Below are positions 1 through 64,000 of a DNA stretch of 64,000 nucleotides, in pieces (position 1 is the stretch's first letter; each line of letters opens with the position of its first letter). This stretch comes from Acidobacteriota bacterium (GTDB taxonomy: Bacteria > Acidobacteriota > Vicinamibacteria > Vicinamibacterales > UBA2999). The notes beneath the pieces are model-generated. The model ran no database searches. It was given only the letters and a program-made list of their open reading frames with translations, and was not told where the DNA came from. The translations under genes were made by a program, and so were the position numbers. The stretch is from contig CANIBQ010000005.1 in assembly GCA_947465645.1 (NCBI GenBank), forward strand, positions 55,680 to 119,679. The letters run 5' to 3'.

Positions 1-79
1 CCCGCTCTCGATCGTCATCGGTCGCCTCTCATCCGTGCTGCGTGAGTCTGTCGAGCATTCTATATACTCCAGTTCATCT

Positions 80-1072
80 ATGTCCCCTTGGCTCCGCCGC
101 CTGCTATTCGCCGCGTCCACGCTGGTGGCCGTTGCGATCGCGTCGTGCAACCGCGAAGCCGCGCAGGCACCGTTTCCATCGACGACGATCGAGATCATCG
201 CGCCTACTTCGCCTGGCGGAGGGTGGGATACCACCGCGCGTGTCGTCCAGTCGGTGCTCCAGAGCGAGGGCATCGTGAAGGTGCCGATGGTGGTCGTCAA
301 TCGCCCTGGCGCCGGCGGCGAAGTCGGATGGAGCTACCTCAACGAGCACCCCGGCAACGCGCATTACACGGCGATGAATTCGAATCAGCTGTTTCCGCGT
401 GAGCTGTCGGGGCAATCGACCCAGAGATTCGAGGACTTCACGCCGCTTGCGCGCCTGACCACTGAGTACGTCGTCCTCGCGGTGCGGGCAGACTCGCCGT
501 ACAAGACCGGCCGGGAACTGCTGGACGCGCTGAAGCAGGATCCGCTGAAGCTCACCGTCTCCATCGGCAGCGGCCTCGCGTCAAGCGATCACATGTCGTT
601 CCTGCAGGCGGCGAAGGCGCATGGCGTCGATATCCGGCGCGTCAAGATCATCGTCTACAACTCCGGCGGCGATCAGATGGCGGCGGTGCTCGGCGGGCAC
701 GTCGATGTCGTCTCGACGGGGCTCTCCGAGGCCATCGAGCAGGCAAAAGCGGGGAAGCTCCGGCTCATCGCCATCAGCGCCCCCGATCGGCTGAAGGATG
801 CGCCTGATGTGCCGACGTGGGAGGAGATGGGCATCGCCGGCACGTTCGAGCACTGGCGTGGCCTGATGGGCCCGGGCAACCTCGCCGCGAATGACATCGC
901 GACGTGGGACCGGATGCTCGCCAGCATGGTGCAATCGAATGCCTGGAAGCAGGAGCTGCAACGCCGGGGATGGATCGACGCCTATATGCCGTCGGCGACC
1001 TACTCGGCCTTCCTTGGCGAGGAACGGTCGCGGTTCCAGACGATCATGCGTGACACAGGTCTGATTCAGTAA
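80..1072 (+). CDS. tctC: TctC-type tricarboxylate transporter substrate-binding protein
   Basis: Extracytoplasmic solute-binding protein of the Bug/TctC family, which captures a carboxylate and hands it to the TctA/TctB membrane pair. The 330-residue product from the ATG at 80 starts with a lipoprotein-like signal ending in IASC, so it is probably a membrane-anchored lipoprotein. The family hallmark SPGGGWDTTAR near the mature N-terminus and the later GGDQMAAVLGGHVD segment are present. A GTG at 35 would add 16 residues that do not look like a signal, so 80 is preferred. The gene is 2 nt from tctB and heads a tctCBA operon. The ligand cannot be read from the sequence. Confidence 0.92.
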   Translation: MSPWLRRLLFAASTLVAVAIASCNREAAQAPFPSTTIEIIAPTSPGGGWDTTARVVQSVLQSEGIVKVPMVVVNRPGAGGEVGWSYLNEHPGNAHYTAMNSNQLFPRELSGQSTQRFEDFTPLARLTTEYVVLAVRADSPYKTGRELLDALKQDPLKLTVSIGSGLASSDHMSFLQAAKAHGVDIRRVKIIVYNSGGDQMAAVLGGHVDVVSTGLSEAIEQAKAGKLRLIAISAPDRLKDAPDVPTWEEMGIAGTFEHWRGLMGPGNLAANDIATWDRMLASMVQSNAWKQELQRRGWIDAYMPSATYSAFLGEERSRFQTIMRDTGLIQ

Positions 1073-1074
1073 GC

Positions 1075-1509
1075 ATGCGCGATCGCGCGGTCGGGGTCAT
1101 CGTGCTGGTCCTTGGCGTCATCGTGCTCCTCGCGGCAAGCCGTCTCCCGCGCGCGATGATGGGCGATCCGGCGGGGCCGGCCGTGCTGCCGTTGGTCGTC
1201 TCCTGGGGCCTCATCGGCTGCGGGATGCTGCTTGCCGTGCGACGGCCGCGCGATACCAGCGTCGGACCAGTCTGGGGTGGCGGTGTGCGCCTGGCGGCCG
1301 TGGTCGCGCTGCTTTTCCTGTACGCCGTGACGCTCACCCCTCTCGGATATCTCGTGGCGACGACGGTGATGCTGTTCCTGTTGCTGCTGATTTACAACCC
1401 GCGCCGGCACCTGCTGAATGGTGTGGTGGCGATCGCGTTCGCCGCGCTCTCCTACGGACTCTTCCATCTGCTGCTCGGCGTATACGTGCCACGTGGATTG
1501 CTCGGTTAG
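1075..1509 (+). CDS. tctB: TctB-type small membrane subunit (DUF1468)
   Basis: Small integral membrane subunit of the tripartite tricarboxylate transporter. The 144-residue protein has about four hydrophobic segments and the usual TctB length and position between the binding protein and TctA. It starts 2 nt after tctC and ends 3 nt before tctA, so the three are clearly co-transcribed. TctB proteins diverge strongly in sequence, so the call rests on membrane topology plus gene order. Confidence 0.88.
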   Translation: MRDRAVGVIVLVLGVIVLLAASRLPRAMMGDPAGPAVLPLVVSWGLIGCGMLLAVRRPRDTSVGPVWGGGVRLAAVVALLFLYAVTLTPLGYLVATTVMLFLLLLIYNPRRHLLNGVVAIAFAALSYGLFHLLLGVYVPRGLLG

Positions 1510-1512
1510 CTG

Positions 1513-2994
1513 ATGCCGCTCGACGCGATTCTGCATGGCTTCACCGTGGCGGCGCAGCCGGCGAACCTTGGCTTCGTGTTCATCGGCGCACTGCTCGGCA
1601 CGCTCATCGGCGTGCTGCCAGGGATCGGCCCGGCAACCGGCATTGCCCTCCTGATTCCGCTCGGGTTCAGCATGGAACCGACGCCGGCGCTCATCATGAT
1701 GGCCGGCGTTTATTACGGTGCGATGTACGGCGGGTCCACGACGTCGATTCTCTTGAACGCGCCGGGCGAAGCCGCCTCCGTGATGACCACGCTCGACGGC
1801 TACCAGATGGCGCGCAAGGGACGCCCTGGCGCCGCGCTGGCCGTGTCGGCGCTCGGTTCCTTCATCGCCGGGACGCTCGGTATCCTGGCGCTCACGGTGC
1901 TCGCCCTGCCGATTGCCGAGGCTGCGCTCCGGATGGGGCCAGCCGAGATGTCGGCGCTGATTGTTTTCGCGCTGGTGGCCGTCTCCAGCCTGTCGGGTGG
2001 CGACGTGGTGAAGGGCCTGATCGCGCTGACGCTTGGACTGGCCGTCGCCACCGTCGGCATCGAGTTGCAGAGCGGCGTCAGCCGGTTTACGTTCGGACTT
2101 GCGACGCTGGATGACGGTATCGACTTCCTGGTCATCGTGATTGGCATCTTCGCGGTCGCGGAAAGCCTCACCGGGCTCGAGGAGCTCTCCGCCGGCACGC
2201 GCGAGAACGTCAAGCTCACCGGTCCCGTCTGGTTGACGATGGCCGAGTGGAAGCGGTCGTACTGGCCAATCCTCCGCGGCGCGGTGATCGGGTTTGGTGC
2301 GGGCGTCCTTCCAGGCGCCGGGGCAACGGTCGCCTCGGTAATTTCCTATACCACCGAGAGGCGGCTCTCCACCCGTAAGGAGGAGTTCGGGCACGGCGCG
2401 ATCGAGGGCGTGGCAGGTCCGGAAGCGGCGAACAACGCCGCCTCGATGGGGAGCATGGTGCCGCTGCTGACGCTCGGCATCCCCGGCTCGAACGCGACCG
2501 CCGTGATGCTCGGCGGCCTGATCATGTACGGGCTGCAGCCGGGCCCGCTGCTCTTCCAGAATCAGCCGGAGCTGGTGTGGGGGCTGGTGGCGTCGATGTA
2601 TTTCGGCAACGTCATCCTGCTCATCCTGAACCTGCCGCTGGTCAAGATCTTCGTGAAGATCGTCGACATTCCACAGCAGGTCCTGCTGCCGCTGGTCATC
2701 GCGCTGTCGTTCATCGGGGTGTACAGCATCAACAGCAGCGTGGCGGACCTCGTTCTGCTCGTCGTATTCGGCGTGGTGGGGTACCTGCTGCGGAAGGTCG
2801 GTATTCCGGCGGCGCCGCTCGTCATGGGCGTCGTGCTCGGAAAACTCCTGGAGCAGTCGATGCGCCAGGCGGTGGCGATATCCGGGGGCAGCTATGCGAT
2901 TTTCGTCGAGCGCCCGATCGCGCTGGCCTTCCTGACGGCCGCGGCGCTGGTCGTCCTCGTGCCATTCTTCGCGCCGAAAGCGGCGATGGAATGA
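1513..2994 (+). CDS. tctA: TctA-type large permease subunit
   Basis: Large permease subunit of the tripartite tricarboxylate transporter, 493 residues, the normal family length, with about a dozen membrane segments. TctA signatures are visible: LIGVLPGIGPATGIALL near residue 35, YGAMYGGSTTSILLNAPGE near residues 70-90, and the second-half GxLPGAGATVAS motif, which reflects the internal duplication of the family. It probably works with the upstream TctC and TctB in sodium- or proton-coupled uptake of a di- or tricarboxylate. Confidence 0.95.
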   Translation: MPLDAILHGFTVAAQPANLGFVFIGALLGTLIGVLPGIGPATGIALLIPLGFSMEPTPALIMMAGVYYGAMYGGSTTSILLNAPGEAASVMTTLDGYQMARKGRPGAALAVSALGSFIAGTLGILALTVLALPIAEAALRMGPAEMSALIVFALVAVSSLSGGDVVKGLIALTLGLAVATVGIELQSGVSRFTFGLATLDDGIDFLVIVIGIFAVAESLTGLEELSAGTRENVKLTGPVWLTMAEWKRSYWPILRGAVIGFGAGVLPGAGATVASVISYTTERRLSTRKEEFGHGAIEGVAGPEAANNAASMGSMVPLLTLGIPGSNATAVMLGGLIMYGLQPGPLLFQNQPELVWGLVASMYFGNVILLILNLPLVKIFVKIVDIPQQVLLPLVIALSFIGVYSINSSVADLVLLVVFGVVGYLLRKVGIPAAPLVMGVVLGKLLEQSMRQAVAISGGSYAIFVERPIALAFLTAAALVVLVPFFAPKAAME

Positions 2995-3023
2995 GCGCGC
3001 CGTGATACTTTGATCTCAGCGTC

Positions 3024-3572
<549 letters not shown>

Positions 3573-3593
3573 CACCCGCTCGGAGGTTGCGGG

Positions 3594-4004
3594 CTACGTG
3601 CCGAGATGCCGTACGACAGGGCAGGGCGCGTTCTTCGAACGGTCCAGCGTCTCCTCGCACTGGTCGAGCGCCGTCTTCAGCGTCTTCCGGAAGGACGCCA
3701 GGTCGTGCAGGCGCCGTTCCACATCAGCCAGGCGCTCGGTCAGCACCTGGCGCATGGCGGAGCAGCGTCCGTTCTTTGGCTCGATGAGCTGACGAATCTC
3801 GCGAAGACTCATGCCAAGCTCGCGGGCCTGCTTGATGAACTCCAGCCGGTGCGCCGTTTCCTCCGAATAGCAGCGGAACCCGCCTGTCGTGCGCTCCACG
3901 TGAGGGAGCAGGCCCTCACGTTCGTAATACCGCAGCGTATCGACGGTGACGCCTGCGGCCACGGCCACGTTCCCGATCCGGTACACGGCTTTGGTGCGTG
4001 CCAT
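3594..4004 (-). CDS. MerR-family metal-responsive regulator
   Basis: A 136-residue regulator with the MerR winged helix at residues 8-75 (RIGNVAVAAGVTVDTLRYYE, then GFRCYS) and a dimerisation helix after it. Three cysteines at 81, 116 and 128 sit where metal-sensing MerR, ZntR and PbrR proteins hold their ligands (C before the long helix, C at its end, and APCP in the terminal loop). This argues for sensing a soft or divalent metal such as Hg, Zn, Cd or Pb rather than oxidative stress; which one is not decidable here. No metal efflux gene is adjacent. The neighbours are thiol-redox proteins, which may be its regulon. Confidence 0.88.
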   Translation of the reverse strand: MARTKAVYRIGNVAVAAGVTVDTLRYYEREGLLPHVERTTGGFRCYSEETAHRLEFIKQARELGMSLREIRQLIEPKNGRCSAMRQVLTERLADVERRLHDLASFRKTLKTALDQCEETLDRSKNAPCPVVRHLGT

Positions 4005-4011
4005 GACGGTT

Positions 4012-4749
4012 CTAGTGGTGGAACGCGTGGGCGCGCTCGAGGGCCGCGAGCGCCTCCGCCCGGCGCGCGCTCTTCGGAAAGTCCTTCAGCCAGCGCTGCA
4101 GAATTGCCATGGCTGTGTCTCCGTCCTGCAGCTCGAGCCAATTCAACGCCACGTTCAGCGTCACTGCCTCGCGCAGCACGGCATCGTTGCGGACGGCCCG
4201 CTGCTTGAGCGCACGGTCGTAGAAGGTGCTGCTGGCCTCCCAGAACGCCGCGCCGCGCAGCTCGTGGCCCATCGCCACCAGGCTCACGGCGTCGTTCTTG
4301 TTCGCCTGCAGGGCCTGATCGAGCTCGTTGATCCGGCCCAGGGGCGGCATCGCCTCGAGGATCTTCGAGAGGTCCTCGGCCTCGATGAAGCCGCGGCTGT
4401 GGAGCAGCGGGGTGCCATAGGAGCTCGTAAAGAGCAGATAGGGGAGCGCCGGGACGTTGAACCTGCGCGCGAGGTCGGGCTGCAGGTCGAAATGGATGCG
4501 GACGCCAATTGCCTTCTCTTCGAACGTTCGGATCACCTTGGCGTCGGTGTACACCTCGGCGTCCATGATCTTGCAGGCCGCGCACCAGTCGGCCCAGAAG
4601 TCGACGAACATCGGCAGGTTCGCCTTCTGGGCGGCCGCGCTCGCCTCCTTGAAGTCTGTGTACCACCGGATCTCGGCAGCGGCCGGAGCGCCGACGCCGG
4701 CGAGTAGAACGGCGGCAAGAAGAAGCGATCTCATATTGGTGATCATCAT
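4012..4749 (-). CDS. Exported thioredoxin-family protein with WCAAC active site
   Basis: A 245-residue exported thioredoxin-fold protein. After a signal peptide (residues 1-25) the domain carries DFWADWCAACK with redox cysteines 56 and 59, followed by a cis-proline loop (VPALPYLLF) and a helical C-terminal region resembling a short tetratricopeptide stretch. It resembles the C-terminal domain of DsbD and DsbE-like reductases, probably acting in periplasmic disulfide reduction. The ATG at 4749 overlaps the stop of the upstream gene by 4 nt (ATGA), indicating translational coupling; ATGs at 4746 and 4734 are alternatives. Confidence 0.85.
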   Translation of the reverse strand: MMITNMRSLLLAAVLLAGVGAPAAAEIRWYTDFKEASAAAQKANLPMFVDFWADWCAACKIMDAEVYTDAKVIRTFEEKAIGVRIHFDLQPDLARRFNVPALPYLLFTSSYGTPLLHSRGFIEAEDLSKILEAMPPLGRINELDQALQANKNDAVSLVAMGHELRGAAFWEASSTFYDRALKQRAVRNDAVLREAVTLNVALNWLELQDGDTAMAILQRWLKDFPKSARRAEALAALERAHAFHH

Positions 4750-5324
4750 GGCTGTATGGGGTCGACGGGCTCGTCGACGGTTGTCGGTGCGTGGCCGAGC
4801 AGTTCGGCGATCTTCGACGTCAGGTTCCTGCGTTCCTGGAGGATCGTGCGGCCGGAGGTGAGGAGCGCCGTCGGCTTGTCGGTCCAGACGGCTGTCTTGT
4901 CGAACAGATAGAAGGCGTCCCACTCGATCTCGCCTGTGACGTTGCTCGGCACGAAGCCGTAGAACCAGCGGCCGACGTCTTTGCCGGGGTCCCAGTAGTG
5001 CGAGACCCGCTTGTCGGGCATGAACTTGCGTGCGGCGGGGAAATCATCGGGCGAATCGCCCGGATACATCTCGTACCAGACCGCATAGACCTTCACGTCC
5101 AGCGTCGGGTTTCGCTTGAGGGCGTATTCCTGAATCCAGCCGGCGCCGCTGACGCATTGCGGACAGGTCGGCGAGACGAGCACGACCAGCCTGAGGACGC
5201 CTGCGTCCTTATTGAAACTGTCTTTGAGCTGATCGAGGGTGGTGGCGCCGAGGAGATGCGGCCCGGTGGAGAGGACCAGCATCATCACGGCGAAGGCGGC
5301 GAGGGATCGTCCGATTGAACCCAT
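4746..5324 (-). CDS. Exported thioredoxin-like protein with CPQC motif
   Basis: A 192-residue protein with an N-terminal signal segment (residues 1-27) and a thioredoxin-like start: beta strand LRLVVLVSPT followed by CPQC at 54-57. The rest does not match a thioredoxin subfamily I can name. It is translationally coupled to the downstream WCAAC thioredoxin, so the two probably form a periplasmic redox pair. The assignment of redox function rests on the CPQC motif and this coupling. Confidence 0.65.
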   Translation of the reverse strand: MGSIGRSLAAFAVMMLVLSTGPHLLGATTLDQLKDSFNKDAGVLRLVVLVSPTCPQCVSGAGWIQEYALKRNPTLDVKVYAVWYEMYPGDSPDDFPAARKFMPDKRVSHYWDPGKDVGRWFYGFVPSNVTGEIEWDAFYLFDKTAVWTDKPTALLTSGRTILQERRNLTSKIAELLGHAPTTVDEPVDPIQP

Positions 5325-5346
5325 TGCGGTCCTCTGAGCTTACAAC

Positions 5347-5374
5347 GGGGGGCCGGTGATGCCACCAGCCCCCC
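5347..5374 (-). terminator. Hairpin terminator after the TonB receptor gene
   Basis: A 12-bp stem (5347-5358 with 5363-5374, one G-T type mismatch) around a 4-nt loop, 19 nt beyond the stop of the TonB receptor read on the minus strand. The stem base is a run of six G-C pairs. Only a weak T-rich tail follows. It separates the receptor from the thioredoxin operon downstream. Confidence 0.6.
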
Positions 5375-5392
5375 GTCTTGTCGAGTTGGCCG

Positions 5393-8300
5393 CTAGAACT
5401 GGAGCCGGAGGCCCAACTGCACCTGGAACGGCGTCGTCCGCAGCGTGTTGCCGACCACCGGGTTGCCGGCATCGTCGTAGATGCGCCCGAACACCGCGTT
5501 GGTGGTCGGCACACCGAGGTCGTTGCCCCAGGTGAGCTGGTTGGTCTCGAAGTTCGAGGCGTTGAACACGTTGAAGACCTCGGCCGTCAACGCCAGCATC
5601 TTCTCGCCGGCGAGAGTGAAGTTCTTCTGTGCCCGGAGGCTGACGTCCGAGAAGCCCTGCTTGCGGAAGCCCTCGTTGCGCCGCACGACCTGGCCGTTCT
5701 GCATCGGACGGTCGTTCACGACCCCGTCGCGGTTCGAGTCCACGCCGGTGCGCGGGCTGAACGGACGGCCCGTGTTGAAGCGCATCTGCGTCGCCAACTG
5801 AAAGCCCTTCGGCAGGAACACCACGCCGTTGCTCGTGAACTGATGACGCTGATCGATGTTCGACCAGCCGTACTCGTTCTCCAGGTTGTTGACGTCGGCA
5901 TAGAACGCACTGTTGAGGAAGCCGTTCTCGTGGTCGTCGTGGCTCTTGCTGAAGCCGAGCGTGTAATACGCGTCGGCGGTGAAACGCGTCCGGCGCAGGT
6001 TCAGCGACGCGGTCATCGAGCGGTACAACGAGCGCGCCGACGATTCGGTGAGGTAGACGGCGCCGAATCGCGGGTCGGGACGCAGCGAATTGATGCTCAC
6101 CGCCGGGCTCGGCGTGTAGACCGGTCGTCCGGTCGCGTCGATCGTCGGCGTCGGCAGGTTGATGTCACGCACGCGGTCCATGCGCGAGACGCCGATCTGC
6201 GTGTAGTCAACGGTCGCCATCAGGCCGGTGCCCAACTGCCGCTCGAGCGCGGCTCGGAACTGCAGCGAGCGCGGCAGGCGGAAGTTCTCGTCGAAGAACG
6301 CCACGCTCTGCGCCTGCGACAGCCGCGACGCCGGGTTGCTGAGCGCGTTGAGCTGCGCCAGCGTGAACGAGGGCAGCCCGTTGAGCGGAGCGTTCGGGAG
6401 ATCGATGCCGGCGCTGCCAAACGCCGCCAGGATCTCCGCGGTGGTGGCCAGGTTGATCGTGCTGCTCAGGTTGGGGTTGCCGCCGTTGGCGACGATGGCC
6501 TGTTCCCAGAGCGTGATGTAGGGTGGTGCGTAGAAGAGGCCGGCAGCGCCGCGGACGACCGTCTTGCCGTCCTCCGCCACATCCCACGCCATCCCGAGGC
6601 GGGGTCCCCACATGCCCTTGTCGTCTGGAATGCGGGTCGCCAGCGGATGGCGGCTTGCCGGCGCGGTCGCGGGCTCGTAGTCAGGGAAGAGCGCCATCTC
6701 GTAGCGGAAGCCCGGGCTCAGCGTGAAGCCGGGCGCCAGGCGCCACTCGTCCTGAAGGTAGAAGGCAATCTGGTGCTTGTAGGCGTCCACCCGGCCCGAG
6801 CCGGCAAACTGCTGGTACTGCGCCGGCCGGCGCGCCAGGTAGTTGGCGAGACCGTCAAAGCGGTAGATGCCGTTGGCGCCCGGATCGAAGCGGACCTGAT
6901 TGAACACCATGTTGGCGTCGAAACCCGCCTTCATCGTGTGCGCGCCGTTGATGAACGAGAAGTTGTCCACGAACTGGTAGCGGCGGTCGTCGTACTTGTA
7001 GGCCACGTTGCCGTAGCTGAGACCGGTCGCCTGCGGGCCGTAGATGGCGAGGGTCTGGAACGGCGCGCCGTCCCGGACGGTGACTTCAGGCCCCCGGCCC
7101 GGATCCCACGGCCGGTACTCGTTGGCCACCTGGAGGCGCATCTCGTTGACGTGCTGCGCGCCGACGACCGACGTCAGTTGCAGCATGCCGGTGGCGTTGT
7201 AGCGATTGCTCGTCGGCGAGGCGTTGGTCACGTCGCGGTTGGTGATCGAGTCGGCGCCGAGGCCGTTGGTGTTGATGAACGACCCGATCGAGTTGTTGAT
7301 CTTGTTGCGCGTGAAATCGAAACGCCCGGTCATGTTGTTGTTCGTCGTCAGCTTGTGGTCGACACGGCTGATGATCGACTCGAGGCGGCTGACGGCCGTG
7401 AGCGACGCCTCCGGAGCCACGCCGAGCAGCGCCTGGGCGCCGGCCGTGTTGCGGAGGCCGAGCCGATCGAGCTCGGAGTAGAGCACGTCCACCGGCTTGT
7501 CGTTGTACTGCACGTCGCCGGCGGTGAAATAGAACGTACGGTCCGAGATGATCGGCCCGCCAACTGATCCGCCGAACTGGTTGCCGTTGTTGATTTGCTC
7601 GCGGTCGTACGGGTCGCGACGGGTCAGCGCGTCGTTGCGGAACAGGTAGAAGCCCGACCCGCGGAGCTGGTTCGTCCCTGACTTCGTCGCGAGGTTGATG
7701 ATGCCGCCCGTCGAGCGGCCAAACTCGGCGGAGAAGGTGCTGCGCAGCACCTGCAGTTCCTCGAGCGCCTCCACGGAGTAGGTCGGTCCCATCTCGACGT
7801 GGCCGCAGAAATGCGAGCTGGTGTAGTCGCCCCCGTCCACGTTGAAGGCCGTGAACACGCCCTTCTGGCCCGACACCGAGAAGCCGCCGCACTCCGGCTC
7901 GATCTGCGTCGCCGGCGTCAGCAGGAACAGGTTCTTGATGCGGCGACCGGGCGCCGGGATGTTGCGAAGCTGCACCTCGGTGAGCACCGACTTCGAGAAC
8001 GTGTTGGTCGGCTCGGGACGCGCGCCCGCGACGACGTTGACCGACTCGGTCACCCCGGAAAGACCGAGGTTGAAGTCCGCCTGCGCCCGCGCACCCAGGC
8101 CCACGTACACCTGCTGCACGGCGGGCGCTAGGCTGGTGGGGGTGACGATGACCTCATACGTGCCGATCGGCAGCGGGCCAACGGCGTAGCGTCCGGCGTT
8201 GTCCGTTTTCACGGTCCGGGCGTAGTTCGTGTCGACGTTGCGGATGGTGACCTCGACATCGACCACCGCGCCTCCCGATGGGTCGACCACCTGTCCGCCG

Positions 8301-8398
8301 ATCTGGCCGCTGTTGGCAGCCGACTGGCCGTAGGCAGGTCCATTTCCGGCCATCATCAAGACAGCCAACGCCATCAGAACAAACGAAAACCTTCTCAT
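5393..8398 (-). CDS. Oar-type TonB-dependent receptor with carboxypeptidase-regulatory domain
   Basis: Outer-membrane receptor of 1001 residues. It has a signal peptide, a carboxypeptidase-regulatory-like beta sandwich (about residues 28-110, with GQVVDPSGGAVVDVEVTI), a plug domain (about 120-240) and a beta-barrel ending in the aromatic QLGLRLQF, typical of barrel proteins. It is expected to take up a ligand using energy from TonB/ExbBD. The ATG at 8398 is preferred to the TTG at 8401. It is transcribed divergently from the DUF5916 gene across about 190 bp that should hold both promoters. It differs clearly from the two receptors at 26237 and 39722. Confidence 0.93.
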   Translation of the reverse strand: MRRFSFVLMALAVLMMAGNGPAYGQSAANSGQIGGQVVDPSGGAVVDVEVTIRNVDTNYARTVKTDNAGRYAVGPLPIGTYEVIVTPTSLAPAVQQVYVGLGARAQADFNLGLSGVTESVNVVAGARPEPTNTFSKSVLTEVQLRNIPAPGRRIKNLFLLTPATQIEPECGGFSVSGQKGVFTAFNVDGGDYTSSHFCGHVEMGPTYSVEALEELQVLRSTFSAEFGRSTGGIINLATKSGTNQLRGSGFYLFRNDALTRRDPYDREQINNGNQFGGSVGGPIISDRTFYFTAGDVQYNDKPVDVLYSELDRLGLRNTAGAQALLGVAPEASLTAVSRLESIISRVDHKLTTNNNMTGRFDFTRNKINNSIGSFINTNGLGADSITNRDVTNASPTSNRYNATGMLQLTSVVGAQHVNEMRLQVANEYRPWDPGRGPEVTVRDGAPFQTLAIYGPQATGLSYGNVAYKYDDRRYQFVDNFSFINGAHTMKAGFDANMVFNQVRFDPGANGIYRFDGLANYLARRPAQYQQFAGSGRVDAYKHQIAFYLQDEWRLAPGFTLSPGFRYEMALFPDYEPATAPASRHPLATRIPDDKGMWGPRLGMAWDVAEDGKTVVRGAAGLFYAPPYITLWEQAIVANGGNPNLSSTINLATTAEILAAFGSAGIDLPNAPLNGLPSFTLAQLNALSNPASRLSQAQSVAFFDENFRLPRSLQFRAALERQLGTGLMATVDYTQIGVSRMDRVRDINLPTPTIDATGRPVYTPSPAVSINSLRPDPRFGAVYLTESSARSLYRSMTASLNLRRTRFTADAYYTLGFSKSHDDHENGFLNSAFYADVNNLENEYGWSNIDQRHQFTSNGVVFLPKGFQLATQMRFNTGRPFSPRTGVDSNRDGVVNDRPMQNGQVVRRNEGFRKQGFSDVSLRAQKNFTLAGEKMLALTAEVFNVFNASNFETNQLTWGNDLGVPTTNAVFGRIYDDAGNPVVGNTLRTTPFQVQLGLRLQF

Positions 8399-8594
8399 CA
8401 ATGCACTCCTAGGCTGTGGACTCGAGCGCCGGCCGGTGCCCGCGGCAGCGAACGGACGTTCAGTCTAAACCTTGTGTTAGCTCTAGATTTGAGAACGGGT
8501 CAAATTACCAGCGGGTGTGCCTGATGTCAAGTTGCCGGCAAGCAGGTCAGAAATGGACGTACACTCCACGGGCCATTGCTCCCCGGACAGGCCT

Positions 8595-11093
8595 ATGCCC
8601 ACCTTCACGCTACGGTGTTCGCTGCTCGCTGCGCTCGTCGTCGGACAGTTCGTTCACCCTGGCCTCGCGGGCGCACAAAACAATCCAGCCCTTGTCTCAG
8701 TCGCGGCCGAGCCCGCGGCGGAGGCCAAGGTCGGCAAGGTGTTGCGCGCATTCCGGATCACGGGTGACGCACCCCGAATCGACGGCGCCCTGGGCGAGGA
8801 AGTCTGGCGGCTCACCGACGGCGTCGAGGATTTCGTGCAATGGGAACCCGACAACATGACGCCCCTCAGCGAGCGGACGGCGGTGCAGGTGGCCTACGAC
8901 GACCGTCACCTCTACGTCGCGGTGCGGAGCTACGAGCGGGATCCGTCCGGCGTCACCGCCGGCATGGGCCGGCGTGACACCCATCCGTCAACCGACTGGA
9001 TCGAGGTCGGCTTCGACCCCCAGCACGACCACCTGACGGCGTATGTGTACGAGGCCAACCCGTCCGGCGTGCAGGGCGATTACGAATTTTTCGACGACAC
9101 CAGGGTCAATCGAGACTACGACGGCGTCTGGGACGTGAGAACCCAGGTCACCAGCGAAGGCTGGACGGCGGAGTTCCGCATCCCCTTTTCCCAGATGCGC
9201 TTCACGGTGCCACCGGCCGGTGATGTCGCCTGGGGGTTCACCGTACGGCGGACGATCTACCGTCGAGGAGAGTTCGGCGAGTGGACGGGACGTCCGCGCG
9301 GCGCGCAGGGGGAAGTCTCGCGATGGGGCCACCTGGTCTTCAGCGACCGGCTGGTGCCGCCGCGCCGCGTCGAGCTCATGCCGTTCGCGTTTGCCCGCCG
9401 CGAAGACCTGGCCACGGCACCGTCGGATCATTCGGTCAGCGGCGGGCTCGACGTCCGCCTCGGGCTCGGGACCTCGGCCACGCTCTCGGCGACGATCAAC
9501 CCCGACTTCGCGCAGGTGGAGCAGGATCCCGCGGTCCTCAACCTGACGGTCTTCGAGACGTTCTTCCCGGAGAAGCGCCCCTTCTTCCTGGAAGACAGCC
9601 GGATCTTCATCCCGCCACGCCGTCAATTCCGTCTCTTCCACTCGCGCCGGATCGGACAGCAGCCGGGCAGGTTTGCGCTGCAGCCTGGCGATCGTCTCAT
9701 CGACCGACCCGAGCAGACGACGATCCTCGGCGCCGCCAAGGTGACGGGCAAAGCCTCGCAGTGGACCTACGGCACCATGACCGCGCTCACGGCACGTGAA
9801 TACGCGACCGTGGACGCGGTAACGGCCGCTCCCTCCGGCATCCAGACGGTCAGCCGTGCCAGGCGGATGATCGAGCCGCTGACGTCGTACAACGTCGGAC
9901 GCGTGCAGCGCGACATTCTCGGCGGCACCTCGAATGTGGGGGGGGTGGCGACCGCCGTGGTGCGCGAGCGCGACGCCGACGCGATCACCGCCGGCATCGA
10001 CTACAACATTCGCTGGGCCCGCAATCTCTTCAACTGGAACGGCGCGTGGATGGGCACGCGCGCCCCTTTTGCCGACGGCACGCGCAACGGATTCGGCGGT
10101 GTCACGAACCTCGATTACATCGGCAAGCACGTGGAGGTGGGCAGCAACGTCGCCCACATTACACCCAACTTCCGGATCACCGATCTCGGCTTCCTGACCC
10201 AGAGCCGCGTCAACAAGACCGACGCCGACGTGGCGCTTACGGTGCGCCAGCCGGATCCATGGGGAGTCTTCCGCCTTCTTCAATCGACCGTCAACGTTGG
10301 TCAGGGATGGAACGGCGATCGAGTGGTGTTCGACCGCTTCGTGAGCACCGCCGTGAATACACGATTCCGGAATTTCTGGACAGTGGACGTCAGCATGCGC
10401 CGGGACTTCCGCGTGCTGGACGACCTCGACACGCGAGGGGGCCCGCCGATCGTCAAGCCCGCGGAGAGCTCGCTGAACGTGTCCGCATCGAGCGACTCGC
10501 GGAACCCCTGGCGCGTGACGCTCGGACTGAACAATGTTCACGACGAAGAAGGCGGATGGGACTCGAGCATCGAGCCGGAGATAAGCCTGAACGCCTCGGA
10601 CCGGCTCCAGCTATCACTCGGGACGAACTATCGCCGGGCTCGGACGGTGGCGCAGTGGATCACCAACCGGGACGTGAATCAGGACGGCAGGATCGATCAC
10701 GTCTACGGCAGGCTGCGGCGGGACGTGGTGGATGTCACCGCGCGGGCGACCTATGGCTTTACCCGAGACACCACGCTGGAGGTGTTCCTCCAGCCGTTCG
10801 TGGCATCCGGCGACTACACCGACATCCGGCGCCTGGCGCGGCCGTCGTCATTCGAGTTCGAGCCGGCCACCCTTCCATTCGACCCAGACTTCAACCGCAA
10901 GTCGCTCCGCGGCAACATCGTCATGCGCTGGGAGTGGGCGCGCGGCAGCACGCTGTTCCTGGTGTGGAATATCTCGACCTTCGACCTGGCACGGCCCGGT
11001 GTGTTCACGCCCATCCGGGACCTCGGCACCGCCTTCGGATCGGCCGGCACGCACGTCTTCATGATGAAGATGACCTATTGGCTTGGGATGTGA
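8595..11093 (+). CDS. CBM9-like plus DUF5916 outer-membrane protein
   Basis: An 832-residue exported protein. After the signal peptide (MPTFTLRCSLLAALVV...) comes a family-9 carbohydrate-binding-like domain (about residues 50-240: APRIDGALGEEVW, YDDRHLYVAVR, EFRIPFSQMRF) and then DUF5916, with the diagnostic stretch INPDFAQVEQDPAVLNL and FPEKRPFFLE, running into a predicted beta-barrel. Such proteins are common in Acidobacteriota and Bacteroidota; their substrate is unknown. In-frame starts at 8517 and 8553 would put charged residues ahead of the signal, so 8595 is chosen. Its last 35 nt overlap the convergent acyl-CoA synthetase gene. Confidence 0.88.
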   Translation: MPTFTLRCSLLAALVVGQFVHPGLAGAQNNPALVSVAAEPAAEAKVGKVLRAFRITGDAPRIDGALGEEVWRLTDGVEDFVQWEPDNMTPLSERTAVQVAYDDRHLYVAVRSYERDPSGVTAGMGRRDTHPSTDWIEVGFDPQHDHLTAYVYEANPSGVQGDYEFFDDTRVNRDYDGVWDVRTQVTSEGWTAEFRIPFSQMRFTVPPAGDVAWGFTVRRTIYRRGEFGEWTGRPRGAQGEVSRWGHLVFSDRLVPPRRVELMPFAFARREDLATAPSDHSVSGGLDVRLGLGTSATLSATINPDFAQVEQDPAVLNLTVFETFFPEKRPFFLEDSRIFIPPRRQFRLFHSRRIGQQPGRFALQPGDRLIDRPEQTTILGAAKVTGKASQWTYGTMTALTAREYATVDAVTAAPSGIQTVSRARRMIEPLTSYNVGRVQRDILGGTSNVGGVATAVVRERDADAITAGIDYNIRWARNLFNWNGAWMGTRAPFADGTRNGFGGVTNLDYIGKHVEVGSNVAHITPNFRITDLGFLTQSRVNKTDADVALTVRQPDPWGVFRLLQSTVNVGQGWNGDRVVFDRFVSTAVNTRFRNFWTVDVSMRRDFRVLDDLDTRGGPPIVKPAESSLNVSASSDSRNPWRVTLGLNNVHDEEGGWDSSIEPEISLNASDRLQLSLGTNYRRARTVAQWITNRDVNQDGRIDHVYGRLRRDVVDVTARATYGFTRDTTLEVFLQPFVASGDYTDIRRLARPSSFEFEPATLPFDPDFNRKSLRGNIVMRWEWARGSTLFLVWNISTFDLARPGVFTPIRDLGTAFGSAGTHVFMMKMTYWLGM

Positions 11094-12543
11094 ACAGTGT
11101 TGCCACCTCGGGCTTCACAACTTTTCCCAGTGTGTTTCGCGGCAGCGACGTCACAGCCAGGAGCGCTCGCGGCACCTTATAGGGCGCCAGGCGTTCTTTG
11201 GCCCATTCCTCCAGGTCTTCGCAGGAGAGTGCCGCGTCGGCCCGGAGTTCGACGGCCGCCGAGACTCGCTCACCCCAGTCAGGGTCTTCGACGCCGACTA
11301 CCGCGCATTCGGCAATCGCCGGATGCGTCCGCAGCACCTCCTCGATCTCGAGGGCGGATACCTTGAAGCCGCCGGTCTTGATGATGTCGACGCTGGTGCG
11401 GCCCAGGAGTCGGTAGTAGCCGTCTTCGATGACCGCCACGTCGCCGGTGCGAAACCATCCGCGGCGAAATGCCTGCTTCGTCTCCTCGGGGCGCCGCCAG
11501 TACTCGTTGAATACCGTCCGGCCCCGCACCTCGAGCTCGCCGGCATTGCCCTCGAATACCTGGATGCCCTCCTCGTCGACGATCTGGACGTCCACGTCGG
11601 GAAGCGGAACGCCGACACATCCCGGACGCCGCTCGCCGTGCAGCGGGTTCGACAGCACCATGCCCAGCTCGGTCATGCCGTAGCGCTCGAGAAGCGTGTG
11701 GCCGCTGATCTCGCGCCAGCGCTCGAGGGTGCCGACCGGCAGCGCCGCCGACCCGGACATCATGAGGCGCAGCCTTCGCACCCCCTCGGATCGCGCACGC
11801 TGCACATCCGGTGTGGCGGCTTCCCATGACGCAATCAGGCGTCGATAGATGGTGGGCACCGCCGTGAAGACGGTGATCTCGCCCGACGCCAGGCGACCCC
11901 ACACGACATCGGCGTCAAACTCCGGGAGCATCTCGCACGTCGCGTGGACCGCCAGCGCGCACCCCAAACCGTTGAGGATGGCGTGGATGTGATGCATCGG
12001 CAGCACCAGCAGCATGCGGTCGTCGGAGCGCCAGCCCCACGCATTGACCAGCGAGGCCACCTGCGCGCCGACGTTCGCATGCCGGATGACCGCGCCCTTG
12101 GGTCGCCCGGTCGTCCCGCTGGTGTAGACGATCATCGCGCGGCCGGCCGAGGCCACGTTCGGCAGCGGCCCCATCTCCGGATGGGCGATCGCGTCAGTCG
12201 TGGTCAGCAGGCGCGCGCCCGCGGCCGCGGCGATTGGCGCGAGGAGTGGCGCGCTCGACGGATGCACGACAACGTACGCCGCTTCCGAATCGCGAATCGT
12301 GTACTCGAGCTCCGCCGCTGGATGGGAGGTGGCGAGGGGCACGGCCACGCCGCCGGCCCGCCAGATGCCCTGTCGCACCGCCACCCACGCAAAGCTGGGG
12401 GGGACGTGAAACGCGACGCGCGCTTCACCGAGGTCAGGCGCGCCGTCGAGCAACGCCGAGGCGACTCGGTGGCTGGCGTCATCGAGCTGTGGGTAGGTGA
12501 AGGTGCCATCGACGGCGACGATTGCGGGGCGGCTGGGGGTCAT
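11059..12543 (-). CDS. Malonyl-CoA/methylmalonyl-CoA synthetase (ACSF3/MatB-like)
   Basis: AMP-forming acyl-CoA synthetase, 494 residues. The A3 ATP loop YTSGTTGRPKG lies at 140-150, followed by HTLLERYGMTE, GWFRTGD and a C-terminal domain with GRTSVDIIKTGGFKVSALE and a late lysine in RNTLGKVVK. The block GRTSVDIIKTGG..KVSALE and the MVSGSAALP-type segment closely follow the ACSF3/MatB branch, which activates malonate or methylmalonate to the CoA thioester. The ATG at 12543 gives a normal N-terminus; a GTG at 12573 is possible. The gene diverges from nat and overlaps the DUF5916 gene tail by 35 nt. Confidence 0.88.
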   Translation of the reverse strand: MTPSRPAIVAVDGTFTYPQLDDASHRVASALLDGAPDLGEARVAFHVPPSFAWVAVRQGIWRAGGVAVPLATSHPAAELEYTIRDSEAAYVVVHPSSAPLLAPIAAAAGARLLTTTDAIAHPEMGPLPNVASAGRAMIVYTSGTTGRPKGAVIRHANVGAQVASLVNAWGWRSDDRMLLVLPMHHIHAILNGLGCALAVHATCEMLPEFDADVVWGRLASGEITVFTAVPTIYRRLIASWEAATPDVQRARSEGVRRLRLMMSGSAALPVGTLERWREISGHTLLERYGMTELGMVLSNPLHGERRPGCVGVPLPDVDVQIVDEEGIQVFEGNAGELEVRGRTVFNEYWRRPEETKQAFRRGWFRTGDVAVIEDGYYRLLGRTSVDIIKTGGFKVSALEIEEVLRTHPAIAECAVVGVEDPDWGERVSAAVELRADAALSCEDLEEWAKERLAPYKVPRALLAVTSLPRNTLGKVVKPEVATLFTSQANRSSSS

Positions 12544-12588
12544 CGGGAGAAGTACGATAGTGTCCGCGGTCACTAAAGTAAATGTCTC

Positions 12589-13377
12589 ATGCGGCTTGAC
12601 GCCTATCTGCAACGGATCGATTACTCCGGTGACATGCGCCCGTCGGCGGACGTGCTCGCCGCGCTGCACCTCGCGCACGCCACCCACATCCCCTTCGAAA
12701 ACCTCGACGTCCTTCGCGGTGTGCCCATCCGCCTGGACCTCGACAGCCTCCAGGGCAAGCTTGTGGACGCGCGCCGCGGCGGCTACTGCTTCGAGCACAA
12801 CCTCCTGTTCAGCGCCGTACTCGAACAGCTCGGGTTTACTGTCACCAGGCTGGCCGCGCGTGTCCGGCATCGCAGAAGCGACGTGGCGCCCCGGACGCAC
12901 ATGCTCCTGCTCGTCCACGTGGACGAGCGGACGTGGCTTGCGGACGTCGGCTTCGGCGCCGAAGGCCTCCTGCTACCCGTACCGTTCGGCGCCGAAGAGG
13001 CGTCGCGGCAGTTCGCGTGGACGTATCGCGTGAAGGCGTCTCCGCAAGGACCTGCCGTGCGCGACGAATGGACCCTCCAGTCGAAGCACGGCGAGGAGTG
13101 GGTCGACATGTACGCCTTCACGCTCGAGCCGCAGCAGCAGATCGACTACGAGGTCGCCAACCACTACACCTCGACGCATCCGGAGTCGCGGTTCGTCAAG
13201 GGGCTCACGGTGCAGCTCCCGACTCCGGCGGCGCGCACGGCACTGCGCAATCGCGAGTTGACCATCGACGCAGGCGGCGCGACGACGTCGCGGGTGATGG
13301 CCGACGATGAGGAGATCAGGCGCGTCCTGCAGGAGACGTTCGGCCTTCCCGTGCCGGCCGACCTGCGGTTCCCATGA
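12589..13377 (+). CDS. nat: Arylamine N-acetyltransferase
   Basis: A 262-residue cytoplasmic enzyme that transfers acetyl groups from acetyl-CoA to arylamines, hydrazines or related amines. The catalytic triad is readable: Cys67 in RRGGYCFEHN, His104 in RTHMLLLV and Asp119 in LADVGFGAE, with the N-terminal IPFENLDVL motif at 34-42. Length and order match NAT enzymes. It is coupled to the VanZ-like gene by a 4-nt ATGA overlap and reads away from the malonyl-CoA synthetase gene. NAT relatives also act as amide synthases in polyketide pathways, but no such pathway is in the window. Confidence 0.94.
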   Translation: MRLDAYLQRIDYSGDMRPSADVLAALHLAHATHIPFENLDVLRGVPIRLDLDSLQGKLVDARRGGYCFEHNLLFSAVLEQLGFTVTRLAARVRHRRSDVAPRTHMLLLVHVDERTWLADVGFGAEGLLLPVPFGAEEASRQFAWTYRVKASPQGPAVRDEWTLQSKHGEEWVDMYAFTLEPQQQIDYEVANHYTSTHPESRFVKGLTVQLPTPAARTALRNRELTIDAGGATTSRVMADDEEIRRVLQETFGLPVPADLRFP

Positions 13378-14417
13378 ATCGTCCGAGGCTGGCCCTCGCG
13401 TGCCTCGCGGCGCTGCTCGTCATCCTCTCCGCGCCCTGGTCGCAGCAGTTGTTTGAGGCGCTCATGCGCGCCTGGCCCGCGCAGTTCCAGACGATCGCGA
13501 TGGCCGCGACAGCCGTCCCCATCGCCGCAGCGTTGATCGCCGCGATCCTGCGCATTCGCGATCGACGTGCGCTTCGCTACACCCTGCTGGCGCTTGGCCT
13601 GGCCGCGGGCGCGGCGTTCATCGTCCTCGGCGCCGTCGGGTTCGGTGAGGCGTTTCACTTCGTTGAATACGGCCTTGTGGCCATCCTCTTCTACCGCGCG
13701 TGCCTGCCGCTCCGCGACGGCGCGGTGCTGGCGCTGCCGCTGCTCGCCGGCGTGACGGCTGGGGTACTCGATGAATGGTTCCAGTGGTTCATTCCCATCC
13801 GCACGGGCGAGCCTCGCGATGTGCTGCTGAACGCCGTCGCGTCGGGTTGCGGCCTGCTGGTGGGGATGGCGATGGAGCCCCCTCCGCGGTTGACGCTCTC
13901 AATCGGCGCGCGGTCGCGGCGTCCGGTCGTCGTCACGGCCGCGGTCGCCATGCTCGTGCTCGGACTCTTCGTCGAAACGCTGCGCGCGCGGCACGAGATT
14001 CAGGACGAGGAGATCGGATCGTTCGCGTCGCGCTACTCCCAGGCTGATCTCGAGGAGGCAGAGCGCGATCGCGCCGAGCGATGGCGTCGCGATCCGCCGC
14101 TCGCGGTTCGCAGGATCTCGCGCGAGGATCAATATCTCGCCGAAGGGCTGTCGCACGTGCGGCAGCGGAACGCCGCGTGGGCGGCGGGAGACATCGCGAC
14201 GGCGTGGCGCGAGAACCGGATCCTCGAGCAGTTCTTCGCACCGGTCCTCGATACACCGACCTATGCGTCGAAGCTGGGCAACCGGTGGCCGGGCGAGCAG
14301 CGCGCCGACGCGGCCTTGCGCGTGAGCTCGTGGAATCGAAGATTCCCCCGCTCACCGCCGTACAGCTCGAGGCGCAGATTCTTCTCGCCGATCGCGAGAC
14401 GCGGCGGCTCGGGCTGA
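13374..14417 (+). CDS. VanZ-family membrane protein with scrambled C-terminus
   Basis: VanZ-like membrane protein. About four to five membrane helices fill residues 1-200, with the family motifs HFVEYG at 95-100 and DEWFQ at 133-137, followed by a soluble region after one more helix near 180. Up to about residue 316 the protein looks genuine. Beyond that (SSWNRRFPRS...) it is read out of frame through an amidohydrolase fragment, so the natural end has been lost. VanZ proteins were first linked to glycopeptide resistance, but most members have no known role. It is translationally coupled to nat. Confidence 0.75.
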   Translation: MNRPRLALACLAALLVILSAPWSQQLFEALMRAWPAQFQTIAMAATAVPIAAALIAAILRIRDRRALRYTLLALGLAAGAAFIVLGAVGFGEAFHFVEYGLVAILFYRACLPLRDGAVLALPLLAGVTAGVLDEWFQWFIPIRTGEPRDVLLNAVASGCGLLVGMAMEPPPRLTLSIGARSRRPVVVTAAVAMLVLGLFVETLRARHEIQDEEIGSFASRYSQADLEEAERDRAERWRRDPPLAVRRISREDQYLAEGLSHVRQRNAAWAAGDIATAWRENRILEQFFAPVLDTPTYASKLGNRWPGEQRADAALRVSSWNRRFPRSPPYSSRRRFFSPIARRGGSG

Positions 14418-14753
14418 CGACGGTCGGCGACGCGGGGGCTGACGCGGCGACGATCGACGCGTACCGGCGGCTGATCGCTTGGTTTCTACGCGGCGGTTAC
14501 GCGGCAGGATCCGTCTGGCAATCCGGCCGGCGGGTGGACACACGGCCAGCGGATGTCGCGCGAGCAGGCGCTGCGCTCTTTCACGTTCGACGCCGCGCAC
14601 GCCGAAGCACTGACCGGCTCGCTCGAGGCGGGAAAGCTCGCGGACCTGGTGATGCTGTCCACCGACATCATGCAGGCGGCGCCGAAAGACGTCCTGTCAA
14701 CGACAGTGTGGATGACGATGATCGGTGGCGAGGTCGTGTACACCGCACCCTGA
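14320..14753 (+). pseudogene. Amidohydrolase (YtcJ/Amidohydro_3-like) remnant with internal deletion
   Basis: Two pieces of one metal-dependent amidohydrolase in different frames. The first (about 14325-14475) reads RELVESKIPP...DRETRRLGLTTVGDAG...IDAYRRLI, matching the middle of YtcJ-like enzymes. The second (14481-14753) reads GFYAAVTRQDPSGNPAGGW, then REQALRSFTFDAAHAEAL, GSLEAGKLADLVMLSTDI and IGGEVVY, their C-terminal end. The N-terminal half is missing, and the segment between YRRLI and GFYAAV is deleted with a frame change. The piece abuts the VanZ gene, so a deletion appears to have joined the two. Confidence 0.8.
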
Positions 14754-14760
14754 TATGCGG

Positions 14761-14781
14761 CGCGGGCCTTTACGGCCCGCG
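14761..14781. terminator. 8-bp hairpin between convergent genes
   Basis: A perfect 8-bp stem, CGCGGGCC with GGCCCGCG, around a 5-nt loop, lying between the amidohydrolase remnant and the small minus-strand genes. It may end transcription from either side. No T-run follows. The same loop sequence recurs in two other hairpins of the window. Confidence 0.5.
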
Positions 14782-14785
14782 GTGT

Positions 14786-14902
14786 TCAGGCGGCCGGTCG
14801 GTCTCGAGCCTGGCGGTCTTTGCGCCGTGCGAACCAGTCGAGCAAGGCGACCGTGAGCGCGATGAGGGCGACGCCGCTCAACATGAATAGTGCCGTCGTC
14901 AT
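14786..14902 (-). CDS. 38-residue single-helix membrane protein
   Basis: A very small reading frame whose ATG at 14902 overlaps the stop of the upstream 65-residue gene by 4 nt (ATGA). The product has one hydrophobic helix (LFMLSGVALIALTVALLDWF) followed by a basic tail (ARRKDRQARDR). The coupling and sensible topology make it a likely real gene. Function unknown. Confidence 0.55.
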   Translation of the reverse strand: MTTALFMLSGVALIALTVALLDWFARRKDRQARDRPAA

Positions 14903-15096
14903 CGCCTTCCTCCCGACAACAGAAACGTCGCCGTGATACAGACGGTCCAGATCGCCATGCCCATCACGCCAACGCCCCAGGAAAAAGAGCCCTGACCGAG
15001 TGCCTGTCCAAACACAAGGGCGGCCAGCGCGAGGTTCGCGAGGTCGCCAAACTTCTCAGCCAGAATAGCCCGCCGTCTGTCGGTCAATCGTAGCAT
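14899..15096 (-). CDS. 65-residue two-helix membrane protein
   Basis: Small protein with a charged N-terminus (MLRLTDRRRAILAEK) and two hydrophobic segments (NLALAALVFGQALG and GVGVMGMAIWTVCITATFLL), typical of small integral membrane proteins. It is coupled to the 38-residue protein by a 4-nt overlap. I recognise no family. Confidence 0.6.
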   Translation of the reverse strand: MLRLTDRRRAILAEKFGDLANLALAALVFGQALGQGSFSWGVGVMGMAIWTVCITATFLLSGGRR

Positions 15097-15249
15097 CGTC
15101 GACTCTCCGAACGCCTGGGAGGATGCGACGATGGTGCCAAGCGGACGTCAGAGGAAACGGGCTCCTGGCGACCATGACCATGGCAGTTTCTGCACGCCTG
15201 GGTCGCCCATGTGTGACGCAGGAATTGCCGCAGCGGCGATAATGCCACG

Positions 15250-15423
15250 ATGAACAGCCGACGCAGAGCCTTCGTCTTCCTGGTGCTCGCGCTCGCGGGA
15301 ATCCTTTCGTTCTCGCGCGGGCTGCGCCTCGTGGATACCATCGGCCTGCTCGCCAGCGGCGTCGTTGCAGGCGTCGCGCTGGCGGAACTGGCCGCGGCCC
15401 GTAAAGGGCCGAATCCGCTTTAG
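15250..15423 (+). CDS. 57-residue small membrane protein
   Basis: Reading frame starting MNSRRRAFVFLVLALAGIL, with two hydrophobic segments and ending RKGPNPL. It runs divergently from the two small membrane genes at 14786-15096. The basic N-terminus and two clean helices support a real protein. A hairpin at 15395-15411 lies inside its last codons. Function unknown. Confidence 0.5.
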   Translation: MNSRRRAFVFLVLALAGILSFSRGLRLVDTIGLLASGVVAGVALAELAAARKGPNPL

Positions 15424-15489
15424 AATCCCGGATCGTCACATGGGACACCCGCCTCCCAACCACCGTTTCAGTGCGCAGGAAGGGCATCG

Positions 15490-16278
15490 ATGAAGAGCAT
15501 ATTGGTGGGGCTGCTGATCGTGATCGGCGGCGTTGTCGGCTGTTCGCCGGGCGCGACCTCCCAGCCTGCCGCTGAGGCGGGACCGTCGGCGCCCTTCTAC
15601 GGCTTCCTCGCCGCCAACTCGTTTCCCCACGATCCCGACGCCTTCACGCAGGGCCTGATCTATCACGACGGGTTTCTCTACGAGAGCACCGGCCTCAACG
15701 GCAAGTCCTCGCTGCGGAAGGTGGAGCTCGAAACGGGCAAGGTCGTCCAGCGGCGCGACGTCGAGCAGCAATACTTCGCCGAAGGGCTGACCGACTGGGA
15801 CAGCGGCCTGCTGCAACTGACGTGGAAGACCAACGTCGGCTTCGTCTACGACCTGGCTACGTTCGAGCCGCTGCAGACCTTCAAGTACTCCGGCGAAGGC
15901 TGGGGCCTGACCCACGACGACACGCGCCTGATCATGAGCGACGGTACGTCGCGCCTCAGGTTTCTCGATCCGATGACGTTCAGCGAGACCGGAGGCGTAG
16001 ACGTCACCGACGGCGGCCGCCTCGTCGACAAGCTCAATGAGCTCGAGTTCGTCAACGGCGAGATCTACGCCAACGTCTGGCAAACCGAGCGCATCGCCAT
16101 CATCGCGCCGGATTCAGGGCGCGTGACGGCGTGGCTCGATCTCACGGGGCTGCGTCCCACCCCCGGCGGACAGACCGACGACGTGATGAACGGGATTGCC
16201 TACGACGCCGCCGGCGACCGGTTGTTCGTGACCGGGAAGCTGTGGCCGCAGCTCTATCAAATCCGCGTACGCAAATGA
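15490..16278 (+). CDS. Glutaminyl-peptide cyclotransferase (plant-type beta-propeller)
   Basis: A 262-residue lipoprotein (signal ending VVGC) of the plant/bacterial glutaminyl cyclase family, which forms pyroglutamate from N-terminal glutamine. Family features include FPHDPDAFTQGLIY, FLYESTGLNGKSSLR, YFAEGLTDW, the NELEFVNGEIYANVW block and the closing MNGIAYD...LFVTGKLWP. The fold is a five-bladed propeller with metal at its centre, unrelated to the animal enzyme. It probably acts in the periplasm on exported proteins. It stands alone between a small membrane gene and a REP pair. Confidence 0.9.
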   Translation: MKSILVGLLIVIGGVVGCSPGATSQPAAEAGPSAPFYGFLAANSFPHDPDAFTQGLIYHDGFLYESTGLNGKSSLRKVELETGKVVQRRDVEQQYFAEGLTDWDSGLLQLTWKTNVGFVYDLATFEPLQTFKYSGEGWGLTHDDTRLIMSDGTSRLRFLDPMTFSETGGVDVTDGGRLVDKLNELEFVNGEIYANVWQTERIAIIAPDSGRVTAWLDLTGLRPTPGGQTDDVMNGIAYDAAGDRLFVTGKLWPQLYQIRVRK

Positions 16279-16283
16279 TCACG

Positions 16284-16362
16284 GTCCGCCTGAAGGCGGA
16301 CACTACGTACGAAGAAGGCTACGCACGAAAAAAACGTACGTAGTGTCCGGATTGAGCCGGAC
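16284..16362. repeat. Pair of GTCCGG-type palindromes in opposite orientation
   Basis: Two REP-like palindromes: 16284-16301 (GTCCGCCT, GA, AGGCGGAC) and 16345-16362 (GTCCGG, six bases, CCGGAC). The flank of the first, CGGACACTACGTAC (16297-16310), is repeated inverted as GTACGTAGTGTCCG (16336-16349), so the two form a BIME-like mosaic. Similar sequence recurs at 17651-17746. Confidence 0.85.
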
Positions 16363-16381
16363 CTACGATAGGATTTGTCGC

Positions 16382-17164
16382 GTGATTCGCCGAGTCGTCC
16401 TCTCTCTCGCCGCCGCCGCCGTGGTCATCGCGGCGGTTGTCTTTCTCGTCTCGCTCTTTCGCTCGGAACCGCGCCAGCCTGCCGCACCCGCCGCCGTGGC
16501 CGAAGCGGTGCCGCCGCCGGGCGAGCGATCTCCCGAGCCCTCGCGCGCACCGTCGGCACCAGCCGCCCCGCGGGCGTCGCGACCGGCATCCGAACCGGTG
16601 GTGGAGGCGCCGCTTCCAGAACCCGCTCCCGAAGCACTTCCCGACGTGGCCACGCTCCGCATCGAGAGCGACGTGCCCGGAGCGCAGGTCTTCATCGATC
16701 GCCAGTTCATCGGAACAGCGCCCACGACCGCCGAGAACGTCAGGCCGGGCAGCCACCAGTTGAACGTCTCGGCCGAAGGCTATGAAAGCGTCGTCGACAC
16801 CATCGACGTCGTGCCCGGACCGCGTGAGATCTCGGTGAAGTTCAGGGAGGTGCGGCTCAGTTCAGCGATCGACGTGATCCACAAGCACCGCATCGGGTCG
16901 TGCAAGGGACGCCTGGTTGCCACCGCCCAGGGTCTGCGCTACGAAACGGCGGACAAGGAAGATGCGTTCACCTCGCCGCTGACGTCGCTCGAAGCGTTCC
17001 AGGTTGACTATCTGGAGAAGAATCTGCGCGTGAGGCTGCCGAAGGGACGGCAGCTGAACTTCACGGATCCCGACGGCAATGCCGATCGGCTGTTCGTGTT
17101 CCACCGCGACGTCGAGAAGGCGCGCGAGCGGCTGAAAAAGGGCGACACGCCCGCGACCAACTAG
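16382..17164 (+). CDS. Membrane-anchored PEGA-domain protein
   Basis: A 260-residue protein with an N-terminal membrane helix (about residues 5-25), a long Pro/Ala-rich linker (30-90), and a PEGA domain with ESDVPGAQVFIDRQFIGT and GSHQLNVSAEGYE, followed by a C-terminal domain of about 95 residues ending DRLFVFHRDVEKARERL that I cannot name. PEGA domains usually sit at cell surfaces. The GTG at 16382, with AGGA eight bases upstream, is preferred to the GTG at 16343, which lies inside the REP palindrome. Confidence 0.8.
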   Translation: MIRRVVLSLAAAAVVIAAVVFLVSLFRSEPRQPAAPAAVAEAVPPPGERSPEPSRAPSAPAAPRASRPASEPVVEAPLPEPAPEALPDVATLRIESDVPGAQVFIDRQFIGTAPTTAENVRPGSHQLNVSAEGYESVVDTIDVVPGPREISVKFREVRLSSAIDVIHKHRIGSCKGRLVATAQGLRYETADKEDAFTSPLTSLEAFQVDYLEKNLRVRLPKGRQLNFTDPDGNADRLFVFHRDVEKARERLKKGDTPATN

Positions 17165-17189
17165 GGGTTAGGGGGTAAGGGGTCAGGGG
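17164..17189 (+). other. G-quadruplex-type motif between convergent genes
   Basis: Four runs of four or five G separated by three-base loops (G4 TTA G5 TAA G4 TCA G4), directly after the PEGA gene and overlapping the stop codon of the convergent peroxiredoxin gene. The pattern meets the usual G-quadruplex rule. A role in ending transcription between the convergent genes is inference. Confidence 0.7.
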
Positions 17190-17644
17190 ATAGCGGCGGC
17201 GACCTCGTCGACGTGGCCGTCCACCTTCACCTTGTCCCAGCGCTGGATCACCTTGCCGTCCGGGCCGATCAGGTAGGTGGTGCGGACGATCCCCATGAAC
17301 TTCCTGCCCATGAACGACTTCTGCTGCCACACGCCGTACTTCTCGGCCACGGCATGGTCCGCGTCCGCGAGCAGCGGAAACGTCAACCCGTGCTTGTTGG
17401 CGAACTTGGCCTTGCTCTTCTCGTCGAGGATGCTGATGCCGAGCACCGCCGCCTTGCTCGACTCGAGCGTCGGCAGCCGCTCCTGGAACTCGCACGACTC
17501 CTGCGTGCAGCCCGGCGTGTCGTCCTTCGGATAGAAGTAGAGGATGACCGGCCGTCCCTCGTAGTCCGAGAGGCGGCGGGTGTCGCCGTGTTGATCGTTC
17601 AGCGTGAAGGCCGGCGCTTTCTTTCCCGGATCGATGAGAGCCAT
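17183..17644 (-). CDS. bcp: Thioredoxin-dependent peroxiredoxin (Bcp/PrxQ)
   Basis: A 153-residue peroxiredoxin reducing hydrogen peroxide and organic hydroperoxides with thioredoxin. The peroxidatic Cys46 lies in FYPKDDTPGCTQE and the resolving Cys51 five residues later, the PrxQ/Bcp arrangement. The N-terminal KAPAFTLNDQHG and the RTTYLIGPDGKV segment also match. No signal peptide, so cytoplasmic. The ATG at 17644 is followed upstream by a 48-bp tandem REP duplication that may carry part of its 5' leader. Confidence 0.95.
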   Translation of the reverse strand: MALIDPGKKAPAFTLNDQHGDTRRLSDYEGRPVILYFYPKDDTPGCTQESCEFQERLPTLESSKAAVLGISILDEKSKAKFANKHGLTFPLLADADHAVAEKYGVWQQKSFMGRKFMGIVRTTYLIGPDGKVIQRWDKVKVDGHVDEVAAAIP

Positions 17645-17650
17645 AGGTGT

Positions 17651-17746
17651 GTCCGTAGTGTCCGGTGTATGTGCGTAGTGTCCGGCTTCAGCCGGTATGT
17701 CCGCAGTGTCCGGTGTATGTACGTAGTGTCCGGCTTCAGCCGGACC
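17651..17746. repeat. Tandem 48-bp repeat carrying GTCCGG palindromes
   Basis: Two copies of a 48-bp unit (17651-17698 and 17699-17746) differing at a few positions. Each contains GTAGTGTCCGGCTTCAGCCG, whose core GTCCGGCT-TC-AGCCGGAC forms an 8-bp stem in the second copy. It fills the gap between bcp and the DUF4159 gene and belongs to the same repeat family as 16284-16362. Confidence 0.9.
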
Positions 17747-18592
17747 TCAATGCGTCAATGCGTAAAGGACGACGTTGATGCCGAGTGCGTATCCGTTGGG
17801 CCCGACCGCATAAAAGTAGCGCGGGTCGTCGCCCTCGCGTTCCCATGAATCGCCGACGTCGGTGTTGTGGGTCATCAGTACCATCAGCCGCCCCTTCTTG
17901 TCGACGACGCCGCGGGCATGCGCGGTGGCGCTGTCGGCGCCGCGCTCCGAAGTGCCGCCGCCCGAGCCGATGAAGTAGCCGATGTTCGGGATCTGCGGTA
18001 CCTTGGTCACCTCGAACTGCGTGTGGAAGAGCGGGTGATCCAGCGGCAGATCGACGATCGGGTACTCGGCGGCGGGCAGCACCTTGCGGAACTGGCCGAC
18101 CCAGAACTCCCACGCGTAGCTGCCCCAGAAATCATCCACCCAGAGGAAGCCGCCCTTGAGCAGGTAGTCGCGCAGCCGCGCCGCTTCCTTCTCGTCGAAC
18201 AGCGCCGACCCGACCTCGGTCATCATGATGAACGGGCACCCGAACAACTCGTCGTCGGTGAGCCGCACGATCAGGTGATTGGGGTAGCCCTGCGCGTCGC
18301 GGCTGACTGACGTCTTGGTCAGCTCACCGAGGCGGATGGAGAGATTGACGTCGGCTTTCGGATAGTCCACCGACCAGTTGCCGCCATCGCCGCGGAAGTC
18401 GCTTCTGAAGAATGCGCGGCAGAAATGGAAGGCGCCGTCGAAGTCTTCGGGGGTGGCCGGGCGGACCTGGCGGCCGCCTCGCCTGAACTGCGCTTCCCCC
18501 GCCGCGGCAAGCAGAGATGCGGCGATCACGGCGACGCACATCATTGCGGTACGGCGCGGGCGCGGCAGGGAGACCATGGAAAGTCGCAGCAT
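17747..18592 (-). CDS. Exported DUF4159 protein
   Basis: A 281-residue exported protein of the DUF4159 family. After a signal-like helix, the domain has HFCRAFFRSDF, then SVDYPKADVNLSIRL, LKGGFLWVDDFWGSYAW and VLMTHNTDVGDSWERE. DUF4159 proteins resemble ThuA/glutamine-amidotransferase-like folds, but no enzymatic role is established. It is divergent from a close paralogue (18633), with a 40-nt gap between the starts. Confidence 0.85.
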   Translation of the reverse strand: MLRLSMVSLPRPRRTAMMCVAVIAASLLAAAGEAQFRRGGRQVRPATPEDFDGAFHFCRAFFRSDFRGDGGNWSVDYPKADVNLSIRLGELTKTSVSRDAQGYPNHLIVRLTDDELFGCPFIMMTEVGSALFDEKEAARLRDYLLKGGFLWVDDFWGSYAWEFWVGQFRKVLPAAEYPIVDLPLDHPLFHTQFEVTKVPQIPNIGYFIGSGGGTSERGADSATAHARGVVDKKGRLMVLMTHNTDVGDSWEREGDDPRYFYAVGPNGYALGINVVLYALTH

Positions 18593-18632
18593 AGCATCGC
18601 CGGACCCGCCTCGTTAGGGCTAGACTGCCTTT

Positions 18633-19472
18633 ATGGCGCTCCGACGCCCACGCCTCAGGTTGGTGACAGCCGCGCTGACAGTGCTGGCGCTCGCGGCGGC
18701 TGTGGCGTACGGACAGGGAGTCCGGTTCCGCGAGGGCAGCCTCGCCGCGCGTTACGCGCCCACGCACATGCCCGACGGCGCGTTCGTCGTCTGCCGGCTT
18801 CAATACCGCAGCGTGCGGTTCGAGCCGATGGGCATCGGCTGGATCACCGACTATCCCTACGCCGAGATCAATCTCAGCACGCGCCTCTCCGAGCTCACCA
18901 AGACGCGCATCAGCCACGACGCCGGCGGACACCCGAATTCCTACGTGGTGCGGCTCACCGACGATGCGCTGTTCAACTGCCCGTTTACCGTGGCATCCGA
19001 CGTCGGCACCGTCGGCTTCTCCGCGGAAGAGAGCGCGCGACTGCGTACCTACTTCCTGAAGGGCGGCTTTCTCTGGGTGGACGACTTCTGGGGCACGCAG
19101 GCGTGGCGCCAGTGGTCGACCGAGATCGCGAAGGTGCTGCCGGCCGAGCAGTACCCCATCGTTGACGTGCCGCCCGACGATCCGCTGCTGCGCAGCATGT
19201 TCGAGGTGACGCGCGTGCCGCAGATCACCAACATCCAGTTCTGGCGCGGGGTCGGCGGCCACTCGACGTCGGAGCGCGGCGCCGACAGCACCGACGCGCA
19301 CCTGCGCGCGATTCGCGACAGCCACGGTCGCATCATGGTGCTGATGACGCACAACACGGACGTGGCCGATTCGTGGGAGCGCGAGGGTGAGGATCCTGGC
19401 TTCTTCTACCAGTTCTCTCCGTCCGGCTACGCCCTGGGGATCGACGTGCTGCTGCACGCCATGACGCACTAA
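18633..19472 (+). CDS. Exported DUF4159 protein, paralogue
   Basis: A 279-residue paralogue of the 17747-18592 product, sharing KGGFLWVDDFWG, VLMTHNTDV.DSWEREG and the ending GYALGIDVLLHAMTH. It has a signal peptide (residues 1-27). The divergent arrangement of two paralogues suggests an inverted duplication and shared regulation; the 40-nt gap contains CTAGACTGC, which may serve as a -10 region. Confidence 0.85.
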   Translation: MALRRPRLRLVTAALTVLALAAAVAYGQGVRFREGSLAARYAPTHMPDGAFVVCRLQYRSVRFEPMGIGWITDYPYAEINLSTRLSELTKTRISHDAGGHPNSYVVRLTDDALFNCPFTVASDVGTVGFSAEESARLRTYFLKGGFLWVDDFWGTQAWRQWSTEIAKVLPAEQYPIVDVPPDDPLLRSMFEVTRVPQITNIQFWRGVGGHSTSERGADSTDAHLRAIRDSHGRIMVLMTHNTDVADSWEREGEDPGFFYQFSPSGYALGIDVLLHAMTH

Positions 19473-19490
19473 CGGTGCGATGGTGCGATG

Positions 19491-19512
19491 GTTGCTCGCG
19501 TTCTCGAGCAAC
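19491..19512. terminator. Hairpin after the DUF4159 gene
   Basis: An 8-bp perfect stem, GTTGCTCG with CGAGCAAC, around a 6-nt loop, starting 18 nt after the DUF4159 stop and lying between convergent genes. No T-run follows, so it is only a candidate terminator. It is preceded by a short direct repeat GGTGCGAT. Confidence 0.4.
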
Positions 19513-19644
19513 GGCCGCACCGTCACGCTGTATCGCGGCAGCGGCGGCTCGTTTCAGGGACTCTTTCTCGGGAGTCGGCCCAATGTGTGTGTCCTCGGTG
19601 CCTTGGAGCCTCAGTGTGTCGTGTCGATCGGAAGGCGTGGCGCG

Positions 19645-21138
19645 CTACTCGGTCGCGTCAGCGGTTCGACGAAGCCACAGGAACACGGGGATGCCCAGCA
19701 GGACGATGACGAAGCCGGGCCACGTGGTCGACGGGCGATACACCAGGAGCACCAGGAGGATCGTGGCAGCCGCCGCGATGTAGAGCGCTGGAACGATCGG
19801 GTACCCGACGGTGCGATAGGGACGTGGCGTATCGCGCATGGTGACGCGAAGACGAAACACGCCCGCGATGGTCAGAATGTAGAACAGCAGCGCGGCGGAC
19901 ACGACGTAGTCGAGCAGGTTGCCGTACAGATTTCCGTACTGCGATGTCGCTGAATCGTAGGTGCGCGGAATCACCAGCAGTGCCGCCCAGATGCCCTGCA
20001 GCAACAATCCCCACGCCGGAACCTTCGCGTCGTTGAGGGTGGCCGCCTTCGCAAAAAACAGCTTGTCGCGAGCCATGGCGTAGTAGGCGCGCGCGCCCGA
20101 CAGGATCAGGCCGTTGTTGCAGCCAAAGGTCGAGACCATGATCGCCACCGCCATGATCGCCGCGCCCAATCCGGGCAGCGCCGCTTCGAGCGTCGCCGTG
20201 GCGACCCGGTCGGATGGCGCGTGCTGGATCGCGTCGAGCGGCAATGTCACCAGATAGGCCACATTCGCCAGCAGGTAGAGACCGATGACGATCGCCGTGC
20301 CGTAGGCGAGCGACAGCGGAATGTTTCGTCGCGGGTCTTTCACCTCTCCGGCCGTGAAGGTGATGTTGTTCCAGGCATCCGCGGAAAACAGCGATCCCGT
20401 CTGTGCCACGCAGAGGGCGACGAGTAATCCGTACGCCGTGACGGCAGATACGCCATCGGTGATGGGGGTGACGCCGCGAGGCGTCCACAAGTCGCCGAAA
20501 TTCATCTGCACGGCGTCAGTGCTCCAGCCAATCACGACCCCGATCACGACGAGCGCGACCAGTGAGCCGACCTTCGCCACGGTGAACACGTTCTGGATCG
20601 ATTTTCCGTATTTGATGCCCCTGGTATTGGTCCACGTCAACGCTGCGATCAACACGATCGCCACCAGTTGCGCCGTGGACAGCGAGACGGCGTAGCCGGC
20701 GGTCAGGTGCACCGGGGCCACGAGATATCGACTTTCTGAAATCCACGGAAAGAGCACGCCGGCGAAGCGGCCAAACGCCACGGCCACGGCGGCAATGGTT
20801 CCCGTCTGGATGACGGTGAAGAGCGTCCAGCCGTAGAGGAAGCCGCACATCGGTGAATAGGCGGTTCGCAGATACACGTACTGGCCGCCGGCGTGGGGCA
20901 TCATCGCGGCCAGCTCGCCGTACGACAGCGCGGCGGTGATCGTCAGGACCCCGGTGATCGCCCAGGCCACCAGCAGCCAGCCCGGACTGCCAAGGTCGCG
21001 CGCCATGCCCGCCGAGACGATGAAGATTCCGGAGCCGATCATCGACCCGGCGACAACCATGGTCGAGTCGAACAGGCCCAGCTCGCGTTTGAAGTCGGTT
21101 TCGAGCGCAACAGGCCTTGCCGTAGTCACATCGGCCAT
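19645..21138 (-). CDS. APC-superfamily amino acid permease
   Basis: A 497-residue permease with twelve or more membrane helices. The first helix carries the APC signature GSMIGSGIFIVSAGMA, followed by SYGELAAMMPHAGGQYVYLR. Most likely it moves amino acids or amines with protons or by exchange; LAT-like exchangers are the closest shape. The ATG at 21138 is chosen because upstream in-frame sequence is not protein-like. Two small hairpins precede the start. Confidence 0.9.
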   Translation of the reverse strand: MADVTTARPVALETDFKRELGLFDSTMVVAGSMIGSGIFIVSAGMARDLGSPGWLLVAWAITGVLTITAALSYGELAAMMPHAGGQYVYLRTAYSPMCGFLYGWTLFTVIQTGTIAAVAVAFGRFAGVLFPWISESRYLVAPVHLTAGYAVSLSTAQLVAIVLIAALTWTNTRGIKYGKSIQNVFTVAKVGSLVALVVIGVVIGWSTDAVQMNFGDLWTPRGVTPITDGVSAVTAYGLLVALCVAQTGSLFSADAWNNITFTAGEVKDPRRNIPLSLAYGTAIVIGLYLLANVAYLVTLPLDAIQHAPSDRVATATLEAALPGLGAAIMAVAIMVSTFGCNNGLILSGARAYYAMARDKLFFAKAATLNDAKVPAWGLLLQGIWAALLVIPRTYDSATSQYGNLYGNLLDYVVSAALLFYILTIAGVFRLRVTMRDTPRPYRTVGYPIVPALYIAAAATILLVLLVYRPSTTWPGFVIVLLGIPVFLWLRRTADATE

Positions 21139-21155
21139 CTGAAAACCTCGCGAAT

Positions 21156-21198
21156 GCTTGGTGAGATTGCCAAGCCTCGGTAAGGAGCCTAACCGAGG
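21156..21198 (-). promoter_or_regulatory. Two adjacent hairpins in the permease 5' leader
   Basis: GCTTGG with CCAAGC (21156-21175) and CCTCGGT with ACCGAGG (21175-21198) sit back to back just upstream of the permease start on the minus strand. They may act in the mRNA leader. No known riboswitch class is recognised. Confidence 0.35.
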
Positions 21199-21403
21199 CA
21201 CGCTGTGCGACGCTCGCGGAAACGACACGATGCGGAGTGCTCCAGGACGTTGGAGCGGTGACGACGACCAAAGTGCCGAAGGAGAATGCCGGGGGAGTTG
21301 TGCGATTTCCAGCGCACGAACCGCATACGTTAACTCCAATCCTGACAAGGCGATATGTAGTATAAGGTGGCACCAGACAGGCAAAAATCACACGGAGATA
21401 GAA

Positions 21404-22378
21404 GTGAAGGTTGATGGAAAGGCCGTCACGCTCGCGCTGGCGCTTCTGGTGATCAGCATTCCTGCGTTCGCCCAGATCGATCTGACCGGCTCCTGGAATC
21501 CCCGGCTGCACGAAGATTGGATGGAACGGTGCTGTGGCCGCGACCTCGGCGACTACACCGGCCTGCCGATCAACGACGAGGCGCGCGCGAAGGCGCTGTC
21601 GTGGGACGCGTCGCTCAACTCGCTGCGCGAGCGGCAGTGCCTGTTCTTTTCGCCCTGGGCCGGGCAGTTTCAACCGCAGGGGGTCCGCATCTGGAACGAG
21701 TTCGATTCGGGCGGTCGGATCGTCGCGTGGAAGCTGAGCGGCAACGTCCAGAAAGACGTCGTGACCATCTGGATGGACGGCCGTGCGCATCCATCCCCCA
21801 ACGCGTTCCATCCGTTCTCCGGCTTCACGACGGGCCAGTGGGAAGGGGACACGCTGACCGCGTACACCACCCACATGAAGACCGCGGTGCTGCGGCGAGC
21901 CAACGGCGTTCCGAAGAGCGATCGGGCCACCGCCACCATCCACATCACGCGGCACGAGGACCTGCTCACCGTCGTGACCATCGAAGAAGACCCCATCTAT
22001 CTCACCGAGCCGCTGGTGATCAGCCGCACGTTCCAGCTCGACCCGCGCGGCGACATACCGAAGTGGACGTCGTGCGACGCCGTCACCGAGATCGAGCGGC
22101 TGGAAGGCACCGGCATCGTGCCGCACTACCTGCCTGGCGGGAACCCGGGCGTGGACTACATGTCGAAGACCTACAACCTGCCGCACGAAGCGGCGATGGG
22201 GTACGGCGAGACGCTGTATCCCGAGTATCGCAAGAAGATCAGGAACGGCTACAGGCCGCCGCACGAGTGCGGCCGGTACTGTTGCGGCTGGCTGTCGGTG
22301 GCGTCGGGCTCGGCCAACCCGGCTCCTAACATCAAGTGCACCATCGAAGCCACCAGCGTGATCGGCGTCGAACGGTAA
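21404..22378 (+). CDS. Secreted WEGDT-family protein, divergent member
   Basis: A 324-residue exported protein, start GTG at 21404 with GGAGA upstream and a signal ending PAFAQ. It contains DLTGSWNP, MDGRAHPSPNAFHPFSGF and GQWEGDTLTAYTTH, which tie it to the four other paralogues in this locus (22872, 23743, 36344, 43447). It has extra paired cysteines (ERCCGRD, GRYCCGWLS) that the others lack. No characterised homologue is known to me; secreted and probably beta-rich. About 265 bp upstream, apart from the permease leader hairpins, show no gene. Confidence 0.72.
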   Translation: MKVDGKAVTLALALLVISIPAFAQIDLTGSWNPRLHEDWMERCCGRDLGDYTGLPINDEARAKALSWDASLNSLRERQCLFFSPWAGQFQPQGVRIWNEFDSGGRIVAWKLSGNVQKDVVTIWMDGRAHPSPNAFHPFSGFTTGQWEGDTLTAYTTHMKTAVLRRANGVPKSDRATATIHITRHEDLLTVVTIEEDPIYLTEPLVISRTFQLDPRGDIPKWTSCDAVTEIERLEGTGIVPHYLPGGNPGVDYMSKTYNLPHEAAMGYGETLYPEYRKKIRNGYRPPHECGRYCCGWLSVASGSANPAPNIKCTIEATSVIGVER

Positions 22379-22404
22379 CCTCTCGTGGTTTAGGATCGTG
22401 ACGC

Positions 22405-22424
22405 CTGGCGTAGAGTATGGCTGC
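22405..22424 (+). promoter_or_regulatory. Conserved 20-mer upstream of a DUF6152 gene
   Basis: CTGGCGTAGAGTATGGCTGC occurs here and, with one change, at 38485-38504, each time upstream of an exported-protein gene of this locus. TAGAGT/TAAAGT could be the -10 element of a promoter; no clear -35 is visible. Confidence 0.45.
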
Positions 22425-22452
22425 TAGACATACCGTGTTTGAGGAGGTCTCG

Positions 22453-22845
22453 ATGAGAGCGAAGCTCGCAGTCGTCGCGGTTGGCGCTGGCCTGTTGTGC
22501 CTGGCGGCGCCGCTGATCGCCCACCATTCGTTCTCCGTCGAGTACGACGTGAAGAAGCCGGTCAAGGTGACCGGCACCGTGGTGCGGCTCGAGTGGACCA
22601 ATCCGCACGCCCACCTCTACGTCGAGACCGTCGAGAACGGTACGAAGATGACGTGGAACTTCGAGATGGCCAGCCCGAACATTCTCGAGCGGAACGGCTG
22701 GACGCGGAAGGCCGTCAAGGCGAACGACACGGTGGTGGTCGAAGGCTACATGGGCCGCGCGGACGCGAGTCGCGGGATCGCGAACTCGATCAAGTTCGCG
22801 GACGGCAAGGCGCTGTTCGCGGGCGCGCCAGACCAGCAGCCATAA
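22453..22845 (+). CDS. Exported DUF6152 protein
   Basis: A 130-residue exported protein with strong GAGGAGGT ribosome-binding site before the ATG at 22453. After the signal, the mature protein opens AHHSFSVEYD and carries KVTGTVVRLEWTNPHAHLYV, NFEMASPNILERNGW and KANDTVVVEGY, the DUF6152 pattern: a small beta barrel, perhaps OB-like. The conserved His-His at the mature N-terminus is a potential metal site. It is 27 nt upstream of a WEGDT-family gene and is the first of four copies in the locus. Confidence 0.85.
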   Translation: MRAKLAVVAVGAGLLCLAAPLIAHHSFSVEYDVKKPVKVTGTVVRLEWTNPHAHLYVETVENGTKMTWNFEMASPNILERNGWTRKAVKANDTVVVEGYMGRADASRGIANSIKFADGKALFAGAPDQQP

Positions 22846-22871
22846 CGAAGCGGACCCGGCAGGAGTACACG

Positions 22872-23672
22872 GTGAAGAAACTACTTGTCGTCCTCGGCAT
22901 CGCGCTGGCGTTGCCGATCTTTGCGCAAACGCAGAATCCGCCGGCTGAAGTCCCGTTCCGCGCCGGCGGGACGACGCCGCTGGCCACCAACGCGGCCGCC
23001 CCGGCGCCGCGCATGCCCGATGGCTCGATCGATCTCTGGGGCACGTGGGTCGGCGGCGGGCCGATCAACGACATCGCCAAGGACGGCGGGCTGCCGGAGG
23101 GCGAGATCGAGAAGATCCTGCAGCCGTGGGCGCTCAAGCTGCGCGACTCGCGGAAGGATCCGGAGGATCCGCACAACTTCTGCCTGCCGATGGGCGTGCC
23201 GCGCCAGGCGGGCGCGTTCCCGTGGCGCTTCGTGCAGTACCCCACCCACAAGAAGGCCACTCACATGTTCATCCTGTGGGAGGGCTTCCGCAATTACCGG
23301 CAGATCTTCATGGACGGCCGGAAGCACACCGAGGACCCGACGCCGACCTGGTTCGGCGAGTCCATTGGCTGGTGGGAAGGCGACACGCTGGTCATCGACT
23401 CGATCGGCTTCAACGACAAATGGTGGTGGGACCGCCGCGGGACGCCGCATACCGAGCAGCTCCACATCATCGAGCGCTGGACGCGCGTGAGTTACGGCAC
23501 CCTTCGAAACGAAGTCACCATCGACGATCCGGGCGCGTTCACCAAGCCGTTCACGCTGCGCTTCACGGCCAGGCACAGCGCGCCGGGCGACGAGCTGAAG
23601 GAGTATATCTGCGAGGAGAACAACCAGTTCGGCCTTGCCGGCGGCCACGCGAATCCCTACGCGGGCAAGTAA
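22872..23672 (+). CDS. Secreted WEGDT-family protein
   Basis: A 266-residue exported protein, GTG start at 22872, signal ending PIFAQ. Core features: MPDGSIDLWGTWVGGG, FCLPMGVPRQ, IFMDGRKHTEDPTPTWFGES, IGWWEGDTLVIDSIGFND, GTPHTEQLHIIERW, TIDDPGAFTKPF and ICEENNQFG. The same order occurs in the products at 23743, 36344 and 43447. The family is uncharacterised; the conserved His, Glu and Asp residues could form an active or metal site, but that is speculation. It pairs with the DUF6152 gene just upstream. Confidence 0.75.
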   Translation: MKKLLVVLGIALALPIFAQTQNPPAEVPFRAGGTTPLATNAAAPAPRMPDGSIDLWGTWVGGGPINDIAKDGGLPEGEIEKILQPWALKLRDSRKDPEDPHNFCLPMGVPRQAGAFPWRFVQYPTHKKATHMFILWEGFRNYRQIFMDGRKHTEDPTPTWFGESIGWWEGDTLVIDSIGFNDKWWWDRRGTPHTEQLHIIERWTRVSYGTLRNEVTIDDPGAFTKPFTLRFTARHSAPGDELKEYICEENNQFGLAGGHANPYAGK

Positions 23673-23742
23673 TGAGGAGAACTCGGGCGCGCCGGATGGT
23701 CCCGCTCGATAGAGACAGGTCGGACGCTTCAAGGAGACGAAC

Positions 23743-24585
23743 GTGAGAAAACTACTGGTGGTGTCGATCGCCCTTGCGGTCACGGTTCTGCTCGTGCAGC
23801 TGCAGACGCAGGCGCAGGGACAGACCGACAGCGGCGTGCGCTACATCAATCCCGGCAGCCCGACCGTGCCCGACGACATGGTGACCAGCCAGCCGGTTCC
23901 GCGCCTGCCCGATGGCAAGGTGGATCTGACAGGGCCCTGGGTGGGCGGCGGATCCAACGGCGACATCGAGCGGGACGGCGGACTCAAGCCGGGCGAGCTG
24001 CCGCTGCTGCCGTGGGCCAAGGCGCTCCGGGACAAGCGGCTCTCCAAAGACGAGCCGTACACCGCGTGCCTGCCGATGAGCGTGCCGCGTGTGAACCCGT
24101 ATCCCTGGAAGTTCGCCATGTCGTACACGTCAAAAGGCCTGTCGCACATTTACGTGCTGCATGAGACCGGTGACGCCGGGGCGCACCGCGTGGTCTACAT
24201 GGACGGCCGCAAGCACCCGGACGACCTGATCCCGAGCTGGTGGGGACACTCGATCGGCCGCTGGGAGGGCGACTCGCTGGTGATCGACACCGTCGGCTAC
24301 AACGACAAGTTCTGGTTCGACAGCCGCGGCACACCCCACACCGAACAGCTCCACACCGTCGAAAAATGGACGCGCCTGAACTACGGACGGATTCAGAATG
24401 ACTTCACGCTGGACGATCCCGGCGCGTTCTCGAAGCCGGTGCAGTTGAAGTTCACCGGCCGGCTCCTGCGCCCGGATCTCAAGACCGGCGGCGGCGACCT
24501 GATGGAGTTCATCTGCCTCGAGGACAATGAATATGGTGCGGCGGCCGGGCTCCAAGGCATCGGCTCCGGCACCGGCAACAAGTAA
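23743..24585 (+). CDS. Secreted WEGDT-family protein
   Basis: A 280-residue exported paralogue, GTG start at 23743 with AAGGAG seven bases upstream. It shares VDLTGPWVGGGSNGD, CLPMSVPRVNPYPW, YMDGRKHPDDLIPSWWGHS, GRWEGDSLVIDTVGYND, GTPHTEQLHTVEKW and LDDPGAFSKPV. It lies directly between the WEGDT gene at 22872 and a second DUF6152 gene, giving the order DUF6152, WEGDT, WEGDT, DUF6152, cytochrome. Confidence 0.75.
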   Translation: MRKLLVVSIALAVTVLLVQLQTQAQGQTDSGVRYINPGSPTVPDDMVTSQPVPRLPDGKVDLTGPWVGGGSNGDIERDGGLKPGELPLLPWAKALRDKRLSKDEPYTACLPMSVPRVNPYPWKFAMSYTSKGLSHIYVLHETGDAGAHRVVYMDGRKHPDDLIPSWWGHSIGRWEGDSLVIDTVGYNDKFWFDSRGTPHTEQLHTVEKWTRLNYGRIQNDFTLDDPGAFSKPVQLKFTGRLLRPDLKTGGGDLMEFICLEDNEYGAAAGLQGIGSGTGNK

Positions 24586-24623
24586 TCACCCGTTTCTATC
24601 CGGACACTTGTGGGAGGTATGCA

Positions 24624-25022
24624 ATGAGAACGACGTTCGGAATCCTGGTGGCCGCGCTTGGCCTGTTCACTCTGACCGCGCCGGCGTCGGCGCATCACGG
24701 ATTCGACACCGAGTACGACGCAGCGAAAAAGGTCAAGCTCACCGGCACCGTCACGCAGGTCGCCTGGACCAATCCACACATGCGCGTCTACGTCGATGTC
24801 ATCGGCGCCGACGGCAAGGTGACCAACTGGAACCTCGAGCTGACCAGTCCTAACTCCATCCGGCGCGCGGGCTGGGGCCCCAACGACCTCAAGCCCGGCG
24901 ACAAGGTGGTGTTCGAGGGCTTCGGCGGCAAGGTGGTCGAGAGCCGTGGATCGCTGCAGTCGATCACGAAGGTGGGCGACAGCAAGCCGCTGTTCGTCGG
25001 CGGCGGACCCGGTGCCCAATAG
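24624..25022 (+). CDS. Exported DUF6152 protein
   Basis: A 132-residue exported protein with the same plan as 22453: mature start AHHGFDTEYD, KLTGTVTQVAWTNPHMRVYV, ELTSPNSIRRAGW, KPGDKVVFEGFGGK. Start ATG at 24624 with GGGAGG upstream. Its stop overlaps the probable GTG start of the downstream cytochrome, so the two are translationally coupled. Confidence 0.85.
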   Translation: MRTTFGILVAALGLFTLTAPASAHHGFDTEYDAAKKVKLTGTVTQVAWTNPHMRVYVDVIGADGKVTNWNLELTSPNSIRRAGWGPNDLKPGDKVVFEGFGGKVVESRGSLQSITKVGDSKPLFVGGGPGAQ

Positions 25023-26205
25023 ATCCGGCGGAGGGTGCGACGGTGCGACCTCGCACTCTCGCACCCTCGCACCGTCGTACCGTCGCACCGTAGCCAGCGC
25101 CATCGGCGTAGCCATCGCATGCTGGTTGGGTCTGGGCGTCTCCGTCGCGGGTCAGGCAGCGCCAGAGCCCGCCGTGCCGATGTCGGAGCAGGTGTTCAAG
25201 AACGTCCAGATACTGAAGGGCATCCCGGTAGACGAGTTCATGGACGTGATGGGGATGTTCTCCTCGTCGCTCGGCTACGACTGCGCGAGCTGCCATTCCC
25301 GCGCGATTAGCACCGACCGCGCGGCGTTCGCGATCGAGACCCCGGCGATCACCCGGGCGCGCGGGATGATGGCGATGATGAACAACATCAATCGCATGTA
25401 TTTCGGCGGGCAGCCGCGCATGACCTGCTTCACCTGCCACCGCGGCAACTACATCCCCGAGAACATCCCCAGCCTGGAGATGCAGTACGCCACCCTGTTC
25501 GACGATCCCAGCTCGATCAGGATCCTGGCCGACAAGCGGACGACCGTCGAGCAGGTGTTCGACAAGTACATGCAGGCGCTCGGCGGCGCCGACCGCGTCG
25601 CGCGGCTCACGAGCTACACCGCGAAGGGCACTTACGCCGGCTTCAACACGGGCGGTGCCGATCTCCCGGTCGAGATCTACGCCAGGGCCCCCAACCAGCG
25701 CACGCAGATCGTCCGCGCGCCGGACGGCGACAGCGTCAAGACGTTCGACGGCCGCAATGCGTGGGCGGCGGAAGGGTGGCGGCCGTTGCCGCTCATGCCG
25801 CTCACCGGCGGCAACCTCACCGGCCTGCAGGCCGATGCGATCGTCGCGTTCCCCGCGGACATCCGCAAGGCCTTCGCCACGTGGGAGGTCGGGACGGCAA
25901 CCGTCGATGACAAGGGGCTCCAGGTGCTTCAGGGCACCAACCCGGGAGAGCTCCCGGTCAACCTCTACTTCGACGATGCCGGGCTGCTGGTGCGGCAGGT
26001 CCGATGGAACAGGACGGCTGCCGGCACGGTGCCGACCCAGGTCGATTACTCCGATTATCGCGACGTCGCGGGTGTCAAGGTGCCCTTCAACCTGCTCATG
26101 ACGTGGACCGATGGGCAGAACACGTTCTCGTTGACCGAGGTGAGGCCGAACGTCGCCATCGAGGCGGCACGATTCGCCAAACCGGCTCCATTCCAGCGCA
26201 AGTAG
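25012..26205 (+). CDS. Dihaem reaction-centre-type cytochrome c with LolA-like C-terminal domain
   Basis: Exported protein of 397 residues from the GTG at 25012. Residues about 57-150 match the photosynthetic reaction-centre cytochrome c subunit family, but with only two haem sites, CASCH at 91-95 and CFTCH at 139-143, instead of four. A C-terminal half (LGGADRVARLTSYTAKGTYAGF..., FDGRNAWAAEGW) resembles lipoprotein-sorting-type domains. The N-terminal 25 residues are coded by an octamer repeat array, so the true start is uncertain. A paralogue lies at 37300. Probably a periplasmic electron carrier for a respiratory or oxidative enzyme; no phototrophy genes are present. Confidence 0.8.
   Translation: MPNRSGGGCDGATSHSRTLAPSYRRTVASAIGVAIACWLGLGVSVAGQAAPEPAVPMSEQVFKNVQILKGIPVDEFMDVMGMFSSSLGYDCASCHSRAISTDRAAFAIETPAITRARGMMAMMNNINRMYFGGQPRMTCFTCHRGNYIPENIPSLEMQYATLFDDPSSIRILADKRTTVEQVFDKYMQALGGADRVARLTSYTAKGTYAGFNTGGADLPVEIYARAPNQRTQIVRAPDGDSVKTFDGRNAWAAEGWRPLPLMPLTGGNLTGLQADAIVAFPADIRKAFATWEVGTATVDDKGLQVLQGTNPGELPVNLYFDDAGLLVRQVRWNRTAAGTVPTQVDYSDYRDVAGVKVPFNLLMTWTDGQNTFSLTEVRPNVAIEAARFAKPAPFQRK
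25033..25090. repeat. Octamer repeat array with inverted arm
   Basis: Five tandem octamers of TCGCACCG type (25051-25090: TCGCACTC, TCGCACCC, TCGCACCG, TCGTACCG, TCGCACCG), preceded by two inverted copies (25033-25048), so the array can fold into a hairpin. It overlaps the leader or N-terminal codons of the cytochrome gene. A related GGTGCGAT doublet is at 19475-19489. Confidence 0.85.
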
Positions 26206-26236
26206 CGTTCGTTAATCGATAGATCGACCACGGAGA

Positions 26237-29200
26237 ATGCGCATGAATTTGTCTGTACGGATCGTCGCCTTCGGAGCGCTCGTTCTACTTCTGACCAGCG
26301 CCGCAGCCTCCGCGCAGGCGACGGCGCAGCTCACCGGACGCGTGGCGGATGAAAGCGGGGCGATCCTCCCCGGCGTGACAGTGACGGCGACGCAGACCGA
26401 CACGGGCTTCTCGCGAACCGCGGTCACCGACGCCACCGGTGGCTACGTCATGCCGAACCTGCCGACCGGTCCCTACCGGCTCGAAGTGACGCTCGCGGGC
26501 TTCCGCACCTACACGCAGACCGGCCTCGTGCTGCAGGTCGGCGGCACGCCGACCATCAACGTCACCCTGCAGTTGGGCCAGCTCGCCGAAACGGTCTCGG
26601 TCGAGGCGGCGACGCCGCTGGTGGACGTCAAGAGCGCGGGCATCAGTGACGTCGTCGAAAACGAGCGCATCGTCGAGCTGCCCCTCCAGGGACGGAATGT
26701 CACCGACCTCATCGTGCTGGCGGGCGCCGCCATTCAGACGGGCACGTCGGACAGCCGCAGTATGCAGGGGGGCGTGAGCATCTCGGTGGCCGGCGGCCTT
26801 TCCTTCGGCGTGGCGTACAGCCTCGACGGCGCGATGCACAACAATCCGCAGAACAACGCCAACCTGCCGCTGCCGTTTCCTGATGCGCTGCAGGAATTCA
26901 GCGTGGCCACGAGCGGCCTGTCGGCGCAGAACGGCATGCACTCGGCGGCGTCGGTCAACGCCGTGACGAAGTCGGGCACCAACAGCTTTCACGGCAACGC
27001 GTTCGAGTTCCTGCGGAACCACAAGTTCAACGCGCGGAATCCGTTTGCGGCGATCGGACCGGACGGCAAGCGCCTGGACGACGGCTTGAAGCGCAACCAG
27101 TTCGGCGGAACGGTCGGCGGGCCGATCGCCAGGGACAGGCTGTTCTTCTTCGGCGCCTATCAGGGCACCAAGACCGCGCAGCGCCCGGCGGCCAACAAGG
27201 CGTTTGTCCCGACCGCGGCGATGATGGCGGGCGACTTCAGGCAGTTCGCGTCGCCGGCGTGCAACGCCGGGCGGCAGATCACGCTGCGCGCGCCGTTTGT
27301 GAACAACACCGTCAACCCGGCGCTCTTCAGCCCGGCGGTCTTGAACCTTGTGAATCGGCTGCCGAGCACGACCGACCCGTGCGGCGAAGTGACCTACGTG
27401 ACGTCGAATGACAGCAGCCAGAGTCAGGCGGTGGGCCGGATCGACTATCAGCTGTCCTCGAATCGCAGCCTCTTCGGCCGGTATATGGCCACCATCTATG
27501 ACGAGCCTGCGCCCTTCAGCAAGTCGGGAAACGTGCTGACGACGGGGACGCCCGGACTGGATAACCTGGCGCAGTCGCTCGCATTGGGCGATACGGCGGT
27601 CTACGGCAACAACATGGTCAACGCCATCCGGTTCGCGTTCAACCGGACCTCGATCCACCGCGGCACGCCGCCGTTCTTCGAGCCGAAGGACCTCGGTTCG
27701 AGGGTTCACAGCTACCAGCCTGGCGAGATGGTGCTCGCAGTCACCGGTGGGTTCAACATCTCGGCGGGCACCGCGACGACGGGCATCTTCGACACCAACA
27801 CGTTCCAGTTCGGCGACGACCTGACACTCGTCCGCGGCAACCACCAGTTGGGCCTCGGCGCGAGCGCCGCGTACTGGAAGATGAGCTTCCTGACCCACGC
27901 GCGTTCGGGCGGCAACTGGATCGTCAACGGGCAGGCGACCGGGGCCGGGCTTGCCGACCTTCTGATCGGCCGGATCTCGAGCCTCGAGCACGGCGGACCC
28001 GGCATGCTGCCGATGAACATGCTGTACATGGGCCTGTATGCCCAGGACACGTGGCGCATGACGAGCCGCCTGACGCTCAATTCGGGCGTCCGCTGGGAGC
28101 CGTACTTCGGGCAGAACGTCGAGAACAACGCGATCTATAACTTCGACAGGGAGAATTTCGCGAACAACGTGAAGAGCACCGTGTTCGTGAATGCCCCGGC
28201 GGGCCTCCTCTACCCGGGCGACGAAGGCTTTCCCGGCGGCAAGACGGGGCTGAACAAGCAGTGGTGGAATTTCTCGCCGCGCGTCGGGCTCGCCTGGGAT
28301 GTGAACGGCGACGGCAGGACGGCGCTGCGGTCGTCGTACGGCATCTCGTACGACTTCCCGACGGCGGAACGGCACAACATCAACGCGCAGGCGCCGCCGT
28401 TCGGCAACCGCTCGCTCATCGTCGATCCTCCGGGTGGGTTCGACAATCCGTACGGGCACCTGCCCGGCGGCGATCCGCATCCGATCGCGACGAACCGTGA
28501 CACCTTGTACATCCCGGGCGGCGCGTTCGGCGCGACCGACCCCGAGATCAACTCGCCGCGCATCCAGTCGTGGAATGTCACTCTCGAGCGCGAGCTCGGG
28601 AGGGAATGGGGCGCGTCGGTCAGCTACCTGGGCAGCCACTCCGATCGGCTGTGGAACCAGTTGCAGATCAATCCCGCGGTGTTCCTCGGCACGGCGCCGT
28701 GCGTACTCGGCGGCGTGTCGTTCGCGGTGTGCAGCACCACCGCCAACGTCGACGCGCGGCGCACGTTGACGCTGTCCGGAGAGAACCCGGGCGCGGCACG
28801 GCTGCTCGGCAACATGGATCTTCACGTCAGCATGGGCAAGCAGAACTACAACGGGCTGAAGCTGTCGGCCCGCCGCCGCTCGGCGGACGGCGTCAGCCTC
28901 AATGCCAACTACACCCTGTCTCGGTGCTACGGCGACCTGACCACCGGCGGGTTCCCCCAGCTCGCGCAGGGATATACCAACCCGGCCGATCCGGCCATGG
29001 ACCGCGGCCACTGCGAGCAGGACCGCACCCATCTTGGCAGCCTGACCGTCGGCTACAGGACGCCGGCGTTCGGCAACCGCGGGCTGAACATCGTCGCGTC
29101 GAACTGGCGCGTGTCGGGCATCCTGTCGGCGCGCTCGGGCAGTTGGCTGAGCGTCACCACCGGCAGCGACCGCTCGCTCAACGGACAGCGCTTCCAGGAA

Positions 29201-29575
29201 CAGCGCGTCAACCAGGTTCTCGACGATCCCTACGGCGACAAGACGATCAACCGCTACCTGAATCCGGCGGCCTTCGCGCAGCCGGCGCTGGGGACGTTCG
29301 GCAACCACGAGCGGGCGAGCATCAAGGGTCCGTCATTCTGGAGTGCCGACCTCGCCCTTTCACGGCTGGTGTCGATCGGCACGCACACGGTGGAGTTCCG
29401 CCTGGAGTCGTTCAACGTCACGAACCACGTCAACCTGGGCAACCCGAATACGACGTTGAGCGCGGGCACCTTCGGCCAGATCAGGTCGCTGGCTGGTGCC
29501 GTAGGCAGCACGAATGCCGCCGGACCGCAGGCTGAGCCGCGCATCATGCAGTTCGGAATAAAGTACGGCTTCTAG
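26237..29575 (+). CDS. Oar-type TonB-dependent receptor
   Basis: Outer-membrane receptor of 1112 residues. It has a signal peptide ending SASAQ, a carboxypeptidase-regulatory domain (about 28-115, with GRVADESGAILPGVTVTATQ), a plug with ENERIVELPLQGRNVTDLIVL and a C-terminal beta barrel ending FGIKYGF. It shares long stretches with the receptor at 39722, so the two are recent paralogues. It follows the dihaem cytochrome by 31 nt and precedes the copper-monooxygenase-like gene, so it probably imports the substrate handled by these secreted enzymes. The ligand is unknown. Confidence 0.94.
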   Translation: MRMNLSVRIVAFGALVLLLTSAAASAQATAQLTGRVADESGAILPGVTVTATQTDTGFSRTAVTDATGGYVMPNLPTGPYRLEVTLAGFRTYTQTGLVLQVGGTPTINVTLQLGQLAETVSVEAATPLVDVKSAGISDVVENERIVELPLQGRNVTDLIVLAGAAIQTGTSDSRSMQGGVSISVAGGLSFGVAYSLDGAMHNNPQNNANLPLPFPDALQEFSVATSGLSAQNGMHSAASVNAVTKSGTNSFHGNAFEFLRNHKFNARNPFAAIGPDGKRLDDGLKRNQFGGTVGGPIARDRLFFFGAYQGTKTAQRPAANKAFVPTAAMMAGDFRQFASPACNAGRQITLRAPFVNNTVNPALFSPAVLNLVNRLPSTTDPCGEVTYVTSNDSSQSQAVGRIDYQLSSNRSLFGRYMATIYDEPAPFSKSGNVLTTGTPGLDNLAQSLALGDTAVYGNNMVNAIRFAFNRTSIHRGTPPFFEPKDLGSRVHSYQPGEMVLAVTGGFNISAGTATTGIFDTNTFQFGDDLTLVRGNHQLGLGASAAYWKMSFLTHARSGGNWIVNGQATGAGLADLLIGRISSLEHGGPGMLPMNMLYMGLYAQDTWRMTSRLTLNSGVRWEPYFGQNVENNAIYNFDRENFANNVKSTVFVNAPAGLLYPGDEGFPGGKTGLNKQWWNFSPRVGLAWDVNGDGRTALRSSYGISYDFPTAERHNINAQAPPFGNRSLIVDPPGGFDNPYGHLPGGDPHPIATNRDTLYIPGGAFGATDPEINSPRIQSWNVTLERELGREWGASVSYLGSHSDRLWNQLQINPAVFLGTAPCVLGGVSFAVCSTTANVDARRTLTLSGENPGAARLLGNMDLHVSMGKQNYNGLKLSARRRSADGVSLNANYTLSRCYGDLTTGGFPQLAQGYTNPADPAMDRGHCEQDRTHLGSLTVGYRTPAFGNRGLNIVASNWRVSGILSARSGSWLSVTTGSDRSLNGQRFQEQRVNQVLDDPYGDKTINRYLNPAAFAQPALGTFGNHERASIKGPSFWSADLALSRLVSIGTHTVEFRLESFNVTNHVNLGNPNTTLSAGTFGQIRSLAGAVGSTNAAGPQAEPRIMQFGIKYGF

Positions 29576-29611
29576 GGAACACCGGTCTCCGGCATCTGAG
29601 ACGAGGGTGAG

Positions 29612-31009
29612 GTGCCAAACGCTATGCTCATGAAGAGTATGCGGTTCGCCATCTGGCTCGGCGTTTCATTGGCCGCCCTCGGCGGCGCTGCCGGACTTCA
29701 CGCGCAGCGTCCCGGGACGCAGCCGGCCGCGGCGCCGACCTTTCACCAGGACGTCGAGCCGATTCTCCAGAAAAACTGCCAGAGCTGCCACCGGCCCGGG
29801 CAGATTGGCCCGATGGCGTTGCTGACCTACGAAGGCGTCCGGCCGTGGGCGAGATCGATCAAGGCCAAGGTGGTCGCGCGCGAGATGCCACCGTGGTTTG
29901 CCGATCCCCATTACAACCAGTTCGCCAACGATAAGCGATTGAGCGATCGCGACATCGCGACGATCGCCAGCTGGGTAGATGGCGGCGCGGCGGCCGGGGA
30001 TCGCAGGGACGCGCCGCCTCCCGTGCAATGGCCTGCTGACGGCTGGGAAATTCAGCCCGACGTGGTCGTCGCCGGCGCTGAAATCACGGTGCCAGCCGAA
30101 GGCGTCGTCGAATGGATGACCGTGACCGTGCCGAGCGGGTTCACCAAGGACACGTGGGTCACGTCAATGGAAGTTCGACCGGGCGCCCGCGCGGTCGTGC
30201 ATCACGTCTGCGTGAGTTACAAGCCCCACGTCGCAGGCGTCAAGTACTACACCCCTGAGTGGCAGGACAAGCCGCGCGACGAAGAAGGACGTGAGCTCCC
30301 GAGAACCGCTCCCGCCCGGCCAGGTACGCTTTCGATCCCCGGCGTTCGGCTCCACTGCTACGTCCCTGGTGTCGCAGCGGTCGACTATCGCGTGTACGAC
30401 TCGGCGACCCTGATTCCTGCCAACGCCGACCTGAGCTTCTCGATTCACTACAATCCCAACGGGACCGGGGCGGTGGACGTCACCAAGATCGGGTTCACCC
30501 TCGCCAAAGAGCCGCCCAGGCGCCAGTTCATCTCGCTCTCGCTGAACCCGCCGCGGGATCGGGAGACCTTTGCGATTCCACCGATGGAGCCGAACTGGAC
30601 GGCGCCGACGGCCTCCGCGGAATTCGCGGTCGACGCCGAGCTGGTGTCGCTGCTCTATCACATGCACGACCGCGGAAAGGATGCGACGACTCGTCTCGAG
30701 TATCCGGACGGGCGCACCGAGACGGTGCTGAACGTACCGCGGTACGATTTCAACTGGCAGATGACGTACGACTTCGCGAAGCCGACCAGGATCCCGAAGG
30801 GGACGAAGGTCGTGTTCAACGCTCATTACCGGAACACGGTTCGCGGGGGCTATCTGAACCCGAACAAATGGGTGTACTGGGGCGATCAAACCTGGGAAGA
30901 GATGATGGGCAACTGGCTGGGCATCGTCATCGACAGGAACGTCAAACCGGACGACGTGTTGAAGCCGCTTGGCAACAGCAACATCGGTGGCGGCGGTGAT
31001 GAGGGTTAG
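29612..31009 (+). CDS. Monohaem cytochrome c fused to copper type-II monooxygenase-like domain
   Basis: A 465-residue exported protein. An N-terminal monohaem domain has CQSCH at 56-60 and the EMPPWFADPHY motif typical of this class. The C-terminal half has the ligand pattern of ascorbate-dependent copper type-II monooxygenases: HH at 197-198 (VVHHVCV), His279 (SIHYNPNG), and His350/His352 in YHMHDRG, with Met384 in NWQMTY a tentative sixth ligand. Such enzymes hydroxylate C-H bonds using two coppers, here perhaps with electrons from the haem domain. An in-frame ATG at 29624 is an alternative start. A ligandless paralogue lies at 31956-33131. Confidence 0.78.
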   Translation: MPNAMLMKSMRFAIWLGVSLAALGGAAGLHAQRPGTQPAAAPTFHQDVEPILQKNCQSCHRPGQIGPMALLTYEGVRPWARSIKAKVVAREMPPWFADPHYNQFANDKRLSDRDIATIASWVDGGAAAGDRRDAPPPVQWPADGWEIQPDVVVAGAEITVPAEGVVEWMTVTVPSGFTKDTWVTSMEVRPGARAVVHHVCVSYKPHVAGVKYYTPEWQDKPRDEEGRELPRTAPARPGTLSIPGVRLHCYVPGVAAVDYRVYDSATLIPANADLSFSIHYNPNGTGAVDVTKIGFTLAKEPPRRQFISLSLNPPRDRETFAIPPMEPNWTAPTASAEFAVDAELVSLLYHMHDRGKDATTRLEYPDGRTETVLNVPRYDFNWQMTYDFAKPTRIPKGTKVVFNAHYRNTVRGGYLNPNKWVYWGDQTWEEMMGNWLGIVIDRNVKPDDVLKPLGNSNIGGGGDEG

Positions 31010-31021
31010 ATCCAGGCACTG

Positions 31022-31999
31022 ATGTTGAAGCACAGGTTACGCCTCATCGTCGTGGTCCTGTCGGTGCTCGCGGTCGCGGCCTCGCAGCCACGCGCCCAGG
31101 CGGCGCAGGCGACCGCGGCCGACCCGCTGGCGGCGGTCACCGGCTGGTTCTGCCCGATGCATCCGGATCACACTGGGCACGAGGCGGGGTCGTGCCCGAT
31201 CTGCGGGATGGCACTGATCGCGGGGGATCCGTACGACACGCGCGACTACGCCCTCGAGCTCACCACCTCGCCGCCGGCGGTCGTGTCAGGGAAGCCGTTT
31301 ACGATCAGGTTCAACGTGCGGCATCCGGGCACCGGCGAGACGGTGAAGCAGTACGAGCTCGTGCACGACAAGCGCTACCACCTGTTCGTCATCAGCCAGG
31401 ATCTGAGTGTCTTTCAGCATCTGCATCCGGACTTGCAGCCGGATGGTTCGTGGGCGTTGACGATCACGCTGCCGAAGCCTGGCTACTACCGGGTGCTATC
31501 GGACTTCGTTCCCACCGGCGGCTCTCCGCAGTTCCTGGGCCAGACGCTGGTGACGGCGGACTTCGATGGGGACCTGGAGTCGCAGGCTGCGCGTCTCGAG
31601 CCCGATCTTGTGTTCAAGAAGACCGCCGACACTATTACCGCGTCGGTTGACCTGGATCCGGCGCCGATGGTGGCCGGAGAGTATGGTCATCTTCGCTTTA
31701 CGCTGACGGACGCATCGAGCGGCGAGCCGGTCACCGACCTCCAGCCGTACCTCGGTGCCTTCGGCCACACCCTGATTCTCAGCGAAGACATGCTGGACTA
31801 CGTACATTCGCATCCGAGCGAAGGCACCAACGACATCTCGAGCGGACTCGGCGGGCCGCGTGTCACCTTCGAGGGCTATATGCCGCGGCCGGGACGATAC
31901 CGCGCGTGGACCCAGTTCCTGCGGAAGGATCAGCTCACGACCGTGTCGTTCACCTTCAGCGTCCTGACGCTGGAGGACGCGGTCCGAACGCGGCCCTGA
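31022..31999 (+). CDS. Exported heavy-metal-binding-domain protein
   Basis: A 325-residue exported protein. After the signal it carries a heavy-metal-binding domain of the YHS-like type: FCPMHPDHTGHE then SCPICGMAL, with two paired cysteines and histidines. Two beta-sandwich repeats follow, with HLHPDLQPDGSW and VHSHPSEG, resembling FixH/YtkA-like domains. Similar domains in CusB-type proteins bind copper or silver. It follows the copper-monooxygenase-like gene by 12 nt, so copper delivery to that enzyme is a reasonable guess. Its last 44 nt overlap the convergent cytochrome gene. Confidence 0.78.
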   Translation: MLKHRLRLIVVVLSVLAVAASQPRAQAAQATAADPLAAVTGWFCPMHPDHTGHEAGSCPICGMALIAGDPYDTRDYALELTTSPPAVVSGKPFTIRFNVRHPGTGETVKQYELVHDKRYHLFVISQDLSVFQHLHPDLQPDGSWALTITLPKPGYYRVLSDFVPTGGSPQFLGQTLVTADFDGDLESQAARLEPDLVFKKTADTITASVDLDPAPMVAGEYGHLRFTLTDASSGEPVTDLQPYLGAFGHTLILSEDMLDYVHSHPSEGTNDISSGLGGPRVTFEGYMPRPGRYRAWTQFLRKDQLTTVSFTFSVLTLEDAVRTRP

Positions 32000-33131
32000 G
32001 CACGACGGGGGCCGCGTCGTAACTGCCGATCGTCACCTTGAATGGCGAAGGCGTCCTGCCGGGGGCCGTGTCGAAGTAGGCGGTGGCCTGGATGCTGGAT
32101 CCCTTCGGCAGCGTGACCGGCGTGCCGAGGACGTAGGACGTCTGCCACTCCGGGCGGAATTTCTTGATCCACAGCAGCACCTGCGACGAGCCGTCCGGCC
32201 GCTTCGCCTTCACCTCGATGGATCGTCCTCCCGCGCCAAGCTCCGGCCGCAATTCAAAAATCGACGTGTCCTTCGGCAGCACGAACGTGGCCGTCATCCG
32301 TGGCGCGGTCGCGCCAGCCGCCGATGTCAACGGCGGCTCGATCACGGTCGTCGTCATCTCGCGAGCCGGGCGAGTCGCGGCGAAATAGAGGCCGATGCGC
32401 GGCGTGTCAACGACGGGGGCGGAGGCCGGCTGATACAACACGTCGATCGCGATCCGCGAGCGCGCGGGAATCCTGATCGCGACATCCTTCGGGGTCTGCA
32501 TCGTGGCGTGCCACGGCGTCCAGGCGCCCAGATACTGCCCGGTACCGACCACGGTGAGGAAGGCCGCGCGAACCACCCGTTTATCCGCCGGCTTGTAGTC
32601 GAAGCCGCGAAGCCATTTCTCCTGCGTCAGCCCCGTCTCCACGACGATGCGCGTGAATCCTACCGGGCGACCAGGTTCAATCGTCACCCCACGGCTGGCA
32701 GTCAGTACTAATTCGGGATCGCCGAGCATCCAGTGCGCGCTGTGGTCCGCATAGGGCGGCGGCTCACCGTCGCCCGCCGGCACCCCGCCATCGATCCACG
32801 AGATGAGGAAATCGCGTTCGCGGGTCGTGAGCCCGAGATCGTTTGCGAACTCGCCATAACCGCGTTCGGCCGGCCATGGGGGCATGCGCCGATCGAGAAT
32901 CTCTTCCTTGATGGCCACGGCCCAGGGACGCGCCTCCGCGTAGGTCGTCAGCGGCATGGCCAGGCCGTCGGCCGCATGGCACTGCAGGCACTTCTGGTTG
33001 AGGATCTTCGACACTTCCCGGTTGAACAGGACCGTTGTGGTGATCGGATTGTGGGGGGACGCGTCGTGCGGCCAGAACAGCCCGGCGGCCATCATGCACA
33101 CTGCCGCAACGGTCACGAGGAACCTGTTCAC
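31956..33131 (-). CDS. Monohaem cytochrome with degenerate copper-monooxygenase-like domain
   Basis: A 391-residue exported paralogue of the 29612 product. The haem domain is intact (CLQCH at 48-52, RRMPPWPAERGYGEFAND). In the C-terminal domain, however, every putative copper ligand is replaced: VVHH becomes VVRA (188-189), the His of SIHYNP becomes Leu232 in DVLYQP, HMH of YHMHDRG becomes LRP (294-296), and the Met of WQMTY becomes Thr in WQTSY. The fold around these positions is kept. It therefore looks like a pseudoenzyme or electron-transfer partner. It is transcribed against the monooxygenase genes and overlaps the heavy-metal-binding gene by 44 nt. Confidence 0.78.
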   Translation of the reverse strand: MNRFLVTVAAVCMMAAGLFWPHDASPHNPITTTVLFNREVSKILNQKCLQCHAADGLAMPLTTYAEARPWAVAIKEEILDRRMPPWPAERGYGEFANDLGLTTRERDFLISWIDGGVPAGDGEPPPYADHSAHWMLGDPELVLTASRGVTIEPGRPVGFTRIVVETGLTQEKWLRGFDYKPADKRVVRAAFLTVVGTGQYLGAWTPWHATMQTPKDVAIRIPARSRIAIDVLYQPASAPVVDTPRIGLYFAATRPAREMTTTVIEPPLTSAAGATAPRMTATFVLPKDTSIFELRPELGAGGRSIEVKAKRPDGSSQVLLWIKKFRPEWQTSYVLGTPVTLPKGSSIQATAYFDTAPGRTPSPFKVTIGSYDAAPVVLRAAFGPRPPASGR

Positions 33132-33195
33132 GGCTGGATTATAGCGCCGGGCCGCCGCCGCCGACGTGTGTGCTATCTTCTTGCGCGCTCAGGAG

Positions 33196-33963
33196 ATGAA
33201 ACTCACAATCGCCGGTGCGGCCGTCTCGTTTCTATTCATGCTAGCGGTCGCCAGCGGGCAGGCTCAGAACCCCACCGGCGCGTATGCGCCGGCCGACATT
33301 GCGTATGGCTCCCGGATCTATACGGCGCAGTGTTCGGCCTGTCACGGTCCGGCCGGCGACGCTATTGCCGGCGTCGACCTGCGCGCCAACCGTTTCACGC
33401 GCGTAGTCACGGACACCGATCTGCGCAACACCGTCACGACCGGCGTGGCGGGCACGGCGATGCCCCCCTTCAAGTTCAACTCCTCGGAGCTCGCAGGTAT
33501 CGTCGCGTATGTCCGCACGATGCGCGATTTCGATTCGGCCGCCGTAGCGGTCGGCGATGCCGGCCGCGGCCGGGTGTTGTTCGACAGCCACTGCACGAGC
33601 TGTCATCGCGTCAATGGAGAAGGCGCGCGCCTCGCGTCGGATTTGAGCGGTATCGGGGCGGTGCGAACGGCCGGCGCCCTGCAGCGCTCCCTTCTCGACC
33701 CGAATGGCTCCCTGCGATTCGCGAATCGTTCGGTGCGCGCGGTGACGCGTGACGGAAAGATCATTACCGGCCGGCGTCTCAACGAGGACACCTACACGGT
33801 GCTGCTCATGAATGCGCAGGAGCAGCTCGTGTCGCTGACGAAGGCCGACCTGCGCGAATACGCCGTCAGCGCGACGTCGACCATGCCTTCGTACAAAGAG
33901 ACGTTCAGCCTGAGTCAGACCGCTGACGTCGTCGCCTATCTGCTTTCGTTGAAGGGTATATGA
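33196..33963 (+). CDS. Dihaem cytochrome c, partner of the PQQ dehydrogenase
   Basis: A 255-residue exported cytochrome with two domains, haem motifs CSACH at 46-50 and CTSCH at 133-137. Its stop overlaps the start of the PQQ dehydrogenase by 4 nt (ATGA), and such dehydrogenases pass electrons to a dedicated c-type cytochrome, so this is its likely acceptor. The ATG at 33196 gives a clean signal peptide; CAGGAG sits immediately before it, closer than usual, so the GTG at 33166 cannot be excluded. Confidence 0.85.
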   Translation: MKLTIAGAAVSFLFMLAVASGQAQNPTGAYAPADIAYGSRIYTAQCSACHGPAGDAIAGVDLRANRFTRVVTDTDLRNTVTTGVAGTAMPPFKFNSSELAGIVAYVRTMRDFDSAAVAVGDAGRGRVLFDSHCTSCHRVNGEGARLASDLSGIGAVRTAGALQRSLLDPNGSLRFANRSVRAVTRDGKIITGRRLNEDTYTVLLMNAQEQLVSLTKADLREYAVSATSTMPSYKETFSLSQTADVVAYLLSLKGI

Positions 33964-35615
33964 CAACAAGGACTCTCGGGCGAGGCGCGCTGCTTCTGCT
34001 GCTGCTCGTGTCGGTGGCATCGTCATCGCCGCGCGCGCAGGTGTCGGCGGATCGCCTGCTTCGCGCGTCCGACGAACCGCACAACTGGCTCACCTACTCG
34101 GGCGGCTACTCGAGCCATCGCCACAGCCTGCTCCGTCAGATCGATCCCGCAAACGTCAAGAACATCGAATTGAAATGGGTGTTCCAGGCGCAGTCGTTCC
34201 AGAAATTCGAAGCGACGCCGCTGGTCGTCAACGGGATTATGTACCTCACGCAGGCGCCCAACGACGTCGTGGCGCTCGATGCGAAGACCGGCAGGGTGTT
34301 CTGGATCTACAACCACCCGGTTTCTCCCGCGGCCCGTCCGTGCTGCGGGTCGGTGAATCGCGGTGTCGCCATCCTGGATGACACCCTGTTCATGGCGACC
34401 CTTGATGCACACCTGATCGCGGTCGACGCCCGAAGCGGCGGACGTGTGTGGAATACGACGGTTGCGGATGCGAATCTGGGCTACGCCATGACCATGGCGC
34501 CGCTGGTGGTCAAGGACAAGGTCTTGGTCGGCGTCGCGGGCGGCGAGTTCGGCATTCGGGGATTCGTCGCGGCCTACGACGCGAAGACGGGGAAGGAGCT
34601 GTGGCGCACCTATACCATCCCCGGACCGGGAGAGCCCGGCCACGACACGTGGCAGGGCGACGACTGGAAGACCGGCGGCGCCCCCGTCTGGCTGACCGGT
34701 TCGTACGATCCCGATCTCAACCTGGCGTACTTCGGCACCGGCAATCCTGGTCCCGACTTCAACGCGGCTCAGCGGCCCGGCGACAATCTCTACTCGGATT
34801 CCGCGATCGCGCTCGATGCCGATACCGGAAAGCTCACATGGCATTTCCAGTTCACGCCGGGCGATCCCTACGACTACGACGCGGTGCAGATCCCCGTGCT
34901 GGTCGACACCACCTGGAACGGACGTCCACGCAAGCTGATGATGTGGGCCAACCGTAACGGCTTCTTCTACGTCCTGGACCGCACCAACGGCGAGTTTCTC
35001 CTGGGGCGTCCTTACGTCAAGGTGAATTGGGCGAGCGGCCTCGACGCGAAAGGCCGGCCGATCCAGACACCGCAGCCCCCCGGCTCGGCCACCTACCCCG
35101 GCGTGACCGGTGGAACCAACTGGTACTCGCCATCCTACAGTCCGCGCACCGGCCTCTTCTATGTGGCCGCGTGGGAAGAGTTCGGTGCCATCTTCATACC
35201 GGAGCACTCGGAGTACAAGGAGGGGCAGCGCTTCGGCGGTGGGGTGTCAGTCAGCATCGTTGAAGGTGGCGAGCAGCCAGGACTTTTTCGTCGCAGTCCC
35301 GTCAATAACTACACCGACAAGACCGCTCACGGCGCCATCGTCGCCATCGATCCGATGACCGGCTCCCGGAAGTGGACGTTCGGCATGTACGACGTCACGA
35401 TGAGCGGCGTGCTCAGCACCGCCTCCGACCTGGTGTTTGCCGGGGGACGCGAGGGGTATTTCCACGCCCTGGACGCGCGGACGGGGGCACCCCTCTGGAA
35501 GGTCCAGCTCGGAGGCGAGGTCGCCTCCGGACCGATGTCATACCAGGTTGATGGCAAGCAGTACGTCGCGGTTGCCGGCGGCAACGGCATGTTCGTATTT
35601 GCGCTGCGCGACTGA
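33960..35615 (+). CDS. PQQ-dependent alcohol dehydrogenase, lanthanide-type active site
   Basis: Periplasmic quinoprotein of 551 residues with an eight-bladed propeller. The vicinal cysteines are at 128-129 (RPCCGSVNRG). Metal-site residues by alignment of motifs: Glu196 in AGGEFGIRG, Asn262 in FGTGNPGP and catalytic Asp305 in DPYDYDAV. Asp307, two residues after the catalytic Asp, is the extra carboxylate that marks lanthanide-dependent enzymes such as XoxF and PedH. It lacks a fused haem domain and uses the coupled dihaem cytochrome. The likely reaction is oxidation of an alcohol to an aldehyde; the substrate is unknown. Confidence 0.9.
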   Translation: MTTRTLGRGALLLLLLVSVASSSPRAQVSADRLLRASDEPHNWLTYSGGYSSHRHSLLRQIDPANVKNIELKWVFQAQSFQKFEATPLVVNGIMYLTQAPNDVVALDAKTGRVFWIYNHPVSPAARPCCGSVNRGVAILDDTLFMATLDAHLIAVDARSGGRVWNTTVADANLGYAMTMAPLVVKDKVLVGVAGGEFGIRGFVAAYDAKTGKELWRTYTIPGPGEPGHDTWQGDDWKTGGAPVWLTGSYDPDLNLAYFGTGNPGPDFNAAQRPGDNLYSDSAIALDADTGKLTWHFQFTPGDPYDYDAVQIPVLVDTTWNGRPRKLMMWANRNGFFYVLDRTNGEFLLGRPYVKVNWASGLDAKGRPIQTPQPPGSATYPGVTGGTNWYSPSYSPRTGLFYVAAWEEFGAIFIPEHSEYKEGQRFGGGVSVSIVEGGEQPGLFRRSPVNNYTDKTAHGAIVAIDPMTGSRKWTFGMYDVTMSGVLSTASDLVFAGGREGYFHALDARTGAPLWKVQLGGEVASGPMSYQVDGKQYVAVAGGNGMFVFALRD

Positions 35616-35654
35616 GTGACACGTCGAATCATGTCGAGCCGCGCCGCAGAAATG

Positions 35655-35671
35655 AAGGCCGAACCGGCCTT
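35655..35671 (+). terminator. Hairpin terminator after the PQQ dehydrogenase operon
   Basis: A 7-bp stem, AAGGCCG with CGGCCTT, around a 3-nt loop followed by TTG, 40 nt after the dehydrogenase stop. A short but plausible intrinsic terminator. Confidence 0.55.
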
Positions 35672-35725
35672 TGTGCGGTATCCTGCTTGAGACCACCTCT
35701 ATTCCGGCGACTGGGAGGAAGCGCA

Positions 35726-35923
35726 ATGAGAAAGAACCTCACGGTGTTCGTAGCCGCGCTTGGCCTCGTCTGGATTGAAGGCACCCGACACGACGAACGG
35801 GAAATAAGGCGCGTTGAAATAGGGGGGGATCCTGAACGACAATATTGCCCCCAAGATGTTGCCTCGGTGGACGTGTGCGACGTCGGTGCGCCAGGCCACA
35901 CAAGTCGGAGGTTAGTGCAATGA
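35726..35923 (+). pseudogene. DUF6152 signal-peptide remnant
   Basis: The ATG at 35726, after GGAGGAAGCGCA, starts MRKNLTVFVAALGLVW, the signal peptide of a DUF6152-like protein, but the HHSF start of the mature protein never appears and the rest (EGTRHDEREIRR...) is not protein-like. The upstream region also resembles that of the intact gene at 35920, pointing to a decayed duplicate. Its frame closes on the ATGA of that gene, which may be coincidence. Confidence 0.55.
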
Positions 35924-36327
35924 GAACGAAATTCGGGATCCTCGCGGCTCTGTTCAGCCTGATCGGCTCGGGGGCCGGCCTGCTTGCCCATCACTCGTTC
36001 TCGACGGAGTACGACGGGAGCAAGACGTTCACGTTCAAGGGCACCGTCTCGAAGGTCGAATGGACCAACCCTCACGTGCGCTTCTATCTCGACGTCGTCG
36101 AGGGCGGCAAGACCAACACGTGGAACATGGAGCTCGCGAGCCCGAGCGCGCTGGCGCGCAACGGCTGGACGAGCCGCACCCTCAAGGTGGGCGACACGTT
36201 GACCGTCCAGGGATACGCGGCGAAGGTCGCGCCGAACCGTGGCAACGCGCGCTCGGTCATCACGGCTGACGGCCGCGCGCTCTTCGGCGGCGCTGCCGAC
36301 GACAATGGGCCGGCCGGCAATCAATAA
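35920..36327 (+). CDS. Exported DUF6152 protein
   Basis: A 135-residue exported protein, start ATG at 35920 with GGAGG upstream. Mature start AHHSFSTEYD, then TFKGTVSKVEWTNPHVRFYL, MELASPSALARNGW and KVGDTLTVQGYAAK. It is followed after 16 nt by a WEGDT-family gene, repeating the 22453/22872 gene pair. Confidence 0.86.
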   Translation: MRTKFGILAALFSLIGSGAGLLAHHSFSTEYDGSKTFTFKGTVSKVEWTNPHVRFYLDVVEGGKTNTWNMELASPSALARNGWTSRTLKVGDTLTVQGYAAKVAPNRGNARSVITADGRALFGGAADDNGPAGNQ

Positions 36328-36343
36328 GCTCGGAGGATCGCTG

Positions 36344-37180
36344 GTGCGAAAGCTGTTCGTTGTTGTCGGGATCATCGGGATCGCCGTCCCGCTTCTTGCG
36401 CAGGCCCCCGCCGGCGACCAGGGCAGCGGTGGACGCGGTGGCGCCCAGCCGCCCCTCGGCCCCGTCGGTGGCCTCGGCCAGATGGTCAAGCGTCCGCCGG
36501 TGGACACGAGGCCCACGCCCCAGCTTCCAGACGGCACCGTCGATTTGAATGGTCTCTGGACCGGCGGCGGCCCAACCGACGACATCAAGGTGGGGCTGCC
36601 GAAGGGTGAAACGCTGCCGCTGCTGCCCTCGGCAATCAAGGTGATGGAGGAGAGGGCGACGCGCCTCACCGACGATCCGCACCTGTGGTGCATGCCGATG
36701 GGCGTGCCGCGATCCGTCCCCTATCCGTTCCGGTTCGTGCAGAACTACACCGACCGGAAGCCGACGCATATGTTCATCCTTCACGAGGGGAACATCCACA
36801 GCTACCGGCAGATTTTCATGGATGGCCGGAAGCACCCCGCCGAGCTCGACCCCACCTGGTTCGGCCACTCGATCGGCTGGTTCGAGGGCAACGACACGCT
36901 GGTGATCGACACGGTCGGATATAACGACAAGTTCTGGTTCGACCGGCTGGGCACGCCGCACACCGAGCAACTGCACACCATCGAGCGGTGGAGGCGGACG
37001 AACATGGGCACGCTCGTCAACACCGTCACCATCGACGACCCCGGCGCGTACTCCAGGCCGTTTACGCTCACGTTCACGGCACTGCTCAACGCCCCGGGCG
37101 ACGATCTGATGGAGAACATCTGCCAGGAGAACAACCAGTACGGGGTTGCTGGCGGCCACCAGAATCCGTTCAACAAGTAA
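36344..37180 (+). CDS. Secreted WEGDT-family protein
   Basis: A 278-residue exported paralogue, GTG start at 36344 behind GGAGG. It carries VDLNGLWTGGGPTDD, CMPMGVPRSVPYPF, IFMDGRKHPAELDPTWFGHS, GTPHTEQLHTIERW, TIDDPGAYSRPF and ICQENNQYG; the core motif is altered to GWFEGNDTLVIDT by a one-residue insertion. Its order relative to DUF6152 (upstream) and the reaction-centre-type cytochrome (downstream) repeats the module at 22453-26205. Confidence 0.75.
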   Translation: MRKLFVVVGIIGIAVPLLAQAPAGDQGSGGRGGAQPPLGPVGGLGQMVKRPPVDTRPTPQLPDGTVDLNGLWTGGGPTDDIKVGLPKGETLPLLPSAIKVMEERATRLTDDPHLWCMPMGVPRSVPYPFRFVQNYTDRKPTHMFILHEGNIHSYRQIFMDGRKHPAELDPTWFGHSIGWFEGNDTLVIDTVGYNDKFWFDRLGTPHTEQLHTIERWRRTNMGTLVNTVTIDDPGAYSRPFTLTFTALLNAPGDDLMENICQENNQYGVAGGHQNPFNK

Positions 37181-37186
37181 ACCTGG

Positions 37187-37293
37187 TTGTCAGTTGTCAG
37201 TTGTCAGTTGTCAGTTGTCAGTTGTCGGAAGGCAACAAGCTAGACTGCGGCGTTCCGACCACTGACCACCGACAACTGACAACTGACAACTGA
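37187..37293. repeat. TTGTCAG heptamer array with inverted partner
   Basis: Five exact TTGTCAG heptamers plus a variant sixth (37187-37228) face inverted copies CTGACAA (37270-37293) across about 41 nt, so the gap between two co-directional genes can fold into a long hairpin. The same heptamer lies at 53238-53307, also inside an operon. Confidence 0.92.
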
Positions 37294-37299
37294 GACACC

Positions 37300-38439
37300 A
37301 TGAAGCTTCGATCGAGGCGAACATTTGCCGGTGCCACGATGGTGGCCGTCGCGTGCCTGCTGGGTGCCGCGCGGATGGCCGCCCAGGCCGCCCCCGCTCG
37401 GGCCGACGCGCCCATGATGAGTGAGCAGGCGTTCAAGAACATCCAGACGCTCAAGGGCATCCCGGTTGACACGTTCCTCGACGCGATGGGCATGTTCGCC
37501 AACGCGATGGGCAACGACTGCACCTACTGTCACGCGCCGGAGTCTTCGCTCGACCGCGCGGGCTTTGCCGTGCAGACGGCGCGGATGACCCGCGCGCGGC
37601 AGATGATCGCGATGATGAACGCGATCAACAAGAACTTCTTCAAGGGCGAGCCGCGCGTCACCTGCTTCACGTGCCACGGCGGCAACCAGAGCCCACGCAG
37701 CGATCCGAATCTCGCGCTGCAGTACGCGACGCCCGTGGAAGACCCCAACGTCAGGGACTTCCCGACCGATCCCAAGCTCGTCGCCAGGGACATTCTCGAC
37801 AAATACATCGTGGCGGTCGGCGGCGCCGATCGCATCGCGCGGCTCACGAGCTACACGGGCAAGGGCACCTACGAAGGGTTCGACACGATGAAGAAGGTGC
37901 CCGTGGACGTCTACGCGAAGGCGCCCAACCAGTACACGACGGTCGTGCACATGGACGAGGGCAACAGCGTGCGCACGTTCGACGGCCGCAGCGGCTGGAT
38001 CGCGGGGCCCGACTCGGCCGTACCGCGGGTGACGCTGACCTCGGGCAACCTCGACCGAGCGCGCCTCGAGGCGCTCGTCGCGTTCCCGACCAGTCTTCCG
38101 CAGGCATACGCCAGCTGGCGCGTGGGACGCGCGGTACTCAACGACGAGGAAAATTTCGTCCTGCAGGCGAGCGAAGGCGGCCAGCCGGTGGTGAACCTGT
38201 ACTTCGCGCCTTCCGGGCTGCTCGTCCGGCTCGTGCGCTGGACCCCGACTCCGGTTGGCATGGTGCCGACGCAGATTGACTACTCGGACTTCCGCGACGT
38301 GGCGGGCGTCAAGATCCCGTTCCACCGCCGGGTCAGCCAGACGTACATGCGGATGGACGTGGAGCTGAGCGACATTCAGCCGAACGTGGCGATCAACGCG
38401 TCACTCTTCGCCATGCCGGCCCCCGGCCCGCCCAAGTAG
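37300..38439 (+). CDS. Dihaem reaction-centre-type cytochrome c with LolA-like C-terminal domain
   Basis: A 379-residue exported paralogue of the 25012 product. Haem motifs CTYCH at 74-78 and CFTCH at 122-126 lie in a reaction-centre cytochrome-type domain (SEQAFKNIQTLKGIPVD near the mature N-terminus). The C-terminal half (VGGADRIARLTSYTGKGTYEGF, FDGRSGWIAG) matches its paralogue. It follows the WEGDT gene across the heptamer hairpin. Probably a periplasmic electron carrier. Confidence 0.85.
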   Translation: MKLRSRRTFAGATMVAVACLLGAARMAAQAAPARADAPMMSEQAFKNIQTLKGIPVDTFLDAMGMFANAMGNDCTYCHAPESSLDRAGFAVQTARMTRARQMIAMMNAINKNFFKGEPRVTCFTCHGGNQSPRSDPNLALQYATPVEDPNVRDFPTDPKLVARDILDKYIVAVGGADRIARLTSYTGKGTYEGFDTMKKVPVDVYAKAPNQYTTVVHMDEGNSVRTFDGRSGWIAGPDSAVPRVTLTSGNLDRARLEALVAFPTSLPQAYASWRVGRAVLNDEENFVLQASEGGQPVVNLYFAPSGLLVRLVRWTPTPVGMVPTQIDYSDFRDVAGVKIPFHRRVSQTYMRMDVELSDIQPNVAINASLFAMPAPGPPK

Positions 38440-38484
38440 TCCGGGTGCGCCGCGCCGACCGTGGCGTAGTCGGGCAACTGCATT

Positions 38485-38504
38485 CTGGCGTAAAGTATGG
38501 CTGC
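38485..38504 (+). promoter_or_regulatory. Conserved 20-mer upstream of a dihaem cytochrome gene
   Basis: CTGGCGTAAAGTATGGCTGC, one base different from 22405-22424, 53 nt before the start of the next gene. TAAAGT is a candidate -10 element. Confidence 0.45.
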
Positions 38505-38557
38505 CTTGGGGCAGGCTCCCCTGGGAAACACGGTTAATCGAGTTGAGGCACCCGCAC

Positions 38558-39631
38558 ATGCGCACACTTCTGGCTGCCGCTTTCGTGGTTCTCGTTCTCG
38601 TCGCCCAGGGCGGCACCAGCGCCGCTCAGGCCCCCGCCCCAAACCCGAACGCGCCCGACATTGAAAACGGTCGGAAGGTCTATGCCTTTGGCAATACGTC
38701 CTGCTCGAACTGCCACGGCGCCGGGGCGGTGGGAGGGTGGGGTCCCGACCTCGCCGGCAAGGGGATCACGGTCGCGCAGGCGGTGAAGGCGATTCGCAAG
38801 CCGTACTGGAAGATGCCCGCGTTCGTCCCGTCGCAGGTGACGGACAAGGAAATCATCGACATGGTGGCGTACTGGAACAGCCTCCCGGAGACCAAGGAGC
38901 TGGGCAAGTGGCGCTTTGACATGGTGCTGAATGCGCCGAAGGGGCAGGAGCTGGCGGTGAACGTCCTCGGCTGCTCGATGTGTCACGGCCTCACGCTGAC
39001 CACGCCGCGCCACGGCGCCGGCGAGGTTGTCGGTGACTTCGAATGGTTCAAGCACCAGGTCTACAACCATGACGTCGCCATGGCGGAGCAGTGGAAGATG
39101 CTCGACCGCGAGGCCGCGCCGTCCTCGACACCTGGCCCGGGCCGCGTCCGCATGGGCAATTACGATCCGAAGCGCGTCACCGAGGCGATGCTCCGCGACA
39201 TCTACGACTGGATTGCCGACCTGGGCATCCTCGTCCCGATCTCGGCGCGTATCACCGCGGGGCCTGCCGAAGCGGCCGGCACGACCTACACCGTGGACGT
39301 GGCCAACGGCGCCGTGCCGAACAAGGGCCTGACCGCTGAAGGCGTGACCATCTCGGTGGTCGTCCCGCCTGGCCAGAAAGTCGTCTCGGGCGGCGGCACC
39401 GGCTATGCGGGCGTCAAGAAGCAGGGGAACGACGACGTGGCCACGTGGAAGGTCGCCAAGTTCGCGCCGAAGGATCGGCAGAAGTTCACGCTCACGCTCG
39501 CGGGGACCGCGACCGGCAACGCCGTGCCGCATGGGACCGTCGCGTGGGAGAAGCCGGCGGCCAAGTCGGACGCCGACGTCGACTTCGCGCTGCCGCGACC
39601 CGCCGGACGCGGGGCCGGAGCGGGGGACTAG
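38558..39631 (+). CDS. Dihaem cytochrome c with C-terminal beta-domain
   Basis: A 357-residue exported cytochrome. Haem motifs CSNCH at 49-53 and CSMCH at 139-143; the first domain resembles class I cytochromes. The C-terminal 120 residues (ARITAGPAEAAGTTYTVDV..., VVVPPGQKVVSGGGTGY) look like a fibronectin-like or DUF11-like beta domain. The ATG at 38558 is preferred to the TTG at 38543. An intrinsic terminator follows, so this gene closes its transcript. Confidence 0.8.
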   Translation: MRTLLAAAFVVLVLVAQGGTSAAQAPAPNPNAPDIENGRKVYAFGNTSCSNCHGAGAVGGWGPDLAGKGITVAQAVKAIRKPYWKMPAFVPSQVTDKEIIDMVAYWNSLPETKELGKWRFDMVLNAPKGQELAVNVLGCSMCHGLTLTTPRHGAGEVVGDFEWFKHQVYNHDVAMAEQWKMLDREAAPSSTPGPGRVRMGNYDPKRVTEAMLRDIYDWIADLGILVPISARITAGPAEAAGTTYTVDVANGAVPNKGLTAEGVTISVVVPPGQKVVSGGGTGYAGVKKQGNDDVATWKVAKFAPKDRQKFTLTLAGTATGNAVPHGTVAWEKPAAKSDADVDFALPRPAGRGAGAGD

Positions 39632-39671
39632 CCCAGCACGCAGATCACCAGGTCACACACGTCGGCATCCG

Positions 39672-39693
39672 CGGCCGCCCTCACGGGCGGCCG
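39672..39693 (+). terminator. Intrinsic terminator
   Basis: A 9-bp G-C-rich stem, CGGCCGCCC with GGGCGGCCG, around the loop TCAC and followed by TTTCTTC. It lies 40 nt after the dihaem cytochrome and 28 nt before the TonB receptor gene, so it separates two transcripts or attenuates read-through. Confidence 0.8.
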
Positions 39694-39721
39694 TTTCTTC
39701 ATTGCGGAAGAGGTCACGCAC

Positions 39722-42700
39722 ATGACGCGCGTCTCTCGGACCCTGTCGCACGCCTCACTGATCTTTCTCCTCACGAGCGCCGCCACGTTCGCGCAGGGAA
39801 CGGCGGAACTGAACGGCCGCGTCACCGACGAAAGCGGCGCGGTGCTGCCGGGCGTAACCGTAACCGCGGTACAGACGGCCACCGGGCTGACGCGCAGCTC
39901 GGTGACCGACGACACCGGTTCGTATTTCTTCTCCACCCTGCCCACCGGACCGTACCGGCTCGAAGTGGCCCTCCAGGGCTTCAAGACCTACGTGCAGACC
40001 GGCATCGTCCTGCAGGTGGGTGCGACGCCGACGATCAACGCGTCGCTCGCGCTCGGATCGCTCGAGGAGTCGGTGACGGTCGAGGCCGCGGCGCCGATTG
40101 TCGATGTGCGCAGCGCCGGCATCAGCTCGGTGGTCGAGAACGAGCGCATCGTGGAGCTGCCGCTGCAGGGGCGCCAGGTCACCGACCTGCTGGTGCTCGC
40201 GGGCGCGGCGGTCCAGACTGGCGTCCCGGGACGCGGCGTTCCGGGCGGGGTGTTCATTTCGGTGGGCGGCGGGCTGGTCAACGGCGTGGCCTACACGCTT
40301 GACGGCGCCAACCACAACAACATGCAGAGCAACGCGAACCTGCCGCTGCCGTTCCCCGACGCGCTGCAGGAGTTCCGCGTCGGCACCAGCGGCCTATCCG
40401 CCCAGAACGGGATGCACTCGGGGGCAAGCGTCAACGCGGTGACCAAATCGGGCACCAACCGCTTCACCGGCAACGCATTCGAGTTCCTGCGCGACCGCCA
40501 TTTCAACGCGAAGAGCCCCTTTGCCCTGATCGGTCCGGACGGCAAGCGGGTGGACGACGGCCTGCGGCGCAACCAGTTCGGTGGCACACTCGGCGGTCCG
40601 ATCGTCCGCGAAAAGCTGTTCTTCTTCGGCGCCTACCAGGGCACCGCCACGCGCCAGGTGCCGGCGTCGAACATCGCCTTCGTGCCGACGCCCGCGATGC
40701 TGGCGGGTGACTTCACGACGTTTGCATCGCCGGCCTGCCAGGGCGGCCGGCAGGTCAACCTGGGCGCGCCATTCGTGGGAAACCGGGTCGACCCGGCGCG
40801 GTTCAGCCCGGCGGCGGTGAACATCGCCAAGCGGCTGCCGGCGACCAGCAACCCCTGCGGCCAGATCACGTTCGAGCTCCAGAACAGCTCCGACGAACAC
40901 CAGCCGATCGGCAGGCTCGACTACCAGATGACCTCCAACCACTCGATGTTCGGCAGGTATATGGTGAGCCGTAACGTCGCCCCGCCCGGGTACTCCGGGG
41001 GCGATGACAATCTCCTGCAGACGTTCCAGCCGGGAAGCTACAACATGCTCCAGTCCGTGACGGTGGGTGACACCATGGTCTTGAGCACGTCGGTGGTCAA
41101 CTCGATTCGCGGGTCCTACAACTACACCAAGGTGCAGCGCTACCAGACGCCGTTCTTCGGCCCGAAGGATATCGGCTCGAACGTCTACAGCTATCCGCCC
41201 GGAGGGCAGATGGTGCTGAACGTCACCGGCGGGTTCCGAGTCTCACAGGGGACGGCGACGAAGCGGGAAGAAATCAATACGGCTTACGGGGTTGCCGATG
41301 ACATGACGGTGCTGAAAGGCAACCATCAGTTCGGGTTCGGCGGCAACGTGCAGTACTGGGAGGGTGACTACAACTCGTCGTCCCGCACTGGCGGCAACTG
41401 GATCATCGACGGCCGCGCCACTGGTCTGGGGCTCGCGGACTTCATGGTGGGACGCGTCACCAGCCTCGAGCATGGCGGGCCCAACATCCTGAACGTGGAC
41501 AACTGGTACATGGGCCTGTACGCGCAGGACTCCTGGCGCGTGTCGAGCCGAGTGACGATCAACGGGGGGCTGCGCTGGGAGCCGTACTTCGGCCAGAACG
41601 TCCTGAACAACGCGGTGACGATCTTCGTGATGGACAATTTTCTGAAGAACGTCAAGAGCGCGGTGTTCCGCAACGCGCCGGCCGGATTGATCTATCCGGG
41701 GGATCCCGGATTCCCGCGCGGCCAGACCGGGTTGGACGTCCAGTGGTGGAACCTCTCGCCGCGCGCCGGCGTGGCGTGGGACGTCCACGGCGACGGCCGT
41801 CTGGCGGTCCGGTCGTCTTACTCGATGGGGTACGACTTCATGGCGGGTGAGTACCACAACATCAACGCCGGCGCGCCGCCCTTCGGCAACCGTTCGATCA
41901 TCACGGACCCCACGGGGCTGCTCGACGATCCGTATCGACAGGTCGGCGGCGATCCCCATCCAATCGTGACCGGGCCCGACACCAACTACGTGCCGTTTGG
42001 CGCCTTCGGCACGATGGACCCGGGTATCAACTCGCCGCGCTCGCAATCGTGGAATGCGACCGTCGAGCAGCAACTGGGCACCAACTGGGGCGTATCGGTC
42101 AGCTATCTGGGCGGCTACTCCGATCGACTCTGGGCGCAGAGCGCGATGAACCCTGGGGTCTTCATGGGGCTCGGGCCATGCGCGATCAACGGCGTCTCCT
42201 ACACAGTCTGCTCGACCAACGCCAACCTCAATCAGCGGCGGGTGCTGTTTCGGCAGAACCCGCGGGAGGCCGCGTTCATCGGCGCGCTCGATCTGAATTC
42301 GGACGTCGGTTACCAGAAGTATGCCGGCCTCAAGCTCTCGGCCCAGCGACGCGCGGCCAGCGGCGTCAGTGTCAACGGCAATTACACGCTGTCGCGCTGC
42401 ACCGGCACGGCCACCACCAACAGCTTCAACCAGACCAGCACCGGCTACACCGATCCGTCGAATCCGTCGTACGACGAAGGGCCCTGCGACCAGGACCGCA
42501 GGCACCTGGCGACGCTCAGCACCGGCTACGAGACGCCGGAGTTCGGCAACGCGGCGCTGCGCGCGATCGCCTCGCACTGGCGGCTGTCGGGCATTCTCAA
42601 CGCGCGTTCTGGCAGCCGGCTCAACATCATCAGCGGCCTGGACAACGCGTTCACCGGCATCAACGACCAGCGGCCCAACAAGGTCAACGACGACTTGTAC

Positions 42701-43015
42701 GGTGCGAAGACGCTGACCAGCTACTTCAACCGCGCCGCCCTCGCGCAGCCGGCGCCTGGCACCCTTGGCAATCTGACTCGTAACGCCGCGATCGGGCCGG
42801 CGTTCTGGAACATCGACCTCGCGGTGTCCAGGCTCATCCCGATGGGGACGCGGCGGCTGGAGTTCCGCATCGAATCGTTCAACCTGCTGAACCACTTCAA
42901 CTGGGGCGATCCGCAGGCGAACCAGTTGAACTTCAATAACGGGCAGTTCGGTCGTATCACCACGCAGGCCGGCGCGCCTCGCATCATGCAGTTTGGGGTC
43001 AAGTATGACTTCTAG
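39722..43015 (+). CDS. Oar-type TonB-dependent receptor, paralogue
   Basis: A 1097-residue outer-membrane receptor closely related to that at 26237: signal ending ATFAQ, carboxypeptidase-regulatory domain (GRVTDESGAVLPGVTVTAVQ), plug with ENERIVELPLQGRQVTDLLVL, barrel ending QFGVKYDF. Its stop overlaps the start region of a DUF6152 gene, so receptor and DUF6152 protein are co-expressed, unlike the first copy, which is followed by the copper-monooxygenase-like gene. Confidence 0.94.
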   Translation: MTRVSRTLSHASLIFLLTSAATFAQGTAELNGRVTDESGAVLPGVTVTAVQTATGLTRSSVTDDTGSYFFSTLPTGPYRLEVALQGFKTYVQTGIVLQVGATPTINASLALGSLEESVTVEAAAPIVDVRSAGISSVVENERIVELPLQGRQVTDLLVLAGAAVQTGVPGRGVPGGVFISVGGGLVNGVAYTLDGANHNNMQSNANLPLPFPDALQEFRVGTSGLSAQNGMHSGASVNAVTKSGTNRFTGNAFEFLRDRHFNAKSPFALIGPDGKRVDDGLRRNQFGGTLGGPIVREKLFFFGAYQGTATRQVPASNIAFVPTPAMLAGDFTTFASPACQGGRQVNLGAPFVGNRVDPARFSPAAVNIAKRLPATSNPCGQITFELQNSSDEHQPIGRLDYQMTSNHSMFGRYMVSRNVAPPGYSGGDDNLLQTFQPGSYNMLQSVTVGDTMVLSTSVVNSIRGSYNYTKVQRYQTPFFGPKDIGSNVYSYPPGGQMVLNVTGGFRVSQGTATKREEINTAYGVADDMTVLKGNHQFGFGGNVQYWEGDYNSSSRTGGNWIIDGRATGLGLADFMVGRVTSLEHGGPNILNVDNWYMGLYAQDSWRVSSRVTINGGLRWEPYFGQNVLNNAVTIFVMDNFLKNVKSAVFRNAPAGLIYPGDPGFPRGQTGLDVQWWNLSPRAGVAWDVHGDGRLAVRSSYSMGYDFMAGEYHNINAGAPPFGNRSIITDPTGLLDDPYRQVGGDPHPIVTGPDTNYVPFGAFGTMDPGINSPRSQSWNATVEQQLGTNWGVSVSYLGGYSDRLWAQSAMNPGVFMGLGPCAINGVSYTVCSTNANLNQRRVLFRQNPREAAFIGALDLNSDVGYQKYAGLKLSAQRRAASGVSVNGNYTLSRCTGTATTNSFNQTSTGYTDPSNPSYDEGPCDQDRRHLATLSTGYETPEFGNAALRAIASHWRLSGILNARSGSRLNIISGLDNAFTGINDQRPNKVNDDLYGAKTLTSYFNRAALAQPAPGTLGNLTRNAAIGPAFWNIDLAVSRLIPMGTRRLEFRIESFNLLNHFNWGDPQANQLNFNNGQFGRITTQAGAPRIMQFGVKYDF

Positions 43016-43436
43016 GAAAATGTCCGGGATCATCATCGGCGTGGCCGCGCTCGCCTGCGCGGCCACGCGTCCAGTGTCGGCGCATCATTCGTTCAGCGCC
43101 GAATTCGACGAGAACAAGTGCAGCGAGCTGACCGGCAAGCTGGTTGGCGTCGACTGGCAGAACCCGCACCCGTATTTCTTTGTCGAGGGGAAGAACACCA
43201 GGGGCGAAACCGCGAAGATGACGTTTCAGACGTCGTCGATCGCCAACATGACTCGCGGTGGCACGCCACGGGCGTACTTCATGGAGAACATGGGCAAGAC
43301 GGTGATCGTCCGGGCCTGCGCCTCGATCAACGGCACCGACAACCGGTTTGCCGCCTCGTGGGTCAAGCTTCCCGAGGAGAAGGTTCCTCACCGAACCGGC
43401 CAGGACGTCGAAAAAATCTTTGGCTCGAACAATTAG
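43005..43436 (+). CDS. Exported DUF6152 protein
   Basis: A 143-residue exported member of the family, more divergent: mature start AHHSFSAEFD, ELTGKLVGVDWQNPHPYFFV, and a lysine-rich tail. It has cysteines (ENKCSEL, VRACAS) the others lack. The ATG at 43005 overlaps the TonB receptor gene by 11 nt and gives a basic n-region (MTSRK); the ATG at 43020 is an alternative. It is followed after 10 nt by a WEGDT-family gene. Confidence 0.8.
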   Translation: MTSRKMSGIIIGVAALACAATRPVSAHHSFSAEFDENKCSELTGKLVGVDWQNPHPYFFVEGKNTRGETAKMTFQTSSIANMTRGGTPRAYFMENMGKTVIVRACASINGTDNRFAASWVKLPEEKVPHRTGQDVEKIFGSNN

Positions 43437-43446
43437 GAAGGTCCGC

Positions 43447-44295
43447 ATGACACCACGAGTCAGCTGTTCGATGCAGGTGTTGGGGGCGATTGCCGCGATC
43501 GCCTTCCTGTCCGGCACCGCCGCGGCGCAGGAACCCGCGGGCGAGGCGAAGAAGCCGCTGGTCGAGGCCATCGGCACGACCGATCCGGGTCCGCTTCCCC
43601 CAGGGGGACCGGCACCGCGGATGTCCGACGGCAAACCGGACCTCTCGGGAATCTGGTTCGCGGGCGTCATCGGCCGGCCGAGCGCGTGGAGCCGCACGCG
43701 CCCGGAGCGCATCGTCGAAGAGCCTGTGCCTCTCAAGCCCGAGATTGTCGCGAAGTTCAAGGCGATGACCCGCGCCGAGATCGAGGCGGCGGACCCGACT
43801 GTCAACTGCCTGCCGCGCGGCGTCCCCGGCATGTTCACGATGAACCCGCACCCGACCGAGCTGGTCACGTACCCGGGCAATTTCATCCAGCTCGTCGAGG
43901 CGGGCAACCAGTGGCGCAAGATCCACACGGACAAGCGTCCTCACCCGAAGTATCCTGACCCGCTCTTCAACGGTAACTCCAGCGCCTGGTGGGAAGGCGA
44001 CACGCTGATCGTCGACACCGTCGGCTTCGACCAGCGCACCTGGGTGTCCAATGCGTGGCCGCACAGCGAAAACATGCGCGTCATCGAGCGCCTGCGGCGG
44101 CCCTCGAAGAACTACCTCGAATACCAGTTCACCGTCGAGGATCCGGAGTTCCTCACCAAGTCATGGACCTCCGGGTGGCGGAAGTTCACGCTCGCCCAGC
44201 AGGACGCGAGCCTGCTCGAGAACTACTGCACCAACGAGCAGAACTCGGAGCAGTTCAGGATCCTCGCGGATCAGGAGAAGAGCGGGAAGCAGTAG
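43447..44295 (+). CDS. Secreted WEGDT-family protein
   Basis: A 282-residue exported paralogue, ATG at 43447 after GGAAGG. It has PDLSGIWFAGV, NCLPRGVPGMF, WWEGDTLIVDTVGFDQRTW, PHSENMRVIERLRRP and TVEDPEFLTKSW. It is the most divergent of the four core paralogues. It ends one base into the start codon of the lactonase gene. Confidence 0.72.
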   Translation: MTPRVSCSMQVLGAIAAIAFLSGTAAAQEPAGEAKKPLVEAIGTTDPGPLPPGGPAPRMSDGKPDLSGIWFAGVIGRPSAWSRTRPERIVEEPVPLKPEIVAKFKAMTRAEIEAADPTVNCLPRGVPGMFTMNPHPTELVTYPGNFIQLVEAGNQWRKIHTDKRPHPKYPDPLFNGNSSAWWEGDTLIVDTVGFDQRTWVSNAWPHSENMRVIERLRRPSKNYLEYQFTVEDPEFLTKSWTSGWRKFTLAQQDASLLENYCTNEQNSEQFRILADQEKSGKQ

Positions 44296-45308
44296 TGCGA
44301 CATTTCGTCTTCGCGCTGGCGGCGCTGCTCCTGCTGGTCGCGGCCCCTTGCCGCGGCCAGGGCCGGGGCCAGGCCGGGGAAGGCGCAGCGCAGCAGCCGC
44401 CCGCCAGCGCCATCGCCTCCGCCATTCCCAGCGTCGTCGCAGCCGGCGCCAAAATCGAACTCGTCACGTTTCCCGTGCAGGGCACCGAAGGTCCTGTTGG
44501 ACTCCCTGACGGCAGCGGCATCATCTTCACCGAGACGCGCGCCGACCACATCACGAAGGTCGACGCGAGCGGCAATACCTCGACGTTCGTCGAAAAATCC
44601 AACGGATCGAACGGCCTCGGCTTCGACGCGAAGGGCCGTCTCATCTCGGTGCAGCGCGCGCCGGGCAACGAGAAGGTCGGCGTCCTCTATCCACCCGGCA
44701 GCGAAGCCACGCTGGTGGATAGCTTCGAAGGTAAGCCCTTCAACCGCCTGAACGACCTCGTCGTCAGCACCAGGGGCGGGGTCTACTTCACTGACACGCA
44801 AGGCGTGTATTACCTGCCGCCGGGCGCGCCCGGCAGCGCCGTGAAGAAGGTGATCCAGGGCATCAGGAATCCGAATGGCATTCTCCTGAGCCCTGACGAG
44901 AAGGTCGCGTACGCGAACGACAAGGACGGCTTGTACCTGCTGGCGTTCGACGTCCAGCCTGACGGCACGCTGGCCAATCGCCGTAATTTCGGCAAGTACA
45001 AGAGCCTCACCGTGCCAGGCCACAAGGATCCGCTGCTGGCGGAAGACAACGGAGCGGATGGCCTTGCGATCGACAGCGAGGGCCGCGTGTATGTGGCGAC
45101 GAACCTCGGCGTGGAAGTCTTCAGCCCGCGAGGCGAGCACCTGGGAGTGATCCCGATAGGCATCTGGGGCGGCGAGCAGAACATGCTGCGCAAGCCGCAG
45201 AACCTGACGTTCGCCGGACCGGACCGGAAGACGCTGTATACCGTCGGCGCCAACGCGATCTACCGCGTCCGGTTGCTGTCCGAGGGATTCAAGGGCCGCG
45301 GCAAGTAG
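44295..45308 (+). CDS. Exported SMP-30/gluconolactonase-family protein
   Basis: A 337-residue exported protein of the SMP-30/LRE beta-propeller family, including lactonases and gluconolactonases that open lactone rings with a divalent metal. Visible family features: GTEGPVGLPDGSGIIFTE at the metal-ligand Glu, NGLGFDAKGRLIS, NRLNDLVVSTRGGVYFTD, NPNGILLSPDEKVAYAND and NGADGLAIDSEGRVYVA, matching the ligand Asn and Asp positions. Signal peptide ends CRGQ. The GTG at 44295 overlaps the previous stop by one base. It could hydrolyse lactones made by the oxidative enzymes of this locus. Confidence 0.86.
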   Translation: MRHFVFALAALLLLVAAPCRGQGRGQAGEGAAQQPPASAIASAIPSVVAAGAKIELVTFPVQGTEGPVGLPDGSGIIFTETRADHITKVDASGNTSTFVEKSNGSNGLGFDAKGRLISVQRAPGNEKVGVLYPPGSEATLVDSFEGKPFNRLNDLVVSTRGGVYFTDTQGVYYLPPGAPGSAVKKVIQGIRNPNGILLSPDEKVAYANDKDGLYLLAFDVQPDGTLANRRNFGKYKSLTVPGHKDPLLAEDNGADGLAIDSEGRVYVATNLGVEVFSPRGEHLGVIPIGIWGGEQNMLRKPQNLTFAGPDRKTLYTVGANAIYRVRLLSEGFKGRGK

Positions 45309-45310
45309 GG

Positions 45311-46303
45311 ATGCGCAAACTGGTCGGCCTGCTCCTGCTTGGTGTGTTGCCGCTTTTCATCACGGGTGTCCTGCGCGCAGCCACCGATCCCCCTGCGTGG
45401 GCCTACGCGGTGTCGCCGACGCCCCCAGGCGGCGCCGCGGCTTCCGCCGAGCCGGCCCACGATCCCAATGAGCTCCACCAGGTTCCTGGGAGCAGCCGGC
45501 GCTTCACGATCGCGCAGATCGAGAATGCCAACGAGCCCGCCGACTGGTTTCCGGAAGATCATCCGGCAATGCCCGAGGTGGTGGCGAGGGGGCGCGCCGG
45601 CTCCGCCGTCCGTGCCTGCGCCTTCTGTCACATGCCGAACGGCAAGGGCCGGCCGTCGAACGGCTCGGTCGCCGGGCTGCCGGTCAGCTACTTCGTGCAG
45701 CAGATCGAGGACTTCAAGAACGGCCTGCGCAAGACGGGCGAACCGCGCAAGACAAATGTGAACCAGATGATCGCCATCGCCAGGGGGATGACCCCGGAGG
45801 AGATGCGGATCGCTGCCGAGTATTACGGTTCGATGAAGTGGACTCCCTGGATCCGGGTGGTCGAGGCGAGCGTGGTGCCGAAGACCCGGATCTCCGGGTC
45901 GATCCATTACACCCTCCCCGGAACGCAGACCGAGCCGATCGGGATGCGGATCATCGAGGTACCGGAAAACAACGAGCAGAGCGAGCCGCTGCGCAACCCG
46001 CGCTCAGGATTCGTGGCATACGTACCGCGCGGCAGCATCGAGAAAGGGGAGGCGCTCGTCACCACCGGCGGCAACGGCCGTACAGTCGCGTGCGGCATCT
46101 GCCACGGCGCCGATCTCCGCGGCATGGGCCCCGTGCCGCACATTGCCGGCCGCTCGCCAAGTTATCTCGTGCGCCAGATGTACGACATGCAGGTGGGCGC
46201 CCGGCGCGGCGAGTGGAGCAGCCTCATGAAGCCCGTCGTCGACAAGCTGACCGACGAAGACTACGTCTCGATCGCCGCCTACGTTTCCTCGCGCACGCCC
46301 TAA
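45311..46303 (+). CDS. Dihaem cytochrome c
   Basis: A 330-residue exported cytochrome, start ATG two bases after the lactonase stop. Haem motifs CAFCH at 103-107 and CGICH at 261-265 in two class I-like domains (DLRGMGPVPHIAGRSPSYLVRQMYD after the second). Such two-domain cytochromes often serve as electron acceptors for periplasmic dehydrogenases. It ends the oxidative locus; repeated mobile DNA begins 3 nt downstream. Confidence 0.85.
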   Translation: MRKLVGLLLLGVLPLFITGVLRAATDPPAWAYAVSPTPPGGAAASAEPAHDPNELHQVPGSSRRFTIAQIENANEPADWFPEDHPAMPEVVARGRAGSAVRACAFCHMPNGKGRPSNGSVAGLPVSYFVQQIEDFKNGLRKTGEPRKTNVNQMIAIARGMTPEEMRIAAEYYGSMKWTPWIRVVEASVVPKTRISGSIHYTLPGTQTEPIGMRIIEVPENNEQSEPLRNPRSGFVAYVPRGSIEKGEALVTTGGNGRTVACGICHGADLRGMGPVPHIAGRSPSYLVRQMYDMQVGARRGEWSSLMKPVVDKLTDEDYVSIAAYVSSRTP

Positions 46304-46308
46304 CGAGA

Positions 46309-46549
46309 GTCGCGCCGCGGTGGTGCCGGCCATCCGCCGCCGGCTCCGCACGCCGGGAAATCGTCCGCCGCTCAAACTCTGCCGCTTCCGCCGCGACTAG
46401 TACCTGATTCCAACAACCGCGGTCGCGGCATGCACCGCCATTGCTAGTCCGAACGCCATGGATCGCGCGTCACGAAGTCGCGGCGATGAATCGCGGCGAA
46501 CAATTTCCTGCTTCGCATTGACGCGGCGTGCTCCGAACGGCGGCGGACG
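46309..46549 (-). repeat. ~240-bp repeat, left inverted copy
   Basis: Read on the minus strand, this stretch aligns along its whole length with 48947-49186 at high similarity with few gaps (for example both carry GATTTCCCGGC, CACTAGTCGCGGCGG-like and GGCGGTGCATGCCGCGAC blocks). Both copies also keep a reading frame ending with similar residues and a stop at the same place. The pair bounds an integron fragment. Confidence 0.85.
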
Positions 46550-46605
46550 TCCGGCACCACCGCGCCGCGCTACGCCCTCGCGTGGCGGCCTGCGTTCACG
46601 ACCGC

Positions 46606-46917
46606 CGTGAGGCCGTTGATGTTGATCGGGCAACGGGCGAGCGGCGGCGGCATCACCTGCACGAATCGGTGCTTCAGCGAGGGGTGAAGGACGCGGCCCG
46701 CGCGGCCGGCATTTCGCGTCCAGCCACCTGCCATTCGCTCCGGCACAGCTTTGCAACCCATCTGCTCGAGGCTGGGTACGACATCCGCACAATCCAGGAG
46801 CTGCTCGGGCATCGCGACGTGAGCACGACCATGATCTACACGCACGTGTTGAATCAAGGCGGGCGGGGCGTCCGAAGTCCGCTCGATCAGCTCGGGCCTG
46901 GTGCGGGCCGCCGGTGA
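46606..46917 (+). pseudogene. intI: Integron integrase, C-terminal fragment
   Basis: Only the last ~100 residues of an integron tyrosine recombinase remain: [49 protein letters not shown] and [19 protein letters not shown]. The catalytic His-x-x-Arg, the later His and the nucleophile Tyr are retained, but the N-terminal domain and the first catalytic Arg are missing, cut at the repeat copy upstream. It is on the same strand as the cassettes, contrary to the common integron layout. Confidence 0.88.
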
Positions 46918-47223
46918 CCTCGGATATCTTGCGACGCTCGCAGAAATATCCGCGCTATCGAGAAAGGCCTATCCGGCAGACTCGCTTGTCATTCTTGACG
47001 CCAAGTGACTGCGACGACATGGGATCCGAACACATTGAACCGACGCCACCGCCGGGATAGACTGCGGCCCGCGTAGGAATACAGGACTATCGAGTTCGAC
47101 CGACTATTCGTTATGCCGATCGGATTTTCGGAATGTTCGAAAGCCTTCTTTGCCACCCGCCGGACATTGTTGTCCGACGACGAGGCCGATCATCCAGCCC
47201 ATGGTCCTGCAAATGAGGTCAGA
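46918..47223 (+). other. Gap with possible attI or cassette boundary
   Basis: Between the integrase fragment and the first cassette gene. GTTATGCC at 47110-47117 resembles an integron core site (GTTRRRY with one mismatch), and the same eight bases begin the toxin-antitoxin cassette at 58756. No other gene or strong structure is visible. Confidence 0.45.
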
Positions 47224-48003
47224 ATGAACCGACTCACTGCCATACTGCTCATGACACTCGCCGTCGCGGCATGTGGGAACCACGGGTCCGGCGCACCCGC
47301 GGCCACAGTAACCAGCCCGACGGCACCCACCCCAGCGACCCCATCATCCACCGGTGTCCGGGGCAGTGTGTCCGACACCGCGTTCAGACCTCTCGATGGC
47401 GCCCGGGTGGAAGTCGTCGACGGCCCGCAGGCTGGGATGTCGACGACTGCCGACGCGAACGGCAGCTTCTCATTGTCAGGGACGTTTGACGACGCGACCC
47501 GATTCCGCGCGACCAAGGATGGTCACGTCGCTGCAACTCAGGTTTCCCGAATCTTCTCGACCCTCAGCGGACGGAATGTGACTTTTTCACTCGAGGTGCT
47601 CGCCCCGCCTGTGAACATGGCGGGTGACTACACGCTGACCTTCATTGCCGACAGCGCGTGCGTCGGCCTCCCCGACGCCGTGCGAACGCGAACGTACGCG
47701 GCCACGATTACGCCTTGGTCGAGCACGAGTTTCAACGTCGCGCTCAGCGGTGCGTCATTCCTTCCTGCCCGCGATAGCTTCCCGATTGGCGTCGCCGGGG
47801 ATTACCTCACCTTCTGGTTCGCCGACCCGGCCCTCGTGGAGCAGATTGCAGCGAACACGCAGGTCGAGCTTTACGGTTGGGGCGGCGCTTCGGTGGGGAC
47901 ATCAGGCGTATCCAGGATCGCCGTTTCGTGGGAAGGCGAATTTGAGTACTCGCAGACTGAGTGCAAGTCGAAGAATCATCAGCTGATTTTGGCGCGGCGA
48001 TGA
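47224..48003 (+). CDS. Cassette-encoded lipoprotein with carboxypeptidase-regulatory-like domain
   Basis: A 259-residue lipoprotein (signal ending VAACG), ATG at 47224 after GAGGTCAGA. Residues about 60-130 form a carboxypeptidase-regulatory-like beta sandwich (RGSVSDTAFRPLDGARVEVV, then TTADANGSFSLSG). The C-terminal 140 residues match nothing I know. It is followed after 65 bp by an attC site and so appears to be an integron cassette gene, unusual in encoding a surface lipoprotein. Confidence 0.75.
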   Translation: MNRLTAILLMTLAVAACGNHGSGAPAATVTSPTAPTPATPSSTGVRGSVSDTAFRPLDGARVEVVDGPQAGMSTTADANGSFSLSGTFDDATRFRATKDGHVAATQVSRIFSTLSGRNVTFSLEVLAPPVNMAGDYTLTFIADSACVGLPDAVRTRTYAATITPWSSTSFNVALSGASFLPARDSFPIGVAGDYLTFWFADPALVEQIAANTQVELYGWGGASVGTSGVSRIAVSWEGEFEYSQTECKSKNHQLILARR

Positions 48004-48067
48004 CTGCGCACCCTTGCCATGCTTGGTCGCGTCACCTCTCGCGCAAAGGTGCGGCACCGAACGGACG

Positions 48068-48140
48068 GCATAACATCCGACTGCACCCGACGGCTGCGGC
48101 CCTGTCGCTGAGCAGCCGCGGGTGAGCCGGATCGTTAGAC
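48068..48140 (+). other. attC recombination site
   Basis: A 73-bp imperfect palindrome. Left core GCATAAC (R''), right core GTTAGAC (R', fits GTTRRRY). The inner arms, ATCCGACTGCACCCG and CGGGTGAGCCGGAT, pair with an unpaired base, as attC sites require, and ACGGCTGC pairs with GCAGCCG nearer the loop. Confidence 0.85.
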
Positions 48141-48179
48141 AGCTTGTTGTGGCGACTTCTCAAAACGGAGGGAAATGAC

Positions 48180-48419
48180 ATGGTGCGGTACCGGCTGTTG
48201 ATTTCAACGACGTTGCTGGCCGCGATCGTATTGATCATCGGGGCGGCAGCGCGGGCTCAGTCGCAGAACGGGCCCGCGCCGGTGGGCACGTACCAGTTGT
48301 CAACGTCGTATCGAGATGCCGGCAACTGGGTGTTCGTCACTGTGGTTGACACACGGACGGGCGAAGTAGTCCGCAGAGAACGCTACAGCGGGTTTGCCAA
48401 ATACTCCGAGATGAAGTGA
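48180..48419 (+). CDS. Cassette-encoded small exported protein
   Basis: A 79-residue protein with a signal peptide (MVRYRLLISTTLLAAIVLI...ARAQ) and a short mature part (GTYQLSTSYRDAGNWVFVTVVDTRTGEVVRRERYSG) that looks beta-rich. ATG at 48180 preceded by GGAGGG. First of two genes between the attC sites. No family recognised. Confidence 0.65.
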   Translation: MVRYRLLISTTLLAAIVLIIGAAARAQSQNGPAPVGTYQLSTSYRDAGNWVFVTVVDTRTGEVVRRERYSGFAKYSEMK

Positions 48420-48457
48420 CGTCGCGATCCTTAATCTAGCTCTGCTGCGGGGACACC

Positions 48458-48817
48458 ATGATTCTGACTCGGATCCGAAACGGAATCCCTCCCGGAACGG
48501 TTCTCCCGAAGCCGCAGTCAACGGAGGAGTATGTGGTAATCGGATGGGGCCGGAGCCGGAATGAGGACGCGCTGGTGTATCGACTTCCGATGAGACCAGG
48601 CACCAAGAAGGCTTCTGAGAAGCGAATCAGGAGTTCGGCCTTCGTCGAGGCATTCCGAGTCCTTGAGGGGACGGGTCGGCTCACGAGGACATGGTTCGCC
48701 GAACACTTTCCGGACTTGGAACGTGATGGGACGTGCAATTTCACAACCCTCGGAGGCGTGTTCGTGCTCTTGGGCGAGGCACGGTACGTTGGCTCTGGGG
48801 AATATGAAGCCCGCTAA
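48458..48817 (+). CDS. Cassette-encoded hypothetical protein
   Basis: A 119-residue soluble protein starting MILTRIRNGIPPGTVLPKPQ. Its stop lies in the attC site, typical of cassette genes. It includes RTWFAEHFPDLERDGTCNFTTLGGVFVLLGEA. No family recognised; many cassette genes have no known homologue. Confidence 0.7.
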   Translation: MILTRIRNGIPPGTVLPKPQSTEEYVVIGWGRSRNEDALVYRLPMRPGTKKASEKRIRSSAFVEAFRVLEGTGRLTRTWFAEHFPDLERDGTCNFTTLGGVFVLLGEARYVGSGEYEAR

Positions 48818-48877
48818 CACGCGCTGCACCAGACGGCCGCTGGTGCGATCCTGAGCGGCCGCTGGTGAACGCTAGCC
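48812..48877 (+). other. attC site with degenerate right core
   Basis: A 66-bp palindrome: left core CGCTAAC, arms CGCTGCACCAG and CTGGTGAACG, inner pairing ACGGCCGCTGG with CGGCCGCTGGTG. The right core GCTAGCC differs from GTTRRRY in its second base, so it may be impaired. Confidence 0.75.
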
Positions 48878-48946
48878 GACCCTGCATGCAGTTGAATATG
48901 CCGACCTTGCCAGTCGGTTCGCGGCGGGGCGGTGGGGCCTTCCGTC

Positions 48947-49186
48947 CGTCCGCCGTTCGGAGCATGCCGCTCCGCCGCGCAGCAGGAAATCCAGCGCCGC
49001 GATTCGACGCCGCGACTTCGCGACCCGCGATCCGTGGCGTTCGAATTGGCGAAGGCGGTGCATGCCGCGACGGCGGTTGCGGGAGTTGGGCACTAGTCGC
49101 GGCGGGACCGTGAGGGTATGAGCGGCGATTGATTTCCCGGCATGCGGAGCCGGCGGACGGATGGAAGGCGCCACCGCGCCGCCGCG
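48947..49186 (+). repeat. ~240-bp repeat, right copy
   Basis: Right-hand copy of the inverted repeat whose left copy is 46309-46549. Contains a conserved reading frame ending RRDSTPRLRDPRSVAF, then ELAKAVHAATAV and a TAG stop; the left copy gives RRDSSPRLRDARSMAF, then GLAMAVHAATAV and a stop at the equivalent place. No known family. Confidence 0.85.
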
Positions 49187-49321
49187 TACCACGCAGTCGG
49201 GCGCCTCCTGGTGGCCATGAGATCCTGCCGTAGTACGTGTTGGCGCAGTCGACTAAGGTGGCGTCAGCATTCGCGAGATCCCGGCAGACGCATCCGCATC
49301 CTGCGTGCTAGGATTTTCCGC

Positions 49322-49834
49322 TTGAAGTCGATTCGCGGCTGGCTGGGCCTTGAGACTCGAAACGAACGCGAGCATACGCCGCTCCGCGAGACGCTCGACG
49401 CCCTCGATCATCTCGAGCCCGACCGCGCGCGTCACCTCGCCGCTTTTGCGTATCTCCTCGGCCGCGTGGCGCATGCCGACCAGCATGTCTCACCGGAGGA
49501 AACCAGCGCGATGGAAGCCCTCGTGCGCGACCACGGGCAGCTTTCGCAGGAGCAGGCGATGGTCGTCACCCAACTGGCGAAGACCAGCAACCTCCTGTTT
49601 GGCGGAACCGCCAACTTCCTCATCGCGAGGGAGTTTTCGGCATCCGCCACCTACGACCAGAAGCTTGCGCTCATGCGGTGTCTGTTCGCCCTGGCTGCGA
49701 CAGACCAGTCCATTTCGACCACCGAAGAAGGCGAAATCCACCGCATCGCCACCGAGCTGCGCATCGATCATCCAGATCTCGTCGCCCTGCGCGTGCAGCA
49801 CCAGCGGTACCTCCCTGGCCGCTCGCGCGAGTGA
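49322..49834 (+). CDS. TerB-like protein
   Basis: A 170-residue cytoplasmic, mostly helical protein of the TerB/COG4103 type: LDHLEPDRARHLAAFAYLLG, VAHADQHVSPEE and AATDQSISTTEEGEIHRIA, with the acidic pairs of the fold. TerB-like domains occur in tellurite-resistance and membrane-stress contexts, and no other ter genes are here. Start is probably the TTG at 49322 (AGGA upstream); the longer upstream frame runs through the repeat. Confidence 0.75.
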   Translation: MKSIRGWLGLETRNEREHTPLRETLDALDHLEPDRARHLAAFAYLLGRVAHADQHVSPEETSAMEALVRDHGQLSQEQAMVVTQLAKTSNLLFGGTANFLIAREFSASATYDQKLALMRCLFALAATDQSISTTEEGEIHRIATELRIDHPDLVALRVQHQRYLPGRSRE

Positions 49835-49910
49835 GGGGGTCTGGGCGTTGGCATCGGAGGCGGCAGTCGTAAACGGAAGGGCCGGACGTACCGTATAGTA
49901 GGGACATACC

Positions 49911-50330
49911 ATGACCGCCAATCGAACCCCATTTCTGATCGTCGCAGCGGCCGCTCTGTTCCTGGTAGCCGTCGCGGCCGCGGCGCAGAGCCCGGCCGCA
50001 GGCCCCGACCCGAAGAAGGTCAAGAACCCGGTGGCGGCCACACCCGTCTCGATCACCGCAGGCGCGGCGGCCTATAAGAAATACTGTGCCTTCTGCCACG
50101 GCCCCGCCGGCGCGGGCAACGGCCCGCTCGCACCGAAAGACTCGAATCCCCCGAACCTCACCGACGCCAAATGGGATCACGGTGGTACCGACGGCGAGAT
50201 CTTCGCGCTGATCCAGAATGGCGCGGGCGGTACCTCGGTGATGAAGGGCTTCAAGGGAAAGATGCCGGACACAGACATGTGGCACGTCGTCAACTACCTG
50301 CGTAGCCTGGCCCCCAAGAAGACATCCTGA
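49911..50330 (+). CDS. Monohaem cytochrome c, ACIII-associated (ActE-like)
   Basis: A 139-residue exported class I cytochrome, haem motif CAFCH at 59-63, with the axial-Met region MKGFKGKMPDTDMWHVVNYLR. It starts the alternative complex III operon, taking the role that ActE plays in Rhodothermus-type complexes, though there ActE lies after ActD. A promoter-like TATAGTAGGG lies 8-17 nt before the start. Confidence 0.82.
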   Translation: MTANRTPFLIVAAAALFLVAVAAAAQSPAAGPDPKKVKNPVAATPVSITAGAAAYKKYCAFCHGPAGAGNGPLAPKDSNPPNLTDAKWDHGGTDGEIFALIQNGAGGTSVMKGFKGKMPDTDMWHVVNYLRSLAPKKTS

Positions 50331-50345
50331 AGCGGGAGTCCGACG

Positions 50346-50957
50346 CTGTCATTCTGCACGCGCCTGATCGGGGTTCTTGTGGTGTGCCTCGCGGCCAGCG
50401 TTGGCTGCCGCGTTCTTGATCCCCGACCGTCGAGCGACGGTGCGGCGCCGACGCCGCTCCCCGGTCAATCCACCGGCGTCTTCACGACGGAACGGCCGAC
50501 CTTCGCCGTCGCGGTCGATGATTTCCTGAACCGCCGCCCAGAGGCCACGCAGCCGATCGAGTTTCCGCACGACATCCACATCGGCAAAGAAATCGGCTGC
50601 GAGACCTGTCATGAGGGTGTGGCCACCGGTCCCGTCGCGGGGCTTCCCAGCGTCAAGACCTGCATGATCTGTCACGAGTCGATCGCCACCGATCGTCCGC
50701 GCATCCAGCAGATCACGGCGATGCGCGACAAGGGGATCGACCTGGCGTGGCAGCGCGTCTACGGCTTCTCGAGTGTTGACCACGTCAGGTTCAATCACGC
50801 GCCGCACGTTCGGGCGAAAGTCGAGTGCGCGACGTGCCACGGCAACCTCGCCGAGCAGACGGTCGCGGAGCGCAGCGTCAATCACACCATGGGTTTCTGC
50901 GTGAACTGTCACATCGAGCGTAAGGCGTCGATCGACTGCCTGATCTGCCACAACTGA
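50346..50957 (+). CDS. Pentahaem cytochrome c, ACIII subunit A-like, with apparent CTG start
   Basis: Exported cytochrome with five haem motifs (CETCH, CMICH, CATCH, CVNCH, CLICH), like ActA of alternative complex III or QrcA. No ATG precedes the signal peptide in frame. The GTG at 50379 would leave only nine residues before the lipobox cysteine (SVGC). A CTG at 50346, seven bases after GGGAG, gives a normal 20-residue lipoprotein signal (TRLIGVLVVCLAA). Stop overlaps the next start. Anchored to the membrane, it probably passes quinol electrons to the ActE-like cytochrome. Confidence 0.85.
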   Translation: MSFCTRLIGVLVVCLAASVGCRVLDPRPSSDGAAPTPLPGQSTGVFTTERPTFAVAVDDFLNRRPEATQPIEFPHDIHIGKEIGCETCHEGVATGPVAGLPSVKTCMICHESIATDRPRIQQITAMRDKGIDLAWQRVYGFSSVDHVRFNHAPHVRAKVECATCHGNLAEQTVAERSVNHTMGFCVNCHIERKASIDCLICHN

Positions 50958-53239
50958 TGGACCGCCGTTCCTTCATCAAGCTCACCGCCATTACCGGCAC
51001 CAGCGCGACGCTGGCGGCCTGCGGCAATCCGGAGAACCAGCTCATTCGGTTCGTGCCCGACGATGAGATCGTGCCGGGGATTGCGGTGTGGAAGCCGAGC
51101 GTTTGCCCGTTATGCAGCGCCGGCTGCGGCCTGACGGTTCGGGTGATGGACGCCGATGCCGAGGTGGTGCGCGATGGCCAGCAGGGCGTAGTGCGGATCG
51201 CGGCGGCGAAAAAGCTCGAAGGCAGCCCGATGCACCCCGTCAACCAGGGGACGCTGTGCGCGCGCGGTCAGGCGGCCATCCAGGTGACGTATCACCCCGA
51301 CCGCATTACGCAGCCGCTCAAGCGCTCGGGCACGCGCGGCGACGGCCGGTACGAAGCCGTCACCTGGGATCAGGCGATCTCGGAACTGATGGCGCAGCTC
51401 GATGGGCTCGCCGCGGCCGGCAACCAGAAGGCCCTCGCGTTTGCGGTGCGCCCCGGCTCGAGCCATCGCCACGCGCTCGTCGAGCAGTTTCTCGCGCGCT
51501 TCGGGGCGCCCGGGGCAGTCTCGTTCGAGTTGTTTGGCGATCAGGTGCTGAGGCGCGCCAACGCGCTGAGCTTCGGACGCGAGCAGTTGCCGACCTTCGA
51601 TCTGCCCAACGCGCGGACGGTCATCAGCTTCGGCGCCGACTTCCTGGGCACGTGGAATTCACCGGTCGGGCAGAGCGTCGCCTACGGCCAGATGCGGCAA
51701 GGACGCCCCGGCATCCGCGGCGCCTTCGTGCAGGTCGAGGCGCGCATGTCGCAGACCGGCGCCAACGCAGACGAGTGGGTGCCTGCGACTCCGGGTACCG
51801 AAGGCGTACTGGCGCTCGGTCTCGCGCACGCGATCCTCGCCGCCAACCTCCGGCCGGCCGCGGCGGCGGGACGCGCGGGCGCGCAGATCGACGGGTGGGC
51901 GACCGGCCTGGCCGAGTACGCGCCGGCGCTGGTCGAAAAGGTCACGGGTGTGTCGGCGCGCCGCATCGAGCGTATCGCGCTCGGGCTCGCCGAGCGGACC
52001 CCCGCGCTGGCGATGGTTGGCGGTGCGCCGCTCGCGCACACCAACGGATTGTTTACCGCGCTGGCGGTCAATGCGCTCAACGCACTGCTCGGCAGCGTCG
52101 AGCAGCCGGGCGGCATGTTCTTCACGCCGCGGATCAATCTCGGTGGCGGATCGGCGGCGGCGTCTGCCGCTCCGTCAGCAGCGCCGTCGATGGAGGCGCT
52201 CGCGTCTGGCATCCTGGCTGGGAGCAGCCCGGTGCAGGTGCTGCTTGTCGACGGATCGAACCCGGTGTTCGCGACGCCCTCAGCGTGGAAGGTGCGTGAG
52301 GCGTTCGAGAAGATCCCGTTCATCGCCAGCTTCGGCAGCTTCCTCGACGAGACGAGCGGGATGGCGGACCTGATCCTGCCGGATCACTCGTTCCTCGAGT
52401 CATGGATCGACGCCGTGCCCGAGTCGGGATCGATCGCGGCGGTGGCCAGCGTCGCGCCACCCGTGATGCGGCCGCTGCATCAGACGCGCGCGATGCCCGA
52501 TGTGCTGCTCGACGTCGGACGCCGGCTCGCGACGCCGTTGGCACCGGCGCTGCCGTGGCAGACCTTCGACGAGATGATCGGCGCGACGTTCATGGCGCTG
52601 CCGCCGGCCGCGGCGGGCGGCGACGCGTGGTCGGAGGCACAGGCGCAAGGGGGATGGTGGGGTGCGCTGCCCGCCGGCCTGACGGTGCCACCGCGCGTGA
52701 CGGAACGGATTCCGCAGCCGGCCGCTCAGCCCTCAGCGGCGCCCCAGTTCGACGGCGACGCGCAGCAGTATCCATTTCATTTCCTCCCGTATCCATCCAC
52801 CGCGTTCCTCGATGGTTCGCTGGCGCACCTGCCGTGGCTGCAGGAAATGCCGGATCCGGTGACGTCGGCGATGTGGAGCAGTTGGGTCGAGATCAACAAC
52901 CACACTGCCGAGCGCCTCGGAATTGCCCAGGGCGACGTCGTCGAGATCGCGTCGAGCCAGGGCACCGTGCGCGCGCCCGCGTATCTTTCGCCGGGCCTCG
53001 CGCCCGACATCGTGGCGATGCCGGTGGGCCAGGGACACCGGATGTTTACCCGGTACGCGTCGGGACGCGGCCAGAACCCGATCGCGCTGATTGCGCCGCT
53101 CACGGAGGCGACGACCGGCGCCGTGGCCTGGGCGGCCACGCGCGTGAAGATCTCCCGCGTCGGCGATCCCGACGGCAGCCTGATTCTGTTTGCCGGGGGA
53201 GATCGTGAAAGACCTTACGAAGAGTTGGGACGTGGGTAG
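50957..53239 (+). CDS. Molybdopterin-oxidoreductase-like subunit of ACIII (ActB N-terminal half)
   Basis: A 760-residue protein with a twin-arginine signal (DRRSFIK) and a lipobox-like AACG at 20-23. Cys50, Cys53, Cys57 and Cys101 (CPLCSAGC...GTLCARG) form a [4Fe-4S] site of the bis-MGD oxidoreductase family. No obvious molybdenum-ligand Cys is seen; ActB proteins usually lack the metal. It matches the ActB1 half of alternative complex III or QrcB, here a separate gene rather than fused with the Fe-S domain. The stop is inside a heptamer hairpin that separates it from the Fe-S gene. Confidence 0.88.
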   Translation: MDRRSFIKLTAITGTSATLAACGNPENQLIRFVPDDEIVPGIAVWKPSVCPLCSAGCGLTVRVMDADAEVVRDGQQGVVRIAAAKKLEGSPMHPVNQGTLCARGQAAIQVTYHPDRITQPLKRSGTRGDGRYEAVTWDQAISELMAQLDGLAAAGNQKALAFAVRPGSSHRHALVEQFLARFGAPGAVSFELFGDQVLRRANALSFGREQLPTFDLPNARTVISFGADFLGTWNSPVGQSVAYGQMRQGRPGIRGAFVQVEARMSQTGANADEWVPATPGTEGVLALGLAHAILAANLRPAAAAGRAGAQIDGWATGLAEYAPALVEKVTGVSARRIERIALGLAERTPALAMVGGAPLAHTNGLFTALAVNALNALLGSVEQPGGMFFTPRINLGGGSAAASAAPSAAPSMEALASGILAGSSPVQVLLVDGSNPVFATPSAWKVREAFEKIPFIASFGSFLDETSGMADLILPDHSFLESWIDAVPESGSIAAVASVAPPVMRPLHQTRAMPDVLLDVGRRLATPLAPALPWQTFDEMIGATFMALPPAAAGGDAWSEAQAQGGWWGALPAGLTVPPRVTERIPQPAAQPSAAPQFDGDAQQYPFHFLPYPSTAFLDGSLAHLPWLQEMPDPVTSAMWSSWVEINNHTAERLGIAQGDVVEIASSQGTVRAPAYLSPGLAPDIVAMPVGQGHRMFTRYASGRGQNPIALIAPLTEATTGAVAWAATRVKISRVGDPDGSLILFAGGDRERPYEELGRG

Positions 53240-53307
53240 TTGTCAGTAGTCAGTTGTCAGTGGCCGCGAGCGAGCTCGTTGCCTTCTGACAACTGGCAAC
53301 TGACAAC
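53238..53307. repeat. TTGTCAG heptamer array with inverted partner
   Basis: AGTTGTCAGT copies (53238-53261) face inverted CTGACAACTGGCAACTGAC copies (53286-53307), forming a hairpin with a G-C-rich loop. Same heptamer as 37187-37293. It overlaps the stop of the molybdopterin subunit and lies inside the ACIII operon. Confidence 0.9.
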
Positions 53308-53322
53308 CGCATAGAGGCATAC

Positions 53323-54015
53323 ATGGCACACCGCTGGGGGATGGCCGCCGACCTGGACCGCTGCAACGGATGCGGCGCGTGCGTCGTGGCCTGTCACGCC
53401 GAAAACAACATCTCGACGGTCGGCGCCGAGCAGGCGGCGCGTGGGCGCGCCAAGCACTGGCTTCGCATCGAGCGGTACTGGGAGGGCGAGTTCCCGGATG
53501 TCCGCCTGAAGTTCCGCCCGGTGATGTGCCAGCAGTGCGACAACGCGCCGTGCGAGCCGGTGTGCCCGACCTACGCCAGCCATCACACCGACGAGGGCCT
53601 CAACGCCCAGGTCTACAACCGCTGCATCGGCACGCGGTACTGCGCCAATGCCTGCCCCTACAACGTCCGGTTCTTCGACTTCTTCAACCCGACGTGGGAC
53701 AAGCCGCTGCAACTGCAGCTCAATCCCGACGTCTCGTTGCGCGAGGTCGGGGTGATGGAGAAGTGCACGTTCTGCGTGCAGCGCATCCACGCGGTCAAGA
53801 CGCAGGTCGACGTGGAAGAACGCGAACTGAGGGATGGTGAGATCAAGCCGGCCTGCGCGCAGTCGTGCCCGGCGCAGGCGCTGGTGTTTGGCGATCTGAA
53901 CGACCCTGAGAGCGAGGTGTCGCGCCTGTCGCACTCGCCCCGCGGCACGAAGCTCCTCGAGGATCTCGGGACGCTGCCGAAGGTCACGTATCTGCCGAGG
54001 CAAACGCAGGTATGA
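53323..54015 (+). CDS. Four-cluster ferredoxin subunit of ACIII (ActB C-terminal half)
   Basis: A 230-residue Fe-S protein with four cluster-binding motifs: CNGCGACVVAC at 14-24, CQQCDNAPCEPVCP, CIGTRYCANACP and CTFCVQRI...CAQSCP. In alternative complex III these carry electrons from the quinol site to the pentahaem subunit. It has no signal of its own and is probably exported with its molybdopterin-like partner via Tat. Its stop overlaps the NrfD-type gene by 4 nt. Confidence 0.9.
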   Translation: MAHRWGMAADLDRCNGCGACVVACHAENNISTVGAEQAARGRAKHWLRIERYWEGEFPDVRLKFRPVMCQQCDNAPCEPVCPTYASHHTDEGLNAQVYNRCIGTRYCANACPYNVRFFDFFNPTWDKPLQLQLNPDVSLREVGVMEKCTFCVQRIHAVKTQVDVEERELRDGEIKPACAQSCPAQALVFGDLNDPESEVSRLSHSPRGTKLLEDLGTLPKVTYLPRQTQV

Positions 54016-55382
54016 GCACGTCGAGCCCGGCGCTACCCACTTCCGAGCAGGTTCGCAGCGACCTGCTGCGGCCGCTGCTGGAGACGTCGTGGAAGTTCTA
54101 CGCGCTCGTCGCCATCCTTGCCGCGATCGTCGTCGCCGCGCTGGCGGCGTGGGTCACGCAGATGACGATCGGATTCGGCATCTCAGGGATCCAGTGGCCG
54201 GTGTACTGGGGCTTCTACGTCACCAACTTCGTGTTCTGGATCGGCATCAGCCACGCCGGCACGCTGATTTCCGCGATCCTCCGGCTGGTCAACGCCGGCT
54301 GGCGCCGTCCGGTCACGCGCTGCGCCGAGGTCATCACGGCGTTCGCGCTGATCATCGGCGCGATGTTTCCCCTCATCCACCTCGGGCGTCCGTGGCTGGC
54401 CTTCTGGCTGTTCCCGTACCCGAACGAGCGGATGATCTGGCCGAACTTCCGGTCGCCGCTGGTCTGGGACTTCTTCGCGATCAATACCTATCTGACCGGT
54501 AGCCTGCTGTTTCTGTTCCTGCCGATGCTGCCGGACTTTGCCATCGTGCGCGACCGGGCGACCGGGATGCGGCGCCGCATTTACGGCGTGCTGGCGCTCG
54601 GCTGGCGGGGCACCCCGAGGCAGTGGCACCGGCTCGAAACGGCGATGCAGATCATGGCCGTCGCCATCATTCCGGTGGCCGTGTCGGTTCACACCATCGT
54701 GTCGTTCGACTTCTCGATGGCGCCGGTGCCGATGTGGCAGACGACGATCTTCGGGCCGTATTTCGTGGCCGGAGCGATCTTCAGCGGCATCGCCGGCCTG
54801 ATCATCGCGATGGCCATCCTGCGGCGGGTGCTGCACCTCGAACTGTATCTGCACCCCGTCCACTTCCAGAACCTCGGCAAGCTGATGCTGGTGATGGCGC
54901 TGCTCTGGGGATACTTCGTCTTCAACGAGCGGCTCGTGACCTACTACGGCAACGGCCCGTCCGAAATGCAGGTGTTCTGGCGTACGCAGCGCCTGACGTT
55001 TGCCCCGCTCTACTGGACGATGGTCGTGTGCAACTTCGTCCTGCCGCTGATCATCATGGGCATCTCGCGTTTCAGGACGATTACCGGCTGTGTCATCGCC
55101 TCGATCGGCGTCGTCATCGGGATGTGGCTCGAGCGGTTCCTCATCATCGTGCCGTCGCTGGGGCACAAGTACCTGCCCTATAGCTTCGGCACCTATAGTC
55201 CTCAGCCTGTCGAGATCATCATCACCATTGGAACGTTCGCGGCGATGGCGTTGCTGTACGTCCTCTTCGCCAAGTTCGTGCCGATCATCTCCATCTGGGA
55301 GCTGACGGCGGTGCAGCATCCTTCCCCGGCGCTGATCCCGCCGGCCACCGCCGAGCATCCGCTCGGGGAGACCCACGCATGA
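54012..55382 (+). CDS. actC: NrfD/ActC-type quinol-oxidising membrane subunit
   Basis: A 456-residue integral membrane protein of the NrfD superfamily with about ten helices; WPVYWGFYVTNFVFWIGISHAG and GRPWLAFWLFPYPNERMIWPNFRSPLVWD mark the ActC/PsrC-type quinol site. It oxidises menaquinol and may translocate protons. ATGA overlaps tie it to the Fe-S gene upstream and to the DUF3341 gene downstream. Confidence 0.93.
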   Translation: MSTSSPALPTSEQVRSDLLRPLLETSWKFYALVAILAAIVVAALAAWVTQMTIGFGISGIQWPVYWGFYVTNFVFWIGISHAGTLISAILRLVNAGWRRPVTRCAEVITAFALIIGAMFPLIHLGRPWLAFWLFPYPNERMIWPNFRSPLVWDFFAINTYLTGSLLFLFLPMLPDFAIVRDRATGMRRRIYGVLALGWRGTPRQWHRLETAMQIMAVAIIPVAVSVHTIVSFDFSMAPVPMWQTTIFGPYFVAGAIFSGIAGLIIAMAILRRVLHLELYLHPVHFQNLGKLMLVMALLWGYFVFNERLVTYYGNGPSEMQVFWRTQRLTFAPLYWTMVVCNFVLPLIIMGISRFRTITGCVIASIGVVIGMWLERFLIIVPSLGHKYLPYSFGTYSPQPVEIIITIGTFAAMALLYVLFAKFVPIISIWELTAVQHPSPALIPPATAEHPLGETHA

Positions 55383-55882
55383 AGGCGATCTATGGCCTGT
55401 ATGCGCACGGCGCATCTGCGCAGAGCGCGGTGGACCGGCTGAGGGCCGCGGGCGTCGCGGACCGCGACATCACGGTGCTGTCGCCAGAGCCGCGCGAGGA
55501 TCTGGAATTGAGCCACATGCATCCGCGCACGTACATGTGGTACTTCGCCTGCCTTGGCGGCGTCATCGGGTTGTCGGCAGCGACAGCGCTCGCCTACATC
55601 AGCGAGACGTCATGGCCCATCAACGTCGGCGGCCTGCCGATTTTCGCCTGGTGGCCGAACCTGATCATCATGTTCGAGCTGACGATGCTGGGCGCGATCC
55701 TCGCGACAATCATCACGCTCATCGTCAGCGCCGGGTTGGGCGGCAGGCGGCGAGGGATCTACGATCCGGAAGTGACCAGCGGACACATCCTGGTGGGGGT
55801 GGAGAATCCGCCCGACAGCTCGGTCGACGCCTTCGAGCGGGCCCTGAGCGCGCCGCCCGGCGCGCGGGTCAAGAAGATCTAG
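55379..55882 (+). CDS. actD: ActD-type DUF3341 membrane subunit
   Basis: A 167-residue protein with an N-terminal ferredoxin-like region (AIYGLYAHGASAQSAVDRLRAAG) and two membrane helices around SETSWPINVGGLPIFAWWPNLI, the DUF3341 pattern of ActD. The presence of ActD separates this operon from Qrc complexes, which lack it. No ActF or oxidase genes follow; degenerate repeats and insertion sequences begin about 110 nt downstream, so the operon may be cut short. Confidence 0.92.
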   Translation: MKAIYGLYAHGASAQSAVDRLRAAGVADRDITVLSPEPREDLELSHMHPRTYMWYFACLGGVIGLSAATALAYISETSWPINVGGLPIFAWWPNLIIMFELTMLGAILATIITLIVSAGLGGRRRGIYDPEVTSGHILVGVENPPDSSVDAFERALSAPPGARVKKI

Positions 55883-55994
55883 ATCTCCGACGCGTCTCCG
55901 GGTTCGCCCAGGCGGCGCCTGCCTGAGTCTCACCAAGCCGCCATGGAATCGCCATGGTGCACCACGAAATCCAGTCCAGTGAGAGGCGCGGGGA

Positions 55995-56314
55995 GCGTTA
56001 CGGCGGCGTTATGCGCCGAAAAAATCCAAAAAGATCGCCCACGCGTGGCGTATGGGAGGAAACACGTCGCGTGTGACGCCAAAAAATCCCAAAATGCGTC
56101 GTGAGCGTGGCGTGCGACGCCGAAAAATCCAGTTGGGACGCTGATCTGTTTGCGGAGGACGCCGCAGGACAGAAAATGCGCCGCACAAATCGTGTGCGCG
56201 GCGAAAAAATCGACAAACGCATCGCCAAGGTCGTGTTCGACGCCGAAGCATGCGCGCCGGGGCAGATTCACGCGCGCACGGCGCCGGAAAATCGAAAAAC
56301 GCGCTGAACGAGTT
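55995..56314. repeat. Degenerate repeats of G-C blocks and A-runs
   Basis: At least five copies of a loose unit with a GCGTnnGACGCC-like block followed by GAAAAATCC (around 56015, 56076, 56116, 56199, 56283). A further copy lies at 57666-57712, beyond the IS256 insertion, showing the array was split by it. Spacing is irregular (about 40, 60 or 82 bp), unlike CRISPR. No gene is visible in 55883-56314. Confidence 0.6.
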
Positions 56315-57657
56315 GGGAGTGTCAGAAATTCTGTGTCTGGCAATTTGGGTTAGGTAGTGGGCTTGGTGAATCGGTCATCGTAGAGAATCCGAAATTGATT
56401 CATCGCCGCCTCCCAGCCGGCCGCTCGCTGGGCCCATTGTAGGGTGATGTTGCGGAGACCCAGCCAGAGGAGTTTCGTCGCGGCATCATCGTTGGGAAAG
56501 TGGCCGCGGGTCTTGATGATCTTACGCAGCTGCCGGTGGACGTTCTCCAGCGCATTGGTCGTGTAGATCAGGCGACGGACGTCTGGGGGGAATGCGAAGA
56601 ACGGCACGACGTGCGTCCAGGCGCGACGCCACGAGGCGACCACCGTCGGGAATCGCTGGCCGAGCGGACTGGCGGCAAATTCGTCGAGCGCGGCGGCCGC
56701 GGCGTCAGCACTTGCCGCGGTGTACACCGGCTTCAGGGCACCCGCCAGCGCTTTCCGGTCCCGCCAATTGGCGTAGTCGAGACTGTGCCGAATCAGATGG
56801 ACGATGCAGGTTTGCAGTGTCGTCTGCGGAAAGACGCTTTCGAGCGCCTCTGGCATGCCTTTGAGGCCATCGGTGACGGCGATGAGGATGTCGTGGCAAC
56901 CGCGCGTTTTGAGATCCGCGAAGACTTTCAGCCAGAATTTCGCGCCCTCCGTCTGCTCGATCCACAGGCCGAGGATGTCACGGGTGCCATCGGGCAGCAC
57001 GGCGAGCGCGAGGTAGATCGCTTTGCTGCGGACGACGCCTTCGTCCCGGATCTTGACCCGCAACGCGTCAAAGAAGACCACGGGATAGAGCGCCTCGAGC
57101 GGACGCGATTGCCACGCCGTGATTTCGCTGACGACCGCATCGGTGACGGTGCTGATTAAGTCCGGCGAGACGTCCACGGCGTACATCTCGCTGAGAAACT
57201 TCTGAATCTCGCGGACCGGCAGGCCACGCGCGTAGAGCGCGAGGACCTTCTCGTCGAAGCCGGTGAACCGGCGCTCGTGCTTGGGAATCAGCACCGGCTC
57301 GAACGAGCCCTCGCGGTCGCGGGGCACGTCGATATCGACGGTGCCGTCATCGGTCAGGACCGATTTCGGCGTGCTGCCATTGCGCTTATTGCCGGCCTCG
57401 TCCGGTTTGGCGGTGCCGGCCGGGTACCCGAGATGATGGGTCAACTCGGCGCCGAGGGCGCGTTCGATCAGCGCCTTCTTGAACCGCCGCATCGCCGCCT
57501 CGATGTCCTGGGCCGTCAGCAGTCCGTCGTCCACGAACTGGTCCAGGATCTCCGCCGGCACGGGCTTCAGAGCGGGGTCGTCGCTTGCTCGCTTACGTCG
57601 GGGCATCGGTAGCTCCTCATGCTACAAAAGCCCAGACACAAAATTCCTGACAGTCCC
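56315..57657 (-). mobile_element. Complete IS256-family insertion sequence
   Basis: A 1343-bp element. The terminal inverted repeats (left from GGGAGTGTCAGAAATTCTG, right from GGGACTGTCAGGAATTTTG read inward) match over about 26 bp with three differences. It is flanked on both sides by the 8-bp direct repeat AACGAGTT (56307-56314 and 57658-57665), the target duplication size expected for IS256. One transposase gene inside. Confidence 0.96.
56350..57606 (-). CDS. IS256-family transposase
   Basis: A 418-residue DDE transposase, the normal length. Catalytic residues by motif: Asp180 in VVFFDALRVKIRDEG, Asp246 in AVTDGLKGMPEAL and Glu354 in TTNALENVHRQLRK. The frame is intact from an ATG at 57606, so the element may still be active. 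Confidence 0.96.
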   Translation of the reverse strand: MPRRKRASDDPALKPVPAEILDQFVDDGLLTAQDIEAAMRRFKKALIERALGAELTHHLGYPAGTAKPDEAGNKRNGSTPKSVLTDDGTVDIDVPRDREGSFEPVLIPKHERRFTGFDEKVLALYARGLPVREIQKFLSEMYAVDVSPDLISTVTDAVVSEITAWQSRPLEALYPVVFFDALRVKIRDEGVVRSKAIYLALAVLPDGTRDILGLWIEQTEGAKFWLKVFADLKTRGCHDILIAVTDGLKGMPEALESVFPQTTLQTCIVHLIRHSLDYANWRDRKALAGALKPVYTAASADAAAAALDEFAASPLGQRFPTVVASWRRAWTHVVPFFAFPPDVRRLIYTTNALENVHRQLRKIIKTRGHFPNDDAATKLLWLGLRNITLQWAQRAAGWEAAMNQFRILYDDRFTKPTT

Positions 57658-57744
57658 AACGAGTTGCGTGTGGCGCTGAAAAATCAAAAAAGGCGTCGAA
57701 GAGGAAGAGTTTTTCACAGCAAGAAGCATCCGTCGACGATGTGA

Positions 57745-58204
57745 GCGCCGGAGATCGCGGCGTTCCTGTCGTGGCTGGCGACCACACGACGTGTCAGCGC
57801 CTCGACACAGAATCAGGCACTGAGCGCCGTGCTGTTTATCTATCGGCATGTCCTCCGCATCGAGATTGGTGCGATCGAACAGGTGCCCAGGGCCAGGCTG
57901 CTCGTCGTGGCCCTGCTGTATGGCTCCGGGTTGCGGCTGCAGGAGTGTCTGGAGCTTCGCGTCAAGGATCTCGACTTCGACCGGCATGAGATCGTCGTGC
58001 GCCGGGGCAAAGGGCAGAAAGACCGGCGGACCAAGCCCCCACGCGTTTCGGCATTCGTTCGCGACGCACCTGCTTGAAAACGGTCAGGACATTCGTACGG
58101 TGCAGGAGTTGCTCGGGCATTTTGACGTGAGCACGACCATGGGGTATTTGCACGTGTTGAACCGCGGCGGGCTCGGCGTGCGCAGTCCGTTCGACCGTCG
58201 GTGA
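57745..58204 (+). pseudogene. intI: Integron integrase with deletions and frameshift
   Basis: An integron tyrosine recombinase in pieces. The first frame has [39 protein letters not shown], then skips straight to [20 protein letters not shown] and [20 protein letters not shown], losing about 25 residues. After KDRRT roughly 90 residues are missing and the frame changes to [16 protein letters not shown] and [27 protein letters not shown]. Two in-frame stops and the deletions make it inactive. It is on the plus strand, like the fragment at 46606. Confidence 0.88.
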
Positions 58205-58755
58205 GCGCCGACCGTGGGGGCCTGATGGCGACGTGAGCCGCGAGGGGTTGCGGCTAACCGCGCCACGCCACGGCGCCCCTTCGAGCCTGCAACTGCCTCA
58301 TGACATGGGAATTGCCGCGTGTGGTCCGTCGCACGCCCTTCAGCATTCGCCGCGACCGGCCGCGGCGAACCACAAGTGCCGGCGGCTAACCGGGCGTGAG
58401 CCGAGCTATCGCAATCCCGCGGATTCTCTGACCCTTCAGCACTTCGAGGCGCGACTCGATGCTCGGGGTGTCCGGCGTTGGCCGCAGGCGTTAATCGGCG
58501 ATGCTCGCCGGTGTCTGCGCGGGTGCTGCTGTGATCAGCTTCACATTATTGAGGTTGACCTCGTTCCTCCCGCGGTCTTCTCGTCGGCGTTAGCCGCAAT
58601 CGTCGGCAGGTTTCCCACCCGGCCTGCGGCCAACACGGTCACGCGGGCGCGTCCGGGAGGCGCGGCGCATTGATTGTCCGAGGCTTTCGGACAAGACTGT
58701 CCGCACGCCGTCGGCGATGGCCGTGAGCGAGACCTCGCGGTCCACTCAGAAGGAA
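58205..58755 (+). other. Gap without recognisable gene
   Basis: Open frames here have no codon pattern or motif of a real protein. Several CTAAC and GTTAGCC strings suggest worn integron DNA, but no complete palindrome was found. Confidence 0.4.
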
Positions 58756-58782
58756 GTTATGCCGCAATACGTTCAGCCGGCC

Positions 58783-58812
58783 TTGACCGAAAAGTATCCA
58801 TAAGGATACAGT
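58783..58812 (+). promoter_or_regulatory. Candidate toxin-antitoxin promoter and operator
   Basis: TTGACC (58783-58788) and TACAGT (58807-58812) are spaced 18 bp like -35 and -10 elements, and the palindrome GTATCC-ATAA-GGATAC (58794-58809) sits between them where an antitoxin could bind. With this promoter, transcription would start close to the GTG at 58820, giving a leaderless mRNA. Confidence 0.5.
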
Positions 58813-58819
58813 CTTCTGC

Positions 58820-59117
58820 GTGTATCAGCTGCAGTCAACTGAGACGTTCGACGATTGGCTGCGCAACCTACAGGACCGCAAGGGCCGCGCGCATCCTGGC
58901 GCGTCTCGAGTCGGCTCAGCTCGGGAATCTCGGAGACGTCAAGAGCATCGGCGATGGCCTTCGGGAGATGCGCATACACACCGGACCGGGCTATCGCATC
59001 TACTTTGCGCAGCGAGGCCGCACGCTGCTGCTTTTGGTATGCGGTGGCGACAAGGCGAGCCAAGCACGTGACATCACGAAGGCGTACCACATCCTGACAG
59101 ACCTCGGCAAGGAGTAA
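58820..59117 (+). pseudogene. RelE/ParE-superfamily toxin, frameshifted
   Basis: Phage-Gp49-like (addiction-module killer) toxin. It starts MYQLQSTETFDDWLRNLQDRK and continues in another frame with RILARLESAQLGNLGDVK, LREMRIHTGPGYRIYF and LLLLVCGGDKASQARDITKA. The two halves join if one G is removed from the GGG at 58882-58884. It may be a decayed toxin or a sequencing error. The antitoxin gene follows after 4 nt. Reverse toxin-antitoxin order is usual for this family. Confidence 0.85.
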
Positions 59118-59121
59118 CGCG

Positions 59122-59403
59122 ATGCCCAAGCTCAAGCCATTCGACACCAGTGCTTTCCTCGACGACGACGAAGTGGTTGCGGAGTATCTGACCGCCGCTC
59201 TCGAGGATTCGAATCCAGACGTGTTCCTGTCGGCGGTTGGGCAGGTTGCCAAAGCTCGGGGCATGAGCGCCGTCGCCGAGAGTACTGGCCTAGGGAGAGA
59301 GAGTCTCTACAAGGCACTCACGCCAGGCGCCAAGCCCCGATACGACACCGTGTTGAAAGTGCTGCAAGGTCTCGGTGTGAAGATCACGGTTACAGCGGCA
59401 TAA
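59122..59403 (+). CDS. HTH antitoxin of the addiction-module antidote family
   Basis: A 93-residue antitoxin: KPFDTSAFLDDDEVVAEYLTAALED, then an HTH with KARGMSAVAESTGLGRESLYKAL and YDTVLKVLQGLGVKIT. It is the partner of the upstream RelE-like toxin; it neutralises it and represses the operon. The pair is followed by an attC site, so it is an integron cassette. Confidence 0.93.
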   Translation: MPKLKPFDTSAFLDDDEVVAEYLTAALEDSNPDVFLSAVGQVAKARGMSAVAESTGLGRESLYKALTPGAKPRYDTVLKVLQGLGVKITVTAA

Positions 59404-59467
59404 CATGCGCTGCACCAGTCGGCGGCGCCGAATCCCGAGCCGCCGCTGGTGAGCGCCAACGTTGGGC
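59398..59467 (+). other. attC recombination site
   Basis: A 70-bp palindrome. Left core GCATAAC, right core GTTGGGC (perfect GTTRRRY). Outer arms TGCGCTGCACCAG and CTGGTGAGCGCCA pair with an extrahelical base; inner arms CGGCGGC and GCCGCCG pair perfectly. The antitoxin stop lies within it, the classic cassette end. Confidence 0.92.
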
Positions 59468-59507
59468 CGACGAACGGAACGATATCCGAGAGGCGTGAAA
59501 TCCGATC

Positions 59508-59735
59508 ATGAGCATCGACGAATTGGAGGCAGAAGTCCTGAAGCTCGGGCCTCAAGCGCGCGCCCGATTGGCCGAACGGCTGCTGGCCAGTCTCGAGAGC
59601 CTTTCGGATGAGGAGAACGAGCAAATCTGGGCCGAAGAGGCTGAGCGTCGGGACGCGGCGTGGGATGCGAAGGGCGGAGCCGGACGACCGGCGGTGGACG
59701 TGTTTCACGACGCGAGGGCGCGGCTTCGTGAATGA
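59508..59735 (+). CDS. Addiction-module antitoxin (Unstab_antitox type)
   Basis: A 75-residue acidic protein of the putative addiction-module component family: MSIDELEAEVLKLGPQARARLAERLL then SDEENEQIWAEEAERRDAAWD. Its stop overlaps the toxin start by 4 nt (ATGA). The toxin is truncated, so this is now an orphan antitoxin. Confidence 0.85.
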   Translation: MSIDELEAEVLKLGPQARARLAERLLASLESLSDEENEQIWAEEAERRDAAWDAKGGAGRPAVDVFHDARARLRE

Positions 59736-59875
59736 CCCTTTCCTTTCATGAGCTTGCCGAGCAGGAGCTCAACGACGCGGCGCAGTACTACGATCGCGAG
59801 CAGGTTGGGCTTGGCGCGGCGTTCATTGCCGACGTGCAGCGGTGCGCCTCGTTTCACGTCGCCCGCCCGACGTAG
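59732..59875 (+). pseudogene. ParE-family toxin truncated by the IS110 remnant
   Basis: The frame starts TLSFHELAEQELNDAAQYYDRE then QVGLGAAFIADVQRC, the first half of a ParE-family toxin of about 95 residues, and then runs into sequence of the IS110-family element (from about 59850) and stops. The second half is absent. Confidence 0.85.
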
Positions 59876-60357
59876 TGATGGCCCAGGCGCAACAGGAATG
59901 CTTTCAAGCGCAGCTTTGCGTCTTTGCCCGTGACCCGCGCCGCGTCACGGGCGCGACATAGGTCGCGGATCGCTTCGTCCTCGACCGGCGGCACGTAGAC
60001 CGCTGTGAGGTCACCCGGGCGAAGCAGGCGCGCCAGTTCAACCGCATCACGGCGATCCGTCTTGATCTTGTCGCCCGGCTTCTTCGGAATGAGCGACGGC
60101 GCCACCACCTGGCAGGGCAGGCCCTTGCCCGTGAGGTACCGAGACAACCCGTACCCGCACGGGCCCGCTTCATACGCGAATGTCAGGGCGGAGGCCTTGC
60201 TCCGCAAGCGGCGAATCAACTGATCGATGTCGGCGTGGCGGCTGCCGATCGCACCGACGAAGACAGGCGGGTCGGGCTGTCCGCCGGCCGCATGGGCCAC
60301 CGCGATCGAATCCTTGTGGACGTCCAGACCGACGAACAACGGCGTAGACTGGGCCAT
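59854..60357 (-). pseudogene. IS110-family transposase, C-terminally truncated
   Basis: A 167-residue N-terminal part with the RuvC-like DEDD residues: Asp12 in [10 protein letters not shown], Glu63 in [11 protein letters not shown], and Asp101/Asp104 in [14 protein letters not shown]. The C-terminal domain with the catalytic serine (Transposase_20) is missing, so the enzyme should be inactive. Full-length relatives have about 330-400 residues. Confidence 0.9.
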
Positions 60358-60448
60358 GGCTGACCTCCGGGAGAACAGCGCTGCGAACCATGCAGCGGTG
60401 CGGCTCTAGCCGGTGCAGGCTAACCCGCGAGACACCTGGAGGTCAGCC
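60358..60448 (-). ncRNA. Structured IS110 5' end, candidate bridge RNA region
   Basis: Directly upstream of the transposase start, GGCTGACCTCC (60358-60368) pairs with GGAGGTCAGCC (60438-60448), enclosing smaller stems such as CAGCGCTGC/GCAGCGGTG-like. In IS110-family elements this noncoding end encodes the bridge RNA that guides target and donor recognition. Assignment here is by position and structure only. Confidence 0.45.
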
Positions 60449-60553
60449 TGCTCCGGAAGTCATGCTGTCTCGCCGGACAACACACTAAGGGACATGTCGA
60501 CCAATCAGCCTCGATGCCTCAACCTGGAGCGGTACCAATGTCCCGATGACGCC

Positions 60554-61018
60554 GTGAAGGGCCGTCTCACAGTGAGCACGCCGTCTGGAACTGCGCTGGC
60601 TCTGTGGCTATTGAGCGCCCTGCTGTGTACGACGGCCGCTTGCGGCGGGACCGGGTCGGCGACCGGTTCGACGCCGACTACGCCAAGTGCAATGAGCGGC
60701 TCGGCCGGGCGTTTTGTGACCGTGGGGTTCTGGCAAGACCCGGCGTGCTCGGGAGAGCCCACCAACACGACCGCCTTCCCCGTCGGCTACGGCGACACGC
60801 AGTGCTTCGCATGGCCGGGACGGTCAGGCGAGAACTCAGCGAGCCGGTTCTCTTGCGGGGAGCAGAGCTTTAGTTATACACAGTGGACGACGTTGGTCTG
60901 CAGCGGTGGACAAGTACGGGAGGGGACGCGCAAGACTGTTGGCACAGCCACGTGCACACAAGGCGTTCCCCCGACGCAGTATGCCCGCATTCTGGACTTC
61001 AGCGGATGTGCGAGGTGA
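60554..61018 (+). CDS. Cassette-like lipoprotein
   Basis: A 154-residue lipoprotein from the GTG at 60554 (MKGRLTVSTPSGTALALWLL, lipobox TAAC). The mature part is Thr/Ser-rich then has six cysteines (DPACSGEP, GDTQCFAWPG, RFSCGEQ, TLVCSGG, TATCTQG, DFSGCAR), suggesting disulfides. It is followed after 21 bp by an attC-like palindrome. No family recognised. Confidence 0.62.
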   Translation: MKGRLTVSTPSGTALALWLLSALLCTTAACGGTGSATGSTPTTPSAMSGSAGRFVTVGFWQDPACSGEPTNTTAFPVGYGDTQCFAWPGRSGENSASRFSCGEQSFSYTQWTTLVCSGGQVREGTRKTVGTATCTQGVPPTQYARILDFSGCAR

Positions 61019-61039
61019 ATCGCACCGGTCGGAATGGCC

Positions 61040-61105
61040 GGCTAAGCTCCGAATGCAGCCGACGCGTATTGCGTGGTGGCGGCGGCTGATTCGGAAACGT
61101 TGATA
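61040..61105 (+). other. attC-like site with degenerate cores
   Basis: A 66-bp palindrome: CTCCGAATGCAGCCG pairs with CGGCTGATTCGGAA, leaving one base out, as in attC sites. The cores are degenerate (left GGCTAAG, right GTTGATA), so it may be inactive. Confidence 0.65.
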
Positions 61106-61142
61106 TGGCAACTCTCACACCGCCAAGGAAACGGACTGAAAC

Positions 61143-61659
61143 ATGAACGCCGTGACGAGACGACTTGCGCCGACGGTCATCCTGGTGCTCGGCTCCTTCA
61201 GCAGCACGTCGCATGCGCAGGCTGCCCGATCCTGTGGCCAAGCAGTTCATCGGGATGTGGCGGCTGGCCTCTCGGACGCAGCGTCTCGTCCATGGAACGA
61301 CGAGGCAATCTCCGATCAGTGCCCGGTACATCATCTACGCCGATTCGGGGCACATGTGCTACGTGGCCATGAATCCTGATCGGGCCAAATGGAAATCCGA
61401 GACTGCGCCGACAGCGGAAGAAGCCATCTCCGGGATCACAGGCCTGGGTGCAAACTGCGCGACTGTCGAGATTCATTCGAAAGAGGGATTTGTCGTCCAT
61501 CACGTGGAGATTGAGAAGACACCGAACGTCGTTGGTCGGGCTCGTAAGCGGTGGTTTACATTTCAGGGGCCGAATCGCGTGGTGTTGCGGGTCGATACTC
61601 CGGAACTGATTTCGCCCGTCGTCGAGGACACGCTGGCCTGGGATCGCGTGCAGAAGTGA
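61143..61659 (+). pseudogene. Exported lipocalin-like protein, frameshifted
   Basis: A signal peptide starts at 61143 (MNAVTRRLAPTVILVLGSF...SHAQA), but the mature domain, FIGMWRLASRTQ...YIIYADSGHMCYVAM...VLRVDTPEL, a lipocalin-like domain, is in another frame. Removing one C from the CCC of CTGCCCGAT (about 61229) joins them. The damage may be real or an assembly error. It follows an attC-like site, so it may have been a cassette gene. Confidence 0.7.
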
Positions 61660-61756
61660 TCTATAGCGAACTGTCCCGCTCGTCCTACGCGAGACTCGCG
61701 GAAGCTCGACGTCGACCGGTCGGCCTGAGGCGGAACTCGACGCCGAAGAGGCCGGT

Positions 61757-63034
61757 CTAGTTCTTCTTCAACAGATCGAGGCTCACCGCGCCGGCCATCG
61801 CCCGGTAACCGGCGTCGTTCGGATGGATATAGTCGGACGAGGCCAACGGCTGCTGGAGCCTGGTGGGCCGGTTCCCGTCCCGGAGCAGCGCGTCGAAGTC
61901 GATCACCCCGTCGTAGGCCTTGCTCGTTCGAATCCACTGATTGACGGCCTGCCGCGCCGCCTCGTTCGACGGCGTGTAGTAGCCCGCGAAGGTTGTGTCT
62001 TCGATCGGCGTAATCGTCGCGCCGATGATCGTGAGTCCTCGCGCGTGCGCGCGCTCGATGATCTGCGTGTGGCCGGCGATGACGTCGTCGGCGCTGACCG
62101 CGCGCCCGAGGTCGTTGATGCCTTCCATGAAGATGACGTGCGTGACGCCCGGCGGGACGAGGACGTCCCGGTCGAAGCGGGCCAGTGCGCTGGGGCTGTT
62201 GCCGTCGCTCAACACACGGTTGCCACCGATACCGAGGTTGAGGACGCCCATCGCCCGGCCGTTCTGGTTGAGCGCGCGCGCCAGATGATCCGGCCATCGG
62301 CTGTTGGTGTCGGGAGTCGACTGGGAGCCGTCGGTAAGCGAATCGCCGATCGCCGCGACGGCGCCGACCTGCGTGGGCGCCATCACCTCGACCCTGGCCA
62401 GAAAGAACCACGACGGCGTCGTGGACATGACCGGAAATTCCGCGCCGCCGGCGTGATCGCCTGTGGCCGACACGTAGCTGGTCTGCAGGGCGTTGGTGTG
62501 GCCCGTCAGCGGCGACGGACTCGCGCCGGTGTCGTCGGGCAGATACACGTCGATCGCGAGGTCGGACAGGGGTGGTACGGCAAGCGACACCGCATCGCTG
62601 ACCATCACCGCGCCGGCCGGGATCGATATCGACGCGCGGCCGCTGAAGGTCAGGGGCCGGGCCGATCCAGCCACGAGGGCCGAATCCTTCTGCCGAAGGC
62701 CGACGCGGACGGTGCCGACGGATAAGGGCGCGGTTCCAAAGGTGTTACTGAGGACGACCCGAACGCGCCCGCCGCCGATAGAGGTGTGCACAATCTGGCG
62801 CAGTGTCTGGTTGCTGAACCGGGGTGGAGCCTGTGGTGGCTGGGCCGGCGTGCCCGGGCCTCCGGGGGCTGGCGCCAGCGGCTGGGATGGCCTGGCCACC
62901 AGGGCGGTCGCCCATGTCGCCACCCAGTGCTGGTTTTGAGGTCCGGCCTGGGTGAAAACGGGCGTACTGCTGAGCAGGAAAGCGAGCCCAAGCGCGGCGG
63001 ACGGAAGCCGGAGGCGAGGTCGGAGATGCACCAC
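61757..63034 (-). CDS. Exported SGNH/GDSL hydrolase
   Basis: A 425-residue exported hydrolase. A signal peptide and Pro-rich stretch precede a beta-sandwich N-terminal domain; the SGNH domain has Ser232 in AIGDSLTDG, Gly in NLGIGGNR, Asn307 in MEGINDLG and Asp401/His404 in DYIHPNDAGY. It probably acts on esters or acylated sugars outside the cytoplasm; the substrate cannot be inferred. Start GTG at 63034 or 63031, with AAGAGG close upstream. Confidence 0.9.
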   Translation of the reverse strand: MVHLRPRLRLPSAALGLAFLLSSTPVFTQAGPQNQHWVATWATALVARPSQPLAPAPGGPGTPAQPPQAPPRFSNQTLRQIVHTSIGGGRVRVVLSNTFGTAPLSVGTVRVGLRQKDSALVAGSARPLTFSGRASISIPAGAVMVSDAVSLAVPPLSDLAIDVYLPDDTGASPSPLTGHTNALQTSYVSATGDHAGGAEFPVMSTTPSWFFLARVEVMAPTQVGAVAAIGDSLTDGSQSTPDTNSRWPDHLARALNQNGRAMGVLNLGIGGNRVLSDGNSPSALARFDRDVLVPPGVTHVIFMEGINDLGRAVSADDVIAGHTQIIERAHARGLTIIGATITPIEDTTFAGYYTPSNEAARQAVNQWIRTSKAYDGVIDFDALLRDGNRPTRLQQPLASSDYIHPNDAGYRAMAGAVSLDLLKKN

Positions 63035-63427
63035 CCTCTTTTATACCAAGGCGCGGACCTTGCCCAGCTTTCAGGCCGCGTGCTATATTTGTCAGGTTCT
63101 GGTGGAGCTAGGACACCCTATCTAGCTCCATACCGCACGGGATAAAGGCCACGCGCCGGTTTCGGCGCATATATAAAGGTCTTTCCCCTCGGGCGCACCG
63201 GCTTTGCACAGGCCGATGTCCCATCGCGACTCAAACAGATAGGGTTAGCAGTCCCTGGTGCCAGATGCGCAAGCATCTTCAGGCCGGGGACAACGTCGTA
63301 GCCGGATGGCTTCTGGCTGCGCGTACTCGCGGACCGTAAAGGTCCGCGCCGCATCATGAGAGTTTGCACTGCATGATGCGGGGCGAGCCTTTGCGGCTCG
63401 CCATTTTTGGGACAGCGTTGAGGACTC
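63035..63427 (+). promoter_or_regulatory. Structured rpsL leader with hairpins and terminator
   Basis: No gene is seen. Hairpins: GGAGCTAG/CTAGCTCC (63104-63129), GCGGACC-GTAAA-GGTCCGC (63329-63347), CCGCATCATG/CATGATGCGG (63349-63381) and GGCGAGCC/GGCTCGCC (63382-63402) followed by ATTTTTG. The last has the form of an intrinsic terminator only about 20 nt before rpsL, so it may attenuate the ribosomal-protein operon. Confidence 0.7.
63382..63408 (+). terminator. Terminator-like hairpin before rpsL
   Basis: 8-bp stem GGCGAGCC with GGCTCGCC, loop TTTGC, then ATTTTT. Strong intrinsic-terminator geometry placed within an operon leader. Confidence 0.8.
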
Positions 63428-63802
63428 ATGCCGACTATCAGTCAGCTCGTACGCCAGGGACGCAAGAAGATCGTCACCAAGACGAAGAGCCCCGCGCTCC
63501 AGGTCAGCCCGCAGAAGCGCGGCGTCTGTGTGCGCGTGTTCACCCAGACTCCGAAGAAGCCGAACTCGGCGCTCCGCAAGGTGGCGCGCGTGCGGCTCAC
63601 CAACGGGATTGAGGTGACGACCTACATCCCGGGCGTCGGGCACAACCTCCAGGAGCACTCGCTGGTGCTGATTCGCGGCGGCCGCGTTAAGGATCTGCCG
63701 GGTGTCCGCTACCACGTGGTGCGCGGCACGCTCGACGCCGTCGGCGTCCAGGGCCGCAAGCAGGGTCGTTCGAAGTACGGCGCGAAGCGCCCGAAGTCGT
63801 AA
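63428..63802 (+). CDS. rpsL: 30S ribosomal protein S12
   Basis: A 124-residue S12 with family-typical N-terminus ([12 protein letters not shown]) and the decoding-site loop [17 protein letters not shown]. The residues at the classic streptomycin positions are the sensitive lysines (PKKPNSA and [11 protein letters not shown]). Start ATG at 63428 after GAGGA. Heads the str operon with rpsG 33 nt downstream; rpoBC is not in the preceding DNA. Confidence 0.99.
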
Positions 63803-63835
63803 GCAGTAGGCAGTAGGCAGAAAAGGTTCATCGAG

Positions 63836-64000
63836 ATGCCACGTAGACGAGAAATCCCGAAGCGCGAACTTGCTCCAGACCCGATCTACAACAGCGCGCT
63901 GGTCAGCAAGTTCATCAACACCGTGATGAGCGACGGCAAGCGCAGCACCGCCGAGCGCATCCTCTACAAGAGCTTCGACATCATCAAGGAGCGGACCGGC
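63836..64000 (+). CDS. rpsG: 30S ribosomal protein S7, 5' part
   Basis: First 55 residues of S7 ([19 protein letters not shown], then [18 protein letters not shown]), cut by the window end. The gap to rpsL contains three GCAGTAG heptamers. Confidence 0.97.

Follow-up and report, generated by a model that had tools for sequence, protein, structure and literature searches.

SusC/SusD systems are lineage-expanded pairs composed of a TonB receptor and a binding protein, presumably one pair per substrate. The copper histidine brace was considered here as a site where cleavage of the secretion signal leaves a conserved His as residue 1, with a second ligand nearby (the tau-N of a His, or Glu/Trp as in YcnI) and one Cu ion. 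PufC, the cytochrome subunit of reaction centres, carries four CxxCH. The locus described here can be compared with each of these systems, and is built around two other families, DUF6152 and WEGDT. We see about an even chance that these are the cognate core of lineage-expanded modules capturing and oxidising periplasmic small molecules.

Organization of the locus

The window, i.e. the whole stretch of 64,000 nucleotides that was analysed, contains four DUF6152 and five WEGDT genes, together with two reaction-centre-type dihaem cytochromes and two Oar-like receptors. The genes of the locus are the following:

21404..22378, + strand: distant WEGDT-family protein (E 4e-8 versus WEGDT 23743; no Pfam match)
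22453..22845, + strand: DUF6152, pair 1 (PF19649 99.6 bits; OB-fold model; predicted mature N-terminus HHSF)
22872..23672, + strand: WEGDT protein, pair 1 (3927 homologues at E 0.001; beta-barrel model with pLDDT 81, pTM 0.78)
23743..24585, + strand: WEGDT protein, pair 2, reversed order (48% identity to 22872)
24624..25022, + strand: DUF6152, pair 2 (PF19649 92.9 bits)
25012..26205, + strand: reaction-centre-type dihaem cytochrome c with extra C-terminal domain (PF02276 46.0 bits; two CxxCH)
26237..29575, + strand: Oar-like TonB-dependent receptor (PF13620, CarboxypepD_reg, and PF25183, OMP_b-brl_4, 643 bits)
29612..31009, + strand: haem c and copper-monooxygenase-like protein, accessory (PF03712, Cu2_monoox_C, 19.3 bits, under cut-off 23)
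31022..31999, + strand: heavy-metal-binding-domain (HMBD) protein, accessory (PF19335 46.3 bits)
33166..33963, + strand: dihaem cytochrome c, accessory (PF00034, PF13442)
33960..35615, + strand: PQQ-dependent alcohol dehydrogenase, probably lanthanide type, accessory (TIGR03075 575.7 bits, over cut-off 480)
35920..36327, + strand: DUF6152, pair 3 (PF19649 91.4 bits)
36344..37180, + strand: WEGDT protein, pair 3 (54% identity to 22872)
37300..38439, + strand: reaction-centre-type dihaem cytochrome c (PF02276 47.5 bits; two CxxCH)
38543..39631, + strand: cytochrome c, two CxxCH (PF13442 56.1 bits; L041 counterpart at 758 bits)
39722..43015, + strand: Oar-like TonB-dependent receptor (assigned via 26237, 1478 bits)
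43005..43436, + strand: DUF6152, pair 4, divergent (PF19649 47.7 bits)
43447..44295, + strand: WEGDT protein, pair 4, divergent (29-33% versus the three nearer WEGDT proteins of the window, E 1e-21 to 1e-29)
44295..45308, + strand: SMP-30/gluconolactonase-like (SGL) protein, accessory (PF08450 92.8 bits)
45311..46303, + strand: dihaem cytochrome c, accessory (PF00034, PF13442)

The genes named in the initial annotation are found at their positions in the window ORF list, with one correction: the SMP-30 lactonase gene does match the SGL family, but position 44309 is out of frame and the gene starts near 44295. DUF6152 had been recognised at 22453, 35920 and 43005, where PF19649 is indeed over its cut-off, but the count of three omitted the fourth copy at 24624. 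The reported order, DUF6152 then WEGDT, recurs in pairs 1, 3 and 4, but the gene order in the first module is W, D-W, W-D, cytochrome, receptor (W, WEGDT; D, DUF6152), so that pair 2 is reversed. Gaps between + strand genes range from -11 to +74 bp over 21404-31999 and from -11 to +119 bp over 35920-46303; this tight packing is consistent with two operons, one in each interval.

Family-profile matches uphold the assignments made for the PQQ dehydrogenase (33960), the SGL protein (44295) and the cytochromes. 33960 is under the TIGR04528 (acido-empty-quinoprotein group A) cut-off, with 532.1 versus 650 bits. It has a CC pair and its YDYD aligns with the WDFD of 6zcv, the second Asp being what we take to be the mark of lanthanide use. 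The copper-monooxygenase-like reading of 29612 fares less well: this protein matches Cu2_monoox_C and contains HH, SIHYN, HMH and EEMM, presumably ligand motifs of the copper-monooxygenase type, but its score stays under the curated cut-off, and a PDB search gave no match beyond chance.

DUF6152 and WEGDT as proposed cognate partners

The four window DUF6152 proteins are over the curated PF19649 cut-off of 27 bits (47.7-99.6 bits), and over that of no other Pfam family. WEGDT proteins 22872, 23743, 36344 and 43447 are mutually homologous (28-54% identity, E 1e-21 to 1e-99). None of the five window WEGDT proteins has a Pfam match, and no convincing match was obtained from NCBIfam (22872, 23743) or by PDB sequence search (22872, family profile). 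DUF6152 is modelled as an OB fold and WEGDT as a beta-barrel, possibly of lipocalin/FABP (calycin) type; PDB sequence searches with the two family profiles returned only chance-level rows.

The closest genome found, G001 (4.1 Mb), to which region L001 belongs and which encodes an 88% identical WEGDT, has 69 DUF6152 and 101 WEGDT matches; DUF6152 reaches 86 copies in one genome. In 20 regions of G001, which we selected with multi-copy contigs first and which hold 39 DUF6152 by profile (as against 69 genome-wide by Pfam), 33 of these 39 (two being fusions) have a WEGDT gene no more than 500 bp away, in 31 cases on the same strand. Genes placed at random inside the same regions gave a mean of 10.4 and a maximum of 19 in 2000 trials. 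In 20 control stretches, 2 WEGDT genes were found by profile, and looser clustering brought 4 control genes into a distant WEGDT cluster.

The initial annotation had suggested a survey for independent scatter of the two families. Such scatter is not seen: they co-occur and adjoin. Among 40 relatives, 24 have both families, 2 WEGDT only, none DUF6152 only and 14 neither; among 297 genomes of the phylum, 37 have both, 2 DUF6152 only, 1 WEGDT only and 257 neither, the WEGDT counts being lower bounds (64 candidates scored per genome in the relatives, 8 in the 297) and its absences correspondingly weaker. G211 and G270 have one match of each family, within 0.9 kb of each other. Moreover, G001 encodes two single-ORF DUF6152-WEGDT fusion proteins, and a fusion query retrieved 884 homologues, with PF19649 in 119 of the best 120 listed, mostly of 320-345 residues; single-chain fusions are a large family. 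Finally, the distance matrices of the partners match (r = 0.738 for 90 pairs, r = 0.667 for 34 pairs of G001), neither value being reached in any of 2000 shuffles. The pairing of DUF6152 with WEGDT is thus shown, and the two are probably cognate partners. As had been proposed, the motif is modular, and it recurs well outside the window, also in a second phylum.

Receptors, cytochromes and accessory genes

No dominant pathway emerges around the pairs: among their neighbours (129 of 133 candidates scanned), the commonest family, Lactamase_B, is found in 7. In the 20 G001 regions, Oar genes account for 11 of the 118 neighbours within 2 kb of DUF6152/WEGDT versus 6 of 481 others (p 5e-5), and the same 118 include 1 PQQ gene and 2 SGL genes (p 0.04 for SGL), whereas homologues of the copper-monooxygenase-like and HMBD proteins are absent from them. 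The single pathway first envisaged (import, hydroxylation, alcohol oxidation, lactone opening) is not borne out by these neighbourhoods, and the PQQ, SGL, copper-monooxygenase and HMBD genes, being rare or absent beside the pairs, look like accessories.

Cytochromes 25012 and 37300 are over the curated PF02276 (CytoC_RC) cut-off of 22.4 bits. 25012 scores 52.3 bits with the PufC equivalog NF040706, under its cut-off of 150 bits, and 37300 matches reaction-centre C subunits of the PDB (best E 2.4e-11). In genomes G005 and G016, 15 of the 20 listed CytC_RC copies are found no further than 1 kb from a pair member, and 13 of the 15 share its strand; two L148 cytochromes, also within 1 kb, were excluded from the 20, their region having been knowingly chosen. 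The expected association of CytC_RC and Oar with the pairs is recurrent in relatives but not general, some pairs lacking them.

The pair could be a non-redox binding relay, comparable to SusD or to periplasmic binding proteins, feeding many ligands to TonB receptors, with the cytochromes adjacent for another reason. The possibly lipocalin/FABP-like model of WEGDT, the enrichment of Oar neighbours and a paralogue expansion that fits ligand diversity are all in line with this explanation, which we nevertheless consider somewhat unlikely: it is at odds with the frequency of CytC_RC copies adjoining pair members in two genomes, it leaves the His-His of DUF6152 (see below) without a role, and it fits poorly with the strong conservation of charged WEGDT residues (D219 100%, E201 95%, R202 90%, over 156-157 alignment rows). 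These strictly kept residues suggest a role past greasy binding.

Predicted N-terminus of DUF6152 and its partners in a second phylum

In 301 of 311 DUF6152 proteins, a similarity-search yield rather than an independent sample, His-His stands directly behind a motif of the signal-peptidase type, secretion signal and putative cleavage site being judged by motif. The preceding residue is A/G/S in 299 of the 301, position -3 is A/V/L/I/T/S/G in 296, and a PH motif lies downstream in 299. A-HH is found in 9/9 plasmid proteins, and His-His is kept in 18/18 divergent ones. Of the 10 proteins outside the pattern, P0174 shows His-His at its truncated start, three come from frames that run too long, and four (P0332, P0344, P0345, P0359) seem truncated or wrongly started; P0215 is chimeric, and P0216 has no His-His. 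Alignment A3 excludes P0215 and L001:6334-6669 (in a wrong frame in A2). W48, W68 and E71 are conserved among close family members, but divergent ones do not keep W48 and E71. The His-His at the predicted mature N-terminus is a possible copper site. Mean pLDDT is 61 for residues 21-30 of the model. A bis-His brace formed by the N-terminal His and His52 appears doubtful on model topology, because the long first strand lies between them.

In the second phylum, that of G003, WEGDT lies within 1.5 kb of DUF6152 in 10 of 12 strong-scoring loci, and both families are present on the 5/5 sphingomonad plasmid regions read (8 plasmid records with a match). One plasmid of Sphingobium TomTYG65, a strain that appears in a study of how tomato saponins are degraded (PMC10653915), carries both families; this study gave no hit for TonB, DUF, periplasm or hypothetical protein, and we infer no substrate from this strain. 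Divergent DUF6152 adjoins DUF6644 in 18/18 loci fetched, 7 of which are independent of the DUF6644 profile, as 11 of its 14 rows come from the L160-L177 loci. By Pfam alone, DUF6644 is matched at E 1e-4 by 11 of the 61 neighbours scanned near stand-alone DUF6152, out of 90 called ORFs, the rest being copies of DUF6152 or frames that are short or overlap.

These observations raise the possibility that DUF6152 and the membrane protein DUF6644 form a copper (or haem) relay, CopC/CopD- or YcnI-like, with WEGDT proteins as clients or adaptors. The near-constant His-His, the DUF6644 adjacency and the YcnI precedent (PMC8424229) agree with such a relay, and yet we judge it unlikely, since no copper homeostasis gene was seen beside stand-alone DUF6152 among the 25 commonest of 60 families (61 neighbours), DUF6644 has a single invariant His in 14 rows, and a homeostasis protein would have no reason to exist in about 70 copies. 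A secreted-protein island, where unrelated families have grown by block duplication without joint function, would account for tandem arrays (L001) and could yield matched trees, but is very improbable and largely refuted by the fusion family, by co-occurrence across 297 genomes, including those with one match of each, and by the pairing repeated in a second phylum.

Proposed working and significance

We favour modules for the capture and oxidation of periplasmic small molecules, multiplied in one bacterial lineage, whose copies would be tuned to different molecules. An Oar-like TonB receptor, found in the neighbourhood, would carry the substrate across the outer membrane, and the predicted WEGDT barrel, proposed to be a cup of the lipocalin/FABP kind in which a cysteine pair is conserved, would hold it. 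DUF6152 would dock on its WEGDT partner and provide the reactive or redox centre, for which a metal, for instance copper, is the likeliest candidate. Electrons might then exit via the reaction-centre-type dihaem cytochrome that lies beside many pairs. At the window locus, the PQQ dehydrogenase, copper-monooxygenase-like protein and SMP-30 lactonase could provide optional later steps. A more specific version is rather doubtful and is offered tentatively: DUF6152 would be an undescribed family of secreted OB-fold copper proteins with a His-His brace at the mature N-terminus, and together with WEGDT cradles for the substrate and dihaem cytochromes as electron partners would make up a large family of periplasmic mono-copper systems oxidising small molecules; in Pseudomonadota, a membrane unit of DUF6152 and DUF6644 would exist beside them. 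Should copper prove to be the metal, an unrelated fold would join a small class of strong oxidants.

Accounting for about 170 genes in a genome of 4.1 Mb, the pair is probably central to the feeding of bacteria with the large expansion, and its WEGDT half is nonetheless without a Pfam model. In the open literature searched, we found no paper naming DUF6152, PF19649 or DUF6644, no description of DUF6152-WEGDT modules, no paper joining the histidine brace with an OB fold and none on TonB-dependent paralogue expansion in Vicinamibacteria/Acidobacteria. New relative to the initial annotation are the fusion proteins, the conservation of His-His, DUF6644 as a partner and the size of the expansion. 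Cognate pairs, natural fusions and a conserved predicted N-terminus make the system directly testable.

Comparison with known systems

Like the lanthanide PQQ alcohol dehydrogenases PedH/XoxF, 33960 has a CC pair and, in the 6zcv alignment, the additional Asp, but it is not a regular part of the DUF6152-WEGDT module. The reaction-centre-type cytochromes of the window are homologous to PufC in their N-terminal part; unlike PufC, they have two CxxCH and an extra C-terminal domain, and 25012 is far under the PufC cut-off. DUF6152 resembles copper histidine-brace proteins (LPMO, CopC, PmoF1, YcnI/DUF1775) by its motif-based secretion signal, by a predicted mature chain that starts with a conserved His and by further conserved His, but differs from them by its predicted OB fold and by His-His instead of a single His, copper being putative. 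Finally, WEGDT and DUF6152 differ from SusC/SusD in their beta-barrel and OB-fold models, the window proteins having no SusD match in Pfam, in the frequent proximity of a dihaem cytochrome and in the existence of pairs without an adjacent receptor, but, like SusC/SusD, they are expanded cognate pairs linked to TonB receptors.

DUF6152–WEGDT Gene Pairing

In the 21404–46303 locus, 20 genes are tightly run on the + strand and one lies on the – strand (31956–33131). The members of the recurring families, among which WEGDT (a label taken over from the initial annotation) is an unnamed, putatively secreted family without Pfam match and DUF6152 corresponds to PF19649, are the following.

Recurring genes of the 21404–46303 locus (start positions in the window)
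22453, 24624, 35920, 43005, + strand: DUF6152 genes (n = 4)
21404 (distant), 22872, 23743, 36344, 43447, + strand: WEGDT genes (n = 5)
25012, 37300, + strand: reaction-centre-type dihaem cytochromes (CytC_RC), part of the repeated set
26237, 39722, + strand: Oar-like receptors, part of the repeated set

The DUF6152–WEGDT pair is real. Contig L001, titled Candidatus Sulfopaludibacter (Acidobacteriota) and the best of three genome-collection loci, displays the order WEGDT, receptor, then three times WEGDT–DUF6152. In its genome, G001 (4.1 Mb), DUF6152 is matched 69 times and WEGDT 101 times. In a sample of 20 G001 regions, where 39 DUF6152 were found by a profile built for this analysis, a WEGDT lies within 500 bp of 33 of them (two being fusions) vs. 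10.4 expected; 20 control stretches without DUF6152 (400 kb) contain 2 WEGDT genes. DUF6152 comes first in 22 and WEGDT in 9 of the 31 same-strand neighbours.

The strongest evidence for a joint action of DUF6152 and WEGDT is provided by fusions. Two single open frames of G001 carry DUF6152 at the N-terminus and WEGDT at the C-terminus. When one of them was used for a database search, 884 homologues were retrieved among 7998 candidates scored; PF19649 is present in 119 of the best 120, nearly all of which are of full fusion length.

The association noticed in the initial annotation extends to other Acidobacteriota genomes. Among 297 drawn from the phylum, 37 contain both families and only three a single one (DUF6152 in 2, WEGDT in 1), the other 257 having neither; the counts of both families are treated as one draw, with agreeing genome identities, and at most 8 WEGDT candidates were scored per genome. 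Among 40 relatives, G001 included, 24 have both, 2 WEGDT alone and 14 neither. The corresponding p values (1e-43 and 5e-9, respectively) overstate the association because the genomes are kin. The distance matrices of adjacent partners are also correlated (r = 0.738 for 90 pairs; 0.667 for 34 G001 pairs), beyond every one of 2000 shuffles in both cases, a match that block duplication on its own could produce.

DUF6152 in a Second Phylum

DUF6152 and WEGDT are found together on all five sphingomonad plasmid regions read, out of 8 matching records. In the phylum of G003 (a genome whose locus L003 bears the title Caulobacteraceae), DUF6152 occurs in 42 of the 398 genomes. Thirty loci were taken, one per genome: a WEGDT lies within 1.5 kb in 10 of the 12 with strong-scoring DUF6152, and in none of the 18 with weak-scoring DUF6152 (L160–L177). 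In a profile search, DUF6644 adjoins the divergent DUF6152 in 18/18 of the latter, of which only 7 are independent because 11 of the 14 profile rows came from these loci; by Pfam alone, it is matched by 11 of 61 neighbours scanned. DUF6644 is short, reads as a membrane protein and has one invariant His. The divergent DUF6152, with its predicted mature start HHG, and DUF6644 apparently constitute a separate two-gene unit. Among hand-chosen genomes, DUF6644 is above cut-off in 8/8 pair-bearing vs. 0/7 pair-free ones, two of these seven having matches under cut-off; a search of the window gave none.

Genes Neighbouring the Pairs

The initial annotation had associated both CytC_RC and Oar with the pairs. 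Both recur as neighbours, though not of every pair. In the G001 sample, Oar genes are 11 of the 118 genes located no more than 2 kb from a pair gene vs. 6 of 481 other genes. Of the 20 CytC_RC copies listed for two genomes (G005 and G016), 15 lie at most 1 kb from a pair member, and in G001 7 of 11 do so at up to about 1 kb (match tables compared by eye). Counted from the pairs, CytC_RC is a minority neighbour: its protein cluster is represented close to DUF6152 at 4 of 42 loci, and it shows no enrichment in the G001 sample (2/118 vs. 2/481). Locus L041 of G001 has the order WEGDT, CytC_RC, cytochrome, Oar, DUF6152, WEGDT, the same as positions 36344–44295 of the window.

The rest of the window locus encodes a PQQ dehydrogenase, haem/copper-monooxygenase-like, heavy-metal-binding-domain (HMBD) and SMP-30-like proteins, and further cytochromes. 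For the parts of the locus together, the initial annotation had inferred one complete pathway of import, hydroxylation, alcohol oxidation and lactone opening. Within 2 kb of G001 pair genes, the 118 neighbours include 1 PQQ and 2 SMP-30-like homologues (p 0.04), and no copper-monooxygenase-like or HMBD homologue. These accessory homologues are rare near G001 pairs, and the complete pathway is therefore not a conserved unit.

The PQQ alcohol dehydrogenase (33960–35615) is above the TIGR03075 cut-off and retains its CC pair as well as an additional Asp as in PedH; against 'acido-empty-quinoprotein group A' it scores 532 bits for a cut-off of 650. The 31956–33131 (–) product is a paralogue of the copper-monooxygenase-like 29612 (29% identical) in which the candidate copper-ligand motifs HH, HYN, HMH and EEMM are all absent and the haem CxxCH is kept, suggesting a degenerate or re-purposed copy. 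The C-terminal halves of cytochromes 25012–26205 and 37300–38439 carry an extra domain weakly similar to DUF6544 (E 5e-6 in 25012), perhaps of lipid-carrier-like fold.

Surroundings of the Locus

The locus abuts a mobile-element region, with an integrase fragment (Phage_integrase, 46528–46917) directly after it and genes that look, by eye, transposase- and integrase-like at 56350–57606, 57829–58077 and 59854–60357. In between, 49911–55882 encodes in a row a cytochrome c, a five-CxxCH protein, a large molybdopterin-oxidoreductase-like protein, and ferredoxin-like and NrfD-like membrane proteins (read from translations, with Pfam on 49911 alone). This row resembles an operon for alternative complex III, possibly linking the periplasmic cytochromes to the chain. 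A further Oar-like receptor gene lies outside the locus (5393–8401, –; 107 bits to 26237), and three genes at 35–2994 appear by eye tripartite tricarboxylate transporter-like. Scans of the window gave neither a tRNA nor an Rfam family that reaches its gathering score.

DUF6152 N-terminus and a Possible Copper Site

His-His is present in 301 of 311 DUF6152 proteins. Of these 301, 299 have A (274 proteins), G (24) or S (1) directly before it, 296 have one of A, V, L, I, T, S and G at position -3, and 299 have PH further towards the C-terminus. Plasmid proteins have A-HH in 9/9 and the later PH in the 8 of 8 displayed far enough; the divergent ones have A-HHG and the later PH in 18/18. In YcnI, a conserved His predicted to begin the mature chain, as in DUF6152, pointed to copper, in a site termed mono-histidine brace (PMC8424229). 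The canonical histidine brace is described as requiring residue 1, a further His and a signal that is cleaved off (PMC10952591). W48 and E71 are not conserved in divergent DUF6152, which counts against the brace reading; copper is therefore proposed as a hypothesis and not as a finding, and it seems rather unlikely that DUF6152 is a new copper protein family.

Proposed Working of the Module

No description of a DUF6152–WEGDT module was found in the open literature searched, in agreement with the initial annotation. Beyond the established pairing, fusion, co-occurrence and recurrent CytC_RC and Oar neighbours, the module proteins carry putative secretion signals, recognised by motif alone. The Oar receptor would import a substrate, the WEGDT barrel would bind it, DUF6152 might bear a metal or other reactive site, and the dihaem cytochrome would receive electrons. 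In the window locus, the PQQ dehydrogenase with its PedH-like Asp and the lactonase-like protein could work downstream. Sus-type modules share this logic; the likeness is one of logic alone, as the DUF6152–WEGDT parts are unlike theirs.
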